Below are positions 1 through 64,000 of a stretch of 64,000 nucleotides of DNA, piece by piece. The stretch lies in the NCBI RefSeq assembly GCF_006483455.1, contig NZ_PPPU01000004.1:1-64000 (forward strand), read 5' to 3'. This DNA comes from Methylomonas koyamae. GTDB taxonomy: Bacteria; Pseudomonadota; Gammaproteobacteria; Methylococcales; Methylomonadaceae. Both the position numbers and the translations under genes were made by a program. How positions within the stretch are numbered: the first letter of the stretch is position 1; each line of letters opens with the position of its first letter. A model generated the notes under the pieces. That model did not search any database. It was given only the letters and a program-made list of their open reading frames with translations, and was not told where the DNA came from.

Positions 1-93
1 AGGCATGGCCTGCTCCTACTGCAAATGACTCAGGACGATAACCGGGGATTTAGGGCCGGCACAGGCCCGATGCGCGCCACGCGCATCTTAAAA

Positions 94-122
94 TTTCACT
101 CGCCGGCAAAAGTGGGCATAAT
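94..122 (+). promoter_or_regulatory. candidate sigma70 promoter for aroK operon
   Basis: TTTCAC at 94-99 and CATAAT at 117-122 are separated by 17 bases, a good sigma70 spacing, and lie 35 bases upstream of the aroK start codon. Bases 1-93 show no convincing gene. This is a motif match by eye only. Confidence 0.35.
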
Positions 123-157
123 GCTCCGGTTTTTTAGTGCGCAGAACCAGCCATGCA

Positions 158-703
158 ATGAAACCAGCGGCCAACATATATTTGATCGGTTTGATGGGCG
201 TCGGTAAGACCACCATCGGCAAACAGCTCGCCAAAACGTTGCAGTGGCCGTTTTACGACAGCGACAAGGTGATCGAGGAATGCACCGGCGTGGATATTCC
301 GACCATTTTTTCCTACGAAGGCGAAGAGGGATTCCGTTTGCGCGAGCAGGCGGTGATTCATCATTTGTCGATGAAGCAGGGTATCGTCATGGCCACCGGC
401 GGCGGTGCCGTGATCAAACCGGAAAACCGCCAAGCCTTGATTGAAAACGGATTCGTGGTCTATCTGCAATGCTCGATCGACAAAATTCTGCATCGCACCA
501 AACACGATACGCAACGGCCGTTATTGCGTACCGAGAATCCGCGCCAGCGTTTGCAAACCCTGCTGGCCGAGCGCGACCCTTTATATAGCGCGTGCGCCGA
601 TTTCAAAATCGATTCCGGCGTGCTGCCCACCAAAACCGTCGTCAAAACCATTTTGCAGCAGTATCAGGCTGCTCTGGAAGACCATGAAAGAATTGCGAGT
701 TGA
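158..703 (+). CDS. aroK: shikimate kinase AroK
   Basis: Phosphorylates shikimate with ATP in the cytoplasmic chorismate pathway. The product from the ATG at 158 is 181 aa, normal for AroK. The P-loop GLMGVGKTT sits at about residues 11-19, the shikimate-binding DSD at about 34-36, and GGGAV, the glycine-rich substrate loop, near residue 80. A GTG at 137 would add seven residues, but the ATG gives the usual start just before the first beta strand. The gene overlaps aroB by 20 bases, and the aroK-aroB-damX order matches that of enterobacteria and other gammaproteobacteria, which supports one operon. Confidence 0.95.
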
Positions 704-1766
704 TTTAGGCAACCAGCGCAGCTATCCGATCTATATCGGTTCCAAGCTGCTGGAGCAACCCGAGCTCTTGCGCCGGCACATCCGGTCCAAGCAAGTGTTG
801 GTCCTCACCAACGAAACGATTGCGCCGTTGTACCTGGCCAAAGTGCTGGCGGGCTTGGCCGATTATCAAACCGATAGCGTGGTGCTGCCGGACGGCGAGC
901 AATACAAAACCCTGCACTATCTGGAAAAAGTCTTCGACGGCTTGCTGACCAACAAATTTAGTCGCAACGCCACCTTGATCGCACTGGGCGGCGGCGTGAT
1001 CGGCGACATGGGCGGCTTTGCCGCGGCCTGCTACCAGCGCGGCATCGCTTTCATCCAGATTCCGACCACATTACTGGCGCAAGTCGACTCCTCGGTCGGC
1101 GGCAAGACCGGCGTCAACCACCCGCTGGGCAAAAACATGATCGGCGCCTTCTATCAGCCGCAATGCGTGATCGCCGACGCCGACGTGCTCGATACATTGG
1201 ACGACCGCCAATTGTCGGCCGGCTTGGCGGAAGTCATCAAATACGGCCTGATCCGCGACCCGGCATTTTTGCAGTGGCTGGAAGCCAACTTGCCGCAATT
1301 GCTGGCCCGCGACAAAGCCGCGCTGGCTTATGCCATCGAGCGCTCCTGCATCAACAAAGCCGAGGTGGTCGGCGAAGACGAATTCGAATCCGGCGTGCGC
1401 GCCACATTGAACCTGGGCCACACCTTCGGCCATGCCATCGAAACCGGCTGCGGTTACGGCCAATATTTGCACGGCGAGGCGGTCGCGATCGGCACCTGCT
1501 TCGCCGCCGATTTATCGCGGCGCCTGGGCTGGTTGAACGACGCCGACGTGGCGCGGATCGTCGCCCTCTTCAAAGCTGCCAAACTGCCGGTGACGCCGCC
1601 GGCCGAGATGACCAGCGAGCAATACGTCGATTTGATGTCGGTCGACAAGAAAAACGTCGACGGCAAGATTCGGGTGATTTTATTGGAAGCGGTCGGCAAG
1701 GCGTCGTTGCCGGTCAACGTCGATCTGGCCCAGTTGCAAGCCACCTTAAACGGCTATGCTGGATAA
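684..1766 (+). CDS. aroB: 3-dehydroquinate synthase AroB
   Basis: Converts DAHP to 3-dehydroquinate, the second step of the shikimate pathway, using NAD and a divalent metal. The product is 360 aa, the family length. Visible motifs are the NAD-binding [30 protein letters not shown] in the active site, and the metal ligands in [10 protein letters not shown] and in [11 protein letters not shown] with the later LHGEAVAIG. The reading frame is open further upstream, but the ATG at 684 gives the expected N-terminus. The 20-base overlap with aroK implies translational coupling. The first enzyme of the pathway (aroG) lies far away at 42455-43534. Confidence 0.96.
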
Positions 1767-3327
1767 CGACGACCTCACCTACAGCTACCAACGCCGGTCG
1801 GTGAATAACAGCCCCGAGCGCGCGCTGATCACGCTGGAGCGTTCGCAAAAACTCGACTTGCTGGTGCATTTGCTGGCAAACCTGCAGCAGTCGTTAATCG
1901 TCTGCGGCCCGGCCGGCATCGGCAAATCCACGCTACTGGAAACCGTCCGCCAAAACCGCAAGGACTTGTGGGACGTTGCCCTGTTGCAAGCCACGCCGAA
2001 CGCCAGTTTCGAAAGCCTGATCGTCGAGTCGCTGCGCGACCTGAAGCTGAAAACCGCTTCCGCTTTCGACATCAACGCCTTGCGCGACGCCTGCGCCCGG
2101 CGCAAAGTGGTGGTGCTGATCGACGACGCCGGCGAACTCGGCCCCGGTTTGCTGACCATGCTGATCGAATTGGCCGACTCGATTCCGGGCCTGCGTCTGG
2201 TGTTCGCGATGAACCACGACCAATTTCACATCAAAAGCGGCACCGACAAGGTGGTCGAAGAATGCCACTTCATCGAGTTACCGCCGTTGAGCCGCAAACA
2301 ATGCGGCGAATATTTACAGAATTTGTCGGCACAACCCGGCGCGGTGCTGTCGTTCAATGCCATCACCGATAGCCTGGTCGAGCAGGTATATCGCGACACC
2401 CACGGCATTCCGGGCAAGATTCTGGCCGAGCTGCCCAAGCTGGCCCACTACCAAAGCCGTAAAACCGCCCGGACCGGGCTGTGGCTGGGCATTGCCGCGA
2501 TTGCGGCCGGAGCGGGTTATGTCGGGTTCAGCTTGTTGCCTGCCCAACAGGCGCCGCAGCCGTTACCGCCACCGGTTGCCTTGCCCGAGCCGGCCAAACC
2601 GGTTGAGCCGGCGCAGCCAGCGACGGCAGCCGAACCGACTCCGCTAGCGCCGCCGCAACCGGCGGAGACAGAACCGGACACTGCTGCGCCGGCAATTCCG
2701 GCTGCCGAACCTCCGGCTCCAGCGCCACCAGCCGCGTCAAACCAAGCGCCGAGCCAGCCCCAAATTCCGGCAACGGTGCCGGCCGCAGCCGTTGCGCCTA
2801 CCGAACCAGCCCCGGCGCCAGCCAAGACCGAAACGCCGGTGGCGGCCGCGCCAAACCAGGCCGCCGAGACGGCGACTACTGCACCGGCTCCCGCCGAGAC
2901 CCCGGCAAAACCGGCCCCAACCGAACCCGCCGTTGCTAAAGCCACTGTCGAGCCCGCGCCTGCGTCGGCAACGCCGCCAACACCCGCGGCTCCGCTAAAA
3001 CCGGCCGAACGCAAACCCGGCAAACCGATCTCCGACGGCGGCGGCGACGATTGGATCATGACCCAGCCGCCGAATAACTTTACCTTGCAGGTCATGGTGC
3101 TGTCCGACAAGGCCGCCGTCACCCGCTTTCTGAAAAAATACGCCGACTACCGCGATGCGTTAACCTACTATCCGATTAACAAAGGCGAGCAAGAAAAATA
3201 CGTGCTGATTTACGGCTCGTTTGCCACGGCCGCCGAGGCGCAACAATTCAAGGCGGTCATGCCCAACGAATTCAAACAGGCGCTGGAAAAACGCTTTCGT
3301 GCCGTGCAAAAAGAAAGCCGCCGCTGA
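1756..3327 (+). CDS. damX: DamX-like AAA/SPOR-domain cell division protein
   Basis: Predicted inner-membrane protein that binds septal peptidoglycan through a C-terminal SPOR domain. Order of parts in 523 aa: an AAA/GspA-type ATPase domain with Walker [10 protein letters not shown] at residues 51-59 and a Walker B-like [10 protein letters not shown] near 118-127; a transmembrane segment near 240-260; a Pro/Ala/Glu-rich low-complexity linker of about 165 residues; and a SPOR domain from about 430 to the end (starting [12 protein letters not shown]). E. coli DamX lacks a clear ATPase core, but the position right after aroB is the damX locus. The first 11 bases overlap the end of aroB. The function is inferred from the SPOR domain and context. 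Confidence 0.8.
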
Positions 3328-3348
3328 TTCATACCATCCCACCGAAAC

Positions 3349-4422
3349 ATGAGCCAACTACAAAACGATTTATTCCTGCGCGCCCTGTTGAGACAACCGG
3401 TCGAACGCACCCCAAGCTGGATGATGCGCCAAGCCGGACGCTATTTACCGGAGTACCGCGCCGTACGCGCCAAAGCCGGCAGTTTCATGCAACTGTGCAC
3501 CAATCCGGAATTGGCCTGCGAGGTGACCTTGCAGCCACTGGAGCGCTACGGCTTCGACGCCGCAATTCTGTTCTCCGACATTCTGACCATCCCCGACGCG
3601 ATGGGTCTGGGCCTGTCGTTCTCGGAAGGCGAAGGCCCGCAATTCGCCCGGCCGGTTCGAACCGCCGCCGACATCGCCAACTTGGCAGTCCCCGATCCGG
3701 AAGCCGAATTGCGCTACGTGATCGACGCGGTGCGCCTGATCAAAACCAATTTGCAAGGCCGGGTGCCGCTGATCGGTTTTTCCGGCAGCCCGTGGACGCT
3801 AGCGACCTATATGGTGGAAGGCAAAAGCAGCAAGAGCTTTCAAAAGGTCAAAAGCCTGATGTTCGAGCAGCCGCAGTTGATGCACCAAATGCTGGACACC
3901 CTGGCGCAGGCGGTTGCCGCCTATCTGAACGCGCAGATCGCCGCCGGCGCCGACGCGGTGATGGTGTTCGACACCTGGGGCGGCATGCTCAGCCATGCCG
4001 ATTATCTGGAGTTTTCCTTGCGCTATGCCCGGCAAGTCAGGGACTTGTTGCAAACCCAGCGCGACGGCAAACAAATTCCGACCATCCTGTTCACCAAAGG
4101 CGGCGGTTTGTGGCTGGAGGCGATGGCCGACAGCGGCTACGATGCGCTGGGCCTGGATTGGCAGACCGATATCGGTCAGGCCCGGGCCAGAGTCGGCGAC
4201 CGGGTGGCGTTGCAGGGCAACATGGACCCGATCACGCTCTACGCCAAACCCGACGTGATCCGCGCCAAAGTCGGCGACGTGCTGGCCGGCTTCGGTAACG
4301 GTTCCGGCCATGTATTCAATCTGGGCCACGGCATATTGCCGGATATCGATCCGGAGCACGTCAAGGCCATGGTCGATGCGGTCCGCGAATTGAGTCCGCA
4401 ATACCACGCCTCCGGCGCCTGA
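3349..4422 (+). CDS. hemE: uroporphyrinogen decarboxylase HemE
   Basis: Decarboxylates uroporphyrinogen III to coproporphyrinogen III in heme synthesis. The 357 aa product has the family length. Diagnostic stretches are [16 protein letters not shown] (substrate-binding arginines), the [17 protein letters not shown] segment with the catalytic Asp, and the C-terminal [14 protein letters not shown]. It starts 21 bases after damX on the same strand and may be transcribed with it. It supports heme supply for the c-type and haem-o proteins seen elsewhere in the window. Confidence 0.96.
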
Positions 4423-4449
4423 CGCGGCGCGTTCGATCGAGACCGCGGC

Positions 4450-4869
4450 ATGTGGTTGCAAAAACGTCTTCAACTGACCGCCAAACCGCGCGGGTTCCAT
4501 CTGGTGACGCGGGAAATCGTCAGCCAACTGCCGGAACTGGACCGGATCGAAATCGGTCTGGCCCACATTTTTCTGCAACACACCTCGGCGTCGCTGGCGA
4601 TCAACGAAAACGCAGACGCCGACGTCCGCCGCGATCTGGAAAGTTATTTTTCCCGGGCCGTGGCCGAAAATGAACCCTATTACCGGCACACGCTCGAAGG
4701 TCCCGATGATATGCCGGCGCACATTAAAACCGTCATTCTGGGGAGTTCTCTGTCCATCCCCATCAGCGACGGCCAATTGGCACTGGGTATCTGGCAAGGC
4801 ATCTATTTATGCGAGCACCGTAACCACGCCGGCAGCCGCAACATCATCGTCACGCTGCACGGCGAATAA
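4450..4869 (+). CDS. YjbQ/UPF0047 family protein
   Basis: A 139 aa protein with the signature motifs of the YjbQ family: HTSASLAINENAD in the middle, the DDMPAHIKT segment, GTWQGIYL-like GIWQGIYLCEHR, and a short conserved C-terminus. Some family members show weak thiamine-phosphate synthase activity, but the true role is unsettled, so I do not assign one. It follows hemE by 27 bases and precedes the DUF411 gene by 10 bases, so the three are probably cotranscribed. Confidence 0.85.
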   Translation: MWLQKRLQLTAKPRGFHLVTREIVSQLPELDRIEIGLAHIFLQHTSASLAINENADADVRRDLESYFSRAVAENEPYYRHTLEGPDDMPAHIKTVILGSSLSIPISDGQLALGIWQGIYLCEHRNHAGSRNIIVTLHGE

Positions 4870-4879
4870 AGAGGTATTT

Positions 4880-5344
4880 ATGAAATCGATTAGATCGACG
4901 GCAATCCTGGTTTTGGCATCATTCGGCTTTTCGGCCTGCGCCGAACAACCCGCGGCCGGCGGCCCGGAAATGACCGTTTATCGCAGCCCGACCTGCGGCT
5001 GCTGCGGCAAATGGCTGGAACACGCCAGACAAAGCGGCTTCAAGATCAAGGACGTGATCAGCGACGACATGGACGCGATCAAAGCCCGCTACGGCGTCCC
5101 GGAAAAACTGGCGTCCTGCCATACCGCGATAGTCGACGGCTATGTGGTCGAAGGCCATGTCCCGGCCGGCGACATCCAAAAAATGCTGCAAGCCAAACCC
5201 CAAGTCACCGGTCTGGCCGCGCCCGGCATGCCGATGGGCAGCCCCGGCATGGAAATGGGCGGGCGCCAGGATGCCTACCAAGTGGTTTCGTTCGACAAAT
5301 CAGGCAAAGCCGACGTATTTGCCGAGCACGGCGACAAACGCTGA
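4880..5344 (+). CDS. DUF411 metal-binding (lipo)protein
   Basis: A 154 aa secreted protein of the DUF411 family, often found near copper genes. The N-terminus is a hydrophobic signal ending in GFSAC, a loose lipobox, so it may be lipid-anchored. The mature part begins with a thioredoxin-like fold segment carrying CGCCGKW, followed by conserved SCHTA and EGHVPA, which probably supply metal ligands. A Met/Gly-rich patch (about residues 118-132) could also bind Cu(I). The start at 4880 has GAGG seven bases upstream. Copper binding is inferred from family context, not shown here. Confidence 0.8.
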   Translation: MKSIRSTAILVLASFGFSACAEQPAAGGPEMTVYRSPTCGCCGKWLEHARQSGFKIKDVISDDMDAIKARYGVPEKLASCHTAIVDGYVVEGHVPAGDIQKMLQAKPQVTGLAAPGMPMGSPGMEMGGRQDAYQVVSFDKSGKADVFAEHGDKR

Positions 5345-5352
5345 TCCCGCTA

Positions 5353-6312
5353 ATGGCCGGACATAAAGCGCTGGTAACCGGTGCCACCGGTTTCATCGGC
5401 GGCGTACTTTGCGGCAAATTAAAACAACTTGGCTATACCGTGGCCAGCGCCGGCCGCTCCGACGCCGCCGATTTTTATTGGGATCTGGCGACCGCTGCGG
5501 ACGCGCCCGACCTGCTCGGTGCCGGTGTCGATACAGTGTTCCATCTGGCCGGAAAAGCCCATGCGCTGGCCGAGAATCGGCAGGACGCGGCGGAGTACCG
5601 ACAAATCAACAGCGAAGCCACGCGCAAACTTCTGATCGCCGCGCAGCGGGCCGGCGTGCAGCGCTTCGTCTATTTCAGCAGCGTCAAGGCGGCGGGCGAA
5701 GACAACCGGCAACCGCAGGACGAAACCGCCGAAGCGCCGGCCACCGATCCTTACGGCCAGTCCAAATACGCCGCCGAACAATTGGTTTTGCATGGCGGCT
5801 ATGTGCTGCATCCGGTGGTGATCCGGCCCAGCATGGTCTACGGCAACAGCGGCAAAGGCAACCTGCCGCGGATGATAGAGGCGATCCGGAAAGGCCTGTT
5901 CCCGCCGTTACCGCCCGGCAACCGCCGCTCGATGGTGCACGTCGACGATGTCGCCGCCGCGGCGATAGTGGCCGCTGAACGGCCGCAAGCCGCCGGCCAA
6001 ATCTATATCGTGACCGACGGCCAATGCTATTCCACCCGCGACATCTACGACCTGATCCGCGCCGCGCTCGGAAAGCCGCCAGTTAGCGGGTCGCTGCCGT
6101 TACCGTTGTTGCAGGCAGCCGCCAAATTCGGCGACCTTTACGGCCGTCTCGCCGGGCGGCGTTTCCCGCTGGATAGCGACAGTTTGGATAAATTAACCGG
6201 CTCGGCCTGGTATTCGTCTGCTAAAATCCGCCGCGATTTGGGCTACGAGCCCGAGCATACGCTCCGCGACACCTTGCCGGAGATCATTCGTTATTTAAGC
6301 CATCGGGCGTGA
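5353..6312 (+). CDS. NAD-dependent sugar epimerase/dehydratase, WbpV-like
   Basis: A 319 aa short-chain dehydrogenase of the extended (epimerase) type. The N-terminal TGATGFIGG binds NAD; a catalytic serine lies in YFSSVKAAGE; YGQSKYAAE holds the YxxxK pair; RPSMVYG follows. It starts eight bases after the DUF411 stop and overlaps the next gene by 4 bases. With the two downstream genes it reproduces the wbpV-wbpL-wbpM order of Pseudomonas O-antigen loci, where WbpV makes a UDP-QuiNAc precursor. The exact sugar here is not determined. Confidence 0.8.
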   Translation: MAGHKALVTGATGFIGGVLCGKLKQLGYTVASAGRSDAADFYWDLATAADAPDLLGAGVDTVFHLAGKAHALAENRQDAAEYRQINSEATRKLLIAAQRAGVQRFVYFSSVKAAGEDNRQPQDETAEAPATDPYGQSKYAAEQLVLHGGYVLHPVVIRPSMVYGNSGKGNLPRMIEAIRKGLFPPLPPGNRRSMVHVDDVAAAAIVAAERPQAAGQIYIVTDGQCYSTRDIYDLIRAALGKPPVSGSLPLPLLQAAAKFGDLYGRLAGRRFPLDSDSLDKLTGSAWYSSAKIRRDLGYEPEHTLRDTLPEIIRYLSHRA

Positions 6313-7340
6313 TGCTACTTTTCTGCGTTATTTTCGCGCTGTCGGCGCTGCTGACCGGCCTGATCCGCCGCTATGCGCTCGCTAATCAAGTTCTGGATAT
6401 TCCCAATCAGCGCAGTTCGCATAGCGTACCGACCCCGCGCGGCGGCGGTTTGGCCATCGTACTGGGTTTTAGCGCGGCCTGCCTGTGGCTGTTCTGGACC
6501 GCTCAACTCGGCCCAGAGCGTTTTGCAATGCTGGCCGCGGCGCTGCCGGTAGCAGGCGTCGGTTTCTGGGACGACCACGGCGGCGTGGCCGCGCGCTGGC
6601 GCTTTGCCATCCACCTGTTGGCTGCTGCATGCGGCGTCAGCCTGTTGCAAGGCTTGCCGCCGCTGTTGGTGCCGGCACCGTTCGACGCCATGCTCGGCCT
6701 GCGCTTCTTCAATCCAGGCTGGCTCGGTTATCCGCTCGCCATTCTGTTTCTGGTCTGGGCGCTGAATTTGTTCAACTTCATGGACGGCACCGACGGCATC
6801 GCCGCCTCGGAAGCCGTCTTCGTCTGCCTGGCGCTGGCCGGCTATCTGCTAAACCTCGACCGCGCGCTATGCGCGTTAGCCGCCGGTCTGGCCGCGGCGA
6901 GTGCCGGTTTTTTGTGCTGGAACTGGCCGAAAGCCAAAATCTTCATGGGCGACGTCGGCAGCGGTTTCGTCGGCCTGGTGTTGGGCTTGCTGATCTTGCT
7001 GGCCGCGCAACAGGCGGCGGTATTGTTGTACTGCGGGCTGATCCTGTTCGGTCTGTTCGTGGTCGACGCCAGTTATACCTTGGCCTACCGCCTGATTAGC
7101 GGCCAGCAATGGTACGCGGCGCATTGTTCGCACACTTACCAGCACGCTGCCAAACGCTACGGCCATTCGCCGGTACTGATGGCTTGTTGGGCCATCAATC
7201 TGGGCTGGCTGCTGCCGTGCTCGGCCTGGGCCTTTTTGCATCCGTCCCACGCCCTGGCCGCACTGGCCTCCGCTTATCTGCCCTTACTCTATCTGGCCTA
7301 CCGTTTCCAGGCCGGCCGCACCGGGTTCGTCGCATCGTGA
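6309..7340 (+). CDS. polyprenyl-phosphate glycosyl-1-phosphate transferase, WbpL/WecA family
   Basis: Integral membrane enzyme (343 aa, about ten hydrophobic segments) predicted to place the first sugar phosphate on undecaprenyl phosphate. Family landmarks are RSSHSVPTPRGGGLAI near the N-terminus, the catalytic NFMDGTDGIAA near residue 157, and KIFMGDVGSGFVG near 214. The ATGA overlap with the upstream epimerase and the GTGA overlap with the downstream dehydratase suggest a tightly coupled operon. WbpL-type is preferred over WecA because of these neighbours. The lipid acceptor would be recycled by UppP (15554-16381). Confidence 0.85.
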   Translation: MMLLFCVIFALSALLTGLIRRYALANQVLDIPNQRSSHSVPTPRGGGLAIVLGFSAACLWLFWTAQLGPERFAMLAAALPVAGVGFWDDHGGVAARWRFAIHLLAAACGVSLLQGLPPLLVPAPFDAMLGLRFFNPGWLGYPLAILFLVWALNLFNFMDGTDGIAASEAVFVCLALAGYLLNLDRALCALAAGLAAASAGFLCWNWPKAKIFMGDVGSGFVGLVLGLLILLAAQQAAVLLYCGLILFGLFVVDASYTLAYRLISGQQWYAAHCSHTYQHAAKRYGHSPVLMACWAINLGWLLPCSAWAFLHPSHALAALASAYLPLLYLAYRFQAGRTGFVAS

Positions 7341-9166
7341 CCTTCCACTTCCGCTCGCGCACTACCATTTTTCTGCACGACCTGTGCATGATCCCGCTGG
7401 CCTGGTTCGGCGCCTATTGGTTGCGCTTCAATCTGCAGCAGATCCCGGACGAATTTTTTTACCCGGCCTTGTTGTTTTTGCCGCTGGTGATGGCGATTCA
7501 AGTCACGCTGTTTTGGGTGTTCGGGCTGTACCGCGGGGTCTGGCGCTTTTCCTCGCTGCCGGATCTAATCCGGATCGGCAAGGCGGTATTGGCCGGCATC
7601 TTTCTGATCGCCTCGTCGCTGTTCTTGTACGACCGGCTGGCGGGCGTGCCGCGCTCGGTAGTGCCGCTTTACGTACTGACCTTGTTCTCGCTACTCAGCG
7701 TGCCGCGTCTGGTATACCGGTTCTGGAAGGAACGCGCCTTCGTCGATCGGATCGGCCGCCGCGCTCTGATCGTCGGCGCCGGCGCCGCCGGCGAAATGCT
7801 GATCCGCGATCTACTGACCACGCCGGACAGCGGCTACGTGCCGGTCGTGTTTGCCGACGACAATCCGGCCAAATTCAGGCGCGAAATTCGCGGCATCCGG
7901 GTTGCCGGCAATGTCAGCCAGATTCCGGCTCTGGTCAAGCAATGGGATATCGAGGTGGTACTGATCGCGGTGCCATCGGCCAGCGACGCCCAAATGCAGC
8001 GCATCGTCGAAATCTGCGAGACCAGTAAAGTACCCTTCAAAACCCTGCCGTCGGTCAAGGAATTGCTCAGCGGTGCCGTGGCCAAGACCGCACTGCGTAA
8101 CGTATCGATCAAGGACATTCTAGGCCGCACGCCGATCAAGCTGGATTGGCGGGGAATCAAGAGCCACTTGCACGGCAAGACCGTGCTCGTTACCGGCGGC
8201 GGCGGCTCGATCGGCTCCGAACTTTGCAAACAACTGGCCGGAACCCAGCCGCGCAAGCTGATCGTGTTCGATCAATGCGAATTCAACCTGTACAAAATCG
8301 ACGCCGAATTACAGCGGCGCTTTCCGGAGTTGTTGCGGGTTGCCGTGCTCGGCGACGTTGCCGATCCGGTCGCGGTACAGCGGGTGATTCGCGAGCAGAA
8401 GCCGGAAATCGTGTTTCATGCCGCTGCCTACAAACACGTGCCGCTACTGCAAAACCAGGTGCGGGAAGCGCTGCATAACAACCTGATCGGCACCAAAATC
8501 CTGGCCGAAGCCGCCATGGCCGCCGGAGTGGCCCGCTTTGTATTGATTTCCACCGACAAGGCGGTCAACCCGACCAATGTGATGGGCGCCACCAAACGCG
8601 CCGCCGAAATCCTGTGCCAGAATCTGGATCGCCGCGGCAGCACCCGTTTCACGACGGTGCGGTTCGGCAATGTCCTGGACTCGGCCGGCAGCGTGGTGCC
8701 CTTGTTCCGCGAACAAATCCAGGCCGGCGGTCCGGTCACCGTGACTCATCCGGACATTACCCGCTACTTCATGACCATTCCGGAAGCCTGCCAACTCATC
8801 ATGCAGGCCGAGACCATCGGCCAGGGCGGCGAAGTTTTCGTGTTGGACATGGGCGAGCCGGTCAAAATCAGCTATCTGGCGGAACAGATGATCCGCCTCA
8901 GCGGCAAACAGCCGGGCACCGACATCAAAATCGAATACGTCGGCCTGCGCCCCGGCGAGAAACTGTACGAGGAGCTGTTTCACGAACAAGAACAACTGCT
9001 GCCGACCGGCCACGAGAAGCTGCGCCTGGCCAAAGCCCGGATTTACGACAGCGAAGAATGGAGCCAGCGAATCGAGTCCTTACAACAGGCTTGCGCCTGC
9101 CGCGATAACGCCGCGCTTTTGGCCGACTTGCAGAGTTTGGTGCCGGAATTCGAGTGCCGGCCTTAG
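7337..9166 (+). CDS. membrane-anchored nucleotide-sugar 4,6-dehydratase, WbpM/CapD-like
   Basis: A 609 aa protein, the length of WbpM-type enzymes. The N-terminal third has about four membrane helices and then a CoA-binding-like Rossmann fold (LIVGAGAAGEML). The catalytic domain has TGGGGSIGSELCKQL for NADP, and STDKAVNPTNVMGATKR, where Met replaces the usual Tyr, as is normal in this branch. I chose the GTG at 7337, which overlaps the previous stop codon, because it precedes the conserved FHFRSRT and membrane segment; upstream codons are only the wbpL-like gene read in another frame. Predicted to make UDP-4-keto-6-deoxy-GlcNAc for surface polysaccharide. Confidence 0.88.
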   Translation: MTFHFRSRTTIFLHDLCMIPLAWFGAYWLRFNLQQIPDEFFYPALLFLPLVMAIQVTLFWVFGLYRGVWRFSSLPDLIRIGKAVLAGIFLIASSLFLYDRLAGVPRSVVPLYVLTLFSLLSVPRLVYRFWKERAFVDRIGRRALIVGAGAAGEMLIRDLLTTPDSGYVPVVFADDNPAKFRREIRGIRVAGNVSQIPALVKQWDIEVVLIAVPSASDAQMQRIVEICETSKVPFKTLPSVKELLSGAVAKTALRNVSIKDILGRTPIKLDWRGIKSHLHGKTVLVTGGGGSIGSELCKQLAGTQPRKLIVFDQCEFNLYKIDAELQRRFPELLRVAVLGDVADPVAVQRVIREQKPEIVFHAAAYKHVPLLQNQVREALHNNLIGTKILAEAAMAAGVARFVLISTDKAVNPTNVMGATKRAAEILCQNLDRRGSTRFTTVRFGNVLDSAGSVVPLFREQIQAGGPVTVTHPDITRYFMTIPEACQLIMQAETIGQGGEVFVLDMGEPVKISYLAEQMIRLSGKQPGTDIKIEYVGLRPGEKLYEELFHEQEQLLPTGHEKLRLAKARIYDSEEWSQRIESLQQACACRDNAALLADLQSLVPEFECRP

Positions 9167-9909
9167 CCGTGCCGCTCCCCGATCCGATAGCAGTACAAGC
9201 GAGTAGCGCGCCGGTCCGCCAGATGGATTTCAGCGCTAACCGGCCAATCGGGTAGCGGAAACGACGACGACACGAACAGGCTGCCGGGCCGCATTTCCCG
9301 CTCCAGTTTCCGGCCCAGGCGCCGCATCACCGCCGGCGACAGGAAGGCAAACACCAGATCGAACCGACCCAAATCGCAATCCCAGAAACTGCCGCCGGCG
9401 ACCGTGGCATTGACCAGCTTCCGGCACCGCCAACGCGCCGCCAGATAGGGCAGCGGCGCCCGTTCCTGCGCCGTCACCCGCAACTCGGGCATGGTTGCAG
9501 CCAAAGGCGCCGCCACGCTGGCGACGCCGGCACCCAGGTCGATAAACGCGTGGGCCCGCTCCCGCACCGCAATATCCCGCAAGGCTGCTGCGACGGCCGG
9601 CGAGGACAAAAACAGCGGCACGTCGCCGCCAGCCGTTCCCCAGAATACCAAAGCCATCAGCAAACCCGCGGCCAGATAAGCCCAGGCCGGCAACTGCAGG
9701 CTGACAGCGAACAACACGGCGGGGAAAAATAGCAGATGGATCGGCAGCCACCACAAAGGCTGCCGTAACAGGCGGGATAACAGCGCCGCAATCGCAGCTT
9801 GCCACGCCGGCGCCCAGCGCGCTTCCAATATGTCCGGCCAGAGACGAAGCGCCAACCAGACGCCGGCCAGCGCCAGCAACTGGCTGATCGCCGCTTTCAG
9901 CAATTGCAC
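9163..9909 (-). CDS. membrane-associated class I SAM methyltransferase
   Basis: A 248 aa protein of two parts: an N-terminal region with about four hydrophobic helices (residues 5-95) and a Rossmann-type methyltransferase core. Motif I reads FIDLGAGVASVA (near 122), and FDLVFAFLSP is the post-motif. The substrate is unknown; some similar proteins act on lipids, but nothing here decides it. Its 3' end overlaps the convergent dehydratase gene by 4 bases. It lies 24 bases downstream of motB and could be read from the motAB transcript. Confidence 0.7.
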   Translation of the reverse strand: MQLLKAAISQLLALAGVWLALRLWPDILEARWAPAWQAAIAALLSRLLRQPLWWLPIHLLFFPAVLFAVSLQLPAWAYLAAGLLMALVFWGTAGGDVPLFLSSPAVAAALRDIAVRERAHAFIDLGAGVASVAAPLAATMPELRVTAQERAPLPYLAARWRCRKLVNATVAGGSFWDCDLGRFDLVFAFLSPAVMRRLGRKLEREMRPGSLFVSSSFPLPDWPVSAEIHLADRRATRLYCYRIGERHG

Positions 9910-9933
9910 GGCTATAGATGCAGCGGGAAGCGG

Positions 9934-10893
9934 CTAGTGCGTAGCCGGCGGGCCGGTGACTTTGATGTTCTGCTGCACCGTCGGCGAGACGCTGGGCAAA
10001 CTCGGCGTCGCCTCCGATGCGGTCGGATCGGCGCCGTCGTGCAGCACCTGGTTTTCGGTTTTCTTGTTCATCACCACAATCGATATCCGCCGGTTCATCG
10101 GATCGTTCGGATTCTCCAGCTTATAGGGAATACTCGAGGCCAAGCCGACCACGCGCAACACCTTATCGTCGTTCAGGCCGCCCTGGTTCAATTCGCGGCG
10201 GGCGACGTTGGCGCGGTCACTGGACAATTCCCAGTTGGAATAGCCGGTGCGGTTACTTGGAAACGGCAGGGCATCGGTATGGCCGTTGATCGAAACCTTG
10301 TTCGGCAGCTCGTTGATGACCGGCGCCAGCTCGCGCAGAATGGCCTGGGCGTAACTTTCGATCCCGGAGCTGGCCAGCTTGAACATCGGCCGGTTCTGGG
10401 CATCGACGATCTGGATTTTCAAGCCTTCCGGCGTCGACTCCAGCTTGATCTGGTCTTTGTATTCGCTGAGCTTGGTATTGGCTTCCAGCATGTCCTCGAT
10501 TTTTTCCTGCAACTCCTCCAGCTTCTTTTTTTCCTGCTCCTCGGCCAGTTTTTGGATATCTTCCGGTGTCGGTTCGGCCGGCGGCGCTTCGCCCTGGTGC
10601 ACCTGGCCTTCGTCCTGCGATTTCAAATCCTGGCCGCCGGCCTGGATGATGTTGGTGCGGTCGCCGGAGCCCTCACCGGGGTTATTGGCTATCGCTATAC
10701 CGAACGGATTCTGGAAATATTCGGAAATACCTTTTTTGGTGACTTCATCGGTGGTACCGAGCAACCACATCAACAAAAAGAAGGCCATCATTGCCGTCAC
10801 GAAGTCGGCGTAAGCGATTTTCCAGGCGCCGCCGTGATGGCCGCCGTGACCGCCTTTCTTGACTTTTTTGATGATTATCGGTTGTTCGGCCAT
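9934..10893 (-). CDS. motB: flagellar motor stator protein MotB
   Basis: A 319 aa stator subunit that anchors the motor to peptidoglycan. The single N-terminal membrane helix contains AYADFVTAMMAFFLLMW, with the proton-carrying Asp at residue 30. The N-terminus is rich in Lys, Gly and His. A Glu/Lys-rich coiled stretch is followed by an OmpA-like peptidoglycan-binding domain (NGHTDALPF near residue 203, SNWELSSDRANVARR after it). It follows motA by 13 bases. No other flagellar gene is present in the window, so the rest of the system must be elsewhere. Confidence 0.95.
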   Translation of the reverse strand: MAEQPIIIKKVKKGGHGGHHGGAWKIAYADFVTAMMAFFLLMWLLGTTDEVTKKGISEYFQNPFGIAIANNPGEGSGDRTNIIQAGGQDLKSQDEGQVHQGEAPPAEPTPEDIQKLAEEQEKKKLEELQEKIEDMLEANTKLSEYKDQIKLESTPEGLKIQIVDAQNRPMFKLASSGIESYAQAILRELAPVINELPNKVSINGHTDALPFPSNRTGYSNWELSSDRANVARRELNQGGLNDDKVLRVVGLASSIPYKLENPNDPMNRRISIVVMNKKTENQVLHDGADPTASEATPSLPSVSPTVQQNIKVTGPPATH

Positions 10894-10906
10894 GCTCGCT
10901 TACCCC

Positions 10907-11752
10907 TTATTTACCGCCCTTCAAGGCTTCTTCGAGTTCGGCAAAGGAGGGCCGGGCAGAATGCGGAATCGCTGTGCGCATGAATTCCACCGTCATCGCC
11001 GGCGAAGTACCTTTGGCGCAATTCAACAGGCCTTTCTGGGTGCATTTGTAGGCATTGCTTTCTTCTTCCAGGCGGGCTTCCATCACCGACGCCACCGGAC
11101 CGATAAAGCCGTAAGACACCAAAATACCGAGGAAGGTACCGACCAGCGCCGCGGCAATCAGTTTGCCCAGTTCGGCCGGCGGAATGCCCACCGATTCCAT
11201 GGTGTGCACCACCCCCATGACCGCCGCGACGATACCGAAAGCCGGCATGCCGTCGCCGACTTTTTGCACGGCCTTGATCGGCTCGTTACCCTCGGCGTGG
11301 TGGACCTCGATCTCGGCGTCCATGATGTCTTCGAGCTGGTTGACGTCGACCCCGGTCAGGATCAAACGCAGTTTGTCGCAGATGAATTCCATCAAATGGT
11401 GATCGTGAACCACCTTCTCGCCGAATATCGAGCTGCCTTCCGGATCGTCCACAACCTTTTCCAGCGACAGCAAGCCTTCCTTGCGCGCCTTTTGGCTCAA
11501 TGCGTTAAAACTCATCAACAGCTCCATGTAGTAATCCTTGGTATAGGTGCTGCCTTTCAAGGTGGCGGTACCGCCGGCCATGGCCGCTTTACTGACCGTC
11601 AGCGAGTTGCTCGCCAAAAAGGCCCCGAACGCCGAACCGACGATAATCAATACTTCCACCGGCTGCCAAAGCACACCGAGGTGTCCTCCCGCCATCAGGA
11701 AGCCGCCCAACACGCAGCCCAAAATGACCACATAACCGATGATTACAAACAT
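10907..11752 (-). CDS. motA: flagellar motor stator protein MotA
   Basis: A 281 aa proton-channel stator subunit with four membrane helices, two at each end, and a large cytoplasmic loop with charged residues that contact FliG. The N-terminus FVIIGYVVILGCVLGGF and the PAFGIVAAVMGVVHTM segment are typical of the H+-type MotA. It forms a two-gene unit with motB. The 96-base gap upstream, before the RND gene's stop, leaves room for its own promoter. Confidence 0.95.
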   Translation of the reverse strand: MFVIIGYVVILGCVLGGFLMAGGHLGVLWQPVEVLIIVGSAFGAFLASNSLTVSKAAMAGGTATLKGSTYTKDYYMELLMSFNALSQKARKEGLLSLEKVVDDPEGSSIFGEKVVHDHHLMEFICDKLRLILTGVDVNQLEDIMDAEIEVHHAEGNEPIKAVQKVGDGMPAFGIVAAVMGVVHTMESVGIPPAELGKLIAAALVGTFLGILVSYGFIGPVASVMEARLEEESNAYKCTQKGLLNCAKGTSPAMTVEFMRTAIPHSARPSFAELEEALKGGK

Positions 11753-11848
11753 GGTTGCCTCTACAACAAAAAGTTAAATCCAATTGGCGCCGGACCGGCC
11801 CGGCGGACGCGACCGCCTAAGTCTAGTCCAGCTTGGCCGGACTTGCGC

Positions 11849-14515
11849 TCAGGCAGCGTGGTCGGCTTTTTTCAGCACCAACTTGCTGATCGCCGGCAAC
11901 ACGATAAAGGTACACGTCATAATCCAGAAAATACCGATGGTGATGACCAGACCCATGCTGGAAATCCCCTGGTGCGGCGAAAACGCCAGGCCGACGAAGC
12001 TGGAAATTGTAGTCAATGCCCCGTAAAACATGCCGCGGGCGGTGCTGGATTGGTAAATATTTTGTTCTTCCGACAAGGAGTGGTGCAGTTTTTCCACCAT
12101 ATGGATACCGTTATCGACACCCAAGCCCATCAATAGAGGCAGGGCGATGATATTGGCGAAATTGATCGGCGTGCCGGTAAACACCGTGGTCGCCATCGTA
12201 AACAAGCCGGCCAGCACCAGCGGCGCCATTACCAGCAGGGTATCGACCACGCTGCGGCGGATGAACATCAGCAGCACCGCAATCGCCACCAGAGCGATGA
12301 TAATCGCTTCCTGGAAGGCGCCGATCACGGCTTTCATCGACTCCCAATACATCACCGGCAAATCGGTCGCGTTCGGCGCCACGGCCTGCACGTCGACGAT
12401 GAACCGCTGCAGATTGGCCAGATCGTTCAAATCTTCTTTCGGGAAAATCTGGATCCGGTACAAGCCGTCCTTACTCAGCCAGCGCTCCCTGATCTCGTCC
12501 GGAATGCTTTCCGGTACGATTTCCGCGGCACGGAAACCGGTCAGCAATTCGTTCATCACGGTCGGCAGCGTGCCGAGCAACGAAGTCTGAATTTTCTCGA
12601 TGAACACGCCGCGATCCGGCTGCATCCGCGCTTCCAGTTCCAGCTGCACGTCGAGCAATTCCTGCTTGAAGCGGCTCAAGGACTCGATGTCGGCCGGCTT
12701 GGTCTTTTTCGGCAGATTGGCGTCGATCGCCGCAATCATGCGTTTGATGGCCGGCAACGGATCGGCGCCGCTTTTCAATTGCGGAAACGACTGGCTTTGC
12801 GGCCCCAGCGCCAGTGCCATATCGTCGATCACGCCAAGCTTTTCCTCCTGGTCTTCCGGGACGAAATCGAACAGGCTGACGGTCTTATCGACGGTTTTCA
12901 GGGCCGCCAATTTGGTTTGCATGGCTTTGGCTTCGGTTTCGCTTTTGACCAATACCGTCAATGTCATCGGCGAGGTTTCCCGCTCCTTCATCAATTCCTT
13001 GAAGGCAACCACCGACTCGGTATGCGGGTCGCGCAGATTCAGCGGATTGAAATCGGTCTTGACCTGGAACACGAAATACACCGCGGCGATTGCGCCGGCC
13101 AGGGTCAGAAACGAAATCGGCTTGGCGTAGTGCAGGGTAAAGTGGGCCAGGGCCAGCGACAACTTGGAGGCGCCGGGCTGCTCGCCGTGCAGATTGTGGT
13201 AGGGCGGATTCGGCAGCACTTTCAGCAACACCGGCAATACCGTCAGCGTGACGAACAGACAGATAAACAAACTGGTACCGGCCAATAAACCCAGCTCGGA
13301 GATGCCCTGGTAATCGGTCGGAATAAACGCATACAGACCGATCGAGGTGGTGCCGGCGCATAAAATCAGCGACGGGCTGGTCGCCAGCAAGGCGGAACGG
13401 ATCGCCTTACCTTTGTCGCTGCCGTGCAGATCCAGATTGTCCCGGTAACGCAGGCAAAAATGGATGGCGTATTCGACGCCCAAACCGATGTTGGACACGG
13501 CGAAGGCCACCGAAATCAGGTTCAACTGTTTCACCGCGACCGAGGCGAACAGGCCGCAAAACACCATGCCCAGCGCCAGCGTCAACAGCGTGGCCAGCAT
13601 CAGCAGCCAGGAGCGGTACGCCACCAGCAGAATGCCGCAGACCAACACCACCGAGAAAATACTGGCGGTGAAAGTACCCTCGCTCATGCCGGCCATTTCG
13701 TCGTGCTCCAGGCCGACTTCGCCGGTGATCCAGACTTTGACGGCCGGCATGTTCGGGTCCTGAATTTTATTGGCCGCCTTGCGGATCACGTCAATCGCCG
13801 GCTCGACCGGCAGAATCTGGCTGAAATCGAATTTGGGCGTGACGAAGATAAAGGCCTTGTCGGACTGCTCTTCGCTGATTTTGTTTTCGGCGATCAATTT
13901 TTGCCAGGACAGCAGGTCGGTCTCGCCGTTCAGGGTCTTGTGCAACGAATTGCTGACTTTGTCGATCAAGGACATTAAGTCGATAGGCACTTCCTCGGTC
14001 TTGGTTTCGGCGTTCAGCGCGTCCTCGAAAATCGAGAAAAAACCGTTCAGACTCGGATCCTGCGAAATCCGGCCGATGAAGGGCTGGGCTTGCGCCAGTG
14101 TGACCGAGAAATCCTGCAATTTGTCGGCATCCAGGTACAACAGGCCGTTGCGTTGAAAGAATTCGTTTTCGTCGGGCCGATAGACTTTGGTGAAATGTTC
14201 GGTATCGGCGCGCAATTCGCGGCCCAAGCGCCGGGCCGCGGCTTTGGTCAGTTCCGGACTGGACGATTCGATCACCAGCAGCAGGGTATGCACTTCCTGG
14301 CCGAACTGCTGCTCGAATTTGCGCCGGTTTTGTTGAAACGGCGCATCCGGCGCAATCAATTCGGCGGTATCGGTATTCACGGTCAAGTGGTTGCCGGTGT
14401 ACTGCAAAGCCCAATAAGCCGCCAGCACTGAAACCAACAGCACCAGGACAGGGGAATACAGCAGCCAATTGCCCCAGCGGTAGGCGAAATGCCCCAAACG
14501 GTTTTCCAAAGACAT
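11849..14515 (-). CDS. RND/MMPL family transporter, HpnN-like
   Basis: An 888 aa inner-membrane transporter with two repeated halves, each with one leading helix, a large periplasmic domain and a five-helix sterol-sensing-like bundle (first bundle near residues 270-480, second near 710-880). This is the layout of HpnN, which moves hopanoids to the outer membrane in hopanoid producers. I use the ATG at 14515 (MSLENRLGHFAYRW); longer translations read through the exchanger gene. It follows the exchanger gene by two bases, so they are cotranscribed. The hopanoid substrate is inferred from family resemblance; no other hopanoid gene is in the window. Confidence 0.75.
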   Translation of the reverse strand: MSLENRLGHFAYRWGNWLLYSPVLVLLVSVLAAYWALQYTGNHLTVNTDTAELIAPDAPFQQNRRKFEQQFGQEVHTLLLVIESSSPELTKAAARRLGRELRADTEHFTKVYRPDENEFFQRNGLLYLDADKLQDFSVTLAQAQPFIGRISQDPSLNGFFSIFEDALNAETKTEEVPIDLMSLIDKVSNSLHKTLNGETDLLSWQKLIAENKISEEQSDKAFIFVTPKFDFSQILPVEPAIDVIRKAANKIQDPNMPAVKVWITGEVGLEHDEMAGMSEGTFTASIFSVVLVCGILLVAYRSWLLMLATLLTLALGMVFCGLFASVAVKQLNLISVAFAVSNIGLGVEYAIHFCLRYRDNLDLHGSDKGKAIRSALLATSPSLILCAGTTSIGLYAFIPTDYQGISELGLLAGTSLFICLFVTLTVLPVLLKVLPNPPYHNLHGEQPGASKLSLALAHFTLHYAKPISFLTLAGAIAAVYFVFQVKTDFNPLNLRDPHTESVVAFKELMKERETSPMTLTVLVKSETEAKAMQTKLAALKTVDKTVSLFDFVPEDQEEKLGVIDDMALALGPQSQSFPQLKSGADPLPAIKRMIAAIDANLPKKTKPADIESLSRFKQELLDVQLELEARMQPDRGVFIEKIQTSLLGTLPTVMNELLTGFRAAEIVPESIPDEIRERWLSKDGLYRIQIFPKEDLNDLANLQRFIVDVQAVAPNATDLPVMYWESMKAVIGAFQEAIIIALVAIAVLLMFIRRSVVDTLLVMAPLVLAGLFTMATTVFTGTPINFANIIALPLLMGLGVDNGIHMVEKLHHSLSEEQNIYQSSTARGMFYGALTTISSFVGLAFSPHQGISSMGLVITIGIFWIMTCTFIVLPAISKLVLKKADHAA

Positions 14516-14517
14516 AG

Positions 14518-15492
14518 TTACGCACTCACCACGGTGTCGATCAAATAAAGCGTGTAAGCCGCGTAAACCGCCAACAGCACGCCGCCTTCGACACGGTTGA
14601 TCCGGCCCTGCTCGCGCTTGCCGGCATAACCCAGCGCAAACAGCGACGCGGTCAGCAAGGCCATCAGCGGCCAATCGCGGTTGACGATTTCGACCGGAAT
14701 CGACATCGGATGGATCACGCCGGCCAAGCCGACCACGGCCAAGGTATTGAACAGATTGGAACCGATGATATTACCCAGGGCCAGATCGTGTTCGCCTTTA
14801 CGGGCCGCGGCTATCGATGAGGCCAATTCCGGCAGCGAGGTGCCGATCGCGACGACGGTCAAGCCGATGATCAAATCGCTGACGCCCAGATTCTGGGCAA
14901 TCGTCACCGCCCCCCACACCAACAGCCGGGAACTGATCATCAGCAGCAATAAGCCGCTAACCACCCAGATCGTGGCCTGGGCAAACGACATAGTGTGCTC
15001 TGCCAACTCTTCCGCCACTTCGTCGGCCAACACGTCAACCTTCTGCTTCAGGCCCTGACGCACCATCCAGGTCATTACCCCAACGAAAACCGTCAATTCC
15101 AGAATGGCATCGGTCCGCGACAAACTACCGTCGTAGAGCTGGCCGAAGGCGAATACCGTCACGCCCATCAATACCGGCAATTCTTTCTTGATGATTTGCG
15201 AGTGAACCACGATAGGGCTGATCAAGGCCACCGTACCCAGGATCAAAGCGATATTGGTAATGTTGGAACCGTAGGCGTTACCCAAAGCGATACCCGGATT
15301 GCCTTGCCAGGCCGATAAGGCCGACACCGTCAATTCCGGCGCCGAGGTGCCGAAACCGATGACCACCATACCGATCAATAGCGGCGACATGCCCAGAAAA
15401 CGCGCGATCGCCGCGGCGCCTTCCACAAAAATATCGGCACTCCAGACCAATACCACCAGACCGATGACTATCATCAACAACGGCAACGCCAT
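14518..15492 (-). CDS. calcium/sodium antiporter, CaCA family (YrbG-like)
   Basis: A 324 aa protein with ten or so hydrophobic helices in two inverted halves. Each half carries an ion-binding alpha repeat: GFGTSAPELTVS with GNAYGSNITNIALILG in the first, and AIGTSLPELASS with GNIIGSNLFNTLAVVG in the second. These are the family signatures for K+-independent Na+/Ca2+ exchange. It precedes the HpnN-like gene by two bases, an unusual pairing. It lies 61 bases downstream of uppP on the same strand. Confidence 0.92.
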   Translation of the reverse strand: MALPLLMIVIGLVVLVWSADIFVEGAAAIARFLGMSPLLIGMVVIGFGTSAPELTVSALSAWQGNPGIALGNAYGSNITNIALILGTVALISPIVVHSQIIKKELPVLMGVTVFAFGQLYDGSLSRTDAILELTVFVGVMTWMVRQGLKQKVDVLADEVAEELAEHTMSFAQATIWVVSGLLLLMISSRLLVWGAVTIAQNLGVSDLIIGLTVVAIGTSLPELASSIAAARKGEHDLALGNIIGSNLFNTLAVVGLAGVIHPMSIPVEIVNRDWPLMALLTASLFALGYAGKREQGRINRVEGGVLLAVYAAYTLYLIDTVVSA

Positions 15493-15553
15493 AACCTACC
15501 CTTCAATGTTAAAGATCAAAAAACCAAACCCGCCGCAAGCGTGGCGGAAAACC

Positions 15554-16381
15554 TCAATCAACGGTCCACTGCACCAGACCGCTGTAGGCCGTTGCCAACA
15601 CGACGATACCGAACACAATCCGGTACCAGGCGAAAATAATGAAATCGTGGTGGCTGATGTAACGCAGCAAGCCCTTCACCGCCACCAACGCGCTGACGAA
15701 AGCGGCGGCCAGACCGATCGCAAACGACAACACGTCGTTATCGGCTTGCAGCAAACCGCGGTGTTTATATAAGTCGTAGGCGCTGGCCACCACCAGCGTC
15801 GGAATCGCCAGGAAGAACGAAAACTCGGTGGCAGCCTTGCGCGACAAGCCGAACAGCAAGCCGCCGATAATGGTCGAGCCGGAGCGCGACATGCCCGGAA
15901 TCAGCGCGAAAGCCTGGGCAATCCCCAACTTCAACGCATCCAGCGCCGACAAATCGTCGACGGATTCGACCCGGACTTTGTGCTCGCGCTTTTCGGCCCA
16001 GATGATGATGAAGGCGCCGACGATGAAGGCCAACGCCACCGGCACCGGTTTGAACAGCGTCGCCTTCAGGAATTTGCCGAACAACAGACCCAGCGCGGCC
16101 AACGGCACGAAGGCGATGGCCAGATTCAACACGAACTTTTGCGCCTGCCGCTCAGTAGCCAGGCCGCTAAGTACCGAACCGATCTTGGCCCGATACTCCC
16201 AACAAATGGCCAGGATCGCGCCAACCTGAATCACGATGGTGAACAGCTTGGCTTTGTCGTCGTTAAAATTCAGCAAATCGCCGGCTAGAATCAAGTGGCC
16301 GGTGCTGGAAATGGGCAGGAATTCGGTTAACCCTTCGACAATGCCGAGGATCAGGGATTTGACGAGTATTGAGATATCCAT
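15554..16381 (-). CDS. uppP: undecaprenyl-diphosphatase UppP (BacA)
   Basis: A 275 aa integral membrane enzyme that dephosphorylates undecaprenyl diphosphate so the lipid carrier can be reused for peptidoglycan and O-antigen. The conserved active-site segments are [19 protein letters not shown] near the N-terminus and [14 protein letters not shown] near residue 163. It heads a minus-strand run with the exchanger and HpnN-like genes. Extra copies give bacitracin resistance in other bacteria. Confidence 0.96.
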
Positions 16382-16661
16382 ATTAAGTCAGCGCTGAGTG
16401 CCAGCCGGCACGGTGGTTGGGGTCGACCGACGATGCGCCCGAACAAAGCCGTTACGGCCGCATCAAAAGCCACGTAAACGGGGCGGAATTATATTCGAAA
16501 ACTCAATTATCCCGTAACTTTAGCCGCAGTAGTTCAAGCAATTCGCGCACAAAATCGGCCCCGGCGGCGCCCTGATCGCACCGCCAAATCGGTTTTGCCG
16601 GGATTCCGCCGATCTGTCAGAATCGGCCGCAAACCGCTGTAACGCCGGGAGAGTGCCAGCC
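16382..16661. other. divergent intergenic region
   Basis: These 280 bases separate the divergent uppP and kinase/ATPase genes. I see no open frame of note, no RNA gene and no clear hairpin. An AT-rich stretch around 16485-16515 is the likeliest promoter area. GGGAG at 16648-16652 is the ribosome site for the ATG at 16662. Confidence 0.5.
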
Positions 16662-18239
16662 ATGACCACGCAATATCCGCAGCTGATCCGGGCCCTGTGC
16701 GATCCGGCACGCTACCCGCATCCGGTCCGCAAGGTCGAGGTCCTCGAAACCCACATTTCCTGGGTGCTGCTGGCCGGCCGTTATGCTTATAAAATCAAAA
16801 AGCCGGTCGATCTGGGATTCCTGGATTTCAGCGACCTGCCCAAACGGCGATTTTTCTGCGACGAAGAACTGCGACTGAACCGGCGTCTGGCGCCTTCTCT
16901 TTATCTGGCAACGGTTGCCATCGGCGGCAGCGCCCAACAACCGGAAATCGGCCGCGAACCGGCCATCGAATATGCGGTAAAAATGCGTCGTTTTGCGGTG
17001 GGTAAAACCCTGGACCACCTGTTCTGCCGCCAAGCGCTGGCGCCGGAACATCTCGACCGCCTGGCTCAAAGCCTCTCCGCGTTTCACGCCGCACTTCCCC
17101 CGGCAACAGCCGATTCGGTTTACGGTACGCCGGCCACGGTGATGGCCCCGGTCAGACAAAATTTTCAGCAATTGCGGTCGCTGCTCGAAACGACGGATTG
17201 GCAGATGCTCGACCGCTTGGAAACCGCCTGCGAAACCGAATACGCTGCCGGTGCGGCCCTGATCGGCGAGCGGCGCCAACAAGGCCGCATTCGCGAATGC
17301 CACGGCGATCTGCATCTGGGCAATATCGTGCTGTTACGCCAGCGGCCGGTACCCTTCGACGGCATCGAATTTGCGCCGGAACTACGCTGGATCGACCCGA
17401 TCAACGACGCCGCCTTCCTGGTGATGGACCTATTGCAGCGCGGCCGCGGCGATCTGGCCTACCGCTTTCTGAACGCTTATCTGGAACACAACGGCGATTA
17501 TGCCGGCCTGGGCCTACTGCGGTTTTACCTGAGTTACCGGGCGACGGTGCGGGCCAAAGTCGCCGGCTTTCGTTTGGCGCAGAGCGGCGACCCGGCCGCC
17601 AAACGCGAGTGTCTGGCCTACCTGGAACTGGCGAGCAGCTGCCTGACGCAACGCAAACCGGCGCTGATTGTGATGCACGGCCTGCCCGGCAGCGGCAAAA
17701 GCCGCGTCGCCCAATGGTTATCGCAGCGATACCGCTTGATCCGGCTCCGCTCCGACGTCGAGCGCAAACGCCTGTTCGGCCTGCAGCCGCTGGCGTCCAG
17801 CCGGTCCGCGACCGGCGGCGGTATTTACCGGGCCGATGCCAGCCGGCAAACCTATGATCGGCTGCTTGAACTGAGCCGGAATTTGCTGGCCGCCGGTTTC
17901 GGCGTGATCGTCGATGCCGCGTTTCTGCAATACGATCAACGCCGGCCGTTTCGGGAGCTGGCGGCACAGTTCGGCGCCGGATTTGTTTTGGTCTCGGTTG
18001 AGGCCGAGCCTGCTACCTTGCACCTGCGGATAATCGAGCGGCAGACCGCCGGCAACGATGCGTCGGAAGCCGGCCTGGAAGTACTGGAGCACGCCCGCCG
18101 GAACCTGGAAGCCTTACAGGCCGACGAAACCGCCGGTAGCGTAGTGTTCGATAACAATGCCGACCGGCCAGCAGCGGAGGTTAATAGTGAATTCCGGCGG
18201 CAATTGGCCGAACTGGCCGGATTGAGGGCTGAACCGTGA
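16662..18239 (+). CDS. aminoglycoside phosphotransferase-like kinase fused to P-loop ATPase
   Basis: A 525 aa two-domain protein. The N-terminal half resembles the APH kinase fold: AYKIKKPVDLGFLDF near residue 45, the catalytic ECHGDLHLGNIV near 212, and an IDPINDAAF metal-binding segment near 245. The C-terminal part starts with Walker A MHGLPGSGKSRVAQ (about residues 338-351), like gluconate kinase-type AAA proteins. This exact fusion is a known but uncharacterised family; drug resistance should not be assumed. The ATG at 16662 has GGGAG nine bases upstream, so I prefer it to the GTG at 16653. It overlaps the next gene by 4 bases. Confidence 0.8.
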   Translation: MTTQYPQLIRALCDPARYPHPVRKVEVLETHISWVLLAGRYAYKIKKPVDLGFLDFSDLPKRRFFCDEELRLNRRLAPSLYLATVAIGGSAQQPEIGREPAIEYAVKMRRFAVGKTLDHLFCRQALAPEHLDRLAQSLSAFHAALPPATADSVYGTPATVMAPVRQNFQQLRSLLETTDWQMLDRLETACETEYAAGAALIGERRQQGRIRECHGDLHLGNIVLLRQRPVPFDGIEFAPELRWIDPINDAAFLVMDLLQRGRGDLAYRFLNAYLEHNGDYAGLGLLRFYLSYRATVRAKVAGFRLAQSGDPAAKRECLAYLELASSCLTQRKPALIVMHGLPGSGKSRVAQWLSQRYRLIRLRSDVERKRLFGLQPLASSRSATGGGIYRADASRQTYDRLLELSRNLLAAGFGVIVDAAFLQYDQRRPFRELAAQFGAGFVLVSVEAEPATLHLRIIERQTAGNDASEAGLEVLEHARRNLEALQADETAGSVVFDNNADRPAAEVNSEFRRQLAELAGLRAEP

Positions 18240-19219
18240 AAGCGATGATTCTGGAGCGTGCCGACACCCCGCTGCGCCTGACCGATATTGATTTGCCGGT
18301 TCCGGCGGCCACTCAAGTGTTATTGAAAGTCCGCGCCTGTGGCGTCTGCCGCACCGATCTGCACATAGCCGACGGCGAACTGGACCGACCCAAATTACCA
18401 TTGATTCCCGGCCACGAAATCGTCGGCGAAGTGATTGCCAAAGGCTCCGGGGCAGACCGTTTCGGCGTCGGTCAGCGCGTCGGCGTGCCGTGGCTGGGCC
18501 ATACCTGCGGCACATGCCGGTATTGCCTGAGCCGGCGGGAAAATCTGTGCGAAGCCCCCGGCTTCACCGGCTACACCTTGGATGGCGGCTATGCCGAATA
18601 CGCGGTCGCCGAACAGGATTACTGTTTCGCGCTGCCGCAGAAATACGGCGACAGCGAAGCCGCCCCGCTGCTCTGCGCCGGCCTGATCGGCTACCGCTCG
18701 CTGGTCGCCGCCGGCGATGCCGCATCCCTTGGCATATACGGCTTCGGCGCCGCCGCCCACCTCATTGCCCAGGTCGCCGTCTGGCAGGGACGGCGCGTAT
18801 TCGCCTTCACCAAACCCGGCGACTGCGCCGGCCAGGATTTTGCCCGGCAACTCGGCGCCGAGTGGGCCGGCGATTCGACCCAGCCGCCGCCGCACGCGAT
18901 GGATGCGGCAATCCTGTTCGCACCGGTCGGATCGTTGGTACCGGAAGCGCTACGGCAGGTCGTGAAAGGCGGAACCGTGGTTTGTGCCGGCATCCATATG
19001 AGCGAGATTCCGGCCTTTCCCTACTCGATCTTGTGGGGCGAACGCACGCTACGTTCGGTCGCCAACCTGACCCGCCAGGACGGCGAAGCCTTTCTGGCGA
19101 TAGCCGCGCAAGCACCGCTCAAAACCCACGTCCAAACTTTTGCGTTGGCCGAGGCCAACCTGGCCCTGGCGCAATTGAAAAACGGCCGAATCCAGGGCGC
19201 GGCGGTTTTGATCCCCTAA
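18236..19219 (+). CDS. zinc-dependent alcohol dehydrogenase family protein
   Basis: A 327 aa medium-chain dehydrogenase. The catalytic zinc ligands are seen in ACGVCRTDLH and PGHEIVGEV; the structural zinc site is the four-cysteine CGTCRYCLSRRENLC. The NAD(P) fold glycine motif is GIYGFGAAAHL near residue 165, looser than the usual GxGxxG. The ATGA overlap with the upstream kinase/ATPase gene suggests one transcript. Its substrate is not evident; in a methylotroph it need not be methanol-related. Confidence 0.88.
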   Translation: MKAMILERADTPLRLTDIDLPVPAATQVLLKVRACGVCRTDLHIADGELDRPKLPLIPGHEIVGEVIAKGSGADRFGVGQRVGVPWLGHTCGTCRYCLSRRENLCEAPGFTGYTLDGGYAEYAVAEQDYCFALPQKYGDSEAAPLLCAGLIGYRSLVAAGDAASLGIYGFGAAAHLIAQVAVWQGRRVFAFTKPGDCAGQDFARQLGAEWAGDSTQPPPHAMDAAILFAPVGSLVPEALRQVVKGGTVVCAGIHMSEIPAFPYSILWGERTLRSVANLTRQDGEAFLAIAAQAPLKTHVQTFALAEANLALAQLKNGRIQGAAVLIP

Positions 19220-19397
19220 AATCAGGCCGCATTTATCCGCTTGACGACAAAAGGATTTTCTTGCCGCTACCGCTTGGACATCGGCCAAATCGAGGTAAAT
19301 TAGCTTTCGAGGGCCGGCATTTCCTAGCCCAGGCGATCTTTGTTAGAATCGCTGCCGATTCAAAGAAAAAACACCCTAAAAAACACCACCCTAAGCC

Positions 19398-19832
19398 ATG
19401 AATAAAAAGAAAATTATAATATTCGCCGTTTGCTTGGCCGGTCTGCTTGCCATCCAAATCAAGTTTTTCCTGCCCTTCATGTACGACATCGCCGCATCCG
19501 ACCTGTTTTTGGTCGAGAGCAAAGACGTTGCCAATCCCATGGCGATCAGCACCGACATGACCGCTATGGCCTTCGGCCACTGCAACACCCACATCAAGCA
19601 AAACGCGGAAGAAGGCCAAAACCTGACTTTCGCCGCGCAGCCGACCAACGCCTGGAGCTTGGGTAATTACGAATACATCGTCAATGCCGACGTAGAAATC
19701 AGCGGCAAGGACAGTCCGGCTACATTGCGCCACTACGCCTGCCGTATCCAATACGAAAAAGGCGACGACACCTCAGGCGCCGCCGACTTCGAAAACTGGT
19801 CGGTGGAAGGCATCGGCGGCCTGACCGACTGA
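19398..19832 (+). CDS. hypothetical exported or membrane-anchored protein
   Basis: A 144 aa protein I do not recognise. It begins with three lysines and a hydrophobic segment (residues 6-26) that may be an uncleaved signal anchor. The rest is acidic and probably periplasmic, with two cysteines (in GHCNTHIK and YACRIQYE) that could form a disulfide. It stands alone: 178 bases separate it from the dehydrogenase, and a strong terminator follows. Confidence 0.6.
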   Translation: MNKKKIIIFAVCLAGLLAIQIKFFLPFMYDIAASDLFLVESKDVANPMAISTDMTAMAFGHCNTHIKQNAEEGQNLTFAAQPTNAWSLGNYEYIVNADVEISGKDSPATLRHYACRIQYEKGDDTSGAADFENWSVEGIGGLTD

Positions 19833-19862
19833 GCCGCATAAGCAAAACCGGACAGCACCAAC

Positions 19863-19902
19863 AAAAAGCCCGCCAGGCTCGGGAGCCTGGCGGGCTTTTT
19901 TA
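19863..19902 (+). terminator. rho-independent terminator
   Basis: A perfect inverted repeat (19863-19880 with 19883-19900) forms a GC-rich hairpin with A-run and T-run edges, followed by T residues. It would work in both directions; on the plus strand it ends the transcript of the gene at 19398-19832. Confidence 0.92.
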
Positions 19903-19936
19903 TGCGATCAAGCACTGGCTCTGCTGGCGCCAACGC

Positions 19937-20049
19937 TCAGAAGCTATAAGAAATCTCGCCATAAACCGTCCGCCCCGCTTGCAGGAAAAATGCCGAATAT
20001 TCCCGATCCAAAAGGTTGTTGACCGAAAAAACTACGACGGCGTTCCGGC
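19937..20049 (-). pseudogene. C-terminal remnant of a TonB-dependent receptor
   Basis: Read on the minus strand, this short frame encodes VNNLLDREYSAFFLQAGRT and ends GEISYSF followed by a stop. It is the last beta strands of a TonB-dependent receptor, including the terminal aromatic residue needed for outer-membrane insertion. Everything upstream is missing; the homology stops at about 20049, next to a transposase remnant. It cannot make a working receptor. Confidence 0.75.
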
Positions 20050-20053
20050 AAAT

Positions 20054-20194
20054 TCACTGTGAAGCATAACACCCGCCTTGTATAAAAACCCTTCGATAAT
20101 TCGGCACCGCCTTACGCCAACCGTTATACGCCGCACCGCGGGAAGTCACATGATAAAGCGCGCCTGAGAATTCGATTTTGATCCGTCGGGCCAT
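20054..20194 (-). pseudogene. truncated REP-associated (IS200-like) tyrosine transposase
   Basis: From the ATG at 20194 the minus strand reads MARRIKIEFSGALYHVTSRG, the characteristic N-terminus of REP-associated transposases (Y1/HUH family, usually about 230-320 aa). After some 25 residues the similarity decays and a stop follows at residue 47. The HUH histidines and the catalytic tyrosine are absent. It abuts the receptor tail and lies 39 bases beyond the stop codon of the HEPN gene, so it may have taken part in the rearrangement here. Confidence 0.7.
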
Positions 20195-20232
20195 GAACAG
20201 AATATGGTCGTAGTGCAACCAATGCTACTAAG

Positions 20233-20934
20233 CTAGACCTGACCCCGTTTTACTGTTTCATAGGTTTTAGCAAGAGAATCGAGCAAGACACGTACGGATG
20301 TGATGACCTCTGAGAGGTTTACTGCAATTTGGGCTCCGCCCTCTGAGAAATAGTCCAACTTCAATTCCTTAACGTCAATATCAGACTGCACGTCAAGGCC
20401 AATAACTTCAATTGCAGAAAACAGCCCTAGTTCTCTATTTGAAAATGCAGTGGAGTGGATAATTTCATTGCGTAGCGATTTGTTGGGTTTTGCCGCATCC
20501 GAGACGGCTGTGAGTGCGGTATAGATTTCAGGGTGATCGGACTTTACATGCGCCTGTACGTATTTAATGCCACCAGAGCTTTCGTACTTTGCAGCATTCA
20601 ACTTCAGAGATGCGCCCACGAGCCTATGTGCCCGGTCGGCAATGCCGACACTCCTGAATATGTAGTTCTCATAGTGGTACCGATATACGTTTGACGTTAC
20701 GTCTGCAGTCACATCCAAATCAAGAATAAAGTTCATCGCAAGACGAATAGATGCAACGGCGTTATCAATCTCGCCAACCTTTTCTAGAACACTTGCTGCG
20801 TAGATTTCAAGCACACTAGCCTCAAAATTGATTGTTCCCTCTTTCTGCGCAGCCAAACCTTTTAGCATGTAGCTTTGCATGAGTGGCAATAATGGCGTAA
20901 GTGCCGGGTGTTCAACAAAACCTGAGGTCTTCAT
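20233..20934 (-). CDS. HEPN-domain protein, Cthe_2314-like
   Basis: A 233 aa, largely helical protein. Residues 155-160 read RNEIIH, matching the R-x4-6-H motif of HEPN ribonucleases, and the surrounding pattern resembles the Cthe_2314 HEPN family; I recall this family only loosely. Base composition is lower in GC than the neighbouring chromosome, pointing to transfer. Its start lies 8 bases beyond the attC-like site, so it sits as the next cassette in an integron-like array. No partner antitoxin (MNT) gene is seen beside it. The last codons run into the rearranged patch at 20230, so the native C-terminus may differ. Confidence 0.55.
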   Translation of the reverse strand: MKTSGFVEHPALTPLLPLMQSYMLKGLAAQKEGTINFEASVLEIYAASVLEKVGEIDNAVASIRLAMNFILDLDVTADVTSNVYRYHYENYIFRSVGIADRAHRLVGASLKLNAAKYESSGGIKYVQAHVKSDHPEIYTALTAVSDAAKPNKSLRNEIIHSTAFSNRELGLFSAIEVIGLDVQSDIDVKELKLDYFSEGGAQIAVNLSEVITSVRVLLDSLAKTYETVKRGQV

Positions 20935-20941
20935 GTTGTCA

Positions 20942-21010
20942 AACTAACGTTGAAGATGATCCACTAGCAGCGGCTTGCCGACCTGAGTCGGCTTGAGCGA
21001 CTGGTTAGGC
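20942..21010 (-). repeat. integron attC-like recombination site
   Basis: On the minus strand this 69-base stretch starts with GCCTAAC (fits the R'' consensus RYYYAAC), continues with CTCAAGCCGAC, pairs an internal GCCGAC with GTCGGC around a 4-base loop, and ends CTTCAACGTTAGTT (R'-like; one mismatch to GTTRRRY). It begins 4 bases after the stop of the P-loop gene and ends 7 bases before the start of the HEPN gene, exactly where an attC belongs. No integron integrase lies in the window. Confidence 0.6.
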
Positions 21011-21014
21011 CTCT

Positions 21015-21551
21015 TCAACTGAAATCGAAGAAGTCGGCGAGAGTGAGTCCATTCACTCCCCGGCGGCGGCCGTCCAAACATAAGACCTCAACACCGCCAA
21101 GTAAATGGAGCTCATCACGGAGATCCCTACCGGGAACGAAGTCAGGCACCTCGACTCCGTGCCGGGTGGGGGACAGAAAGGCAACCCGAGTCCGCTCCGG
21201 TCTAAACGCGGCAACAAAGCCGCGAACTGATGCCACTACATCCGGCATTTGCTTGTAGGCGTCTGGCTGCAATGGTGCGGCCATGCACCACCGGCCAGAA
21301 GGCATCTTCTGACGAGACTTCTCAAGGAACTCATCCATTGATTCGTTTGACTCGTGAGGTGAAGTAAGGCGCAAGTACAGTCGCCGCTCGTTGCTCAGCC
21401 AATAGTCCTCATTCAAGCGACGTTGATCTGAACTCGGAACTTCTCCACTTGTACCAAGGCGTCGATCCTGGAACAGAGAACGTAAGGCTGTGCTCTTGCC
21501 CGAATCGCGAGGTGCTACGACGAAGAGTACTCGTTCGAAATGAAGCGTCAT
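21015..21551 (-). CDS. P-loop NTPase-like hypothetical protein (cassette gene)
   Basis: A 178 aa protein with a Walker A motif APRDSGKST at residues 13-21 close to the N-terminus, and no obvious second motif. I do not recognise the family. A downstream attC-like site and lower GC than the host suggest a mobile gene cassette. The start at 21551 follows an AT-rich stretch without a strong ribosome site, common in cassette genes that use an outside promoter. What it does is unknown; a defence or stress role would be guesswork. Confidence 0.6.
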   Translation of the reverse strand: MTLHFERVLFVVAPRDSGKSTALRSLFQDRRLGTSGEVPSSDQRRLNEDYWLSNERRLYLRLTSPHESNESMDEFLEKSRQKMPSGRWCMAAPLQPDAYKQMPDVVASVRGFVAAFRPERTRVAFLSPTRHGVEVPDFVPGRDLRDELHLLGGVEVLCLDGRRRGVNGLTLADFFDFS

Positions 21552-22089
21552 TCTTAGCTCCCAATAGGTCTACTAATTAGTAATCAGATGGTTTCCGTAT
21601 AACTACCGAAAAATGATCTTCGAAACGATAATTTATTGTTCCGCATATGAATTTCCCTTCTGTATATCACCGCAGATCAATTGATTTGACCGGCAACTAT
21701 CGGATAGCCGACATTGAATCAGATTAAGCGGTAGACAGCAACGAGTCGATTAGGCCAGTTCGCTGCGCCCAAAAGCCCTAATTCACTACCGGCATGCTCG
21801 GTGGCCGGTCAGGGGAAATACGCGATTTATAGAAATTAATCGCGAGGTATACGGGAGGGGATGGTTTTTCTACGCTAGCACTGCGCCGATTCCGATCAAA
21901 GCCGCCAATCATTCCGACTCCAAAATCACCAGCCATGAGCAACCCACCCACCCAAGTAGTGCAGTCGTCTTCTGACATTGACAGCAATAACCCGCCTCGA
22001 CTCGGAAAAACTATTTTGGCTTGGAATTGCTACCGGCGGATTTAACCGGAGTATCGAGGCAGGTCCGTAAATCCGCCGTTCGGTTGTAT
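21552..22089. other. AT-richer intergenic region without a clear gene
   Basis: These 538 bases carry no gene I can support. A 69-codon frame at 21778-21987 (minus) has no ribosome site or recognisable domain. There is an inverted repeat CGCGATT/AATCGCG at 21821-21844. GTATAAC at 21597-21603 resembles an attC or attI core on the minus strand, but nothing around it matches. The stretch may be the edge of the cassette patch. Confidence 0.4.
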
Positions 22090-23187
22090 TTACAACAGGG
22101 TCCGCTCCACCAGCCAGAAGGCGCCCATCACACTGACCGCAACCGAGCCGCCCTTCAAAAACCGGCTGGCCGTTGCGACCTGATTGTTCAGCCACCAGAT
22201 CAACGGCAGCACCAGCGCCGCGACGGCAATCTGTCCGCTTTCTATGCCTAAGTTGAACGCCAGCAGCGGCAACAAAATCCCGGTGTCGGCCGCCGAGATG
22301 TTCATTTCCTGCAACACCCCGGCAAAGCCGAAGCCGTGGATCAGCCCGAAACCGAAGGTCAGCCAGTGCCGGCCCTTGGGCTGGTCGCCACGGACAATGT
22401 TCTCGATGCCGACGTAGATAATCGTCGCGGCGATGAAGGGTTCGACGAAACTGGCCGGCAGTTCGACCAGCCGCAATCCGGCGCAGGCCAGGGTGATGGA
22501 ATGGGCGATGGTAAAGAAAGTGATGATCTTCAACGCCGGCCACAAACTATGCGTCACCGCCAATAATGCGAACAGGAACAGCAGGTGGTCGTAGCCGGTC
22601 AGGATGTGCTCGATACCCAACTTAAAAAAGTCGCCGAACGCCGCGAACGCAGCTTGGGGGGCTGCCGAGTCCGCGACGGCGGCGAGTGTCAGGAGGCATT
22701 GGTCGTCGTTGCGACCCAGCATCTTTTCGGCCAGCGACTTCCCGGCGGCATCGCGTACCGTCAAGTACTGCTGGTGGCCGTCCGGCAGCAATGCCAGAAA
22801 TCCGGATTGCACTCGCAACTGGCGTTGCACCGCCAGCGGATACTGCAACTCGACCTGGGCATTGTTCTTGCCGTCGTAACTGACCGGGCCGGGCTGACTC
22901 TGCACTTCGACGCCGTCAACCGCGATACGCAACTGTTCCGCCAACAGTTTGGCGATGGCGGGCTTGGCCACTTCGCGTTCGGCATCGCTGACTTCGGCGT
23001 CCAGATCGCTATCCATCGCTACGAAGGCTTCGATATCCTGCAACGCAAAGGTTGCGGTGGCCTCGACATGGTCCGGTTTCAGGACCAGATCCAGCGAGCT
23101 GAGTCCGGGCGGATGGGCGTCCGCCCGACCGGCTATCAACCCCAGCAGTAACAACGCCAGCCCGAAAGCCGGAAGTCGAATTGTCAT
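22090..23187 (-). CDS. HupE/UreJ_2 family metal permease with periplasmic domain
   Basis: A 365 aa protein: signal peptide, a periplasmic domain of about 160 residues, then a six-helix HupE/UreJ-type membrane domain. The membrane part has the family hallmark GIEHILTGYDHLLFLFALL and GLIHGFGFAG. HupE proteins bring Ni or Co into the cell; the substrate of this two-domain branch is not settled. After the predicted cleavage site the mature chain would start HPPGLSS. DSDLDAEVSDAE (about residues 59-70) fits an EF-hand loop. The ATG at 23187 has GAGG upstream; a GTG lies three codons earlier. It follows the receptor gene directly, so they share an operon. A full-length paralog is at 34476-35588. 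Confidence 0.85.
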   Translation of the reverse strand: MTIRLPAFGLALLLLGLIAGRADAHPPGLSSLDLVLKPDHVEATATFALQDIEAFVAMDSDLDAEVSDAEREVAKPAIAKLLAEQLRIAVDGVEVQSQPGPVSYDGKNNAQVELQYPLAVQRQLRVQSGFLALLPDGHQQYLTVRDAAGKSLAEKMLGRNDDQCLLTLAAVADSAAPQAAFAAFGDFFKLGIEHILTGYDHLLFLFALLAVTHSLWPALKIITFFTIAHSITLACAGLRLVELPASFVEPFIAATIIYVGIENIVRGDQPKGRHWLTFGFGLIHGFGFAGVLQEMNISAADTGILLPLLAFNLGIESGQIAVAALVLPLIWWLNNQVATASRFLKGGSVAVSVMGAFWLVERTLL

Positions 23188-23197
23188 GCCGCTCACC

Positions 23198-25432
23198 TCA
23201 GAAATTGATGGTAATGGTGCCGCGGAACATGCGCGGTTCGACCGGATGCTTCAGGATGCCGAATTGGTTGGGCGAACCGTTCGGATATGAAGATTCATAG
23301 GCATAGGCGATGTCGTTGCTTTGTGAGCCGAGGATGTTGAACACATCGATCTCGAATTTGTAGCGTTTCTGCTTGTAACCGGCGCTGAGGTTGACGATGT
23401 TGGTATCGCCGGACCAGTAATCGACGTTAGTGTCCGGATCGCGGTCCAGATAGACCCGGCCGAAATGCCGCAAGCGAATCGAGCCGAACAAGCCGTTCGG
23501 CGCTTCGATCGTGGCGCCGGTGGAAACCACCCGGCCGACCGAGTTCGGGATATACAGATTGTTGTCGGCATATTTGGCGGTGGTCAACGCAAAGTCGGCA
23601 TCCAGCGTCAGCCAATCGAACGGTTTGTAGTAGTTGGTCAATTCGACGCCGTAACGGTGCGATTTGCCGGTGGCTTCCGTGGTGCCGGCGTCGCCGACGA
23701 ACACCAGTTCCTGGCTGGATTCCAGCCACCACAAGGCGAAGGTGCTGTTCAGGCCCGGCACATAGTTGCTGCGAATACCGGCCTCACCGCCGCGCGACCA
23801 GGCGGCGGGACGAATGCGGGCGGCGGCCGAGTCGACCGGACTGCCATCGGTTGGATTAACTTGCAGGGTCGTGCCGCGGGCATCGTTGGAGTGGTAACCG
23901 TAACCGGCGTTAAAGAAAAACTCGGTGTCGTACCAGGGCCCCAAGACCAAGCTGATTTTCGGGCTGACCATAACCTTGCCGCGACTGCCCGAGTTGGCCG
24001 CAATCGTCGATGCCAGGCCGCTACCGGTGGCGGCGACCTCGACGTCATTGTTGATAAAGTCGCCGCGCAAACCGGCAATGGTGCGGACTTTATCGTGCCA
24101 GTGCGTGGTGTTTTTGAAGTACGTGCCGACCGTGGTGACGCCGACATTGTGGCGACTGACGGTATTGACGATTTGACGGGCTTCGGTTTCGTACAAGCCC
24201 AAATCCATGATCTGGTCGTTGCGGAATTGCAGACCGACGCTGTTATCCATTTCGAAGCCGAACAATTTGTTGTAGCGGGTGTGTTCGAAATGGCCGCCGG
24301 TCTGCACCCGACGCTCGGATTGCAATATCTGGTCGCCGCCGGCACCGCGGGTAAAACCGCTGAAATTGGAAAACAGGTTCAGGTCGGTATACAAGGCATA
24401 GATATTGGCGTCGTTTTTCCAGTTACCGCCCTGATTCCAGAAACTGGCGGAGGCACTGTATCGGTTGGTTTCGCCGCCGTCGGTCGGGTCCATACTGCCG
24501 TAAAGCCCGAGACTGCCGTTGTCGATCGCCGCTTGCGGAATCTGGTTGGTCGCCGTCCAACTGTTGGTATAGGCCTTACCGTTGATCGACATGCCCCAAT
24601 CGTCGCCGCCCAGGGTGTAACGCAACTGGCCGTTGAATTTCTTCGAGTCTTCCGGCACTTGCCAGACGCCGTCGTACAGATTGAATTCGCCGGCATAGAG
24701 CAAATCGCCGTCGCCGACTTTCATCGAGTTGGCGACCAAAGTCCGGTAATAATCGAACGAACCGGCGGTGAATTTCAAAATGCCCTGATCCAGTTTGTCC
24801 ATCGTGAACATTTTGGCGTAACCGGCGGCGGCAAAGTCGCCGACCTCGGCGTAATAGGGGCCTTTGCCGTATTCGACTTTCTTGACCAGCTCCGGAATGA
24901 TGCTGTTGATGTCCATGTAACCCTGGCCGTGGGCGTGGGTGGTCATGTTCATCGGAATGCCGTCGACGAAGGTGGTGAAGTCGGTACCGTGATCCAGATT
25001 GAAACCGCGCAGGAAGTATTGGTTGGCCTTGCCGGAGCCGCTGTGCTGGGTGGCGATGGCGCCAGGCACGACTTCGATCAGCTCGCCGTTACGCGAGAAC
25101 GGCCGATGTTCGAATTGCTTCTGGCTGACTTCGCCTTGCGAGGCCGACGGCGCGATGCCGATCAGATTTTTGCCGCGGCCGTCTTCCTCGACTTGCACCG
25201 CTTCCAACTCTTCCGACTTTTCCGCTTTTTTGGCTTTTTTGACGGTTTTGGCTGCCGGCTTCGCCTCTTCGGCAGCGGCGACGGCGATCGTATCCGCCGT
25301 ATCCGGCGCCGGCTCGGCCAACACGTCGGCCCCGGCCAGACCAAGGGCGATTTCCAGGCCGACGGCCATTAGTGTTTTGGGAAACAGCGCGGCGCGCCGG
25401 GACAGGCGTAGTGGGTACATATTCTTCCTCAT
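23198..25432 (-). CDS. TonB-dependent outer-membrane receptor, probable metal importer
   Basis: A 744 aa outer-membrane barrel with signal peptide, a Lys/Glu/Ala-rich linker (about residues 40-85), a plug (ELIEVVPGAIATQHSG, QYFLRGFNLDHGTDF) and a C-terminal barrel ending in Phe (GTITINF). The plug loop has TTHAHGQGYMD, with two histidines that could hold a metal. It is flanked by two hupE genes and lies downstream of nikR, so nickel, perhaps cobalt, is the likely cargo. The ATG at 25432 overlaps the end of the upstream hupE by 4 bases. A 635-codon open frame on the other strand is only an antisense shadow. Confidence 0.85.
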   Translation of the reverse strand: MRKNMYPLRLSRRAALFPKTLMAVGLEIALGLAGADVLAEPAPDTADTIAVAAAEEAKPAAKTVKKAKKAEKSEELEAVQVEEDGRGKNLIGIAPSASQGEVSQKQFEHRPFSRNGELIEVVPGAIATQHSGSGKANQYFLRGFNLDHGTDFTTFVDGIPMNMTTHAHGQGYMDINSIIPELVKKVEYGKGPYYAEVGDFAAAGYAKMFTMDKLDQGILKFTAGSFDYYRTLVANSMKVGDGDLLYAGEFNLYDGVWQVPEDSKKFNGQLRYTLGGDDWGMSINGKAYTNSWTATNQIPQAAIDNGSLGLYGSMDPTDGGETNRYSASASFWNQGGNWKNDANIYALYTDLNLFSNFSGFTRGAGGDQILQSERRVQTGGHFEHTRYNKLFGFEMDNSVGLQFRNDQIMDLGLYETEARQIVNTVSRHNVGVTTVGTYFKNTTHWHDKVRTIAGLRGDFINNDVEVAATGSGLASTIAANSGSRGKVMVSPKISLVLGPWYDTEFFFNAGYGYHSNDARGTTLQVNPTDGSPVDSAAARIRPAAWSRGGEAGIRSNYVPGLNSTFALWWLESSQELVFVGDAGTTEATGKSHRYGVELTNYYKPFDWLTLDADFALTTAKYADNNLYIPNSVGRVVSTGATIEAPNGLFGSIRLRHFGRVYLDRDPDTNVDYWSGDTNIVNLSAGYKQKRYKFEIDVFNILGSQSNDIAYAYESSYPNGSPNQFGILKHPVEPRMFRGTITINF

Positions 25433-26682
25433 AGTGCGAATATCGTTGCGGTCGTGGTTGTTATGAACACCGGTCTCGAGCCGGATTGGATGTGGAAAGC
25501 GGTTTTGCTCGCGGCAAACGAGCGGGAACGGCCGGCGCCAAGACAGTACCGGGCCAAGCCGTTGCCGGCGGCGCAAAAGGCGGTCGCGTGCAGGCGGTAA
25601 AAAATTCGGGTGTCGGGAGCGGCGCCAAAAGATTCGGCGCGGATTTGCTGAATGGATTCAGCGGATACGGAAGGGGTGGAGCGAAACGCTAAAGAAATCG
25701 GGGCGGGGCTTGCGGACACGGATAGCGGCGGCGAGGTGCGGCCGACACCGCTGCTGAGCAGCTGGGTGCCCGGTGTCTGGTTGATATCCGGAAAGCGCTG
25801 TTTAAAACCGCTCAGGCAATTGCGGGCCATATCGGCCAGCGCCACAGCAAAGCAATCAAGCACCGGCAATACGCACGCCGCAACCGATTCGGCTCCAGCG
25901 CCCGCAAACCCGGCGGGCGGTTTGGCTAGAGCGGCTTTGGCGCTACTGTTCGCCGCCGCGCTATGAGAATTCTCGCCAGCCAAGTCCCAGTCACCCCCGT
26001 AGCCGGCCAAATTGGCGGAGTAAAACCCCGCATCCGCCTGCAAATGTGTCGAAGCGGCAGGCTCGGCCGTTTCGGTCGGGCCGGCTTTGGCCCATACCGA
26101 CTGCGAAAACATCGCGGTCAATAGAAAAGTCGCGGCCAGCACCACCAACTTGGCGACCAAAATTCCGGCACCGTGCAGCAGCAAGGTCGCCAGCATAAAG
26201 CCCAGCGTGTAAGAAATCAGACTGGCGGAGGTGGAAATTTCCTGGCCGTGGGCAAAGCCGTGGAAAAAGGCGAAGAAGGCGACGATCAGCACGTTGATTT
26301 TGCCGCTGAAGCGAATCTTGCGCGTGATCAGCAAAGCGAATACCGCGCAAGACAACAGAATGATGCCTTCGACGCTGGGTATCGTGATCCCGGCGGCGCC
26401 GGCCAAACCGCCCAGACTCATCACGCCGACGAAGGCCAGCGGCAGCATCCAGACGGCATGACCGCGCAATTGCGCGGCCCAAATTCCGACCGCCAGCATC
26501 GCCAGCAAATGGTCCCACCCGGCCAGCGGGTGGTTGAAGCCGTTGTTCCAGCCCAGCGCGTCCAACCCGAAAAATTGCGCACCGAACCAGACCGCCACCG
26601 CCAGTAACGGCAAACCGAAGCCGAGCAGCCGCAGCCAAGCGGGCAACACTTCGGATGGGGAGCGGGAACGGCGCAATTTCAT
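25429..26682 (-). CDS. HupE/UreJ family protein with long C-terminal extension
   Basis: A 417 aa product. Residues 20-205 are a HupE-type permease: NHPLAGWDHLLAMLAVGIWAA, FFHGFAHGQEIS and SYTLGFMLATLLLHGAG are the family motifs for Ni/Co binding and helices. The remaining 210 residues are a Ser/Ala-rich region with five cysteines that I cannot assign. The codon use there still looks like coding sequence (GC-rich third positions), and the stop overlaps the receptor start. HupE proteins are normally about 200 aa, so the extension is odd. It is the first gene of the operon after the nikR-side palindrome. Confidence 0.75.
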   Translation of the reverse strand: MKLRRSRSPSEVLPAWLRLLGFGLPLLAVAVWFGAQFFGLDALGWNNGFNHPLAGWDHLLAMLAVGIWAAQLRGHAVWMLPLAFVGVMSLGGLAGAAGITIPSVEGIILLSCAVFALLITRKIRFSGKINVLIVAFFAFFHGFAHGQEISTSASLISYTLGFMLATLLLHGAGILVAKLVVLAATFLLTAMFSQSVWAKAGPTETAEPAASTHLQADAGFYSANLAGYGGDWDLAGENSHSAAANSSAKAALAKPPAGFAGAGAESVAACVLPVLDCFAVALADMARNCLSGFKQRFPDINQTPGTQLLSSGVGRTSPPLSVSASPAPISLAFRSTPSVSAESIQQIRAESFGAAPDTRIFYRLHATAFCAAGNGLARYCLGAGRSRSFAASKTAFHIQSGSRPVFITTTTATIFAL

Positions 26683-26783
26683 GGTTTACCGACGCGAACA
26701 GCCTGCAAAATTCAAATCAAATGCCAGTTAAGACGAATAGGCCAGGAATCATACGATACATATCACATTTTTAAAAATTATGA

Positions 26784-26807
26784 ATAATAAATAAAATGTC
26801 TTATTAT
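26784..26807. promoter_or_regulatory. palindrome, candidate NikR operator
   Basis: ATAATAA at 26784-26790 and TTATTAT at 26801-26807 form a perfect inverted repeat with a 10-base spacer. It lies in an AT-rich 152-base gap, 102 bases upstream of the hupE start and downstream of nikR. It does not match the E. coli NikR site (GTATGA-N16-TCATAC), although TCATAC does occur nearby at about 26748. The assignment to NikR comes from position only. Confidence 0.4.
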
Positions 26808-26834
26808 GCCCCGCAGCAGCGGTTTCGAACCGGC

Positions 26835-27302
26835 TCAGCTATGCGGATGAATATGCGAATGGCTATGGCCGTGGTGGTCGTGCTGGTGGCTGACAGTAGC
26901 CAACTTGACCGGTACCAGATTAAGCGCGGCATGGCGGACGCCGGTTTCGGCGGACAGCTTGTCGGCAAACCCGCGGATGCGCGCGGTCAGCCCGCGCAGA
27001 AACAAGGTTTCCAGGCAGTCGTCGTGATCCAGATGCACGTGCATCGACGATACCACCAGGTCGTGGGCGTCGTGCTGGTGGCCGGTCAGGCGCTCCGCCA
27101 GGTTGCGTTCGTGGTGGTTGTAAACATAGGACAGCGTGGCGATGCTGTAGATGGCTTGATCCTGTTTCAGCCGTTTGGTCTCGATTTCCTTGCGCAACAG
27201 GTCGCGGACGGCTTCGGAGCGGTTGGAATAGCCGCGGGCGGCGATCCATTGGTCGAATTCCGCCGCCAGCTCGTCGCTGAGAGAGATAGTAAAACGTTCC
27301 AC
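26835..27302 (-). CDS. nikR: nickel-responsive transcriptional regulator NikR
   Basis: A 155 aa ribbon-helix-helix repressor. The N-terminal DNA-binding part is MERFTISLSDELAAEFD with SNRSEAVRDLL. The C-terminal ACT-like metal domain has the high-affinity nickel ligands: His77 in GHQHDAH, His88 and His90 in MHVHLDHDD, and Cys96. A His-rich tail (HQHDHHGHSHSHIHPH, from 139) is an extra not found in E. coli NikR. It lies upstream of hupE-receptor-hupE on the same strand and is the obvious candidate regulator of them. Three TTATAG repeats at 27318-27348 precede it and could be part of its own promoter. Confidence 0.93.
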   Translation of the reverse strand: MERFTISLSDELAAEFDQWIAARGYSNRSEAVRDLLRKEIETKRLKQDQAIYSIATLSYVYNHHERNLAERLTGHQHDAHDLVVSSMHVHLDHDDCLETLFLRGLTARIRGFADKLSAETGVRHAALNLVPVKLATVSHQHDHHGHSHSHIHPHS

Positions 27303-27439
27303 AGCAAGCTCCTGTTCTTATAGTCGTTATAGGAGCCGGCGATTATAGCGCAAGCGGAACCCGCACCGCGCCAGCGGCAAAGCGGGTTATTCATGAAAAG
27401 AGCCGGGGTTACCGGCCGCGATTCTTAGGGAGAGGCTGA

Positions 27440-28018
27440 ATGTCCACAGGACATTACACACATGACAATTTCGGCAAAATCGTGATTCGCACGCAAGTGG
27501 GGATTGCGCTGGCCCTTTTACTCTGCTTACCGCTCGCCAATTTCTGGTTTCCCAGCGCCTACAGCGTCAAGGCCGGCATCCACGGCCTCAGCGCTATTCT
27601 GGCGGTGGTCGTCGGTACTTATTTGACGCATAGGGCCTTACCGTTGATCAAAGGCATGCACGTCAATCTGGAGTCGTTGCGCCGCTGGCTACTGGTAGCC
27701 ACCCTGCTGAACTTGGCCGGCGCGATCAGCGGTAACTGGATCTACATGCGTTACCGCGGCCAGGACGGCCCTCGCGACTGGATCTTGGAGCGGGTGCCGG
27801 CAATCCACAACGTGCTGATGGAATTCAAGGAATTCGTCTCGTTGTTTCCGTTCCCGTTAATGCTGTCCGCCACCGTGCTGCTGTATTACTACGGCTTGCC
27901 GATGCAGACCCGGCGCGACCTGTGCCGCTTCGTCGGCATCACGATTCTGGTGTCGTGGAGTTTTCTGATGCTCGGTTTCGTCGTCGGCCTGGTACTGGCC
28001 AAACTGCGCTTCGTTTGA
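27440..28018 (+). CDS. hypothetical inner-membrane protein
   Basis: A 192 aa protein with four or five hydrophobic helices (about residues 18-36, 45-65, 80-100, 132-150, 162-185). I do not recognise it. The segment ISGNWIYMRYRGQDGPRDW between helices is polar and may face the periplasm. It starts an apparent five-gene plus-strand operon (to 29462 or 30001) that diverges from nikR. It follows GGGAGAGG at 27429-27436, a strong ribosome site. Its place next to a CopC-like gene suggests a metal-related role. Confidence 0.65.
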   Translation: MSTGHYTHDNFGKIVIRTQVGIALALLLCLPLANFWFPSAYSVKAGIHGLSAILAVVVGTYLTHRALPLIKGMHVNLESLRRWLLVATLLNLAGAISGNWIYMRYRGQDGPRDWILERVPAIHNVLMEFKEFVSLFPFPLMLSATVLLYYYGLPMQTRRDLCRFVGITILVSWSFLMLGFVVGLVLAKLRFV

Positions 28019-28032
28019 ACCGGGAACGGCTG

Positions 28033-28443
28033 ATGCAACAACAATCCGAATCGAATATTCAAGCGCTAAGGTCCGGCCCGGTCGTGGCGGCCAGCCTGGC
28101 GTTACTGCTAGCGTTTTTGACCTTGATGGTCAGCCACCATATTTCCCGGCTGTCGCCCGGCCTGGACAAGCTGGTGCATAGCTACGGTTACTGGATTCCC
28201 GGCTCGCAAGGCAAGGGGCCGGACGGCAGCATCGGCTCTTACACCGGCAAGGAAACCCTGGCCATCGGCGTCTGGCTGTTGAGTTGGTTGGCATTCCACC
28301 TGATGTGGCGCAAACAGGATCTGGATTTGACGATCTGGACCCGGATTTTCGTCATCAGTCTGGCCGTCATTACGCTGGGTTTCTTTCACCCCTTGTCCGA
28401 TCCGCTGGTGTTGTTCATCGCCGGCTTTTTTGGCCTGCCCTGA
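28033..28443 (+). CDS. hypothetical small membrane protein
   Basis: A 136 aa protein with three hydrophobic helices (about residues 17-37, 75-92 and 99-130). The polar stretch between the first two, SYGYWIPGSQGKGPDGSIGSY, is probably periplasmic. No family is recognised. It starts 14 bases after the previous gene and ends 9 bases before the CopC-like gene. The ATG at 28033 is chosen because the frame upstream lies inside the neighbouring gene. Confidence 0.6.
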   Translation: MQQQSESNIQALRSGPVVAASLALLLAFLTLMVSHHISRLSPGLDKLVHSYGYWIPGSQGKGPDGSIGSYTGKETLAIGVWLLSWLAFHLMWRKQDLDLTIWTRIFVISLAVITLGFFHPLSDPLVLFIAGFFGLP

Positions 28444-28452
28444 GGATAAGCC

Positions 28453-28842
28453 ATGCCCAAGTTGTTAGATCTACTCGTCCCGATATGGCTGGTTTTGGCG
28501 GGCCCCAACGCTCTGGCGGAAGGCGTTTTGCTGAAATCGGAGCCGAAAAACGACGCCGAAGTGAGCAATTTCGATGGCACCGTCAAATTCTGGTTCAGCG
28601 GCAATGTCGGCGAACGCTCGCCGTCGGTCGTCGTGGTCGATGCCCACGGCAAACGGGTCGACAACGGCGACACCCGTCTGGTGTTGGGCGAACGCCACCG
28701 ACTAACCGCAACCACCCAAGCCCTGCCGCCCGGCCCTTACGCCGTCCGCTATCGGGTGATTACCGAGGACGGGCTGGTGGTCAGCGGCATCTCCAAGTTT
28801 ACCGTCGTCGCCGCAGCGGCGAGTCCGGAGGCCAAGCCATGA
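28453..28842 (+). CDS. CopC-domain periplasmic protein lacking histidine ligands
   Basis: A 129 aa protein: signal peptide (cleavage likely after ALA at residue 22) and one CopC beta-barrel domain (LLKSEPKNDAEVS, then YAVRYRVITEDGLVVSG). In copper-binding CopC the mature chain begins with His, and the TEDGL position reads S-x-D-G-H. Here Glu23 and Leu108 replace these histidines. So it keeps the fold but likely not the Cu(II) site; another metal or a structural role is possible. The stop overlaps the next gene (ATGA). The sister gene at 36260-36643 keeps both histidines. Confidence 0.85.
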   Translation: MPKLLDLLVPIWLVLAGPNALAEGVLLKSEPKNDAEVSNFDGTVKFWFSGNVGERSPSVVVVDAHGKRVDNGDTRLVLGERHRLTATTQALPPGPYAVRYRVITEDGLVVSGISKFTVVAAAASPEAKP

Positions 28843-29462
28843 AAATGTTATCTGTTTTGATCCTGGCCGCTACCGCCCTCGGCCAAGCGCAGGCGTCGGT
28901 ACCGCTGGGCGGCAACCGCAAAGGCGCCGACGGCAATTACGACCTGTACGGTTGCATGCTGACCAACGACTATTACGTGGTCAATTTTTCCGCCTATCAA
29001 CTCGACCCGAACCAGGCCAAGGACGATAAATCCATACCGCAGGCCGAATGCGTCGATCTGCCGCGGGTCGGCAAAACCCAAATCGCGGTAGACCTGCTGG
29101 ACCTGGATGTGCGGAAAAAACCGGTCGGCCTGAAGATTTTGCGCGAGGACGGTCAAGTCATCGCCGAAGTGCCGATGGCCGTGGTCAAGCAAGGCGTATT
29201 GACGGCCAGCGTGGATTTCAAAACCGCCGGCAAATACCAAGCCGTGCTGTCGGTGCAGGACTCCGATTTGCACACGCCGCCGGAAACCAGCGCCTTGCAT
29301 ATGCCGTTGACGGTAGCGATGGCGCCGCCGCCGTCGGCAGCCAATGCCGGCAGCGCCAAAGGGCTGGGCGTGGTGTTCGGCGTGCTGGGCCTTTGCCTGG
29401 CGTTGGCCGCCTACTACATCCCGCGGCTGCTAAAGCCGCGCACCGACGGCAGCCCGTCGTAA
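28839..29462 (+). CDS. unknown periplasmic protein with C-terminal membrane anchor
   Basis: A 207 aa protein: signal peptide, a periplasmic domain with two cysteines (in LYGCMLTNDYYVVNFSAYQ and QAECVDLP) and a C-terminal membrane helix (about residues 175-197) ending in a basic tail. No family name is known to me. A paralog at 35594-36247 shares the CxxxNDxYxVxFSAY pattern and the same anchor. In both places the gene follows copC, so the pair is a conserved unit, likely handling a metal on the periplasmic face of the membrane. Confidence 0.7.
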   Translation: MKMLSVLILAATALGQAQASVPLGGNRKGADGNYDLYGCMLTNDYYVVNFSAYQLDPNQAKDDKSIPQAECVDLPRVGKTQIAVDLLDLDVRKKPVGLKILREDGQVIAEVPMAVVKQGVLTASVDFKTAGKYQAVLSVQDSDLHTPPETSALHMPLTVAMAPPPSAANAGSAKGLGVVFGVLGLCLALAAYYIPRLLKPRTDGSPS

Positions 29463-29527
29463 GCTGTCGCCGATGCTGCGCGAATAGCGTGGCTCGATCC
29501 CGTCACCATTACTACCAGGAAACATTT

Positions 29528-30001
29528 ATGAAAGCGACATTCCCAAAACCGTTTACGGCTTTAATCCTGGCAGGCTTGCTTGGCGCCTGCGCCCATCCGG
29601 AACGGCATGAGCAGGAGACCGCCGGTTTCGTACCCGGCCTGGGCGAAATCATGGCCCAAACCGCCACCCGCCATGCCAAGTTATGGTTTGCCGGACAGGC
29701 GCAAAATTGGGATCTGGCTGCTTACGAAGTCGACGAACTGCACGAAGGCATCGAAGATGCCGGCAAATACCACCCGACCCACAAACAGATTCGCCAACCG
29801 ATTCCCGATCTGTTGGCGCTGTATCTGGACCAACCCTTGGCCGAGCTGGATCAAGCCGTGAAAGCCAAAAATCAACAGGCATTTATCGCGAATTACGATA
29901 AGCTTACCGCTGCCTGCAACGCCTGCCACCAAGCCACCGAATTCGGTTTCAACGTCGTGGTGCGACCCAGCTTCAACCCGTTCGCCAACCAGGCGTTCTG
30001 A
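29528..30001 (+). CDS. lipoprotein with C-terminal CxxCH (c-type haem) motif
   Basis: A 157 aa protein. The N-terminus has a signal with lipobox LLGAC, so Cys21 should carry the lipid. The body is helical, and residues 130-134 read CNACH, a haem c-binding motif near the C-terminus as in cytochrome c'. It could be a small monohaem cytochrome or bind a different metal. It begins 65 bases after the anchored protein gene with AGGA seven bases upstream of the ATG at 29528. Its role in the island is unknown. Confidence 0.7.
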   Translation: MKATFPKPFTALILAGLLGACAHPERHEQETAGFVPGLGEIMAQTATRHAKLWFAGQAQNWDLAAYEVDELHEGIEDAGKYHPTHKQIRQPIPDLLALYLDQPLAELDQAVKAKNQQAFIANYDKLTAACNACHQATEFGFNVVVRPSFNPFANQAF

Positions 30002-30081
30002 GCGACGGCCTCGTTCGTTTAGGGTGAGCGGTTGCTGCAGCAAGACGTAGCGGCATTTATCCATTTCAGCAAGCGAACACT

Positions 30082-30789
30082 ATGCGCAATTTTTTACCAC
30101 GCCGGACGGCAGCCTGCCTGCTGTTGCCGGCAACATTCGCCGCGGCGGCCGGCCCGGTCCGCGACGATTTCGGCGTCTGGATCAGCAATACTTACCAAAC
30201 CGACTTCGGCGGCAGCCCCTATCTGGCTTTTTTGGAACTGGCGCCCAGAACCAAGACCGACAACGACCAGTTCGCCCAAATCATCGTCCGGCCGCTGGTC
30301 GGTTACAAGCTGACCAAAAAGCTGCAACTCTGGGCCGGCTACACCTGGCAAGGCGAATACAACGAGCAGACCGATTTCGAATTGGCCACCAACGACGCCA
30401 TGCAACAGTTGCAATGGGTCGACAACTGGTCGCCGGAGTGGAATTTTCAGTATCGCTTCCGCCTGGAGCAACGCTTTTTCTCCGAAGAAGACAACGTCGC
30501 CCACCGCATGCGCCACCGCGTTCGTTTGGTGTACTCGATACCCGACACCAAAGCCTACCTGATAGCCATAGACGAGCTCTTCGTCTATTTCAATTCGTTG
30601 GACGACGGCCGCCTGGCGCGTTCGGTGCAAACCGGCATCAACCAGAACCGCAGCTACCTCGGCATCGGTTATAAATTGACGCCGGAGCTGAACGTCGACA
30701 CCGGCTACCAACTGCAATACGTGCACAACTACGGCGCGCCGGATTTGGTCAATCATGTCTGGTTTACCAACATCAACGTCAACTTCTGA
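30082..30789 (+). CDS. DUF2490 family outer-membrane barrel protein
   Basis: A 235 aa protein with a signal peptide and alternating beta strands, ending in the aromatic terminus NINVNF typical of outer-membrane barrels. The stretch FGVWISNTYQTDF and the RYRFRLEQRFF-like region match DUF2490 members. No substrate is known for the family. It lies 80 bases after the haem-motif lipoprotein on the same strand. Its place in the island suggests an outer-membrane role in metal traffic, but that is inference. Confidence 0.7.
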   Translation: MRNFLPRRTAACLLLPATFAAAAGPVRDDFGVWISNTYQTDFGGSPYLAFLELAPRTKTDNDQFAQIIVRPLVGYKLTKKLQLWAGYTWQGEYNEQTDFELATNDAMQQLQWVDNWSPEWNFQYRFRLEQRFFSEEDNVAHRMRHRVRLVYSIPDTKAYLIAIDELFVYFNSLDDGRLARSVQTGINQNRSYLGIGYKLTPELNVDTGYQLQYVHNYGAPDLVNHVWFTNINVNF

Positions 30790-30803
30790 GGCGGTTCTGC
30801 CGC

Positions 30804-30831
30804 GCAAAAAAAAGGGCGGCTCAGGCCGCCC
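30804..30831 (-). terminator. rho-independent terminator
   Basis: GGGCGGC (30814-30820) pairs with GCCGCCC (30825-30831). On the minus strand the hairpin is followed by eight T residues, so it ends the transcript of the gene at 30875-31243. On the plus strand there is no T-run. Confidence 0.88.
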
Positions 30832-30874
30832 CTAGTCGATACATGAAATAGCAACAGCTGTAACTGACTTCCTG

Positions 30875-31243
30875 TTACTGGAATTTGGTCAGACCGGCAA
30901 AGCCTGCACGGGCTTCTTTCAATTCTTGTTCCGCGCCGGCGAAATCGGATTTCTTAGCCAACTCTCTGGCTTTTTTCATTTTCAAAACCACTTTGTCGCG
31001 TTCGAATTCGAATTTGTAGTTGGCGTTCAGTTCGCTGGCGCTCTCTGCGACTTCCTTGATCAAACTGGCGACTTTAGTCGGATCGGCCGAAGGAATCGCG
31101 TCCAAGGCAACCTGTATCTTGGCGTCCACTTCTTTCAATACCTCAGGCACGCTCTTTTTGGCTTCTTTGGCCAAGGTCGCGCCGGAAAAGCCCAGCATTG
31201 AAAAAAACAGGGTGAACGCGATTAAAACTTTTTTGAATGACAT
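30875..31243 (-). CDS. small periplasmic helical protein, unknown
   Basis: A 122 aa protein with a classical signal peptide (cleavage after TLA, near residue 25) and a Lys/Glu/Ala-rich helical mature part, for example KKARELAKKSDFAGAEQELKE. It may form a small helical bundle. No cysteine or histidine cluster is present, so metal binding is not evident. It is monocistronic, with its own terminator at 30804-30831. The function is unknown. Confidence 0.65.
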   Translation of the reverse strand: MSFKKVLIAFTLFFSMLGFSGATLAKEAKKSVPEVLKEVDAKIQVALDAIPSADPTKVASLIKEVAESASELNANYKFEFERDKVVLKMKKARELAKKSDFAGAEQELKEARAGFAGLTKFQ

Positions 31244-31344
31244 GTTTACTCTCGATAATTAAATTGAACGATGGGGGTAAAGCGAAATTTCCTGGTTTGC
31301 GATTGAACTTGGCTGAACGGAACTCCTTTAGTTGAAATTATTGC

Positions 31345-31911
31345 TTAATTTATTCGGGCTGCGTCCCTGCGGGCAGGCCCCACCAGCAATGCCGGGATGG
31401 CCCGATTTGCGGCAACGCCGAGCGCTAGTTGACTCAAAGTCGCTAAGGTAAAACCTGCGGTATAACCGAGCGCGTCGCTATCCAGCCAAATATCGTAAGC
31501 ATGGGCGTATCCATGACATACCGCGACGCCGGCAATCACCGATAACGACAAAGCCCAATGCAATTGGCGTCCCGACGCCAGCAGTAAGCCCAGCACCAAA
31601 ATGCCGGCGTACATCAGCGTTTCGGGATGGGCAATCTCCAGCGGAACCAAAGCCATTGCGCCGCCCAACAACAGCAACGCCAGGAACGTCAGCGCCAGCG
31701 AGACGACGGCTCGACCATGGCCGCTACGGCAGATCCACAACCCGACAAAAAGCATCATCAAGATATGGTCCGAACTGGAAAAAGGATGCAGCAATCCGCT
31801 GCCGAAACCGATCGCTTCGCCGGCCTCATGGAAAGGATGGGCATAGGCTGGCATCGAACCGGCCGAAAACATTAATATCGTTAACAAAAAACGCTTGAAA
31901 GACTTGCTCAT
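31345..31911 (-). CDS. hupE: HupE/UreJ family metal permease
   Basis: A 188 aa protein of normal HupE length with a signal-like N-terminus and six hydrophobic helices. The metal-binding motif is clear: HPFSSSDHILMMLFVGLW near the mature N-terminus, plus CHGYAHAYD in a later helix. HupE proteins import Ni2+ for hydrogenase or urease, or Co2+. I use the ATG at 31911 because AGAGGT precedes it; an ATG at 31929 adds six residues. An AT-rich inverted repeat at 32056-32086 lies about 145 bases upstream. Confidence 0.88.
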   Translation of the reverse strand: MSKSFKRFLLTILMFSAGSMPAYAHPFHEAGEAIGFGSGLLHPFSSSDHILMMLFVGLWICRSGHGRAVVSLALTFLALLLLGGAMALVPLEIAHPETLMYAGILVLGLLLASGRQLHWALSLSVIAGVAVCHGYAHAYDIWLDSDALGYTAGFTLATLSQLALGVAANRAIPALLVGPARRDAARIN

Positions 31912-31929
31912 AGTGACCTCTGCCTGCAA

Positions 31930-32241
31930 AGGGTTATGGTGGACACTGAACCTGGTTCGAACGGCGCGCCACTCCGAAATGATGGTTTGGCGGCACCAGC
32001 CCGACTTTGGAGGGCGTCAGCACCGGCACCACGCAAACGAGGGCTATCTTAGCAAAAATATGAAGTTTTAATAATATTTCATATTTCGCGCTTGCCGGCC
32101 CTGCTCAGCAGAATTTTGCCTAAGCAAGATGACAGCGTTTTGACCGCGCCGCCGGGCACACCAAAGCGAAAACGCCGGGAGGGATTGCGCCATTAAAACG
32201 CCCCCTTCTCCGCGGAATAGGTGAAAGCCGATAAAACCGAG
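31930..32241. other. intergenic region upstream of hupE
   Basis: No gene is seen here. It contains the AT-rich inverted repeat at 32056-32086 and then GC-rich sequence that ends at the stop codon of the receptor tail (32242). A frame continuing through 32120-32241 only extends the broken response regulator. Confidence 0.45.
32056..32086. promoter_or_regulatory. AT-rich inverted repeat upstream of hupE
   Basis: AAATATGAA (32056-32064) and TTCATATTT (32078-32086) form a perfect 9-base inverted repeat with a 13-base spacer. The inner ATATGA-N15-TCATAT resembles the E. coli NikR site (GTATGA-N16-TCATAC) but the spacing is one base short. It is a possible NikR operator; related sequence occurs at 33461-33483. 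Confidence 0.4.
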
Positions 32242-32355
32242 TTAGAACTCGTACTGAAAGCCGACGCAAACCAGGCGCGGCATGCCTGACTGGATGCCGC
32301 GGCCCCGGTCGGTCTTGTAGTTGTTGTCTAGCAGGTTTTTCATCGCCACGAACAG
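32242..32355 (-). pseudogene. C-terminal remnant of a TonB-dependent receptor
   Basis: The minus strand encodes VAMKNLLDNNYKTDRGRG and ends GFQYEF before a stop, the last strands of a TonB-dependent receptor barrel. All upstream parts are missing. At about 32355-32370 it joins directly to a broken response-regulator gene in another frame. The tail differs in sequence from the remnant at 19937-20049, so they come from different receptors. Confidence 0.75.
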
Positions 32356-32369
32356 CTATCGGGCTCGGC

Positions 32370-32916
32370 CGATCGCTGTAGACGTGTTCGCCCAGTTGCG
32401 CCTTGCTCAACACCTTGCCGGGGTTGAGCATGAAGTAACGCAATAGCCTGAATTCGATCGCGGTCAGCAGTTGGGCCTCGCCGCCGGCTGGTGTCGCGGT
32501 TTGCTCGTCTTCGTCGAGTTCGACGCCAAACACCGTTAATCTGGACTGGTTGAATGGTGTACCCGCTTCAAAACCGCCTGTAAGCGGGCCAGCAATTCTT
32601 GGGGATGGCAGGGTTTGCAAACGTAATCGTCAGCGCCGGCCTTGAAACCGTCGACGATTTCGTACCAGGCATCGCGGGCGGTCAACACAATGACCGGCAT
32701 GGCGTTACCGGCGTCGCGCCAGCATTTCAGCACGTCCAGGCTGGCGAGTTTGGGCAAACCAAGATCGAGGATCGCCGCATCGTATTGTTCGGTGGCGCCG
32801 AGGAATTCACCTTGCTCACCGTCGCCAGCGGTATCGACGATGTAGCCGGCGCCGCGCAAATCGGCGGCCAGCAGTACAGCAAAGGCCGGATCGTCCTCGA
32901 CCAGTAACAGACGCAT
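32370..32916 (-). pseudogene. OmpR/PhoP-type response regulator, frameshifted and truncated
   Basis: The first part (32536-32916) is a full receiver domain: RLLLVEDDP, phosphorylated Asp in AAILDLGLPK, and VIVLTARD. A frameshift in the linker around 32545-32560 ends it with a stop. The winged-helix part continues in another frame (LTVFGVELDEDEQ, EFRLLRYFMLNPGKVLS, AQLGEHVYS) and is cut off at about 32370, where receptor-tail sequence begins. The recognition helix is missing, so it cannot bind DNA. No histidine kinase is beside it. A stand-alone receiver might still be made, but a decayed gene is more likely. Confidence 0.8.
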
Positions 32917-32927
32917 AAATGCCGTAG

Positions 32928-33365
32928 TTACATCGCGTGCATTTTGTAGTCGACTCGCGGATAGCCCTTCTTGTCGCGCGGATCGGCCTGTTCGGCATCA
33001 CCAAGCTCGGCGCGCTGTTTGCCGGATTCGGTAAGCAATTGCTCCCAATTTTGATAACTCGCATATTTCGGGTCGCCGGCAGATTTGCGCGCGCCGAACG
33101 CGGCCTGCCCCAGTTCGATCAACTGCGACGGGGTCTTGCCGTCTATCGTTTTCAGAAAGTCGGCTTCGTGCTTGAGCTGCTCCCGCACCAACCAGTAGGC
33201 CACTTCGAACGGTAACTGGCGGTCCGGCGGCAGGTGCTGTTTGATGCGATTCATCGATTTGTGGGCGGCTTGCAAATTCCTGGCGTTGATTTGGTCCGGC
33301 GCTCCGCAACCGGCCATCAGCAATGCCAATAACACCAGCCCGAATCCCAATTTCACTATCTTCAC
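32928..33365 (-). CDS. lipoprotein of unknown function
   Basis: A 145 aa protein with a signal peptide and a good lipobox (LLMAGC, Cys20). The mature part is helical and charged, with a conserved-looking RNLQAAHKSMNRI and FEVAYWLVREQ. I do not recognise the family with certainty. Its start is close to 100 bases downstream of an AT-rich sequence (33461-33483) that is similar to the one upstream of hupE, so the two genes may be coregulated. It lies 11 bases upstream of the broken response regulator. Confidence 0.6.
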   Translation of the reverse strand: MKIVKLGFGLVLLALLMAGCGAPDQINARNLQAAHKSMNRIKQHLPPDRQLPFEVAYWLVREQLKHEADFLKTIDGKTPSQLIELGQAAFGARKSAGDPKYASYQNWEQLLTESGKQRAELGDAEQADPRDKKGYPRVDYKMHAM

Positions 33366-33573
33366 AACGCCCCCAACCGACCAGCGCCGGCCAATCCGAA
33401 ATCAAATAATGGGCGCGAATCGGCGATCCGCGCGCTATCTCCCGCCCATCCGGGAGAGCGGCGATCTTAACATAAATATGAATTATATTTTTTTTGTCAC
33501 ACACGCTTGCAGGCAGCCGGCGAAACCGGCCCAACTGGCAATAAGGGGGATTTGGCTTGGAATGAAACGGTGC

Positions 33574-34362
33574 CTAGGAAATCGGCGGCTCGTCTTGCAA
33601 CGAAAATATGATCGGCACTAACACCGAGCTGGCGACAGCAACATCGTTGCGCTTGGCCGGCACGAAGCGCCATTGTTTGAGGGCCTCCAGCGCCGACTCG
33701 TCGAGCAACTCGTGGCCGCAGCTTTGCTCGAGCTCTACGGTTTCGGCACGGCCTTCGGCGTCGACTTGCACCCGCAGCAACACCTTACCCTGCCAGCCCC
33801 GGCTGCGGGCAATGCTCGGATAGTCCGGCTTCGGGTTGTGCTGGTACTCCGCACTCAGGTAGGCCTCGGTAAACACCGGTTTTTCGCCGTCAGCCACCAC
33901 ATCCTGGGCAATCTCGGGCCGGTTGGTCTGAATTTCTGGTTTCGGGGCTTGATCGAGGACCTGGTCCAACACCGAGAAATCGGATGCCGGCGCCTGGGGG
34001 ATAACGCGCTTCAGTTTGGGCTTGGGTTGAGGTTTTTTCTGCGCCGGCTTGGCCGTTTCCGGCGGTGCGGCTCGGGCCGGCGCGGTCTGCGCCGCCCGGA
34101 TCTTGATGGTGGAAACTTGTAGCGGTAAGGGTTGCGCGACTGCCTGCGCAATACTGGGGCAAAACAAACAACGGACCCCGAAAAAATGCAGCGCGGCGAC
34201 GGCCGCCACTATGCTGGCCAAGACCGCAAGATTAGACGAACGCTCCTTTCGATAGGCGCCGGCGGCCGGCTGCGGCACTCCGCGCAGACCCGCAGCAGCG
34301 AAAGGCGGCAGTGGGTTTCGAGCAATCACAAATCCGTTTTGGCCAGCTCTGGGAAATAGCAC
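33574..34362 (-). CDS. tonB: TonB energy transducer
   Basis: A 262 aa protein that couples the inner-membrane proton gradient to outer-membrane receptors. The N-terminal helix is at about residues 43-62, a Pro/Lys/Ala-rich spacer follows (PAQKKPQPKPKLKR), and the C-terminal TonB domain has NPKPDYPSIARSRGWQGKV and SALEALKQWRFVPAKR. ExbB and ExbD are not nearby. Its place in the island, with the receptor at 23198-25432, suggests a dedicated TonB for metal uptake. Confidence 0.88.
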   Translation of the reverse strand: MLFPRAGQNGFVIARNPLPPFAAAGLRGVPQPAAGAYRKERSSNLAVLASIVAAVAALHFFGVRCLFCPSIAQAVAQPLPLQVSTIKIRAAQTAPARAAPPETAKPAQKKPQPKPKLKRVIPQAPASDFSVLDQVLDQAPKPEIQTNRPEIAQDVVADGEKPVFTEAYLSAEYQHNPKPDYPSIARSRGWQGKVLLRVQVDAEGRAETVELEQSCGHELLDESALEALKQWRFVPAKRNDVAVASSVLVPIIFSLQDEPPIS

Positions 34363-34475
34363 GCAACTGCGGAGCGAAAATTAAGCGAATTGTAAAAATT
34401 GTCCGACAAATACAAGGAATCAGCCAGACCGGCAAACTGCGGCCAATTGCCGCATCGCTGCCGCACCGTGACCGA

Positions 34476-35588
34476 TTAAAGCAGGGTCCGTTCGATAAAC
34501 CAGTATGCTCCGACCAGGCAAACCAGCGCCGAACAGCCTTTCAGAAACTTGTCGGCATAGGGTTTGTGGTTCAGCCACCAAATCAGCGGCAAGACGACGG
34601 ATGCGACTGCGATTTGGCCGGTCTCGATACCGAGATTGAACGACAACAACGGCATCAGGATGCCGCTATCGCCGGAACTGATATCCAACTCGCGCAACAC
34701 GCTGGCAAAGCCGAAGCCGTGGATCAAGCCGAAACTGAAGGTCAGCCATTCCCGACCTTTGGGGTGATCGCCGCGAATCAGGTTTTCGACGCTGACATAC
34801 ACAATCGTCGCAGCGATGAACGGTTCGACGAAACTGCTCGGCAAATCGACCAGATTCAAGCCGGCGCAGGCCAGCGTGATGGAATGGGCGATCGTGAAAA
34901 AGGTGACGATTTTGATCGCCGGCCAGAAGCTGTGGGTGACCGCCAGCAGCGCGAACAGAAACAGCAAATGGTCGTAACCGGTCAGGATATGCTCGACGCC
35001 CAGCTTCAGAAAATCCAGAAAGGTCGAACCGGTTTGGCCGACCTCGGCGCCAGTGGCTGCCGCGAGATCGAGCTGCAATTGGTCGTCATCGCGGCGCAGC
35101 ATTTTCTCGGCGATTTGTTTGCCGCCGGCATCGCGCACGGTCAAGTGCTGCTGGTGGCCGTCCTGCAACCAGGCCAGAAACTTGGACTGCATCAGCAATT
35201 GCCGTTTCGGCGCCGGCTGGAAACTGAATTCGACATGGGCATTGTTCTGGTCGTCGTAATTCACGCTACCCGGCACAACCGGCAGAACGTCGGCACCGTC
35301 GATGTTGACCCGGGTCTGCTCGGCCAGGAGTTGGGCCACGGCGGGTTTGGCCGCTTCGCGTTCGGCGGCGCTGACCTCGGCATCCAGGTCGGTATCCATC
35401 GGCGAAAAGGCTTCGATGTCCTGCAAAGCAAAGGTCATTTTGGCGACGACGCGGTCGGCTTGCATCGTCAACTCTATCGAACTCAAACCCGGCGCGTGCG
35501 CCGCGGCCCAGTTCGAAACCGAAAGCAAAACCATCGCCAAAACATACCTGCAGCCGGCCGACGCCGACATGTCCCACAATCTAGCCAT
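34476..35588 (-). CDS. HupE/UreJ_2 family metal permease with periplasmic domain
   Basis: A 370 aa paralog of the protein at 22090-23187, with the same layout: signal peptide, mature N-terminus HAPGLSS, periplasmic domain, then membrane domain with GVEHILTGYDHLLFLFALL and GLIHGFGFAS. DTDLDAEVSAAE (residues 65-76) again fits an EF-hand loop. It follows the anchored lipoprotein gene by 5 bases and belongs to the minus-strand operon from 36643. The second ATG at 35570 is another possible start. Ni, Co or Cu are possible substrates. Confidence 0.85.
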   Translation of the reverse strand: MARLWDMSASAGCRYVLAMVLLSVSNWAAAHAPGLSSIELTMQADRVVAKMTFALQDIEAFSPMDTDLDAEVSAAEREAAKPAVAQLLAEQTRVNIDGADVLPVVPGSVNYDDQNNAHVEFSFQPAPKRQLLMQSKFLAWLQDGHQQHLTVRDAGGKQIAEKMLRRDDDQLQLDLAAATGAEVGQTGSTFLDFLKLGVEHILTGYDHLLFLFALLAVTHSFWPAIKIVTFFTIAHSITLACAGLNLVDLPSSFVEPFIAATIVYVSVENLIRGDHPKGREWLTFSFGLIHGFGFASVLRELDISSGDSGILMPLLSFNLGIETGQIAVASVVLPLIWWLNHKPYADKFLKGCSALVCLVGAYWFIERTLL

Positions 35589-35593
35589 CGGCT

Positions 35594-36247
35594 TTATTCC
35601 TGCTCTGCGGCGGCTTTGCGTTTCCGGCGCAGCAAATAAACCAGAAAGCCCGCCACTGCGGCGATCGCTGCAGCGACGCCGCCGATGGCCAGCCAGGGCG
35701 GTTGCTGGCCGTCCGGCGCCACACCGACTTGCAAGGCGACGCGGAACTTATCGTCGTCCTCGATCGCATCGCCGATCAGCAGATACAGTACATAGTCGCC
35801 GGTTTTATCGACATCGGCTTGGGCCTCGACGGCGCCTTTCGGATAGAGCTTGGCCGGAATTTCGGTAACGGTGCGAATTTCGCGGATGTCATCCGGCGCT
35901 TTTTGCCCGGTTTTTTCGACTTCCACCAAGCGGATGCCGATCGGCGTACTGCGGATGTCGCGATCGATCAAATCGGCGGTGAAAAACATTTTGCCGGCGC
36001 GCGGGATTTGTTGGCAAAACGGCACGAAGGCGGTTTTGGCGTCGACGGTTTTGTCGTTCTTGTCCGGCTGCAGATAGGCGCTGAAATGCACCGCGTAAAA
36101 GTCGTTGGCGATAATGCAATCCAGGTCGGGCCGATTGCCCAGGGCGTTGGATTGTTTGGTGCCGAAATCGAGTTTGTCGCAACCGCTCAGCAACAGGGCG
36201 CCCAGCAGGACTAGCGCCCAAAACGCGGAAAATCTTTGAATTGTCAT
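35594..36247 (-). CDS. unknown lipoprotein with C-terminal membrane anchor (paralog of 28839-29462)
   Basis: A 217 aa protein with lipobox LLLSGC (Cys23), a periplasmic domain and a C-terminal helix followed by a basic tail (LLRRKRK). The stretch LDCIIANDFYAVHFSAYLQ matches LYGCMLTNDYYVVNFSAYQ in the paralog, and later FCQQIPRAGK matches ECVDLPRVGK. It follows copC by 12 bases. This copC-plus-anchored-protein pair occurs twice in the island, so the two gene products probably act together. No family name is known to me. Confidence 0.7.
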   Translation of the reverse strand: MTIQRFSAFWALVLLGALLLSGCDKLDFGTKQSNALGNRPDLDCIIANDFYAVHFSAYLQPDKNDKTVDAKTAFVPFCQQIPRAGKMFFTADLIDRDIRSTPIGIRLVEVEKTGQKAPDDIREIRTVTEIPAKLYPKGAVEAQADVDKTGDYVLYLLIGDAIEDDDKFRVALQVGVAPDGQQPPWLAIGGVAAAIAAVAGFLVYLLRRKRKAAAEQE

Positions 36248-36259
36248 GACTGAAGCCGA

Positions 36260-36643
36260 TTAAGGTTTGATGGTGAATTCGAACTTGCCGGTAACGATGT
36301 GGGTATCTTCGGACACCACCCGGTAACGCACGGTATAGACGCCCGGCGCCAGCGTCGGCACGGTGGCGTGGATATTGGCGCCGTTGGTCAGGCTTTGCTC
36401 GACGTCGTGGTTGTCGACCCGTTTGCCGGTGCTATCGATCACGGCCAGCGCCTTGTACTCGCTGCGCACCGCGTCGTTAAACCACAAATCGATTTGCTTC
36501 GGCGATTCGGTCAGCGTCTCGTCCTTGGCCGGTTGCGACTTCACCAGAATCGCATGGGCAAAAACCGGTAACGGACTCAATAGCGCGAGCGCCAGCAAGC
36601 CGGGTTTTATTATTGTTGTTATGTCTAACTTGGGCATGACCAC
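36260..36643 (-). CDS. copC: CopC copper-binding protein
   Basis: A 127 aa periplasmic protein of the CopC family, which binds Cu(II) at its N-terminal histidine. After cleavage at VFA the mature chain starts HAILVKSQPAKDE, so His30 becomes residue 1 (histidine-brace position). SEDTHIVTG supplies Asp113 and His115, the other expected ligands. It therefore keeps the copper site that the sister CopC at 28453-28842 has lost. It heads a minus-strand operon with the anchored lipoprotein and the HupE/UreJ_2 gene. Confidence 0.9.
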   Translation of the reverse strand: MVMPKLDITTIIKPGLLALALLSPLPVFAHAILVKSQPAKDETLTESPKQIDLWFNDAVRSEYKALAVIDSTGKRVDNHDVEQSLTNGANIHATVPTLAPGVYTVRYRVVSEDTHIVTGKFEFTIKP

Positions 36644-36660
36644 CTCTTAAATTCGTGAAC

Positions 36661-37881
36661 TCATTGTAAAACGGCTGCCGACCAGACTTTGCCGGTCGGC
36701 GATTGCTCCAGCCACATCGCCAAAAACCCGTTCGGCGTCGCCACGATGCGCGGAAAGGATGCCGCGGCGGGCGACAATTGCCGGGCCGGTAACCAGCTGC
36801 GGCCGCTATCGGCCGATTCGCTGAAATAGACCCGCGAACCCTCCGGCCCCAATGCATCCCACACTGCCACCAATCGGCCGGAGCCGGCGGCAATATCGGC
36901 ATGGAACGCCGGGCCTTCGCCCAGACGTTGCGGCGGCGTCCAACTGGCGCCGTTATCGTTGGATTGCATATGATACAACCCAACCCGGTTTTCCGCGCCG
37001 GTCCAGACCACGCTGTGTAAAGTTCGGTCATCGGCCAGCGCCAAACCGCCGCCGTTGTGCGGGCAACCGTCGAACCGCCAATCGAAGGCGCCGACGCTGC
37101 CGGCCCGGCGCCAGGTTGCTCCCGCGTCGGCCGACTGTGCCAGTGCCATGTCGCGCGGCACCATATCTCGATACAACGCATTTATCCCGCCGTCCGCACC
37201 GGTCGCCAGGCGGTTCCAGCAACAGGAACAACTGGTGTCGTCTATGGTTTGCGCCAGTTCCCAATGTTGGCCGGCGTCGCTGGAGCGGGCATAACGCAGG
37301 CCTTGATAACCATTCTCGTCCCTGTCGTCCAGCCAGACGGCATGGAAGCGGCCGTCGGTGTCCGCCAGCAAATCGGGGTGGGACTGGTCGGCATCGCTGC
37401 CGGTCGGCTTGGCGCCGGCCGCCCAGGTTTGCCCGCCATCGCTGGAATAGGCGCTGGCCAGCGGCCCCATGCCAGGCAATTCGCCGGTGGCTTGCCAAAC
37501 CGCCAGCAGATTCTCGCCGCTGGCGGCGATCTGGATATCGTTGCCGGCTTTGGATTCGATCGGCCGGCCGGCGCTTGGCGCGATGGCTTGCGGCGCCGAC
37601 CAGTGTAAGCCGCCATCGTCGGAATGCAGGTAGGCAACAGAAGGCGTTTTAGTATCGGTGGCCGTCGCCAGGAAAACGGCATGCAGCCGGTTCCGGTCCA
37701 GGTACACATCGAAACTGGCGACATTTTGCAAGTGCAAGGCCGGCAGATCGACCGGCGCCGTTAGCGTCGCAGCCAGCGGCTTGGCGGCCGGTTGGCCAAG
37801 GCCGGGGATATCGCCGCAACCGGGCAATCCAACAACGCTAAATAGCGCAATCCAAAAATGAGCGGTCCTGGAATTCGGCAT
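36661..37881 (-). CDS. Asp-box (sialidase-like) beta-propeller lipoprotein with CSCC motif
   Basis: A 406 aa protein with lipobox VGLPGC (Cys22) and six Asp-box repeats (SDDGGLHW, SSDGGQTW, SSDAGQHW, SADAGATW, SNDNGASW, SADSGRSW), giving a six-bladed propeller. Near residue 215 TSCSCCWNR places three cysteines (218, 220, 221) on one blade, a possible metal site. The sialidase catalytic arginine triad is not evident, so hydrolase activity is doubtful. It lies 17 bases upstream of copC on the same strand, which suggests a periplasmic role in copper or related metal handling. Confidence 0.8.
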   Translation of the reverse strand: MPNSRTAHFWIALFSVVGLPGCGDIPGLGQPAAKPLAATLTAPVDLPALHLQNVASFDVYLDRNRLHAVFLATATDTKTPSVAYLHSDDGGLHWSAPQAIAPSAGRPIESKAGNDIQIAASGENLLAVWQATGELPGMGPLASAYSSDGGQTWAAGAKPTGSDADQSHPDLLADTDGRFHAVWLDDRDENGYQGLRYARSSDAGQHWELAQTIDDTSCSCCWNRLATGADGGINALYRDMVPRDMALAQSADAGATWRRAGSVGAFDWRFDGCPHNGGGLALADDRTLHSVVWTGAENRVGLYHMQSNDNGASWTPPQRLGEGPAFHADIAAGSGRLVAVWDALGPEGSRVYFSESADSGRSWLPARQLSPAAASFPRIVATPNGFLAMWLEQSPTGKVWSAAVLQ

Positions 37882-37989
37882 GGCCTAATAACGGGTTGAT
37901 CGAAAAGCGCCGATTACACCATATCGCGACCGAAAGCAGAATCGGCAAAGTGCTGCGTTTCCAACCATGGCCAGGCGGTCCAGATCACG

Positions 37990-39393
37990 CTAACCGGGGC
38001 TAGACTTAGCAAGCAAGCGCAGCCGGGCTTGCAAACCGCCCATCGCCGATTTGGCAAAGCCGATCTCGGCACCGTGCAACGCGACGATGCGCTGCGCGAT
38101 CGACAAGCCCAAGCCGCTGCCCTCGGCGGTATGCGCCGTTTCCACGCAACGGTAAAATCGCTGGCTCAGGCGTTCGTATTCGCCGTCGGCCACACCCGGC
38201 CCATCGTCGTCTACCGTAATCAAAACCCATCCCTCCTCACGGCCGCACGTGGTCCGCACCGCACCGCCTGCGGGAGTGTATTTGATGGCGTTATCCAGCA
38301 GATTGCGCAGCAGAATTTGCAGCAATTGCGGATTGGCTTCCACCGCCAGGCCGGCTTGGCCGTGCAGTTCAAGCTCGATATGCTTGGCGTGCGCCAGATG
38401 GTCCAGATCGGCCAGGGTATCGGCCAAAGTCTGATAGACGTCGACAGGCTGCATGGCGATGCCGGCTTGGTGTTGCACGCGGGATAAGGTCAACAGTTGC
38501 TGTACCAGATGCGTCATTCTGACCACGGCCTGCTGCGCCTTGGCGATGGCCTGGCTGCGCATGGCGGGATCGGTGGTTTTTTGCGCCACCTGCAATTGGG
38601 TTTGCAAGCCGGCCAGCGGGGTACGCAGTTCGTGCGAGGCGTCGGACGTAAAATTGCGTTCGTTGGCGAAGGCTTGTTCCAGCATCGCGAACAGGCTGTT
38701 GATTTGCTGCACCACCGGCCGCATCTCGTCCGGCAAGCCCTGTTCCGACAAAGGCTGCAGGTAGCCGGCCTCGCGGCTGGCCAGCTCTTGCTGCAAGCGG
38801 TTGACCGGCGACAGCGTGCGGCTGACGATCCACCAGATCACCAAGCCCAAGATCGGCAGAGCAATCAAGACCCCGACGATTTGCTGGCCGGCGATACTCT
38901 CCACCAATTGCCGGCGGATATCCTCGCGCTGGCCGACGTGGATTACGTACTCGCCGTTTTCGCTACTCAGACTGAAGACGTGCCAGAGCTGTTCGTTGAT
39001 TTGCGTTTCGCTGTAGCCGTTACGGGTCAGCGACAAGGCGAACTCCGGCGCGCTCTCCGAGCGCAGGATCACGCCGTCTTTCACCGAACGCAATTGGAAG
39101 GCGATCTTGCGTTCGTATTTATGGCCGAGAATCGGCGTGTCGAATAGCTCGGGAGTTTTCTCGCGCTCCCACAATTTGGTCAGAGCCCGCTGGCGCAGCA
39201 TGTTTTCGACGAAGGCGTGCACCACCCGCGCCGATTGCGCCAATTCGGCATTGAACAGTTCGGCGATTTCGTCGCGGGTTTGCCGGTAATTGATATACGC
39301 GGTGGCGCCCCAGACCAGCAGCAAAGAGGACAGCAGCGACAGCAATAGCTGCTTTTTCAACGAACGCGGCGCCAACCGCAGGCGTTTGGCCAT
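37990..39393 (-). CDS. two-component sensor histidine kinase, QseC/PmrB-like
   Basis: A 467 aa inner-membrane kinase: first helix near residues 16-36, a periplasmic 2CSK_N-like sensor domain, second helix near 170-190, HAMP linker, then the HisKA box TSDASHELRTPLAGLQTQL with the phospho-His, and the ATPase domain (NLLDNAIKYTP, VDDDGPGV, GSGLGLSIAQRI). It overlaps the response-regulator gene by one base in a TGATG arrangement. Its signal is unknown; the neighbouring metal island makes a metal signal possible. Confidence 0.93.
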   Translation of the reverse strand: MAKRLRLAPRSLKKQLLLSLLSSLLLVWGATAYINYRQTRDEIAELFNAELAQSARVVHAFVENMLRQRALTKLWEREKTPELFDTPILGHKYERKIAFQLRSVKDGVILRSESAPEFALSLTRNGYSETQINEQLWHVFSLSSENGEYVIHVGQREDIRRQLVESIAGQQIVGVLIALPILGLVIWWIVSRTLSPVNRLQQELASREAGYLQPLSEQGLPDEMRPVVQQINSLFAMLEQAFANERNFTSDASHELRTPLAGLQTQLQVAQKTTDPAMRSQAIAKAQQAVVRMTHLVQQLLTLSRVQHQAGIAMQPVDVYQTLADTLADLDHLAHAKHIELELHGQAGLAVEANPQLLQILLRNLLDNAIKYTPAGGAVRTTCGREEGWVLITVDDDGPGVADGEYERLSQRFYRCVETAHTAEGSGLGLSIAQRIVALHGAEIGFAKSAMGGLQARLRLLAKSSPG

Positions 39394-40052
39394 CAGTTGT
39401 CGTCGATGATGTAGCCGACGCCGCGGATGGTACGGATCAAATTGGTATCGAGTTTTTTCCGCAAATGGTGGATATGCACCTCGACTGCGTTGCTCTCCAC
39501 CTCCGAACCCCAGGCGTAAAGCGCTTCTTCCAGGCGGGCCCGGGAAATCACCTGGCCGACGTGGCTGATCAGATAACTGAGCACTTCGAACTCTTTTTGC
39601 GCCAGATCGACCGGCTGGCCTTGGTAGAACACCTGGTGCGCGGCCGGATCGACCGTAACACCCTTGTGCTCCAGCAACGGCAGGCTATGGCCTTCGTGGC
39701 GGCGGGCCAGCGCGCGCAAGCGGGCGCAAATCTCGGCCAAGTCGAAGGGCTTGGCGACGAAATCGTCGGCACCGCTATCCAGCAGCGCTACCCGTTCGGC
39801 AATGCCGTCGCGGGCGGTCAACACCAACACCGGCGTGCTGTCCTTGCGCCGGCGCAGGTTTTTCAGAACCGTCATGCCGTCCATCCGCGGCAGATTCAGA
39901 TCCAGCACGATCAGGTCGTAATGGTTCAGCTTCAATGCCTCGTCGGCCTGGGCGCCGTCGGTCAGCCAGTCGACCGCGTAGCCTTCCAAGGTCAGGCCGG
40001 CCTTCAGGCCGTCGCCTAAAATGGCATCGTCTTCTACCAATAACAATCGCAT
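39393..40052 (-). CDS. OmpR-family response regulator, QseB/PmrA-like
   Basis: A 219 aa regulator with a receiver domain (LLLVEDDAILGDGL, phospho-Asp in LIVLDLNLPRMDG, VLVLTARD) and a winged-helix DNA-binding domain (AQKEFEVLSYL, NAVEVHIHHLRKKLD, IRTIRGVGYI). It is the partner of the kinase at 37990-39393. The ATG at 40052 starts the receiver in the normal way; an in-frame ATG at 40097 would add 15 unrelated residues. Unlike the broken regulator at 32370-32916, it is intact. Confidence 0.94.
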   Translation of the reverse strand: MRLLLVEDDAILGDGLKAGLTLEGYAVDWLTDGAQADEALKLNHYDLIVLDLNLPRMDGMTVLKNLRRRKDSTPVLVLTARDGIAERVALLDSGADDFVAKPFDLAEICARLRALARRHEGHSLPLLEHKGVTVDPAAHQVFYQGQPVDLAQKEFEVLSYLISHVGQVISRARLEEALYAWGSEVESNAVEVHIHHLRKKLDTNLIRTIRGVGYIIDDN

Positions 40053-40159
40053 GATTCGTCCACCTGTGCCGGATTCAATTGCGCGGCATTGTAGCAAGGA
40101 ATTTACCGGTGATCGTGCCGGGCCCCGCCAGAGCGGCGTGGGGGAGAAAGAATGGTGGT

Positions 40160-40480
40160 TTAGCGTTGCAATTGAGCCAAGCGGGCTTGGGCAGCGGCGG
40201 CAAATTCGCTGCCGGCTTGTTTATCGAGGATCTGGCGCAGCACGGCGGCACTGTTATGGCCCAGCAACTCGATGGCCCTGAGCCTGACCGAGGCATGGTG
40301 CGCGTTCAACGCGGCCAATTCGGTCAGATAGGGACTGGCGCCGTTCAATAATTTCAGGATCACCCGTTCCGGATCTTCGGTGAACAGGTCGCGCACCAAC
40401 TCACCGTATTGCTCCTGCAAACGAATCAGTTCCCGGCGATCGAGTTTCTTCGGTTCGGTGGGATCGTCGCAGCAGGCCAT
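40160..40480 (-). CDS. hypothetical HEAT-like protein
   Basis: A 106 aa cytosolic protein, mainly helical. Repeated stretches such as HHASVRLRAIELLGHNS and ILDKQAGSEFAAAAQARLAQLQ resemble HEAT-type repeats. The CC near the N-terminus (MACCDD) could hold a metal or cluster. It follows the [2Fe-2S] protein gene by 5 bases, so the two are cotranscribed. No function is known to me. Confidence 0.6.
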   Translation of the reverse strand: MACCDDPTEPKKLDRRELIRLQEQYGELVRDLFTEDPERVILKLLNGASPYLTELAALNAHHASVRLRAIELLGHNSAAVLRQILDKQAGSEFAAAAQARLAQLQR

Positions 40481-40485
40481 CCGAA

Positions 40486-40686
40486 TCAGCCCTCTTGGCT
40501 ATACGCGGCGATCAATTGCTGAAACTCGAACTCGCAGCCGCCGCACCCCGACGCGGCGCCGGTGATGCGGGAGATACGCTCCGGATCGGTAACGCCGTCG
40601 TCGAGCAGTTGCTTGATTTGTTGAGCGGTGGTGCCGCTGCAGTAGCAGATTACGTCGTCTATTACGTCGGCTTGATTATCGGACAT
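40486..40686 (-). CDS. BFD-like [2Fe-2S]-binding protein
   Basis: A 66 aa protein with the four-cysteine pattern of bacterioferritin-associated ferredoxin: CYCSG near residue 15 and GCGGCEFEF near residue 48. These bind a [2Fe-2S] cluster. The BFD domain also occurs in larger enzymes; here it stands alone. No bacterioferritin gene is nearby, so the electron partner is not known. It is followed by the HEAT-like gene. Confidence 0.85.
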   Translation of the reverse strand: MSDNQADVIDDVICYCSGTTAQQIKQLLDDGVTDPERISRITGAASGCGGCEFEFQQLIAAYSQEG

Positions 40687-40700
40687 GGGGCGGGACTTGA

Positions 40701-40913
40701 TCAGGCTGCAACTTCGAGATACTCGACAATACTGGTCGGCAACGGAATCGGTAAACCGTCTTCCCTGAGGCCCTGGATATGGAATGCGATCGCCAAGCGA
40801 ATTTCACGTTCAACTTCTTCCACACTCTGCCCGGTAGCGACACAGCCCGGTAAATCGGGCACATAGGCCGAGTAGTTCTGCTCGACTTTTTCAACGACAA
40901 CGGCATAACGCAT
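40701..40913 (-). CDS. hicB: HicB-family antitoxin
   Basis: A 70 aa protein with the partly degraded RNase H fold of HicB: MRYAVVVEKVEQNYSAYVPD, then LPGCVATGQSVEEVEREI. It lacks a C-terminal DNA-binding domain, so it is the short form. It follows hicA by 4 bases. It should neutralise HicA by direct binding. Confidence 0.88.
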   Translation of the reverse strand: MRYAVVVEKVEQNYSAYVPDLPGCVATGQSVEEVEREIRLAIAFHIQGLREDGLPIPLPTSIVEYLEVAA

Positions 40914-40917
40914 CGTT

Positions 40918-41106
40918 TTACTCCTTTAATCCTGCTTGCTTCAGAATGCTGTTTAACGTTCCAGGCGCCAAATCATCGCTTGGTTTTCCCGCGACGGTAA
41001 CGCGGCCGATTTTACTGGGATGCTTAAACTGGCGATGGCTGCCACGGGTAGCTATCAGAACCCAACCGTCGACTTGCAATCGGTTCAAAATTTCGCTGAC
41101 TTTCAT
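40918..41106 (-). CDS. hicA: HicA-family mRNA interferase toxin
   Basis: A 62 aa double-stranded-RNA-binding-fold toxin. The motif GSHRQFKHP carries the catalytic His, followed by TVAGKPSDDLAPGTLNSIL. The ATG at 41106 fits the family; a longer start at 41121 would add five residues. As in most hicAB loci the toxin gene comes first. It cleaves mRNA when free of HicB. Confidence 0.88.
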   Translation of the reverse strand: MKVSEILNRLQVDGWVLIATRGSHRQFKHPSKIGRVTVAGKPSDDLAPGTLNSILKQAGLKE

Positions 41107-41157
41107 CGGACATCTTAGCAACGATTGTCGGCTTACATCCTACCGTGCTTCCTCGGC

Positions 41158-41463
41158 TCAAAGGTAGGTCGGATTGACACAGCCCAAACCGACAAGTTCG
41201 GCCCGAATTTTTGAGGCATATCCTATCTCTTTCAAGGGATCACGCCCGAACCAAGGGGCCTTGGCCGTCACGAATTTCTTAATCAGTAAAGCGGCCAAGC
41301 TCAACAGGAAAACTGCCAGCAGAAACCACCCCAAAGCATTCACCAGCTTCGACGCACTCTGTTCGGAACAGCCCGCTTTCCTTAAAATGAATTTCAGGCA
41401 TAACCCGACGAACTCGACCAGCAAGATCAATAGATCCAGAATGACCGATACAGCTTCGAACAC
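41158..41463 (-). CDS. hypothetical membrane protein
   Basis: A 101 aa protein with two hydrophobic helices (about residues 5-28 and 43-64) and a short basic/polar tail. I do not recognise it. It starts 9 bases after the thiSG stop codon on the same strand but shows no functional link to thiamine synthesis. Coding status is likely but not certain. Confidence 0.5.
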   Translation of the reverse strand: MFEAVSVILDLLILLVEFVGLCLKFILRKAGCSEQSASKLVNALGWFLLAVFLLSLAALLIKKFVTAKAPWFGRDPLKEIGYASKIRAELVGLGCVNPTYL

Positions 41464-41472
41464 CAGTCGGCG

Positions 41473-42450
41473 CTACAAAAACAACCCATCAATCGGTGAC
41501 GACGCCGAAGCGAAGCGCTTACGCGGCATGCGTCCGGCCAGGAAGGCTTCACGGCCGGCTTCGATACCTTTTTTCATCGCCGAGGCCATCAGCACCGGAT
41601 TCTTCGCAGCGGCAATCGCGGTATTCATCAACACGCCGTCGCAGCCCAGTTCCATCGCAATCGCCGCATCGGACGCGGTGCCGACGCCGGCGTCGACCAA
41701 AATCGGCACCTTGGCGTTTTCGACGATGGTCAAAATGTTGTATGGGTTGCGGATGCCCAAGCCGGAGCCGATCGGCGCGGCCAGCGGCATCACTGCGACG
41801 CAGCCGATTTCTTCCAAGCGTTTGGCGGCGATCGGGTCGTCGTTGGTATACACCATCACATCGAAACCGTCCCTGACCAGCAATTCGGCGGCGACGTAGG
41901 TTTCGGCGACGTCGGGAAACAACGTCAATTGGTCGGCCAACACTTCCAGCTTGACCAGCTTATGCCCGCCCAGCAGTTCCCGCGCCAAACGGCAGGTGCG
42001 GACCGCGTCGTCGGCAGTGTAGCAGCCGGCGGTATTGGGCAGGATGGTGTATTTGTCCGGTGAAATCACGTCCAGCAAGTTGGGCTCGCCGGGATTCTGG
42101 CCGATATTGGTGCGGCGAATCGCTACGGTGACGATCTCGGCGCCGCTGGCTTCCGTGGCCAGCCGGGTCTCTTCCAGATCTTTGTATTTGCCGGTGCCGA
42201 CCAGCAAGCGCGAGCGATATTGTTTGCCGGCCAGCGTGAAAAAATCCTCCTGGCCGCCGCCGATGGCTTGGACGATCTCCAGCCTGTCGTCGTTTTGCAG
42301 GCGCTGCGTCGCATGCTGGGTGTAAGGCAGGATTTCCTTGTTCAATTCGACCGCGATGCGTTTGCCGGCCAAGCCCAGCTCGGCAATCAGATCGGCAACG
42401 GTGGCGTTTTCGCCGATTTCCCGGCTGTCGCCGTTTACCAGTATTTTCAT
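41473..42450 (-). CDS. thiG: ThiS-ThiG fusion: sulfur carrier and thiazole synthase
   Basis: A 325 aa protein in which ThiS (residues 1-66) is fused to ThiG (from about residue 67). ThiS ends in VQAIGGG, where the free C-terminal Gly-Gly would normally become the thiocarboxylate; here [10 protein letters not shown] follows without a stop. ThiG has GTGKYKD, the catalytic Lys in [22 protein letters not shown] and the thiazole-binding [11 protein letters not shown]. It makes thiazole phosphate for thiamine. Similar fused proteins are annotated in other bacteria. It lies 4 bases after aroG. No thiamine riboswitch is visible just upstream. Confidence 0.92.
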
Positions 42451-42454
42451 GAAT

Positions 42455-43534
42455 TTAAGCCTTGTGAGTATGGGCAGTGCGGCGGCGTTGCACGGCACCG
42501 GCCAGATGGTGTAACAATTCTGTGCTGTCCTCCCAGCACAGGCAGGCGTCGGTGATGCTTTGGCCGTAGACCAGCGGCTTGCCCTCTTCGACATCCTGGC
42601 GGCCGCCGACCAGGTGGCTTTCCACCATCGCGCCGATGATGCGTTTGTCGCCGCCGCGGATTTGATCGGCCACATCCTGGCCGACCAAGATTTGCCGCTC
42701 GTATTTTTTCGAGCTGTTGGCGTGGCTGAAGTCGATCATGATATTCGGCCGCAAACCGGCTGCGACCAAACCTTCGGCGACTTGCTCTACGCTGACTTCG
42801 TCGTAATTCGGCCGATTGTTGCCGCCGCGCAGGATGATGTGGGCGTCTTCGTTGCCGCGGGTGGAAAAAATCGCCGAGCGGCCTTCCTTGGTCAAGGACA
42901 GAAAATGGTGCGGGCTCATCGCCGCATTAATCGCATCGATCGCAATCTTGATCCCGCCGTCGGTCGCGTTTTTGAAGCCGACCGGGCAGGACAAGCCGGA
43001 GGCCAGCTCCCGGTGTACCTGGCTCTCGGTGGTGCGGGCACCGATCGCGCCCCAGGAAATCAGGTCCGACACGTATTGGGGCGTGATCAAATCCAGATAC
43101 TCGGTCGCCGCCGGCACCCCCAGATTATTGACGTCCAGCAAGACCTGGCGCGCCAGTCGCAATCCTTTATTAATGTTGAAACTGGAGTTCAAATCGGGAT
43201 CGTTGATCAAGCCTTTCCAACCGACCGTGGTGCGCGGCTTTTCGAAATAGACCCGCATCACGATTACCAAATCGTTTTGCAGCGCATCCATTTCCTGTTT
43301 CAAACGCTGCGCATACTCCACCGCGGCCTTGGGATCGTGTATCGAGCAGGGGCCGATGATGACCAGCAGCCTGTCGTCTTCACCGGTCAAAATGTTATGA
43401 ATTGCCGCCCGCGTTTTCAGGATATTGGCTGCCGCGAATTCTGTCATCGGAATTTCTTCATGAACCTGAATCGGCGCTACCACGTCCTTGGTTTCGCAAA
43501 TTCTCAAATCATCGGTGTTATAGTTGGTAGACAT
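42455..43534 (-). CDS. aroG: 3-deoxy-7-phosphoheptulonate (DAHP) synthase, class I
   Basis: A 359 aa first enzyme of the shikimate pathway, joining phosphoenolpyruvate and erythrose 4-phosphate. Motifs: [51 protein letters not shown] and [14 protein letters not shown], which hold the metal and substrate ligands. It is the type I alpha family (AroF/G/H), usually feedback-inhibited by an aromatic amino acid; which one is not evident. The start is the ATG at 43534; an earlier ATG at 43546 adds four residues. Confidence 0.95.
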
Positions 43535-43639
43535 GACGCTTAGCAATGAGCTTTCGGTAGGTGAATTTAAACGGTTATTTTAACCATTTTGCCGGCAAGA
43601 TGTTGCAAACTAAGCTCAATCCGACCCGAGACCATCACC

Positions 43640-44434
43640 ATGACAGAAGAAAGAGCCATTAAACGTTGCTTGACGGTTTGTTTGGCGCAATCGTTCCGTT
43701 TTTCGGCGCTACGGGAAAAACTGCTGGAAACCACCCGCGCCCAATTGTTCCGCAATGCATTGATCATCGATTACAAAACCGGCTACGCGATCGTGTTCGC
43801 TTACGGTGTGATGGTGTGCTGGAATCTGAATCTGGACGACCGCCGCAGTTTGCAGGAATTGTTACTGGATTACGCCATCAAGCCGGACGACGAACCGCAG
43901 GAAGACAACTTCAGCTACGAAGTGGGTTGCGAGCAGGACCGGTTCCAGCACGACCATATCGAATTGCAATCGGCGGACGTCAAAGTGCTGCTGGCGTTGT
44001 CGCATGCGATGGCGCAGTCGATCAAACTGGCGGCCTTCGAAGGTAACGCCATCGACACGATCCGGACCACCAGCCACTTGCCGCAGTCGTTGGCCCGGGA
44101 AGGCACTATCAAACTGAACCGCAAGGCCATGGCCAAAATCCGCGGCAAGTTGTTCTTGACCAAGAGCGACATCATTCTCAACTACGACCTGCTCGATACG
44201 CCGGAATTTTTCTGGGAACACCCGGAATACCAAGGCATTTATTCGATGGCGGCGAATTATCTGGAAATCCAGCCGCGCACCGACGTATTGTCAAAAAAGT
44301 TGGAGACAATCCACGAGCTGCTGGAGATGCTGGCCGACGAGCAGAAACACCAGCATTCGTCGACCTTGGAATGGATCATCATTTGGCTGATTGCCGTGGA
44401 AATTGTGATGTCGATATTGGATAAGCTGTTTTGA
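43640..44434 (+). CDS. RMD1/YagE (DUF155) family protein
   Basis: A 264 aa protein of the RMD1 family. The body has the typical pattern FEGNAIDTIRTTSHLPQSLA and GKLFLTKSDIILNYDLLDTPEFFWEHP, and it ends in a single C-terminal membrane helix (TLEWIIIWLIAVEIVMSIL). In yeast RMD1 relates to meiosis and microtubules; the bacterial role is unknown. The ATG at 43640 begins MTEERA; earlier frame codons overlap the aroG promoter area. It diverges from aroG. Confidence 0.8.
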   Translation: MTEERAIKRCLTVCLAQSFRFSALREKLLETTRAQLFRNALIIDYKTGYAIVFAYGVMVCWNLNLDDRRSLQELLLDYAIKPDDEPQEDNFSYEVGCEQDRFQHDHIELQSADVKVLLALSHAMAQSIKLAAFEGNAIDTIRTTSHLPQSLAREGTIKLNRKAMAKIRGKLFLTKSDIILNYDLLDTPEFFWEHPEYQGIYSMAANYLEIQPRTDVLSKKLETIHELLEMLADEQKHQHSSTLEWIIIWLIAVEIVMSILDKLF

Positions 44435-44659
44435 TTTAGCCACTACAGTTACCGCGTACGAACCGGCAGCCTTGGTAGCGCGACCATTCCGCAACGAGCG
44501 CTTTGCCGCAAATCAACGGTTGACGCATACCATCGGGCAAGAGGATAATCGCATTACCAATTATCTAACATAGAGTCAAGTAGCAAGCTTCTAACTTTGT
44601 TAAGGAATGTTGATTCAGTAGCAACAAAACCGAAATATTTCGAAATTTAAGGAAAAATC

Positions 44660-45379
44660 ATGAAGACACTATTCAGCCTTTTGACATTACTGTTTTTTTC
44701 TACCGGCGCCAACGCCGTACTGCAATTCGATTACCACGGCAATTTTGCAGATTTGGCCGGAACCAGCTTTTCGGGTCAGCATACGTTCGATCCGCAAACG
44801 CCGGATCAAGTCGACTTTTTTGCCGGCCCCACGATCGATACCGGCGAATTACGCTTGCTTTACTCGCAAAACGTCACGTCTTCGTTGCTGGTAAACGGCT
44901 TGCCGTTGTTTTCCGGGAGGGACGAAATCGTTTTATTGGCGGATAACGGCCGGGAAATCACCGCCGACCAAATCGCTGCTTTGGGCATGACCGGTTTGGT
45001 CACACCTGGAACGTACGATACCCTGATGTTACGCATCGAGCCATCGAGCAATATCTATGATTCCAACGGATTGGTGTCGGGACTTGAGTTAGCGATTACC
45101 GCCTTCTTCGATGCCAGCCTGTTCGACAACAACGACCTGACCAACCCAAATTTCCAAGATCTTTACAACTTGCCGAACCCGCAATACTTGGTGTTCGAAT
45201 TCAACCGCAAATTAGGCGACAGCCAAGATATCAGCGGCGTGGGCACTATTTCGAACTCCGATATTACCCAGGTATCGCAAGTACCGCTACCGGGAACAAT
45301 CTGGCTATTCGGCTCGGCGCTGGCATGGGCTCTTTCCAGAACCCGCAAACCGCTAACCAGCCCGCTTCTTGCAGCCTAA
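44660..45379 (+). CDS. PEP-CTERM exported protein
   Basis: A 239 aa secreted protein. It has a signal peptide (cleavage after ANA near residue 19) and a C-terminal sorting signal: VPLPGTIWLFGSALAWAL followed by the basic SRTRK. This is the tag recognised by exosortase EpsH-type systems and removed at the outer surface. The middle is rich in beta strand, Asn and Asp, with no known domain. GGAAAAA precedes the ATG. Its 3' end overlaps cobD, which converges, by 27 bases. The 225 bases before it (44435-44659) hold no other gene. Confidence 0.82.
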   Translation: MKTLFSLLTLLFFSTGANAVLQFDYHGNFADLAGTSFSGQHTFDPQTPDQVDFFAGPTIDTGELRLLYSQNVTSSLLVNGLPLFSGRDEIVLLADNGREITADQIAALGMTGLVTPGTYDTLMLRIEPSSNIYDSNGLVSGLELAITAFFDASLFDNNDLTNPNFQDLYNLPNPQYLVFEFNRKLGDSQDISGVGTISNSDITQVSQVPLPGTIWLFGSALAWALSRTRKPLTSPLLAA

Positions 45380-46375
45380 TTCCTGCATCACTACCGACAA
45401 CCGCAACCAGCCGGCTTCGTCTTTCGGCAAGCCAAAGCGCAAGCTGGCCGGTGAATCGAACAAACGGGTCAGAATTCCTTGCCTGGCCAGTGCATCGTGC
45501 AGCAAAGCTGCCTTTTCATTGGCCAACCACTGAAATAAATCGCAGCCGCCGGTCGGCGCGAAACCGGCCGCTTGCAGCAGCTGCTGCAAGCGGTGGCCCT
45601 GCTGCTTCAGCTCGACCGCATTCTTCTGTTGCCATTCACGATCCGCCAATGCCGCCGCCGCGACGTAACGGCCGGGATAGCTGATCGACCAAGGCCCCAG
45701 CGCTTCGGCCAGCCGCGCCAGCAGCGCGGCTTCGGCGATTACGAATCCGCAGCGGATCCCTGCCAAACCGAAAAACTTACCGATAGAACGCAGTACGATC
45801 AGGCCCGGACGTACCGGCAACCCCGCTAAACTGTATTCCGGGATGCTATCCGCAAACGCTTCGTCGACAAGCAACCAGCCGCCGCGCCGACTCAAGCGCC
45901 GATGCCAACTCAACAAGCGGTCCGGCTCCCACAAGGTGCCGGTCGGGTTGTTCGGATTGATGACAATCAACACATCCAAATCATCCAGTGCCCGCTCGAT
46001 CGCTTCGGCATGAAACGCCAACTCAATCAATTGATGCCCGGCGTGCTGCCAATTCGCAGCGTGTTCGGCGTAAGCCGGAGCCAATACGCCGACCCGCGAC
46101 CTGCCGCGTAACAACGGTAGCGTTTGAATCGCCGCCTGCGAACCGGCCACGGCCAATATCGACGAATTTCCATAATAAGCTTGCGCCGCCGGCAATAATG
46201 CGTCATCGTCTTCCGGCAAACGTTGCCAACACTCGGCCGGCACTGCCGGCACCGGCCAGCCATTTGGATTGATGCCGGTCGACAAGTCCAGCCATTCCGC
46301 CAACGGAATGCCGTAACGGCTCGCTGCCCGCCGCAAACGGCCGCCATGCTCAAGCAAACCCGCCTCCCAGTACAA
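45353..46375 (-). CDS. cobD: threonine-phosphate decarboxylase CobD/CobC
   Basis: A 340 aa PLP enzyme of the aspartate aminotransferase fold that makes (R)-1-amino-2-propanol phosphate for the lower loop of cobalamin. Key parts are NPNNPTGTLWEPD, LVDEAFAD, and the PLP lysine in RSIGKFFGLAGIRCGF. It overlaps cbiB by 26 bases and ends the operon that starts at btuB. The product feeds CbiB, whose gene is just upstream. Naming follows Salmonella (CobD); in Pseudomonas the same enzyme is called CobC. Confidence 0.9.
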   Translation of the reverse strand: MYWEAGLLEHGGRLRRAASRYGIPLAEWLDLSTGINPNGWPVPAVPAECWQRLPEDDDALLPAAQAYYGNSSILAVAGSQAAIQTLPLLRGRSRVGVLAPAYAEHAANWQHAGHQLIELAFHAEAIERALDDLDVLIVINPNNPTGTLWEPDRLLSWHRRLSRRGGWLLVDEAFADSIPEYSLAGLPVRPGLIVLRSIGKFFGLAGIRCGFVIAEAALLARLAEALGPWSISYPGRYVAAAALADREWQQKNAVELKQQGHRLQQLLQAAGFAPTGGCDLFQWLANEKAALLHDALARQGILTRLFDSPASLRFGLPKDEAGWLRLSVVMQELGCKKRAG

Positions 46376-47267
46376 TCAATAACAGCCATAAACAAAGCGT
46401 TCGGTAAACCAGACCGCTGGCTTGAGCAATGTCACCATTTTCCGGCACCCGCTCGCCGCCGAACCAAGGCTTGGGCTTTAACTGGCCGTGGTAGACGGCC
46501 GGGCCGCCCAATTGCAGATTCAGCGCCGCGCCGCCCGCTACCATGACCGGGCCGGCATTGGGGCTTTCCAGTAACGTGGCCTGTTCGCGCCAGGCCCTTA
46601 ACGCCGGACCGGTGCGCCCCAGCAACGCATAGCTGAGCGCCGTTAACCGGGCCGGCGCCCAATTCAGAACATCGTCCAACCGAGCGGCGGCCCAGCCGAA
46701 ATATTGGTAACGGCTGTTACGGTAACCCCACATCGCATCCAGCGTGTTGCTGAAGCGGTAGAGCAAGGCGCCAAAAGGGCCGGCGATCACGAACCAGAAA
46801 ATCGGCGCGAATACCGCGTCGGCGCCATTTTCCAATACCGACTCGATTGCCGCTCGCCTGACCGCGGCTTGGTCCAACCCTGCGGTGTCGCGACTGACCA
46901 TGTAGCCCACCCGGCAGCGAGCCAGTTCCAGATCGCCCGCCGCCAAGGCCACTCGCACGGCTTCAGCATGCTGTTGCAGGCTGCGCGGAGCGATACAAAA
47001 ATACAGCATCGCTATGCCGAACAAAGTTTGCCATTGGTCCGGAAGCAGCAATATCGGCAATGCCGCCGCGCACGGCAATAACGCCAGCGCCAAGGCGCAA
47101 ACGCCTGCAAGTTTTTGCCGGGTCGGACTCTGCTCGGGTTTGAGCAGACGCCGTTCGACCGAAGCCGCCCAACGGCCGAATGCGGCTAGCGGATGGTAAT
47201 TATTGCCCGGCTCGCCCAGAACGTAATCCAGGGCGACAGCCAGCAGCACAATCGAGAACAACGCCAT
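46350..47267 (-). CDS. cbiB: adenosylcobinamide-phosphate synthase CbiB
   Basis: A 305 aa membrane enzyme that attaches aminopropanol phosphate to adenosylcobyric acid. Signature segments are LDYVLGEPGNNYHPLAAFGR at the N-terminus, GYMVSRDTAGLD, ESVLENGADAVFAPIFWFVI and NAGPVMVAGGAALNLQLGG. It has about five membrane helices. In the Pseudomonas naming this is CobD. It overlaps the decarboxylase gene by 26 bases and lies 91 bases after btuM; all four genes share the riboswitch. Confidence 0.93.
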   Translation of the reverse strand: MALFSIVLLAVALDYVLGEPGNNYHPLAAFGRWAASVERRLLKPEQSPTRQKLAGVCALALALLPCAAALPILLLPDQWQTLFGIAMLYFCIAPRSLQQHAEAVRVALAAGDLELARCRVGYMVSRDTAGLDQAAVRRAAIESVLENGADAVFAPIFWFVIAGPFGALLYRFSNTLDAMWGYRNSRYQYFGWAAARLDDVLNWAPARLTALSYALLGRTGPALRAWREQATLLESPNAGPVMVAGGAALNLQLGGPAVYHGQLKPKPWFGGERVPENGDIAQASGLVYRTLCLWLLLIVLGGGFA

Positions 47268-47358
47268 TCAATAATGCAAAGACGGGAGCCGCAGCACCTA
47301 TCCGGCTTGCGGACTATCGGAGACGGGAGACAGGGCGGACAGCGCCGCCCCGAACGAA

Positions 47359-47931
47359 TTAAACCGCTTGCTGCGCGGCTTTGCCGGCGAGCAAAGCTTT
47401 GCCGGCTTTAACCAAACCGAAGACTACGACACCGTAAATCAAAGTCGACGACAAGTGCGGCAGATAGTACATCGCCGCCCGCTCCAGATATTGGCCGAAC
47501 GACGGCTCGGGATAACGCCCGGACAGCCAGTAAAAGCTACCGTTGGAAATCAAAAACGCCAGCGTGGCAGCCGCCCATAACGCGGCGAATTGTAGCGTCG
47601 CCGACACCGCGGTCAGCGCCGTGAATTTGCGGCACCACCGGCCGCCCAACCACATCGCCCCGTAGGAACCGACCAAAAAACCGTAAGCATTGGAAACGCA
47701 AAAATCGCTGACGCCCAATTTGGTAATCGACAAATAATCGATCAAACCGGCTTCCAACAACAGCAGCGCGAACAAATAACGGCCGCCCAGCCACAGGCCG
47801 GCAAAGAAGAACACTGCCAGCGAGGCGTCGGGCAGCGCAAACGGCGTACCGAAGTGGTGAAAACGAGTGGCGGCCATCAACGCCATCAGCGCGACGGCAC
47901 CGGGTTTGACGGCAAAACTAGGCATGGTCAT
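47359..47931 (-). CDS. btuM: BtuM-like cobalamin transporter
   Basis: A 190 aa membrane protein with about six helices, resembling the S components of ECF transporters. BtuM of Thiobacillus denitrificans takes up cobalamin alone and decyanates it with a conserved Cys80. From memory, its key residues are His28, Asp67, Cys80, Tyr85 and Arg153. With a shift of two, His26, Asp65, Cys78, Tyr83 and Arg151 are present here. It lies between btuB and cbiB in a riboswitch operon, which fits B12 entry through the inner membrane. No BtuCD genes are seen. Confidence 0.8.
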   Translation of the reverse strand: MTMPSFAVKPGAVALMALMAATRFHHFGTPFALPDASLAVFFFAGLWLGGRYLFALLLLEAGLIDYLSITKLGVSDFCVSNAYGFLVGSYGAMWLGGRWCRKFTALTAVSATLQFAALWAAATLAFLISNGSFYWLSGRYPEPSFGQYLERAAMYYLPHLSSTLIYGVVVFGLVKAGKALLAGKAAQQAV

Positions 47932-47955
47932 CGAAGAGTCTCCGAAAAATATGGA

Positions 47956-49821
47956 TCAGTTGTTGTAATGTATGGAAAAGAAAAAATTCCGTCCGGCAGT
48001 ATTATAAGTATCAACGGTTTGATATTGCTTATCCAGCAGATTGTTCAATTTCGCACTCAGCGTCCAGTGCTTGTCGATATGGTAAGCAGTACGCAAGTCG
48101 ACGGTAACGAAACCATCCACTTTCCGGGTATTGGCCCGGTCGTCGTAACGGGGGCCTTGCGCCAACACGTGGCCGCCGACGTCGACCGCACCGATACTAC
48201 GCGACAAATCGTAAGACAGGCTTTGTTCAGCCCGCCGGGCCAAATTCAGATTGGTTTCCCGGTTGCGCGGACTGAGTAGGCCTAAATTCAACTTGTTCTG
48301 CCAACCCAACCATTGGCCGCCCAACTCCGCTTCGATACCGTCGATTTGGGCTTTATCGACATTTTGCGGCTGGTAACGATAGATGGTCGGACTCACGATT
48401 TCGCCTGCCCAATCGATCAGGTTATCGATATTCGTGTGATAGGCGCGCAGCTGCCAATTCAACCAAGCATGCTGGCCGCCGAGTCCGGCCTCGAAGGTCG
48501 TCGACTCCTCGGGTTTCAGGCTCGGATTGCCTTCGGTGATGTAAGTGGTACCAAAAAAACTGGACTCGTTGTGCGGCCAGTACAAATCGTTAAAGGTTGG
48601 TGCCTTGAACGCATTGCCAAAACTGGCAAACGCGCTTAAACCGTAATCCCAGTTAAAGCGCCAACCGAAATTGCCGGTCACCCGTTCGCCGAAAGCCTGG
48701 TTATGATCCCAACGCAAGGCAGCGTTGACGAAATGTTGTTTAAACAATCGGCTGTGCAAGTCGCCGAATACGCCGACGTCGTAACGCGACCCCTCGCTGT
48801 AGCTCACGGTGCTTTGCACTTCGTCGACCCGGTAATCGCTACCCAGCGTCAGGCGGTGATCGTCGCCCAAGCGCAGTTCGTTGAGCCAACTGGCATTCCA
48901 GCGCGTAGTGTTGTAACGGCTATTGAAACGGCCATCGCGGTTAAAATTGCCGGACTGGTCTTCAGTTTGGCCGAAACGTAGAACCGAGCGCCAATCTTCC
49001 AAAATATCGAAACTGGCAGTGGTACCCACCATTTGATTGACGAAATCGGTCCGATTCGGCGTACCGTCGTATTCGGTTTTACCTTCCGCACGCATGAAAA
49101 AAGCCTCGACTTCGGCATTATTCGCGAAACGATGGCCGAAACGCGCGTTCAAGCCGGTGTTGTAATAGGCATCGCGGTCGGTTTCGGCACCTATGCTGCG
49201 GGTGTTGAAGCCCTGGCTGCCAAGATGCGACGCGCCTAAGGTATACCAGTTGTCGCCCCACTTGCCGGAAACCGTACCGGCTCCGTTGAACGTATCGAAC
49301 GACCCGGCTCCGGCATCGAGGCTGATGCTGGGCGTGTCGGTTCGTGCGCCCTTGCGGGTAAAAATTTGAATAACGCCGCCGATCGCCTCCGAACCGTACA
49401 AGGCCGACTGCGGGCCGCGGGTGATTTCGACGCGTTCGATCTGATCGAGCGGCAATAACTGAAACGCGGTGGTACCCAAGGTCACCGAACCGGCCTTGAT
49501 GCCGTCGATCAGCACCAAAATATGATCGGAGTTGGTACCGCGCATATAGACGTTGGCCTGCTGGCCGTAACCGCCGTTCTGGGTAACATCCACACCCGGC
49601 GCGGCTTTCAGCAGGTCAGGTAAAGTTTTAACTTGCAGTTGCTCGATATCGTTGCGGGTAAACACCGTAGTTGCGCTGGCAAGCTCGTCGGCGACGGTGG
49701 CGGAGCGGGTCGCCGTAACCACGGTTTCCGGTAAATCGACAGCCGGTTCGGCCGGCGTTTGGCCGGATAAAACAGCGCCGGCTCCAGCCAACATTAGCCG
49801 GGATAAATAAGATTTGTGCAT
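47956..49821 (-). CDS. btuB: TonB-dependent cobalamin receptor BtuB
   Basis: A 621 aa outer-membrane receptor of BtuB size. After the signal peptide comes a TonB box-like ETVVTATRS, a plug (DIEQLQVKTLPDLLKAAPGV, YMRGTNSDHILVLIDGI, GPQSALYGSEAIGG) and a 22-strand barrel ending FFFSIHYNN. The cobalamin riboswitch directly upstream (49860-50025) and the cobalamin genes downstream support B12 as the ligand. A TonB at 33574-34362 may energise it. Confidence 0.92.
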   Translation of the reverse strand: MHKSYLSRLMLAGAGAVLSGQTPAEPAVDLPETVVTATRSATVADELASATTVFTRNDIEQLQVKTLPDLLKAAPGVDVTQNGGYGQQANVYMRGTNSDHILVLIDGIKAGSVTLGTTAFQLLPLDQIERVEITRGPQSALYGSEAIGGVIQIFTRKGARTDTPSISLDAGAGSFDTFNGAGTVSGKWGDNWYTLGASHLGSQGFNTRSIGAETDRDAYYNTGLNARFGHRFANNAEVEAFFMRAEGKTEYDGTPNRTDFVNQMVGTTASFDILEDWRSVLRFGQTEDQSGNFNRDGRFNSRYNTTRWNASWLNELRLGDDHRLTLGSDYRVDEVQSTVSYSEGSRYDVGVFGDLHSRLFKQHFVNAALRWDHNQAFGERVTGNFGWRFNWDYGLSAFASFGNAFKAPTFNDLYWPHNESSFFGTTYITEGNPSLKPEESTTFEAGLGGQHAWLNWQLRAYHTNIDNLIDWAGEIVSPTIYRYQPQNVDKAQIDGIEAELGGQWLGWQNKLNLGLLSPRNRETNLNLARRAEQSLSYDLSRSIGAVDVGGHVLAQGPRYDDRANTRKVDGFVTVDLRTAYHIDKHWTLSAKLNNLLDKQYQTVDTYNTAGRNFFFSIHYNN

Positions 49822-49859
49822 TTTTGTCCTCTGCGCCCACCGCGCACACGGGTAACTTT

Positions 49860-50025
49860 ATGACAGAGGCAAGCGAGCAGGAAAAGGCGTAGACAGGCTG
49901 CGACCATTCCGTAACAGCCCTCCGCTGTCTCGAATGATCTTCCGGGCCAGTCTCCGGGCTTATAAGCGGCTTGAAGGCCTGAACCGCGCACCTTCCCATG
50001 CAAAACGCACAGTGGCAAAAAACGC
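49860..50025 (-). promoter_or_regulatory. cobalamin (AdoCbl) riboswitch
   Basis: The minus strand upstream of btuB carries the class hallmarks: TGCATGGGAAGGTGCG near the 5' end and the B12 box-like AGCCCGGAGACTGGCC (49945-49960), then GGAGGGCTGTTACGGAATGG in the 3' part. It lies in the btuB leader, so it should reduce expression of btuB-btuM-cbiB-cobD when cobalamin is plentiful. The exact boundaries are estimated. Confidence 0.85.
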
Positions 50026-50287
50026 GGCTCTTTACTTATCTACCGTTGCGGGGGCAGCGTCGGCATGGGCAAAACGAAATTTGCCGCACCGACTTCCTGT
50101 TTAAGTTTGGCCGAGATTCGGCGCCAACACCTGAAAGAAGGTGGGGGATTGTAGTTGATCGGGATTGGGCAGGCAAGGCAAACCGCCGAAACGGCATCAA
50201 CCGCACCGCAATCAGCCAACATTACCGTCGCCCGACGCTACTGTATTAGACTCGACAAGACTATGGGCTTAAGCAGGAGATCAGAGC

Positions 50288-50734
50288 ATGCAAATCGTTA
50301 CCGCCAGCGAGGCCGACATTCCGGCAATGTGCCGCCTGTTGGCGCAATTATTCGAACAGGAAGCCGAATTTGTCGCGGATGAAACTGCGCAACGCCGCGG
50401 CTTGAGTCAAATCATTGCCGAACCGGCACTGGGGCGGATTTTGGTGGCGCGGCGCGACGGCGAAATTCTGGGGATGGTCAATTTGCTGTTCAGCGTATCG
50501 ACGGCGCTGGGTTCGCCCGTGGCGTGGCTGGAAGATATGGTGGTGGATAGAAACCAGCGCGGCGGCGCAATCGGCTCTGCGCTACTGCAACATGCGGTGG
50601 GGTTCGCCAAACAGCAGGGTTGCCGGCGGATTACGTTGCTGACCGACGCCGACAACAGCGCCGGACAACGTTTTTACCGCCGCCACGGCTTCGAGTTATC
50701 GCCGATGCGGCCAATGCGGCTGCTATTGCCATAG
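50288..50734 (+). CDS. GNAT family N-acetyltransferase
   Basis: A 148 aa acetyltransferase. The acetyl-CoA motif is V-D-x2-QRGGAIGSAL (residues about 90-102), following the strand WLEDMVVD; the C-terminal part has TDADNSAGQRFYRRHGFEL. The substrate is unknown. It diverges from btuB across a 460-base gap; 50026-50287 of that gap has no feature I can identify apart from its own promoter area. CAGGAGA precedes the ATG at 50288. Confidence 0.85.
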   Translation: MQIVTASEADIPAMCRLLAQLFEQEAEFVADETAQRRGLSQIIAEPALGRILVARRDGEILGMVNLLFSVSTALGSPVAWLEDMVVDRNQRGGAIGSALLQHAVGFAKQQGCRRITLLTDADNSAGQRFYRRHGFELSPMRPMRLLLP

Positions 50735-50765
50735 AACATCGCAGGCCGCGCCGACCACATAAAGA

Positions 50766-52109
<1,344 letters not shown>

Positions 52110-52110
<1 letters not shown>

Positions 52111-53408
52111 CAGGACTTCTGGCCGACCGTGACGGTTTGCAGCAATTCCGGTTTGACCCGGCGCTTGAAGGCATCCTTGATGTGCTCGATCGTGACCGCT
52201 TCCACGCTAGTTTGGAAGGTATCCAGATAGTCCAAAGGCTGCTGGTAAAAGCCGATCATCGCCACGTAGTCGCTCAACTTGCTGTTGGTATCGAAACGCA
52301 TCGCAAAACCGCCGGTGATATTTCGTTTTGCCGCAGTCAACTCCTGCTCGGTCGGGCCTTGTGCCAGGAAATCGGCAAAGGTTTGGCGCAACACGCCGAG
52401 CGCTTGCTCGGTCTGGTCGTTTCGGGTCTGCAAGCTCATCATGAACGGCCCTTGCCGGTACAACGGCGCAAACACGCTATACGCGCCGTAGGCCAAGCCG
52501 CGCTTTTCCCGAACTTCCTCGAACAAGCGCGAAACCATGCTGCCGCCGCCGAGAATATGGTTGCCGACATACAAGGCAAAATAATCCGGGTCCTTGCGGT
52601 AGGTGCCGGGCAAGCCGACCAGCACGTGGGTTTGAGTGGACGGGAACTCGATATGCTGAGTGCTGGCCTGGCTCGGCATCGTCACCGGCGGAATGTCCGC
52701 CGGTTTGCTGCCGACCGGTAATTTAGCCAGCACTTGGTTGGCAGTTTGTTCGGCCTGTTCCCGGCTGACATCGCCGACGATGACGACGATGGCGTTGGCG
52801 GCGACGTAATAGGTTTGATAGAACGTTTTCAGATCGTCGGCGCTAAAGCCGGCGACGGTCTGGACGATGCCGGTCTCGGGGTGGGCGTAGGGATGTTCGC
52901 CGTACAATGCTTTGCCGAAGGCGATACTTGCCAGTTCACCGGGCGATTCTTCCCGGTGCTTCAAGCCGGCCAGAGTGCGAGCCTTCTCGCGCTGGAAATC
53001 GTCCTCGCGAAAAGCCGGCCGGCTCAACACGGTTTCGAAGGTGGCCAAGGCCTTTTCAAGCAACGGTTTCTCGGTCAGGGAGCGGATCGATAGCCAGGCC
53101 ATATCCTCGCTGACGCCAGCCGAATATTGGGCACCGACCGACTCGAAACGTTGGGCGATATCGTCGGCGCTCCAATCGCCGGCGCCGCTGTCCAGCAAGG
53201 CGGATGTCAAAGCCGAGACGCCGAACTGGCTGCCGTCGCGGGCGCTGCCGGCATCGAACACGACCCGCACGTCGACCATCGGTAAGCCGGCGGTACGCAC
53301 ATAGTAAACCCGGCTGCCTTGCGCGGTCTGCCAATGTTCGATCTTGGCCGCCGGCCAGGCCAATTGGCTGAATGCCAGCAACAATAAGCCGATTAAATTA
53401 AAACGCAT
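52110..53408 (-). CDS. M16 family peptidase-like subunit, zinc site missing
   Basis: A 432 aa secreted pitrilysin-fold protein with signal peptide. At the place of the HxxEH zinc motif it reads SALTSALLD, so it is the non-catalytic partner of a heterodimer. It keeps the C-domain motif VREKRGLAYGAYS, which binds substrate in such pairs. It follows the catalytic subunit gene with an 11-base overlap. The pair probably acts in the periplasm on small peptides or misfolded protein. Confidence 0.9.
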
Positions 53409-54768
53409 GATGAACTCCTGTCAGTTTTTTCGGTTTCGCGGCTTCGGTGATCGGTTGCGGGTCGAGATAGGCGACGGTCAGGGTGTCTTCGATCAGATAC
53501 TTCCGCGCCACTTCGCGCACTTGCTCCGCCGTCACCTGATTGAGTTTGGCGACGTATTCGTCGGCGCGTTGCCAGCCCAAACCAACCGTTTCCAGCGTAC
53601 CCAGTTGCATGGCCTGGTAGAAGTTGGAGTCCTTCTGGTAAACCGAGCTGGCCAGCACCTGCGCTTTGATCCGCTGCAATTCGTCCTTGTCGATCAGCTC
53701 GTTTTTCAACTGGTACACCTCGTCGAGCAAGGCGTATTCGAGGTCGAACACGGTTTTGCCCTCGGCAGGCGTGCCTTCCAACAAAAACAACTCGGGCAAA
53801 CGCGACGTCAGATCGTAACCGGCACCAGCGGACACCGCGATTTGCTTGCCGCGAATCAGCCGCGCCGGCAGGCGGGCACTGTCGCCGCCGTCCAGCACAC
53901 CGGCCAATACTTCCAGGGCATAAGCCTCCCATTCCGGCTTGGCGCTATTCAACACCGGCACTTTGTAACCCATCATCAGGTACGGCAATTTGGCCGGCGC
54001 TTTGACCGTAATGCGGCGCACGCCACGCTGCTCGGATTCGGCTTGCGGCTTGACCGGCTTGATCGTACTGGGTTGCAATGGCGCAAAATACTGTTCGGCC
54101 AGTTTTTCGACCTGCTTGGCGTCGACGTCGCCGACCACGACCAGCGTGGCGTTATTGGGTGCGTACCACTTCTGGTACCAGGCTTGCAGGTCTTCGATCT
54201 GGTAGTTGGCGATATCGGACGGCCAGCCGATTACCGGATTCTGGTACGGGCTATTGGTAAAGGCCGCGGCCATGAATTGCTCGTGGACTTTGGCGCGCGG
54301 TTGGTCGTCGGTGCGCATCCGCCGCTCCTCGGTCACCACTTCCAATTCTTTCTTCAATTCCTCGGCTTTCAGATTCAGATTGCGCATCCGGTCGCTTTCC
54401 AGCTTGAAGCTGATCTCCAGCCGCGATTTTTCCAGAGTTTGGAAATAAGCCGTGTAATCCTGGCCGGTGAAGGCGTTTTCGCTGCCGCCGTTCTCGGCGA
54501 TGATGCGGGAGAACTCGCCGGCCGGATATTTTTCGGTGCCTTTGAACATCATGTGTTCCAGCATGTGCGAGATGCCGGTGATACCGCCCGGCTCGTAGCT
54601 GGAACCGACTTTGTACCAGACCTGGGACACCACCACCGGTGAGCGGTGGTCTTCCTTCACCAGCAGTTTCAAGCCGTTAGCGAAAACATGTTCGTACACC
54701 TTACTGTCCTCGGCGTGCGCCAGCACAACCGGACAAAGCAGCGCCAGCGCTGCAAGCCTGTGTTTCAT
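53398..54768 (-). CDS. M16 family zinc metallopeptidase, catalytic subunit
   Basis: A 456 aa pitrilysin-type protease with signal peptide (cleavage after AHA, near residue 19). The zinc motif is HMLEHMMFKG (inverted HxxEH), with the distal Glu in the following ENGGSENAFTG region. The ATG at 54768 precedes a typical signal; a frame upstream starts at 54822 but has no signal. It forms a heterodimer with the inactive partner at 52110-53408, a common arrangement. Confidence 0.93.
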   Translation of the reverse strand: MKHRLAALALLCPVVLAHAEDSKVYEHVFANGLKLLVKEDHRSPVVVSQVWYKVGSSYEPGGITGISHMLEHMMFKGTEKYPAGEFSRIIAENGGSENAFTGQDYTAYFQTLEKSRLEISFKLESDRMRNLNLKAEELKKELEVVTEERRMRTDDQPRAKVHEQFMAAAFTNSPYQNPVIGWPSDIANYQIEDLQAWYQKWYAPNNATLVVVGDVDAKQVEKLAEQYFAPLQPSTIKPVKPQAESEQRGVRRITVKAPAKLPYLMMGYKVPVLNSAKPEWEAYALEVLAGVLDGGDSARLPARLIRGKQIAVSAGAGYDLTSRLPELFLLEGTPAEGKTVFDLEYALLDEVYQLKNELIDKDELQRIKAQVLASSVYQKDSNFYQAMQLGTLETVGLGWQRADEYVAKLNQVTAEQVREVARKYLIEDTLTVAYLDPQPITEAAKPKKLTGVHHAF

Positions 54769-54875
54769 AAATCCCTCGTTGACTAAAAGATGGTGAGCGC
54801 CTGTGATTGTTTTAATAATCATTGGTTCACTGTTATTCTATATGTTTGAACGCGTTCCAATCCATTTGCTACTCG

Positions 54876-55766
54876 ATGCCAGACACCACTGCCTCGCTTT
54901 CCTGGAAAGACTACTACGAGCTCTGCAAGCCCAGAGTGGTTGCGTTGATCGTGTTTACCGCCATCGTCGGTATGCTGTTGGCTGTCCCCGGCATGCCGCC
55001 GTTAGCCAATTTTCTGTACGGCACGGTCGGCATCGGCCTGGCCGCGTCGTCGGCTGCGGCGATCAACCATTTTCTGGACCAAAAAGCCGACGCCGAAATG
55101 GCCCGCACCAAAAACCGGCCGCTGCCGACCGGGCATTTGCAACCCCGGCAAGTGCTGGTGTTTGCCAGCGTGATCGGTTTTATCGCGATGGCGATTCTAA
55201 CCATCAAGATCAACTTGCTGACCGCGTTCCTGACCTTTCTGTCTTTGATCGGCTACGCCTTGATCTACACGGTTTACCTGAAGCGGGCGACTCCACAAAA
55301 CATCGTCATCGGCGGCGCGGCCGGCGCAGCACCGCCGGTATTGGGCTGGGCCGCGATCACCGGCGAAGTGCATCCGCACGCCTTGCTGCTGTTCCTGATC
55401 ATCTTCGTCTGGACCCCGCCGCATTTCTGGGCGCTGGCCATTGCCAAACGCGACGAATACGCCAAGGTATCGATTCCGATGCTGCCGGTCACCCACGGCG
55501 TCGAATTCACCCGTCTGCAAATTTTGCTTTATACCATTCTGCTGCTGATTTCGACGCTTTTGCCCTACCTGACCGGCATGAGCGGCCTGATTTATTTGGC
55601 CACCGCCTTGTTGCTGGGCCTGGGCTTCATCTACTACGCGATTCAGATGATGCGCAAAAAAGACAATAAAACCGCGATGCGCACCTTCGGTTACTCCATC
55701 ATCTATTTGATGTTGATCTTCGCCGCCTTGCTAATCGACCATTACTTCCCGCTGTCCATCTCATGA
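54876..55766 (+). CDS. ctaB: protoheme IX farnesyltransferase CtaB (heme o synthase)
   Basis: A 296 aa UbiA-family membrane enzyme that adds farnesyl to heme b, giving heme o for terminal oxidases. Motifs: the first aspartate-rich site in [38 protein letters not shown] and the later [18 protein letters not shown]. It has nine predicted helices. The ATG at 54876 starts [20 protein letters not shown], the expected N-terminus. It overlaps the next gene by 4 bases. No cytochrome oxidase genes are next to it. Confidence 0.96.
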
Positions 55767-56761
55767 CGCTGATCACCGAAGAACATCCGTTCGCCGAATT
55801 CATCAAAATCCTCGGCAAGGGTAAAAAAGGCGCCCGGCCGCTGACGCAGGACGAGGCCTACCGGGCGATGAAAATGATCCTGGCCGACGGCCAGGTCGAG
55901 CCGATCCAGCTTGGCGCGTTCCTGATGCTGATGCGGGTCAAGGAAGAAACCTGCGAGGAATTGGCCGGTTTCGTTGCGGCGGCGCGGGAAAGTTTCGCCT
56001 TCGACAACAAAGTGGCGGTGGACCTGGACTGGTCGTCTTATGCCGGCAAACGCCGACACCTGCCGTGGTTTTTGCTGTCCACCTTGCTGCTGGCCGAAAA
56101 CGGCGTCAAAGTGTTCATGCACGGTGCCGGCGGCCATACTCAAGGCCGGCTGTACACCGAAAACGTGCTGCGGGCGCTGGGCATCGACGCCGCCCAGTCG
56201 ATCGCCGAAGCCGGCCAACAAATCGAACGCACCAACTTCAGCTACCTGTCGCTGGAGTACATCTGCCAGAAACTGTACGACATGATCAATCTGCGGCCGG
56301 TGATGGGCTTGCGCTCGCCGGTGCATACTTTGGTCAGATTATTGAATCCGTTCGACGCCACCGCCAGCATTCAAGGCATTTTCCATCCCAGCTACCGCCA
56401 GGTGCACCAAAAGGCCGCGCTGCTGCTCGATCAACAACACATGGCGGTGTTGAAAGGCGAGGGCGGCGAAACCGAACGCAACCCCGACGTCGAGTGTCTG
56501 GTGCAAAGCGTGCACGGCGGCGAACTCAGCGACGAAACCTGGCCGGCGTTGTTCGAACGCCGCCACATGAAAGCCGAATCGCTGGAGCCGCAGCTATTGG
56601 CCCAAGTCTGGCGCGGCGAACTGGATGACGAATTCGGCCAGGCTACCGTGATCGGCACCGCCGCCATCGCCTTGAAATTATTGGGCAAGGCCGACGATCA
56701 AGCGCAGGCCGAAGCCCTGGCCGCCCAATTCTGGGCCGCGCGCGACCGCAACCGGTTTTAA
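55763..56761 (+). CDS. YbiB-like protein of the anthranilate phosphoribosyltransferase fold
   Basis: A 332 aa protein resembling TrpD in fold ([72 protein letters not shown]). E. coli YbiB, the studied member, binds nucleic acid and lacks phosphoribosyltransferase activity, so this is probably not a second TrpD. The true TrpD is at 62389-63405. It overlaps ctaB by 4 bases. Confidence 0.82.
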
Positions 56762-56801
56762 GCCCCCACCCCTGCGCCCCACGCGCAATCCGCAACTGAA
56801 C

Positions 56802-58034
56802 ATGTTAGACGGCCCTAGCGCAAGCGTCGCCATCGTCGGTGCCGGCCCTGCCGGCCTGATGGCTGCCGAGGTACTAAGCCGGGCCGGGGTCAAGGTCAGC
56901 GTCTACGACGCGATGCCGTCGGCCGGACGCAAATTCCTGATGGCCGGCAAAGGCGGCATGAACATCACCCACGCCGAAGCCTTCGACACCTTTGTGACCC
57001 GCTACCCCGCGCGCCGCGCCGAACTGGAACCGATACTCAAAGCCTTTACCCCGGACGATTTACGGGCCTGGATCAACCAGCTTGGTATCGATACCTTCGT
57101 CGGCAGTTCCGGCCGCGTGTTTCCGACCGAAATGAAAGCCGCGCCGTTGCTGCGCGCCTGGCTGCATCGACTGAGAAGCGGCGGCGTGCAATTCAAAATG
57201 CGCCACCGTTGGCTGGGCTGGGCGGACGGCGGGTTGCGCTTCGCCACGCCGGACGGCGAACGCTTGATTCATGCCGACGCGACGGTATTGGCACTAGGCG
57301 GCGGTAGCTGGCCGCAACTGGGCTCGACCGGGGCCTGGACCGAAATTCTGGCCGAACGCGGCATCGGCTTGTCGCCGCTCCGCCCGGCCAACTGCGGCTT
57401 CGAAACCCGCTGGAGCGACGTGTTCCGCCAACGCGGCGCCGGCCAACCGCTCAAATCGGTGGTCGCGAGTTTTCGCAACGAAAGCGGCGAAACTTTCAGT
57501 CAGCAAGGCGAACTGACCGTCGCCGACTACGGCCTGGAAGGCGGCTTGATCTACGCCCTGTCGGCGCCGCTGCGCGACGCAATCGCCTCTGCCGGTTCGG
57601 CGACGCTGTGGCTGGATTTATTGCCGGACCGCAGTCCGGAAAACATCGTCGAACGCCTGGCAAAACCGCGCGGTAAGGACAGCCTGAGCAACCACCTGCG
57701 CAAACGGCTCGGCATCGACGGCGTCAAAACCCTACTGCTTCGGGAAGTATTAACCGCCGACAAAATGAATGACCCGGCGCAACTGGCCGCCGCGCTCAAA
57801 GCCCTGCCGATTCAATTACACCGACCGCGCCCGATCGCAGAAGCCATCAGCACTGCCGGCGGCGTCGAATTCGCCGAACTGGATCAAAGCCTGATGCTGC
57901 GCAAACTGCCCGGCGTATTCTGCGCCGGCGAAATGCTGGATTGGGAAGCGCCGACCGGTGGGTATTTGTTGACGGCTTGTATGGCTAGCGGGCGGATGGC
58001 GGGAATGGGTGTGGACGAGTGGTTGAAATCGTAA
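56802..58034 (+). CDS. NAD(P)/FAD-dependent oxidoreductase, HI0933/TIGR03862-like flavoprotein
   Basis: A 410 aa flavoprotein of the YhiN/HI0933 family. FAD-binding motif VAIVGAGPAGLMAAEVLS at residues 6-23; KFLMAGKGGMNITH near 43 and GSSGRVFPTEMKA near 104 are typical of this group; FCAGEMLDWEAPTGGYLL near 373 closes the FAD site. The substrate is unknown. It stands 40 bases after the YbiB-like gene on the same strand. Confidence 0.85.
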   Translation: MLDGPSASVAIVGAGPAGLMAAEVLSRAGVKVSVYDAMPSAGRKFLMAGKGGMNITHAEAFDTFVTRYPARRAELEPILKAFTPDDLRAWINQLGIDTFVGSSGRVFPTEMKAAPLLRAWLHRLRSGGVQFKMRHRWLGWADGGLRFATPDGERLIHADATVLALGGGSWPQLGSTGAWTEILAERGIGLSPLRPANCGFETRWSDVFRQRGAGQPLKSVVASFRNESGETFSQQGELTVADYGLEGGLIYALSAPLRDAIASAGSATLWLDLLPDRSPENIVERLAKPRGKDSLSNHLRKRLGIDGVKTLLLREVLTADKMNDPAQLAAALKALPIQLHRPRPIAEAISTAGGVEFAELDQSLMLRKLPGVFCAGEMLDWEAPTGGYLLTACMASGRMAGMGVDEWLKS

Positions 58035-58142
58035 ACGGAAGTTTGGCGAAAATCTAAATTGGAGGGGGCTAGTCGCTATGCCTCCAGGTTCGTCTTTCAC
58101 AAGGAGTAACCACTCCAAATGTTCATTTTTGCCAAAACACAA

Positions 58143-58577
58143 TCAGGTTTGCCGAAGTCGTGCTGATTCCCGCAATTCTGCTATCAACCGCTGCGGCTCT
58201 TCTTGGTAGCGGCGCATGAGATCCGGTGGGGCAGCCGTATGTTTGTCATAAATGACGCTCCAACGGCTAATTTCGAGTAGCACAGGTATCAGATCGAGCG
58301 CTTTGTCCGTTAGCTCATAAAACACTTGGCGCCTGTCCTCTGGCTTATGTTTGCGGACAACAAGTCCGTCCGATTCCATTTTCTTTAGTCGCGAAGCCAG
58401 AATATTAGTTGCTATACCTTCTTTCGAAGTCATCAACTCGCGATAGTGCCGCTTCCCGCTTAACATCAAATCACGTAGTACGATCAACGTCCATCGGTCT
58501 CCGAACGCTTCAAGGGCATAATCAATTGGGCATCTATTTTCTAACTTAGATTCGGACACTTGGCTTTTTACTTGCAT
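58143..58577 (-). CDS. HxlR family transcriptional regulator
   Basis: A 144 aa winged-helix regulator. CPIDYALEAFGDRWTLIVLR is the HxlR signature with a cysteine that may sense electrophiles or redox; LASRLKKMESDGLV is the recognition region. It diverges from the MAPEG-like gene across 89 bases, so it probably controls it. GC content is lower than in the neighbouring core genes, hinting at transfer. Confidence 0.9.
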   Translation of the reverse strand: MQVKSQVSESKLENRCPIDYALEAFGDRWTLIVLRDLMLSGKRHYRELMTSKEGIATNILASRLKKMESDGLVVRKHKPEDRRQVFYELTDKALDLIPVLLEISRWSVIYDKHTAAPPDLMRRYQEEPQRLIAELRESARLRQT

Positions 58578-58666
58578 TTCACAACTGATTTAGGATAATT
58601 GATTGCGTTATGCAAGTATATCAACCAAAACCCACTTCACAAACCATGCTCGCAAGGAACTCGTAA

Positions 58667-59215
58667 ATGTCACCAATAAAACCCACCTCCCCCGATATCT
58701 CTTTGTTTCGGACATACTCTGCCCCTGGCGTCATTGTCGGCTCTACCGTAGCATGGCTATTCTGGGTATTAGCCGGCGAATATCATTCCGTCCGACCAGA
58801 ACTACTCATTCCCCCAATGGCGGCGCTCTTTACCCTTACGGCCGTGGTGTGGCTAATTATGGTCGTTGCGCGCAATGTTGCGGTTATTCGAGGGCTTGCA
58901 TCGATCAGGTACTTCGCGGATTACAAGTCGGATATTCCAGTGGATGATCAATTTGAGCGTCCCGCGCGAACTTTTAATAACCTGACGCAAGTGCCACCGC
59001 TTTTTTATATTATTTGTCTATTGATGCTTATAGTGAAAGAAGCAGACAATACTCAAATCGCTCTCGCCTGGGCATTTGTGATACTCAGGTATGCTCATGC
59101 GTCTATTTATTTGGCGGTAAATTGGGTGCCATATCGCTTCGCTGCCTGGGCTGCGAGTTGCATCATTCTCGCCACACTTTGGTTTCGCTTTGTAATGATG
59201 GTCGAGTTTGGCTGA
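58667..59215 (+). CDS. MAPEG-like membrane protein
   Basis: A 182 aa protein with four hydrophobic helices (about 24-42, 47-66, 108-128, 150-178). RPARTFNNLTQVPPLFYI and FVILRYAHASIYLAVNW match the pattern of MAPEG proteins, a membrane family that often binds glutathione. Catalytic activity is not evident. It is opposite the HxlR regulator, an arrangement often seen for genes of detoxification. Confidence 0.7.
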   Translation: MSPIKPTSPDISLFRTYSAPGVIVGSTVAWLFWVLAGEYHSVRPELLIPPMAALFTLTAVVWLIMVVARNVAVIRGLASIRYFADYKSDIPVDDQFERPARTFNNLTQVPPLFYIICLLMLIVKEADNTQIALAWAFVILRYAHASIYLAVNWVPYRFAAWAASCIILATLWFRFVMMVEFG

Positions 59216-59264
59216 GCTTCGATGAAATCCGGGTCACCTGCGCTGGTAGGATCAACAAAGTATC

Positions 59265-59749
59265 ATCGTACGCATGTTATTCGCTCCTACGATTACGCTG
59301 GCCAATCCAGAGCCTCGGACTCTCGCTTTCTACGATGAAAATCCCGTTCACGATCGTCTTTGTAGCTGTAGCATCAACGGTTTCGGCGGCGTCCTTCGAC
59401 TGCACGAAGGCGATAAGCCGGATCGAAAAGCGGATTTGCGATGATCCAGTCCTCAGCAAGCTTGATTCAGTGTTGGCAGACAATTACTCGTCGATGATCG
59501 AAGCTGATTTCGGCGGCTCGAAGGCAGATCTCAAGGCAGAGCAGCGCTCCTGGATGGCCAAGCGGAATACCTGTAAAGACCGCGGATGCCTGATTGAGGC
59601 GTATCGACTGAGAATCGACCAAACGTGTGAATACGGGGTGATATCCGGAGCTCACCCGGTATGTGTTTATGCCGACGACGTTAATTTTCAGGAAGGGATG
59701 CGGCTACCGGACCCAAACGAGCCCAATTAGCAAAATCGTACGCATCTTA
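59265..59749. repeat. direct repeats flanking the LprI-like gene
   Basis: ATCGTACGCATGTTA (59265-59279) and ATCGTACGCATCTTA (59735-59749) agree at 14 of 15 positions and bracket the LprI-like gene at 59335-59730. They may be the marks of an insertion or of a duplicated segment. The stretch 59750-60019 has no gene. Confidence 0.5.
59335..59730 (+). CDS. LprI-like (DUF1311) exported protein
   Basis: A 131 aa protein with a signal peptide (cleavage after VSA near residue 18). The mature part has the LprI pattern: SFDCTKAISRIEKRICDDP, then LKAEQRSWMAKRNTCKD and CLIEAYRLRI. Cysteines probably form disulfides. Family members inhibit lysozymes or have unknown roles. It lies in a patch flanked by short direct repeats. 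The ATG at 59335 is chosen because it precedes a good signal. Confidence 0.75.
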   Translation: MKIPFTIVFVAVASTVSAASFDCTKAISRIEKRICDDPVLSKLDSVLADNYSSMIEADFGGSKADLKAEQRSWMAKRNTCKDRGCLIEAYRLRIDQTCEYGVISGAHPVCVYADDVNFQEGMRLPDPNEPN

Positions 59750-60019
59750 ATTTCGTTCGGGCGATCCGCTGGCGGCTTGTTTTGCCGGAATAAGATCGGC
59801 TGGTATTGGCTTAGCCGAATGGTTGCAGGCGTGACCGGAAGATATTGCTTACGGACCTGGTCTTAAGCAACCTAATGCAGCCGATAGCCAATGCCAAAAT
59901 TCTTGTCACTCCCCGGTTCCTGCGGCCGGGCATTGACATAGTAAAAAAACCTTCCTTACAGGTTAACCACGGACAAGGCCCGCCGCCTAGCCTTGTCCGT
60001 GGTGCGAACGGCTTATGCT
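59750..60019. other. intergenic stretch with terminator
   Basis: No gene is seen in these 270 bases. A strong hairpin at 59967-60002 is described separately. The remaining sequence has no repeat or RNA gene that I can recognise. Confidence 0.45.
59967..60002 (-). terminator. rho-independent terminator
   Basis: CCACGGACAAGGC (59967-59979) pairs with GCCTTGTCCGTGG (59990-60002). On the minus strand a T-run (GGTTTTTTT) follows about 12 bases later. It lies downstream of the interrupted PEP-CTERM gene and would end its transcript. Confidence 0.75.
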
Positions 60020-60760
60020 TTACACCTTGGCCGAACCAAACAAGCGACGTCTCACGGGATAGAGCAAACCGGATAACATCAGCAGCGATGCGGGAGGTAG
60101 TGGAACTTGGGAGACCGGTTCGACCCAGTCGACTCTTGGCTTCCGGTCGCCTAGCGCGGTCCAACTGCTACCGCCATAGGCAACTATCTGTAAATACCGT
60201 CCGGAGGCGGCAGCGAACTCAATCTCGTGGGTTTCAAAATGCGGTCCGAACCCTGACGTACCTATCCAGTCCGAGAACGTCGCTACCGGGGTTAAACTGT
60301 TGTAACTATTGCCTATGGCTGAATTTGACAGGTAAACCCAGTATTGCGCATTAGTGGCAGGCGCAACCGCGGCAGTGATCACCACTTTCGACAGGGTTTG
60401 ACTGGCCCCCATATCCGCCTGGATCCAGTGCTTGCCGTAGGTACCCGCATTCCACACTCCTCCATTGAACGCTGCCTGTGCAGAAGTACCGGGATAGGTT
60501 AAATCGGCACTGTACTGGCCGCTAGCCAAATCGGCAGCAAACGGCGAAATGATTGGCGCTGCGTTGACATCGACAGCAAGCGTTAGCAGGTTGGTGAAAA
60601 ACCATATTTGAGACGCTAATTTTGCTCAATCGAACCAACATTTAGTAGGAAATCGGCTTCATCGTCACTAAATATAGAGTCATTCAAAGCCAAAAAGAGT
60701 TTTTCACCAACCTGTTAGTCCTAATGCTGCCAGCGTCAATGAAAGGTTTTTATTGGGCAT
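60020..60760 (-). pseudogene. PEP-CTERM protein with discoidin-like domain, interrupted by a MITE
   Basis: The start codon is at 60760 with GAGGAG upstream, and the first codons read MPNKNLSLTLAALGLT, the start of a signal peptide. A 128-base element (60587-60714) plus a TTAG duplication then adds a stop. Without the element and one TTAG the frame continues through a signal peptide ending VDVNAA and a domain resembling discoidin/F5-8C (HWIQADMGASQTLSKVVI) to the end: 609 bases, 202 aa. The C-terminus has VPLPPASLLMLSGLL and RRR, the PEP-CTERM sorting tag. A part from 60529 could be translated alone but would not be secreted. Confidence 0.85.
60587..60714. mobile_element. 128-bp MITE, IS5-like termini
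   Basis: Perfect 16-base terminal inverted repeats: CAGGTTGGTGAAAAAC at 60587-60602 and its reverse complement at 60699-60714. TTAG occurs at both edges (60583-60586 and 60715-60718) as a 4-base target duplication; this fits the YTAR preference of the IS5 family. There is no transposase inside, so the element is non-autonomous. Confidence 0.9.
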
Positions 60761-61068
60761 CAAATACTCCTCAAGATATTTCGGATTGAAAGGGAACGGT
60801 TTATGGCCGGTATTTTTCTAAAAGCACAAAGGCTGGAGTATTGTCCCGAAGTCCAGCCCGCGTGGTTTGTTTTAGTAGAGCGAAGTCGTACCGGCGCTAA
60901 TTTCGTTCCGCCGATTACGCTGCACCGATCGGGGCCATCAACCAGCCAATCCTACCCCTACACTTTCAATCCCTACCTGCCGAATCCCGGCCCGGTTTGT
61001 TATCATGGGCGGCAAACGTGTTCCGGCACCGGGCGCGGCAAAACAACAATTAAAACTTGAGGAGCACC
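60761..61068. other. intergenic region upstream of fabV
   Basis: About 300 bases without a supported gene. A frame at 60803-61060 has no recognisable domain or good ribosome site. The region holds the ribosome site and probably the promoter of the PEP-CTERM gene (minus) and, near 61058-61064, GAGGAG as ribosome site of fabV. Confidence 0.5.
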
Positions 61069-62259
61069 ATGATCATCAAACCTCGCGTACGCGGCTTTAT
61101 GTGCGTCACCACCCATCCGGCCGGCTGCGCCGCCAACGTCAAACAGCAAATCGATTACGTCAAAGCCAAAGGTGCGGTCGCGGGCGGCCCGAAAAACGTG
61201 CTGGTGCTGGGCGCATCGACCGGCTACGGTCTGGCCTCGCGCATCGTTTCTGCGTTCGGTTCCGGCGCCAACACGCTGGGCGTATTCTTCGAAAAAGAAG
61301 GCACGGCCGACAAGCCCGGCAGTGCCGGCTGGTACAACTCGGCGGCGTTCCACCAATTCGCCGCAGCCGAGGGCTTGTATGCGAAAAGCATCAACGGCGA
61401 TGCCTTTTCCGACGAGATCAAACAACGCGTGATCGATGCCATCAAACAAGATATGGGCAAGGTCGATCTGGTGGTTTACAGCCTGGCCGCGCCGCGCCGT
61501 ACTCATCCCAAAACCGGCGAGGTGCATAACTCGACCTTGAAACCGATCGGCAAGGATTTGGTACAAATCGGCGTCGATACCGACAAGGAAATCATCAAGG
61601 AATTTACGCTGACTGCGGCAACTCAGGAAGAAATCGACAACACCGTCGCAGTGATGGGCGGCGAAGACTGGCAGATGTGGATCGATGCGCTGGCCGCAGC
61701 CGGCGTACTGGCGGACGGCGCCAAAACCACCGCCTTTACCTATCTGGGCGAAAAAGTCACCTGGGACATTTACTGGGACGGCACCATCGGCGCGGCGAAA
61801 AAAGACCTGGACAAACGCGTGATCGACATCCGCGCCAAATTGGCCGCCATCGGCGGCGATGCCCGCGTCTCGGTATTGAAAGCGGTGGTGACTCAGGCCA
61901 GCGCGGCGATTCCGGTGATGCCGTTGTATCTGGCGCTACTGTTCAAAGTGATGAAGGCGCAAGGCACGCACGAAGGCTGCATCGAACAGGTCGACGGCCT
62001 GTTCCGCGACAGCCTGTACAACGACGCGCCGATTCTGGACAGCGAAGGCCGCCTGCGCGCCGATTTGAAGGAACTCGATCCGAAAGTGCAGGACGAGGTC
62101 AGCCAACTGTGGCCGCAAGTCACCAGCGAAAACCTGAACCAACTTAGCGACTTCGCCGGCTACAAGCACGAGTTCCTGAAGTTGTTCGGTTTCGAAGTCG
62201 AAGGCGTGGATTACGACGCCGACGTGAACCCGGAAATGCCAATCGAGAACATGGGCTAA
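61069..62259 (+). CDS. fabV: enoyl-[ACP] reductase (trans-2-enoyl-CoA reductase) FabV
   Basis: A 396 aa NADH-dependent enzyme of fatty acid synthesis, last step of the elongation cycle; FabV is resistant to triclosan. Features: [19 protein letters not shown] near the N-terminus, [17 protein letters not shown] for NAD, the Tyr-x8-Lys active site seen as [17 protein letters not shown] is C-terminal and [20 protein letters not shown]-like [17 protein letters not shown] holds the catalytic region. The ATG at 61069 has GGAG upstream; [10 protein letters not shown] is the family start. It is monocistronic with a 129-base gap before trpD. Confidence 0.95.
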
Positions 62260-62388
62260 TCACGCAGGCCGGAATCAGTTCGCCTGGCGCCAGCCAGGGC
62301 GGACCTTTCCGGCAAGCACACCGAAAGTATCCGGTCTCGCCCACGCCGTAACGGATGTAACCCGATCCACACCATTTCGAAGCCAATC

Positions 62389-63405
62389 ATGTCCATCCAA
62401 ACCACGCTGCAAAAACTGCTCGACCGTCAGGATCTCAGCGCCGAAGAAATGAGCGCCGCGATGCGGGCGATGATGAACGGCGAGCTGACCGACGCCCAAA
62501 TCGCCGGCTTTTTGATCGCCTTACGCTGCAAGGGCGAAACGGTCGACGAAATCGCCGCAGCGGTCGGCGTGTTACGCGAATTGGTGCGCAATGTACCTAT
62601 CAACGGCGAGCACGTCATCGACACTTGCGGCACCGGCGGCGACGGCGCCAACACCTTCAATATTTCGACCACAGCGGCTTTCGTGGTGGCGGCGGCCGGC
62701 GGCAAGGTCGCCAAGCACGGCAACCGCTCGGTCTCCAGTTGCTGCGGCAGCGCCGATTTGTTGGAACTGGCCGGGGTCAATCTGGAGCTGCCGGCCGAGC
62801 GGGTGGCGCAATGCGTCAACGACATCGGTGTCGGTTTTCTGTTCGCCGCTAAGCACCACAGCGCGGTACGCCACACCGTCAAGGCCCGCAAGGAAATGGG
62901 CGTGCGCACCTTGTTCAATCTGATCGGTCCGCTGTCCAATCCAGCCAACGCCCCGCACCAGCTGATCGGCGTATTCGACAAACAATGGCTGGTGCCGGTC
63001 GCCGAAGTCTTGAAGCGCCTGGGTAGCCGCCACGTGCTGGTGGTGCATGCTCGCGACGGCCTCGACGAAATCAGCATCGCCGCACCGACCGATGTGGCCG
63101 AACTGGTCGACGGCATCATTCATACCTACACCATCACGCCGGAGCAATTCGGTTTGCAGCGCGCCAAGCTGGAGACCTTATCGATTGGCTGCGCGGCAGA
63201 CAGCCTGGCAATCGTCAAAGCGGTGCTGAACAACCAACCCGGCCCGGCCCGCGACATCGTCGCCCTGAACGCCGGCGCCGCAATCTACGCCGCCGACCTG
63301 ACCGATTCGCTGGATGCCGGTATTCGGCGGGCGCATCAGGTGTTGGCGGATGGGAGTGCGTTGGCTAAGTTTGAGGCTTTGATTGGGTATTCCGAAACCG
63401 GTTAA
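62389..63405 (+). CDS. trpD: anthranilate phosphoribosyltransferase TrpD
   Basis: A 338 aa enzyme that joins anthranilate and PRPP in tryptophan synthesis. The PRPP-binding [17 protein letters not shown] is near residue 79; [18 protein letters not shown] follows; the anthranilate tunnel has [20 protein letters not shown]. No trpG or trpC is in the window; they may be elsewhere. It stands downstream of fabV and upstream of the toxin-antitoxin pair. Confidence 0.96.
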
Positions 63406-63409
63406 AGTA

Positions 63410-63438
63410 TTGACGCGATGTAATCGTTCGATTACATT
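63410..63438 (+). promoter_or_regulatory. sigma70 promoter with palindromic operator for toxin-antitoxin pair
   Basis: TTGACG (63410-63415) and TACATT (63433-63438) have the ideal 17-base spacing. Between and over them lies a perfect palindrome TGTAATCG-TT-CGATTACA (63419-63436), a good operator for the toxin-antitoxin complex. The toxin ATG is only 7 bases after the -10 box, so transcription should start at or next to the start codon. Confidence 0.8.
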
Positions 63439-63444
63439 TTCTGC

Positions 63445-63741
63445 ATGTACACGATCAAACAACTCCCCGCATTCAGCGAATGGCTGTTTGGCTTGAAAGA
63501 TGGATTGACGCACCGCCGGTTGGCGCGCCGACTGGAAAAAGCCCAACAAGGCAATCTCGGCGACGTGAAAGCGGTAGGCGAGGGTGTTTTTGAAATGCGT
63601 GAACATTTCGGTCCCGGCTGGCGAATGTACTACGTGCAGCGGGGCGAGGTGTTGATTGTGATGCTGGGCGGCGGCGATAAATCCAGTCAGGCTGCCGATA
63701 TTACCAAAGCTCAGCGCCTAGCCGCGTTGTTGGAGGACTGA
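63445..63741 (+). CDS. RelE/ParE-type addiction-module toxin
   Basis: A 98 aa toxin of the HigB/RelE superfamily (the group called addiction-module killer protein). Patterns: FSEWLFGLKDG, RLARRLEKAQQGNLGDVKAVGEGVFEMR (split over residues 25-52) and GPGWRMYYVQ, then VLIVMLGGGDKSSQ. The start fits family members closely. It has almost no leader: the -10 box lies 7 bases upstream. The antitoxin gene follows by 3 bases. The target is likely ribosome-bound mRNA. Confidence 0.9.
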   Translation: MYTIKQLPAFSEWLFGLKDGLTHRRLARRLEKAQQGNLGDVKAVGEGVFEMREHFGPGWRMYYVQRGEVLIVMLGGGDKSSQAADITKAQRLAALLED

Positions 63742-63744
63742 ATC

Positions 63745-64000
63745 ATGAATGAAAAAATCAAAATCGCCGACTTACCCGTGTTTGACATTACCGAACATCT
63801 GGATAGCGATCAAGCCATTGCCGAGTACCTGACCGTGGTTCTGGAAGAAGGTGATCCGGCGGCCTTGGCTCATGCACTCGGCAGCATTGCCAGAGCGCGA
63901 GGCATGACCGAAATTGCCAATGCCGCCGGCATCAGCCGCGAGGCTTTGTATAAAGCCTTGCGTGCCGACGCCCAACCCCGCTTCGAGACTATCGCCAAAG
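63745..64000 (+). CDS. addiction-module antidote protein (HTH), partial
   Basis: The first 85 codons of the antitoxin of the pair; the gene runs off the window. It begins MNEKIKIADLPVFDITEHL, then EYLTVVLEEGDPAALAHALG and an HTH of the Xre type in MTEIANAAGISREALYKAL. It should bind the palindrome at 63419-63436 and neutralise the toxin. The start codon overlaps no other gene and lies 3 bases after the toxin stop. Confidence 0.88.
   Translation, partial: MNEKIKIADLPVFDITEHLDSDQAIAEYLTVVLEEGDPAALAHALGSIARARGMTEIANAAGISREALYKALRADAQPRFETIAK

Follow-up and report, generated by a model that had tools for sequence, protein, structure and literature searches.

The locus of Methylomonas koyamae studied here raises the question of why genes of nickel and copper families occur side by side, and whether they serve one metal. 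In the window, i.e., the whole stretch of DNA analyzed (positions 1 to 64,000 of contig NZ_PPPU01000004.1), an earlier note had described nikR, two HupE and two HupE/UreJ_2 permeases, a TonB-dependent receptor, a TonB, two CopC proteins, two paralogous anchored proteins, a CxxCH lipoprotein, a DUF2490 barrel and an Asp-box lipoprotein, and had read them as one island forming a full path for a metal. All of these parts are present at 22090-37881, most of them with a Pfam or NCBIfam profile match (Table 1). However, the region is a composite of three modules and not one pathway: unit b, which is conserved (BNR lipoprotein–CopC–PmoD–HupE/UreJ_2); its sister, unit a (MP1–MP2–CopC–PmoD–cytochrome c); and operon n, a NikR-linked hupE–TonB receptor–hupE/ureJ_2 set. 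That nickel and copper families stand together here is best explained by a copper unit next to an operon built around a nickel-type receptor. We favor, with slightly better than even confidence, an arrangement in which a copper-capture unit b and its ligand-less sister unit a are joined by operon n with its nickel-type receptor, the permeases of b and n being related.

The inventory can be extended by MP1 and MP2 before the first copC, a kinase/regulator pair before the second unit, and a truncated regulator. CopS was considered as an identity for the sensor kinase and rejected, its score being below the cut-off. HupE1a and the start of the receptor gene overlap by 4 nt.

Table 1. Features of the region, with positions in the window
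Feature	Position	Strand	Match or remark
HupE2a, permease of the HupE/UreJ_2 type whose N-terminal domain is periplasmic, operon n	22090..23196	-	PF13795 E 6e-46
TonB-dependent receptor, nickel/cobalt-type by relatives' neighbors, operon n	23198..25432	-	Plug E 8e-14
HupE1a, HupE permease, long low-complexity C-terminal tail	25429..26682	-	PF04955 E 2e-42
NikR, nickel-responsive regulator	26835..27302	-	PF08753 E 1.6e-30; NF002815 182.9 bits, cut-off 83
MP1, nameless polytopic membrane protein, unit a	27440..28018	+	without Pfam/NCBIfam match
MP2, nameless membrane protein, unit a	28033..28443	+	no Pfam match above cut-off
CopCa, unit a	28453..28842	+	PF04234 E 5.7e-15
PmoDa, anchored protein of the PmoD family with Asn at Cys+10, unit a	28839..29462	+	A1/A4 profiles match PDB 6cpd
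c-type cytochrome lipoprotein (CNACH), unit a	29528..30001	+	Cytochrom_C_2 E 0.002, below cut-off
DUF2490 outer-membrane barrel	30082..30789	+	PF10677 E 1.4e-44
Small exported helical protein, nameless	30875..31243	-	without curated match; near unit a in relatives
HupE1b permease	31345..31929	-	PF04955 E 6e-33
Response regulator, truncated, and tail of a receptor, where a 3.7-kb deletion has its junction (about 32355)	32120..32916	-	
Small lipoprotein	32928..33365	-	weak DUF6694, below cut-off; in relatives close to unit a or unit b
TonB	33574..34362	-	PF03544 E 7e-22
HupE2b, HupE/UreJ_2 permease carrying an Ang-1-like domain, unit b	34476..35588	-	PF13795 E 1.3e-46
PmoDb, PmoD-family, Cx9HxnC class, unit b	35594..36247	-	PmoD profile match
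CopCb, CopC with the ligands His1, Asp and His, unit b	36260..36643	-	PF04234 E 1.8e-25
BNR/Asp-box lipoprotein, invariant C[ST]CC, unit b	36661..37881	-	PF13088 E 3.7e-19
Sensor histidine kinase, QseC-like (below curated cut-off)	37990..39393	-	found ahead of unit b in numerous Methylomonas loci
Response regulator, QseB/PmrA-like (below curated cut-off)	39393..40052	-	profile match

The anchored proteins

The two paralogous anchored proteins can now be assigned, on sequence grounds, to the PmoD/AmoD family; MP1, MP2 and the small helical protein are nameless. PmoDa and PmoDb are 30% identical, each has one anchor, and neither has a Pfam match above the cut-off. A profile of 26 rows matched PDB 6CPD (E = 6.6e-16), a relationship that extends over the PmoD periplasmic domain; C44 and C78 (CxnC) are invariant in 26/26 rows, and the C-terminal anchor is a hydrophobic stretch, as judged by eye. 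Sequence inspection showed that the CuA ligand motif Cx7MxHxnC is absent from both proteins. PmoDb has Ala at Cys+8 and His at Cys+10, which is the Cx9H class, and PmoDa has Val and Asn at these positions; because Met at Cys+8 is missing, neither belongs to the CuA class. The class names (Cx7MxHxnC and Cx9HxnC) follow the part of PMC6189053 used here, where PmoD proteins are described as copper proteins, mostly of methane and ammonia oxidizers, and a copC-adjacent pmoD of M. trichosporium as down-regulated by copper. The window proteins share with PmoD/AmoD (6CPD; PMC6189053) the two invariant Cys, the C-terminal anchor and the copC-adjacent setting of the Cx9HxnC class, but they lack Met at Cys+8 and lie outside a pmo operon, and PmoDa also lacks the His. 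The 53 named PmoD-type loci include one MAG labeled Cytophagaceae and many labeled just 'proteobacterium'.

CopC and its partners

CopCb has the N-terminal His, Asp and His in its ligand columns, which we take, with their numbering, to be the copper ligands of CopC, so that the copper set is kept. In CopCa the same columns read E-D-L, the N-terminal His and the second His being gone, and this is likewise the case in 14/14 relatives. In unit a, the copper ligands are lost in both CopC and PmoD (14/14 relatives), whereas 67/68 CopC that are paired with PmoD elsewhere than in unit a retain them, and CopC lies directly upstream of PmoD in 82/86 distinct genes; the loci behind these counts share ancestry and come partly from the same genomes, and identical C-termini were counted once. 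The co-loss may have been a single event. That the ligands are missing from both proteins in unit a speaks for CopC and PmoD acting as a pair.

Across the genomes of the order, the CopC-PmoD pairing was found in at least 79 of 96 places, with PmoD matches weaker than E 1e-20 left out. Among the 150 CopC in the matches listed in the order, 67 are beside CopD, 79 beside PmoD, 4 beside neither, and none beside both; 127 CopD places entered this count, and by eye none of the weaker CopD matches listed shares a contig position with a PmoD-linked CopC. The PmoD-linked pairs resemble ordinary copCD pairs in the CopC family but differ in that no listed CopD lies beside any of the 79 PmoD-linked CopC. 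M. koyamae has an ordinary copC-copD pair too, on another contig.

The permease of unit b

HupE2a and HupE2b are 66% identical, and HupE2a, too, retains the HX5DH and a His following the signal peptide. In 20 HupE2 rows, H200, D206 and H207 are invariant, which keeps the HX5DH that we presume to be the HupE nickel permease motif. Furthermore, the structure model of the HupE2b N-terminal domain gave a Foldseek match to Ang-1 (E = 9.5e-5), and model residues 31-176 aligned with residues 1-157 of 9GCE with a VIA Z of 11.2 and an rmsd of 2.9 over 128 aligned residues. His31 of HupE2b superposes on His1 of 9GCE, and its column is invariant in the 20 rows, the alignment being doubtful there for one diverged row (L070) and the signal-peptide cleavage site having been placed by eye. 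Neither profile nor phmmer searches of HupE2 against the PDB gave a significant match, and the link to Ang-1 is therefore one of fold only; the zinc proteins ZrgA and PA4063 match the permease domain equally well as Ang-1. HupE2b carries an Ang-1-like fold with a His at its predicted mature N-terminus, fused to a HupE/UreJ_2 permease; any copper binding is putative. The Ang-1 anglerase-HupE/UreJ-2 protein (9GCE; PMC12537917) has the same N-terminal fold, His after the signal peptide and HupE/UreJ_2 fusion, but no sequence similarity to HupE2b by profile or phmmer, and the window gene, unlike it, is directly downstream of copC-pmoD. The portion of that paper relied on here gives affinities of RbAng-1a of 74 nM for Cu and 220 nM for Ni, and terms HupE/UreJ-type domains known nickel permeases.

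In relatives, HupE/UreJ_2 is directly downstream of PmoD in 38 of the 51 BNR-type units with enough flank and absent from this position in 13. The three Cys of C[ST]CC in the BNR lipoprotein are invariant in 59/59 rows (matches under 150 bits left out). In six loci of family f4, genes for an ABC transporter with ZnuA come after BNR-CopC-PmoD. Cluster CRC 3 of M. capsulatus Bath, which the part of PMC4831470 used here describes as copC with a ZnuABC-like ABC transporter induced under copper limitation, resembles f4 in gene composition and would, by this analogy, be the same kind of unit; in Methylomonas, HupE/UreJ_2 occupies the place of the ABC set.

Linkage of the modules in relatives

Among 12 Methylomonas genomes with at least two PmoD-like genes in the matches listed, the copC units lay within 11 kb in 4, while in the other 8 they were 0.17-3.3 Mb apart (5 genomes) or on different contigs (3 genomes). 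Methylomonas sp. SURF-1 is one example of a strain with both units (loci L036/L085 and L037). The copC units are separate modules, and NikR is rare in the order (22/151 genomes, one partial match, G100, having been dropped). Because the units scatter among relatives, the one-island, one-metal reading was dropped. The earlier note had held that scattering of the genes in relatives would speak against it; the modules do scatter, but the contents of each mostly stay together. What stands of the full metal path is that receptor, periplasmic carriers and permease recur jointly in relatives. For instance, the order receptor-BNR-CopC-PmoD was found in two Nitrosomonas MAGs, and a receptor of the window family was on the same stretch in 11/40 and 13/53 loci (two sets), although many stretches end at contig ends and the phmmer labeling of loci with the window proteins misses diverged genes.

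The separation of the units, as assembled, in 8 of 12 genomes would also be expected if they were chance neighbors with unrelated tasks, unit a serving in electron transfer (b561-like MP1, cytochrome c, degenerate CopC and PmoD) and not in transport. The cytochrome of unit a has CxxCH in all 12 aligned copies, including that of the window, and the best VIA matches of MP1 were to cytochrome b561 and Dcytb (Z 11.9 and 11.6), a range in which helical bundles match by chance; Foldseek gave nothing for the MP1 fold at E <= 0.001. In 13 aligned copies of MP1, His48, His64 and His123 are invariant, and in the loci that yielded MP1, MP2 adjoins it. We consider this reading rather unlikely, however, given that in four loci (L044, L046, L048 and L050) HupE1b shares the strand of unit a and lies downstream of it, and that an unrelated Methylococcales MAG (L116) again has units a and b next to each other, accompanied by receptor and HupE fragments.

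Operon n, NikR and the receptor

NikR of the window has the RHH and the nickel-binding NikR_C domain above the curated cut-off, and the genome encodes a [NiFe] hydrogenase. Of the 10 Methylomonas loci with unit a that were fetched, 9 have NikR next to the unit (exception L048), and 12 of 23 NikR genes, all in Methylomonas, are within 4 kb of a PmoD-like gene among the PmoD matches listed. In M. lenta (L096), NikR sits at unit b, which blurs the split between copper and nickel. With GTATGA-N16-TCATAC presumed as the NikR operator, no site with up to three mismatches was found near nikR in the window, where a diverged operator would escape the pattern, and none with at most one mismatch in the whole genome; elsewhere in the window there are six three-mismatch sites, below the 10.6 expected. 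Sites were not enriched in 40 loci (9 with at most two mismatches, as against 20 in shuffled loci) or in 37 Methylomonas genomes (75 forward and 101 control matches, summed). Perfect sites occur between nikR and hupE1 in one relative (G063) and beside nikR in another (G151), as well as in G088, G152 and G164; the further sites for which loci were opened (L077, L079) had no window-type gene around them, and only the sites of G063 and G151 enter the argument here.

The receptor had no phmmer match in the PDB. Its relatives on plasmids are 39-42% identical over 87-89% of its length, and NikR, HoxN/hydrogenase or cobalamin genes lie within about 5 kb in 6/6 plasmid loci, which were hand-picked from 25 listed of 50 records, partly as known hydrogenase plasmids. 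Because of these neighbors, the receptor cargo may be nickel or cobalt. The plasmids of C. necator (pHG1), Bradyrhizobium, Afipia and Paraburkholderia share the receptor family with the window, and in Afipia and Paraburkholderia NikR lies within about 1.1 kb of the receptor; in contrast, C. necator, Bradyrhizobium and Paraburkholderia have HoxN as their permease, and the window has HupE with HupE/UreJ_2. Nickel is not certain, however, because links to CopC-PmoD occur in the receptor clade as well (L064, L068) and throughout a second clade, Nitrosomonas included (tree with midpoint root; L064 and L143 on long branches).

These neighborhoods could suggest that all parts of the region together serve the uptake of nickel (or cobalt), with NikR controlling every part and the CopC- and PmoD-like proteins carrying nickel through the periplasm for four HupE permeases. 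The adjacency of NikR to unit a, the receptor kin near HoxN and hydrogenase genes, the loss of copper ligands in unit a, the HupE family itself and the binding of Ni by Ang-1 would all fit. We nevertheless judge it unlikely: NikR is present in at most 22 of 92 genomes carrying PmoD-like genes, CopC and PmoD of unit b both keep their copper ligands in a family of copper proteins, and the window nikR has no NikR-type site nearby. It is similarly improbable that everything serves copper, with receptor and HupE repurposed in methane and ammonia oxidizers and NikR an incidental neighbor in Methylomonas, for although two receptor clades are linked to BNR-CopC-PmoD, a genome that lacks NikR (L039 = G036) still has receptor-HupE linked to unit b, and receptor-linked and PmoD-linked HupE/UreJ_2 fall in one Methylomonas clade (in a quick tree, poorly resolved inside, with L070 and L072 on very long branches), the adjacency of NikR and receptor recurs far outside and perfect NikR-type operators precede the receptor operon or lie beside nikR in two relatives. 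These readings overlap with each other and with the one we favor, and their likelihoods need not sum to one.

Proposed function

In the favored reading of a copper-capture unit b beside unit a and operon n, periplasmic copper would be bound by the His brace of CopC and by membrane-anchored PmoD of the Cx9H class, and then handed to the Ang-1-like domain, which would feed the HupE channel inward; the HupE/UreJ_2 permease would take the place that CopD has in ordinary copCD pairs. The sensor kinase/regulator pair might control unit b. Operon n, possibly under NikR, would import nickel, or cobalt, for the [NiFe] hydrogenases of the organism through a permease that is a close relative of the unit b one.

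Titles and abstract openings in the literature, with the supplements of Fisher 2018 and Lawton 2016 outside this scope, gave no account of this cluster. At the same level, searches on HupE in methanotrophs or methane oxidation gave the anglerase paper (PMC12537917) and otherwise nothing relevant, those on CopC with sialidase and methane gave archaeal papers, and the terms CopC, PmoD, HupE and NikR are absent from PMC12811070.

A broader proposal, which is tentative and which we hold possible rather than probable, is that gammaproteobacterial methanotrophs have two mutually exclusive CopC systems, CopC-CopD and CopC-PmoD, the latter with its own importer; HupE/UreJ_2 would therefore be the missing inner-membrane copper importer, and unit a a ligand-stripped copy. 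On this proposal, Methylomonas and its near relatives would use an anglerase-HupE/UreJ_2 protein as the importer and f4 a ZnuA-ABC transporter, and CopC and PmoD would be fed from the BNR lipoprotein together with a TonB receptor that descends from nickel receptors. As a copy of the copper-capture pair, unit a, which in Methylomonas is linked to NikR, would have been stripped of its ligands for another metal or role.

We know of no settled route by which copper is delivered to the copper monooxygenases of methanotrophs and ammonia oxidizers, and, to our knowledge, many PmoD proteins encoded outside pmo operons have no assigned job. The conserved unit of copC-adjacent PmoD, permease, lipoprotein and, often, TonB receptor provides a short gene list for tests of copper import, and the region offers a candidate for the membrane protein that brings copper into methanotroph cells.

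PmoD-CopC modules

All of the gene families that the earlier note had read as a metal-handling island of mixed nickel and copper type were present in Pfam and NCBIfam scans of the window, and its two unnamed anchored proteins are, as judged from sequence profiles, PmoD. The PmoD structure PDB 6CPD was hit at E 8.2e-6 by a profile built from these two sequences, and at E 6.6e-16, with both cysteines aligned, by one of 26 rows. PmoDs have been divided into classes by motif (Fisher et al. 2018, PMC6189053): Cx7MxHxnC members form CuA and are mostly tied to pmo/amo operons; Cx9HxnC members, 22.2% of PmoDs, are often near copC, and a tested one binds copper without CuA; a further 29.0% have no ligand beyond CxnC, with copC or genes of unknown relevance as neighbours. 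The same source describes a copC-adjacent pmoD of Methylosinus trichosporium that is down-regulated by copper.

Coordinates of features in the window and in related loci
Feature	Location	Strand	Remark
MP1 (unit a)	27440-28018		membrane protein
MP2 (unit a)	28033-28443		membrane protein
PmoDa (unit a)	28839-29462		Asn where the Cx9H class has His
Remnants at a deletion	32120-32916; L035 (G057) 9195-12885		junction at ~32355
HupE2b (unit b)	34476-35588	-	HupE/UreJ_2 permease
PmoDb (unit b)	35594-36247		Cx9H motif class
Cobalamin riboswitch	49928-50149		92.1 bits
Diverged HupE/UreJ_2 gene	G000:C7:162327-162800		own genome (L149)
165-aa exported protein	L136 3209-3706		Nitrosomonas MAG

A PmoD-like match was obtained in 92 of the 151 genomes searched across the order, and phmmer searches with the proteins of the window gave the order of genes in 40 stretches from PmoD-positive genomes and in 53 named loci. 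Unit a has the order MP1-MP2-CopC-PmoD-cytochrome c, unit b (regulator-kinase-)BNR-CopC-PmoD-HupE/UreJ_2, where BNR is a BNR/Asp-box lipoprotein, and operon n HupE-receptor-HupE/UreJ_2, with nikR alongside in many Methylomonas. On 82 loci there were 86 distinct PmoD-like genes, of which 82 have CopC directly upstream (the exceptions being L069, L070, L073, and L074). HupE/UreJ_2 follows in 40 of the 78 with enough downstream sequence; it is downstream of PmoD in 38 of 51 cases with BNR upstream and in 0 of the 14 preceded by MP2. The receptor family of the window was represented on 11 of the 40 stretches and on 13 of the 53 named loci. Among 12 Methylomonas genomes with at least two PmoD-like genes, units a and b adjoin in four (6.8-10.7 kb apart), are far apart on one contig in five, and are on separate contigs in three; they are also neighbours, together with receptor and HupE fragments, in an unrelated Methylococcales MAG (L116).

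Both MP1 and MP2 are highly conserved, His residues included, and match no family, and the MP1 model is no more similar to cytochrome b561/Dcytb than helical bundles may be by chance. Relative to G057, which is of the same species, the window is without 3.7 kb. In G057 these encode one half of a response regulator, the whole of a PhoQ-like kinase, and nearly all of a siderophore/FecA-type TonB receptor; only remnants of these genes are left in the window.

We take the copper ligands of CopC to be His1, Asp, and His in the numbering assumed here. Where PmoD has His (64 cases) or Tyr (4 cases) at Cys+10, its CopC partner carried H-D-H in 67 of 68 cases and gap-D-H in the other one. The partners of PmoDs with Asn at Cys+10, all from unit a, had E-D-L in 14 of 14 cases. 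The loss of copper ligands in unit a is matched in both CopC and PmoD, and may be one event because unit a is one lineage. All 59 of 59 aligned rows of the BNR lipoprotein keep the C[ST]CC cysteines, which may have a metal-binding role. Among the 150 CopC genes listed across the order, CopC has two exclusive partners, PmoD or CopD: 79 had a PmoD-like gene no more than 1.2 kb away, 67 had CopD no more than 2.5 kb away (127 CopD places among the matches listed), four had neither nearby, and none had both. An ordinary copC-copD pair is found on another contig of the window's own genome.

The HupE/UreJ_2 permease

When an AlphaFold2 model of HupE2b (20 rows, mean pLDDT 79.8) was searched with Foldseek, the best 15 PDB matches (E <= 0.001) were to ZrgA, PA4063, and 9GCE, the copper-bound Ang-1 ("anglerase") domain of a HupE/UreJ-2 protein, in which copper is held by His1 (PMC12537917). 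By VIA, residues 31-176 of the model were placed on residues 1-157 of 9GCE (Z 11.2, rmsd 2.9, 128 residues), a result with which ZrgA (Z 12.2) and PA4063 (Z 11.0) tied or nearly tied. At residue 31, just after the signal peptide, stands a His that all 20 rows share. Because no sequence similarity was found between the HupE2b permease and Ang-1, the N-terminal domain was assigned to the Ang-1 type by its modelled fold, this N-terminal His, and the fusion to HupE/UreJ_2, which suggest such a domain. The Ang-1 domain binds Cu2+ with a Kd of 73.6 nM and Ni2+ with one of 220 nM, and has been proposed to feed the permease (PMC12537917); the word methanotroph is absent from the main text of that paper.

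In a quick tree, poorly resolved inside the clade concerned, the receptor-linked HupE/UreJ_2 of the window shares a 31-row clade (SH-aLRT 99) with PmoD-linked ones (26 PmoD-linked and 5 receptor-linked), and the permease of the receptor operon may derive from the copper unit. The own genome has a further diverged HupE/UreJ_2 gene, and no copC or pmoD was found in the 11 kb around it.

The receptor operon and nickel

A tblastn search with the receptor gave 50 plasmid records, six of which, hand-picked among the 25 matches listed, were opened. The receptor locus contains HoxN (4.4 kb off) and a regulatory hydrogenase on C. necator pHG1, hyp genes and NikR in Afipia, HoxN and hydrogenases in Bradyrhizobium, NikR and HoxN in Paraburkholderia, NikR directly upstream in Methylomagnum, and cobalamin genes ~3 kb off in Methylorubrum, the weakest case of the six. 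The other strand in Methylomagnum carries ZnuA-ABC from 0.7 kb beyond the receptor and then PmoD-CopC-BNR ~7-8 kb off. A 27-row receptor tree placed the window receptor inside a Methylococcales clade that includes Methylomagnum; a second clade, of receptors encoded next to BNR-CopC-PmoD, takes in two Nitrosomonas MAGs, and the other five plasmid receptors group apart from both. These neighbouring genes and the tree suggest that the receptor's outside kin are nickel-type, though CopC-PmoD links are seen in both methanotroph clades. In one Nitrosomonas MAG, the genes for the TonB receptor and BNR are separated by one for a 165-aa exported protein with no NCBIfam match.

NikR was found in 22 of the 151 genomes. 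Its operator consensus is GTATGA-N16-TCATAC, perfect copies of which lie between hupE1, the HupE gene of operon n, and nikR in one genome (G063) and adjoin nikR in another (G151, L076). No copy was found near nikR in the window with up to three mismatches or in the window's genome with up to one, and the motif overall was not enriched over controls. The own genome encodes [NiFe] hydrogenase large subunits (E 2e-226 and 2.7e-56), and these hydrogenases are a use for nickel. The cobalamin riboswitch precedes genes that were read from sequence as a putative BtuB-like receptor and putative cobalamin-type genes.

Relation to copper-responding clusters

An ABC-ZnuA set was sought in 14 loci. In six of them (L065, L068, L071, L144, L145, and L147), genes for a 559-aa-type protein, an ABC ATPase, a MacB/FtsX-like permease, and ZnuA come after BNR-CopC-PmoD; all six are from family f4, presumably the Methylococcaceae as GTDB defines them. 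The set follows BNR-CopC-PmoD at some distance in Methylomagnum (L140). In L067 (G091) unit a is divergent to the ABC-ZnuA operon, so that the set has links with units a and b alike; it was not found in L064, L066, L072, L136, L137, or L146 of the 14 scanned. Copper-responding cluster 3 of Methylococcus capsulatus (MCA2168-2179), which is induced by copper limitation, contains hypothetical proteins, a ZnuABC-like ABC system, and copC (PMC4831470), and we infer that it and the f4 unit are one unit. With the metals assigned from family, ligands, and kin, the window probably combines copper proteins of the PmoD-CopC kind and their anglerase-type permease with an adjacent receptor operon of nickel type.
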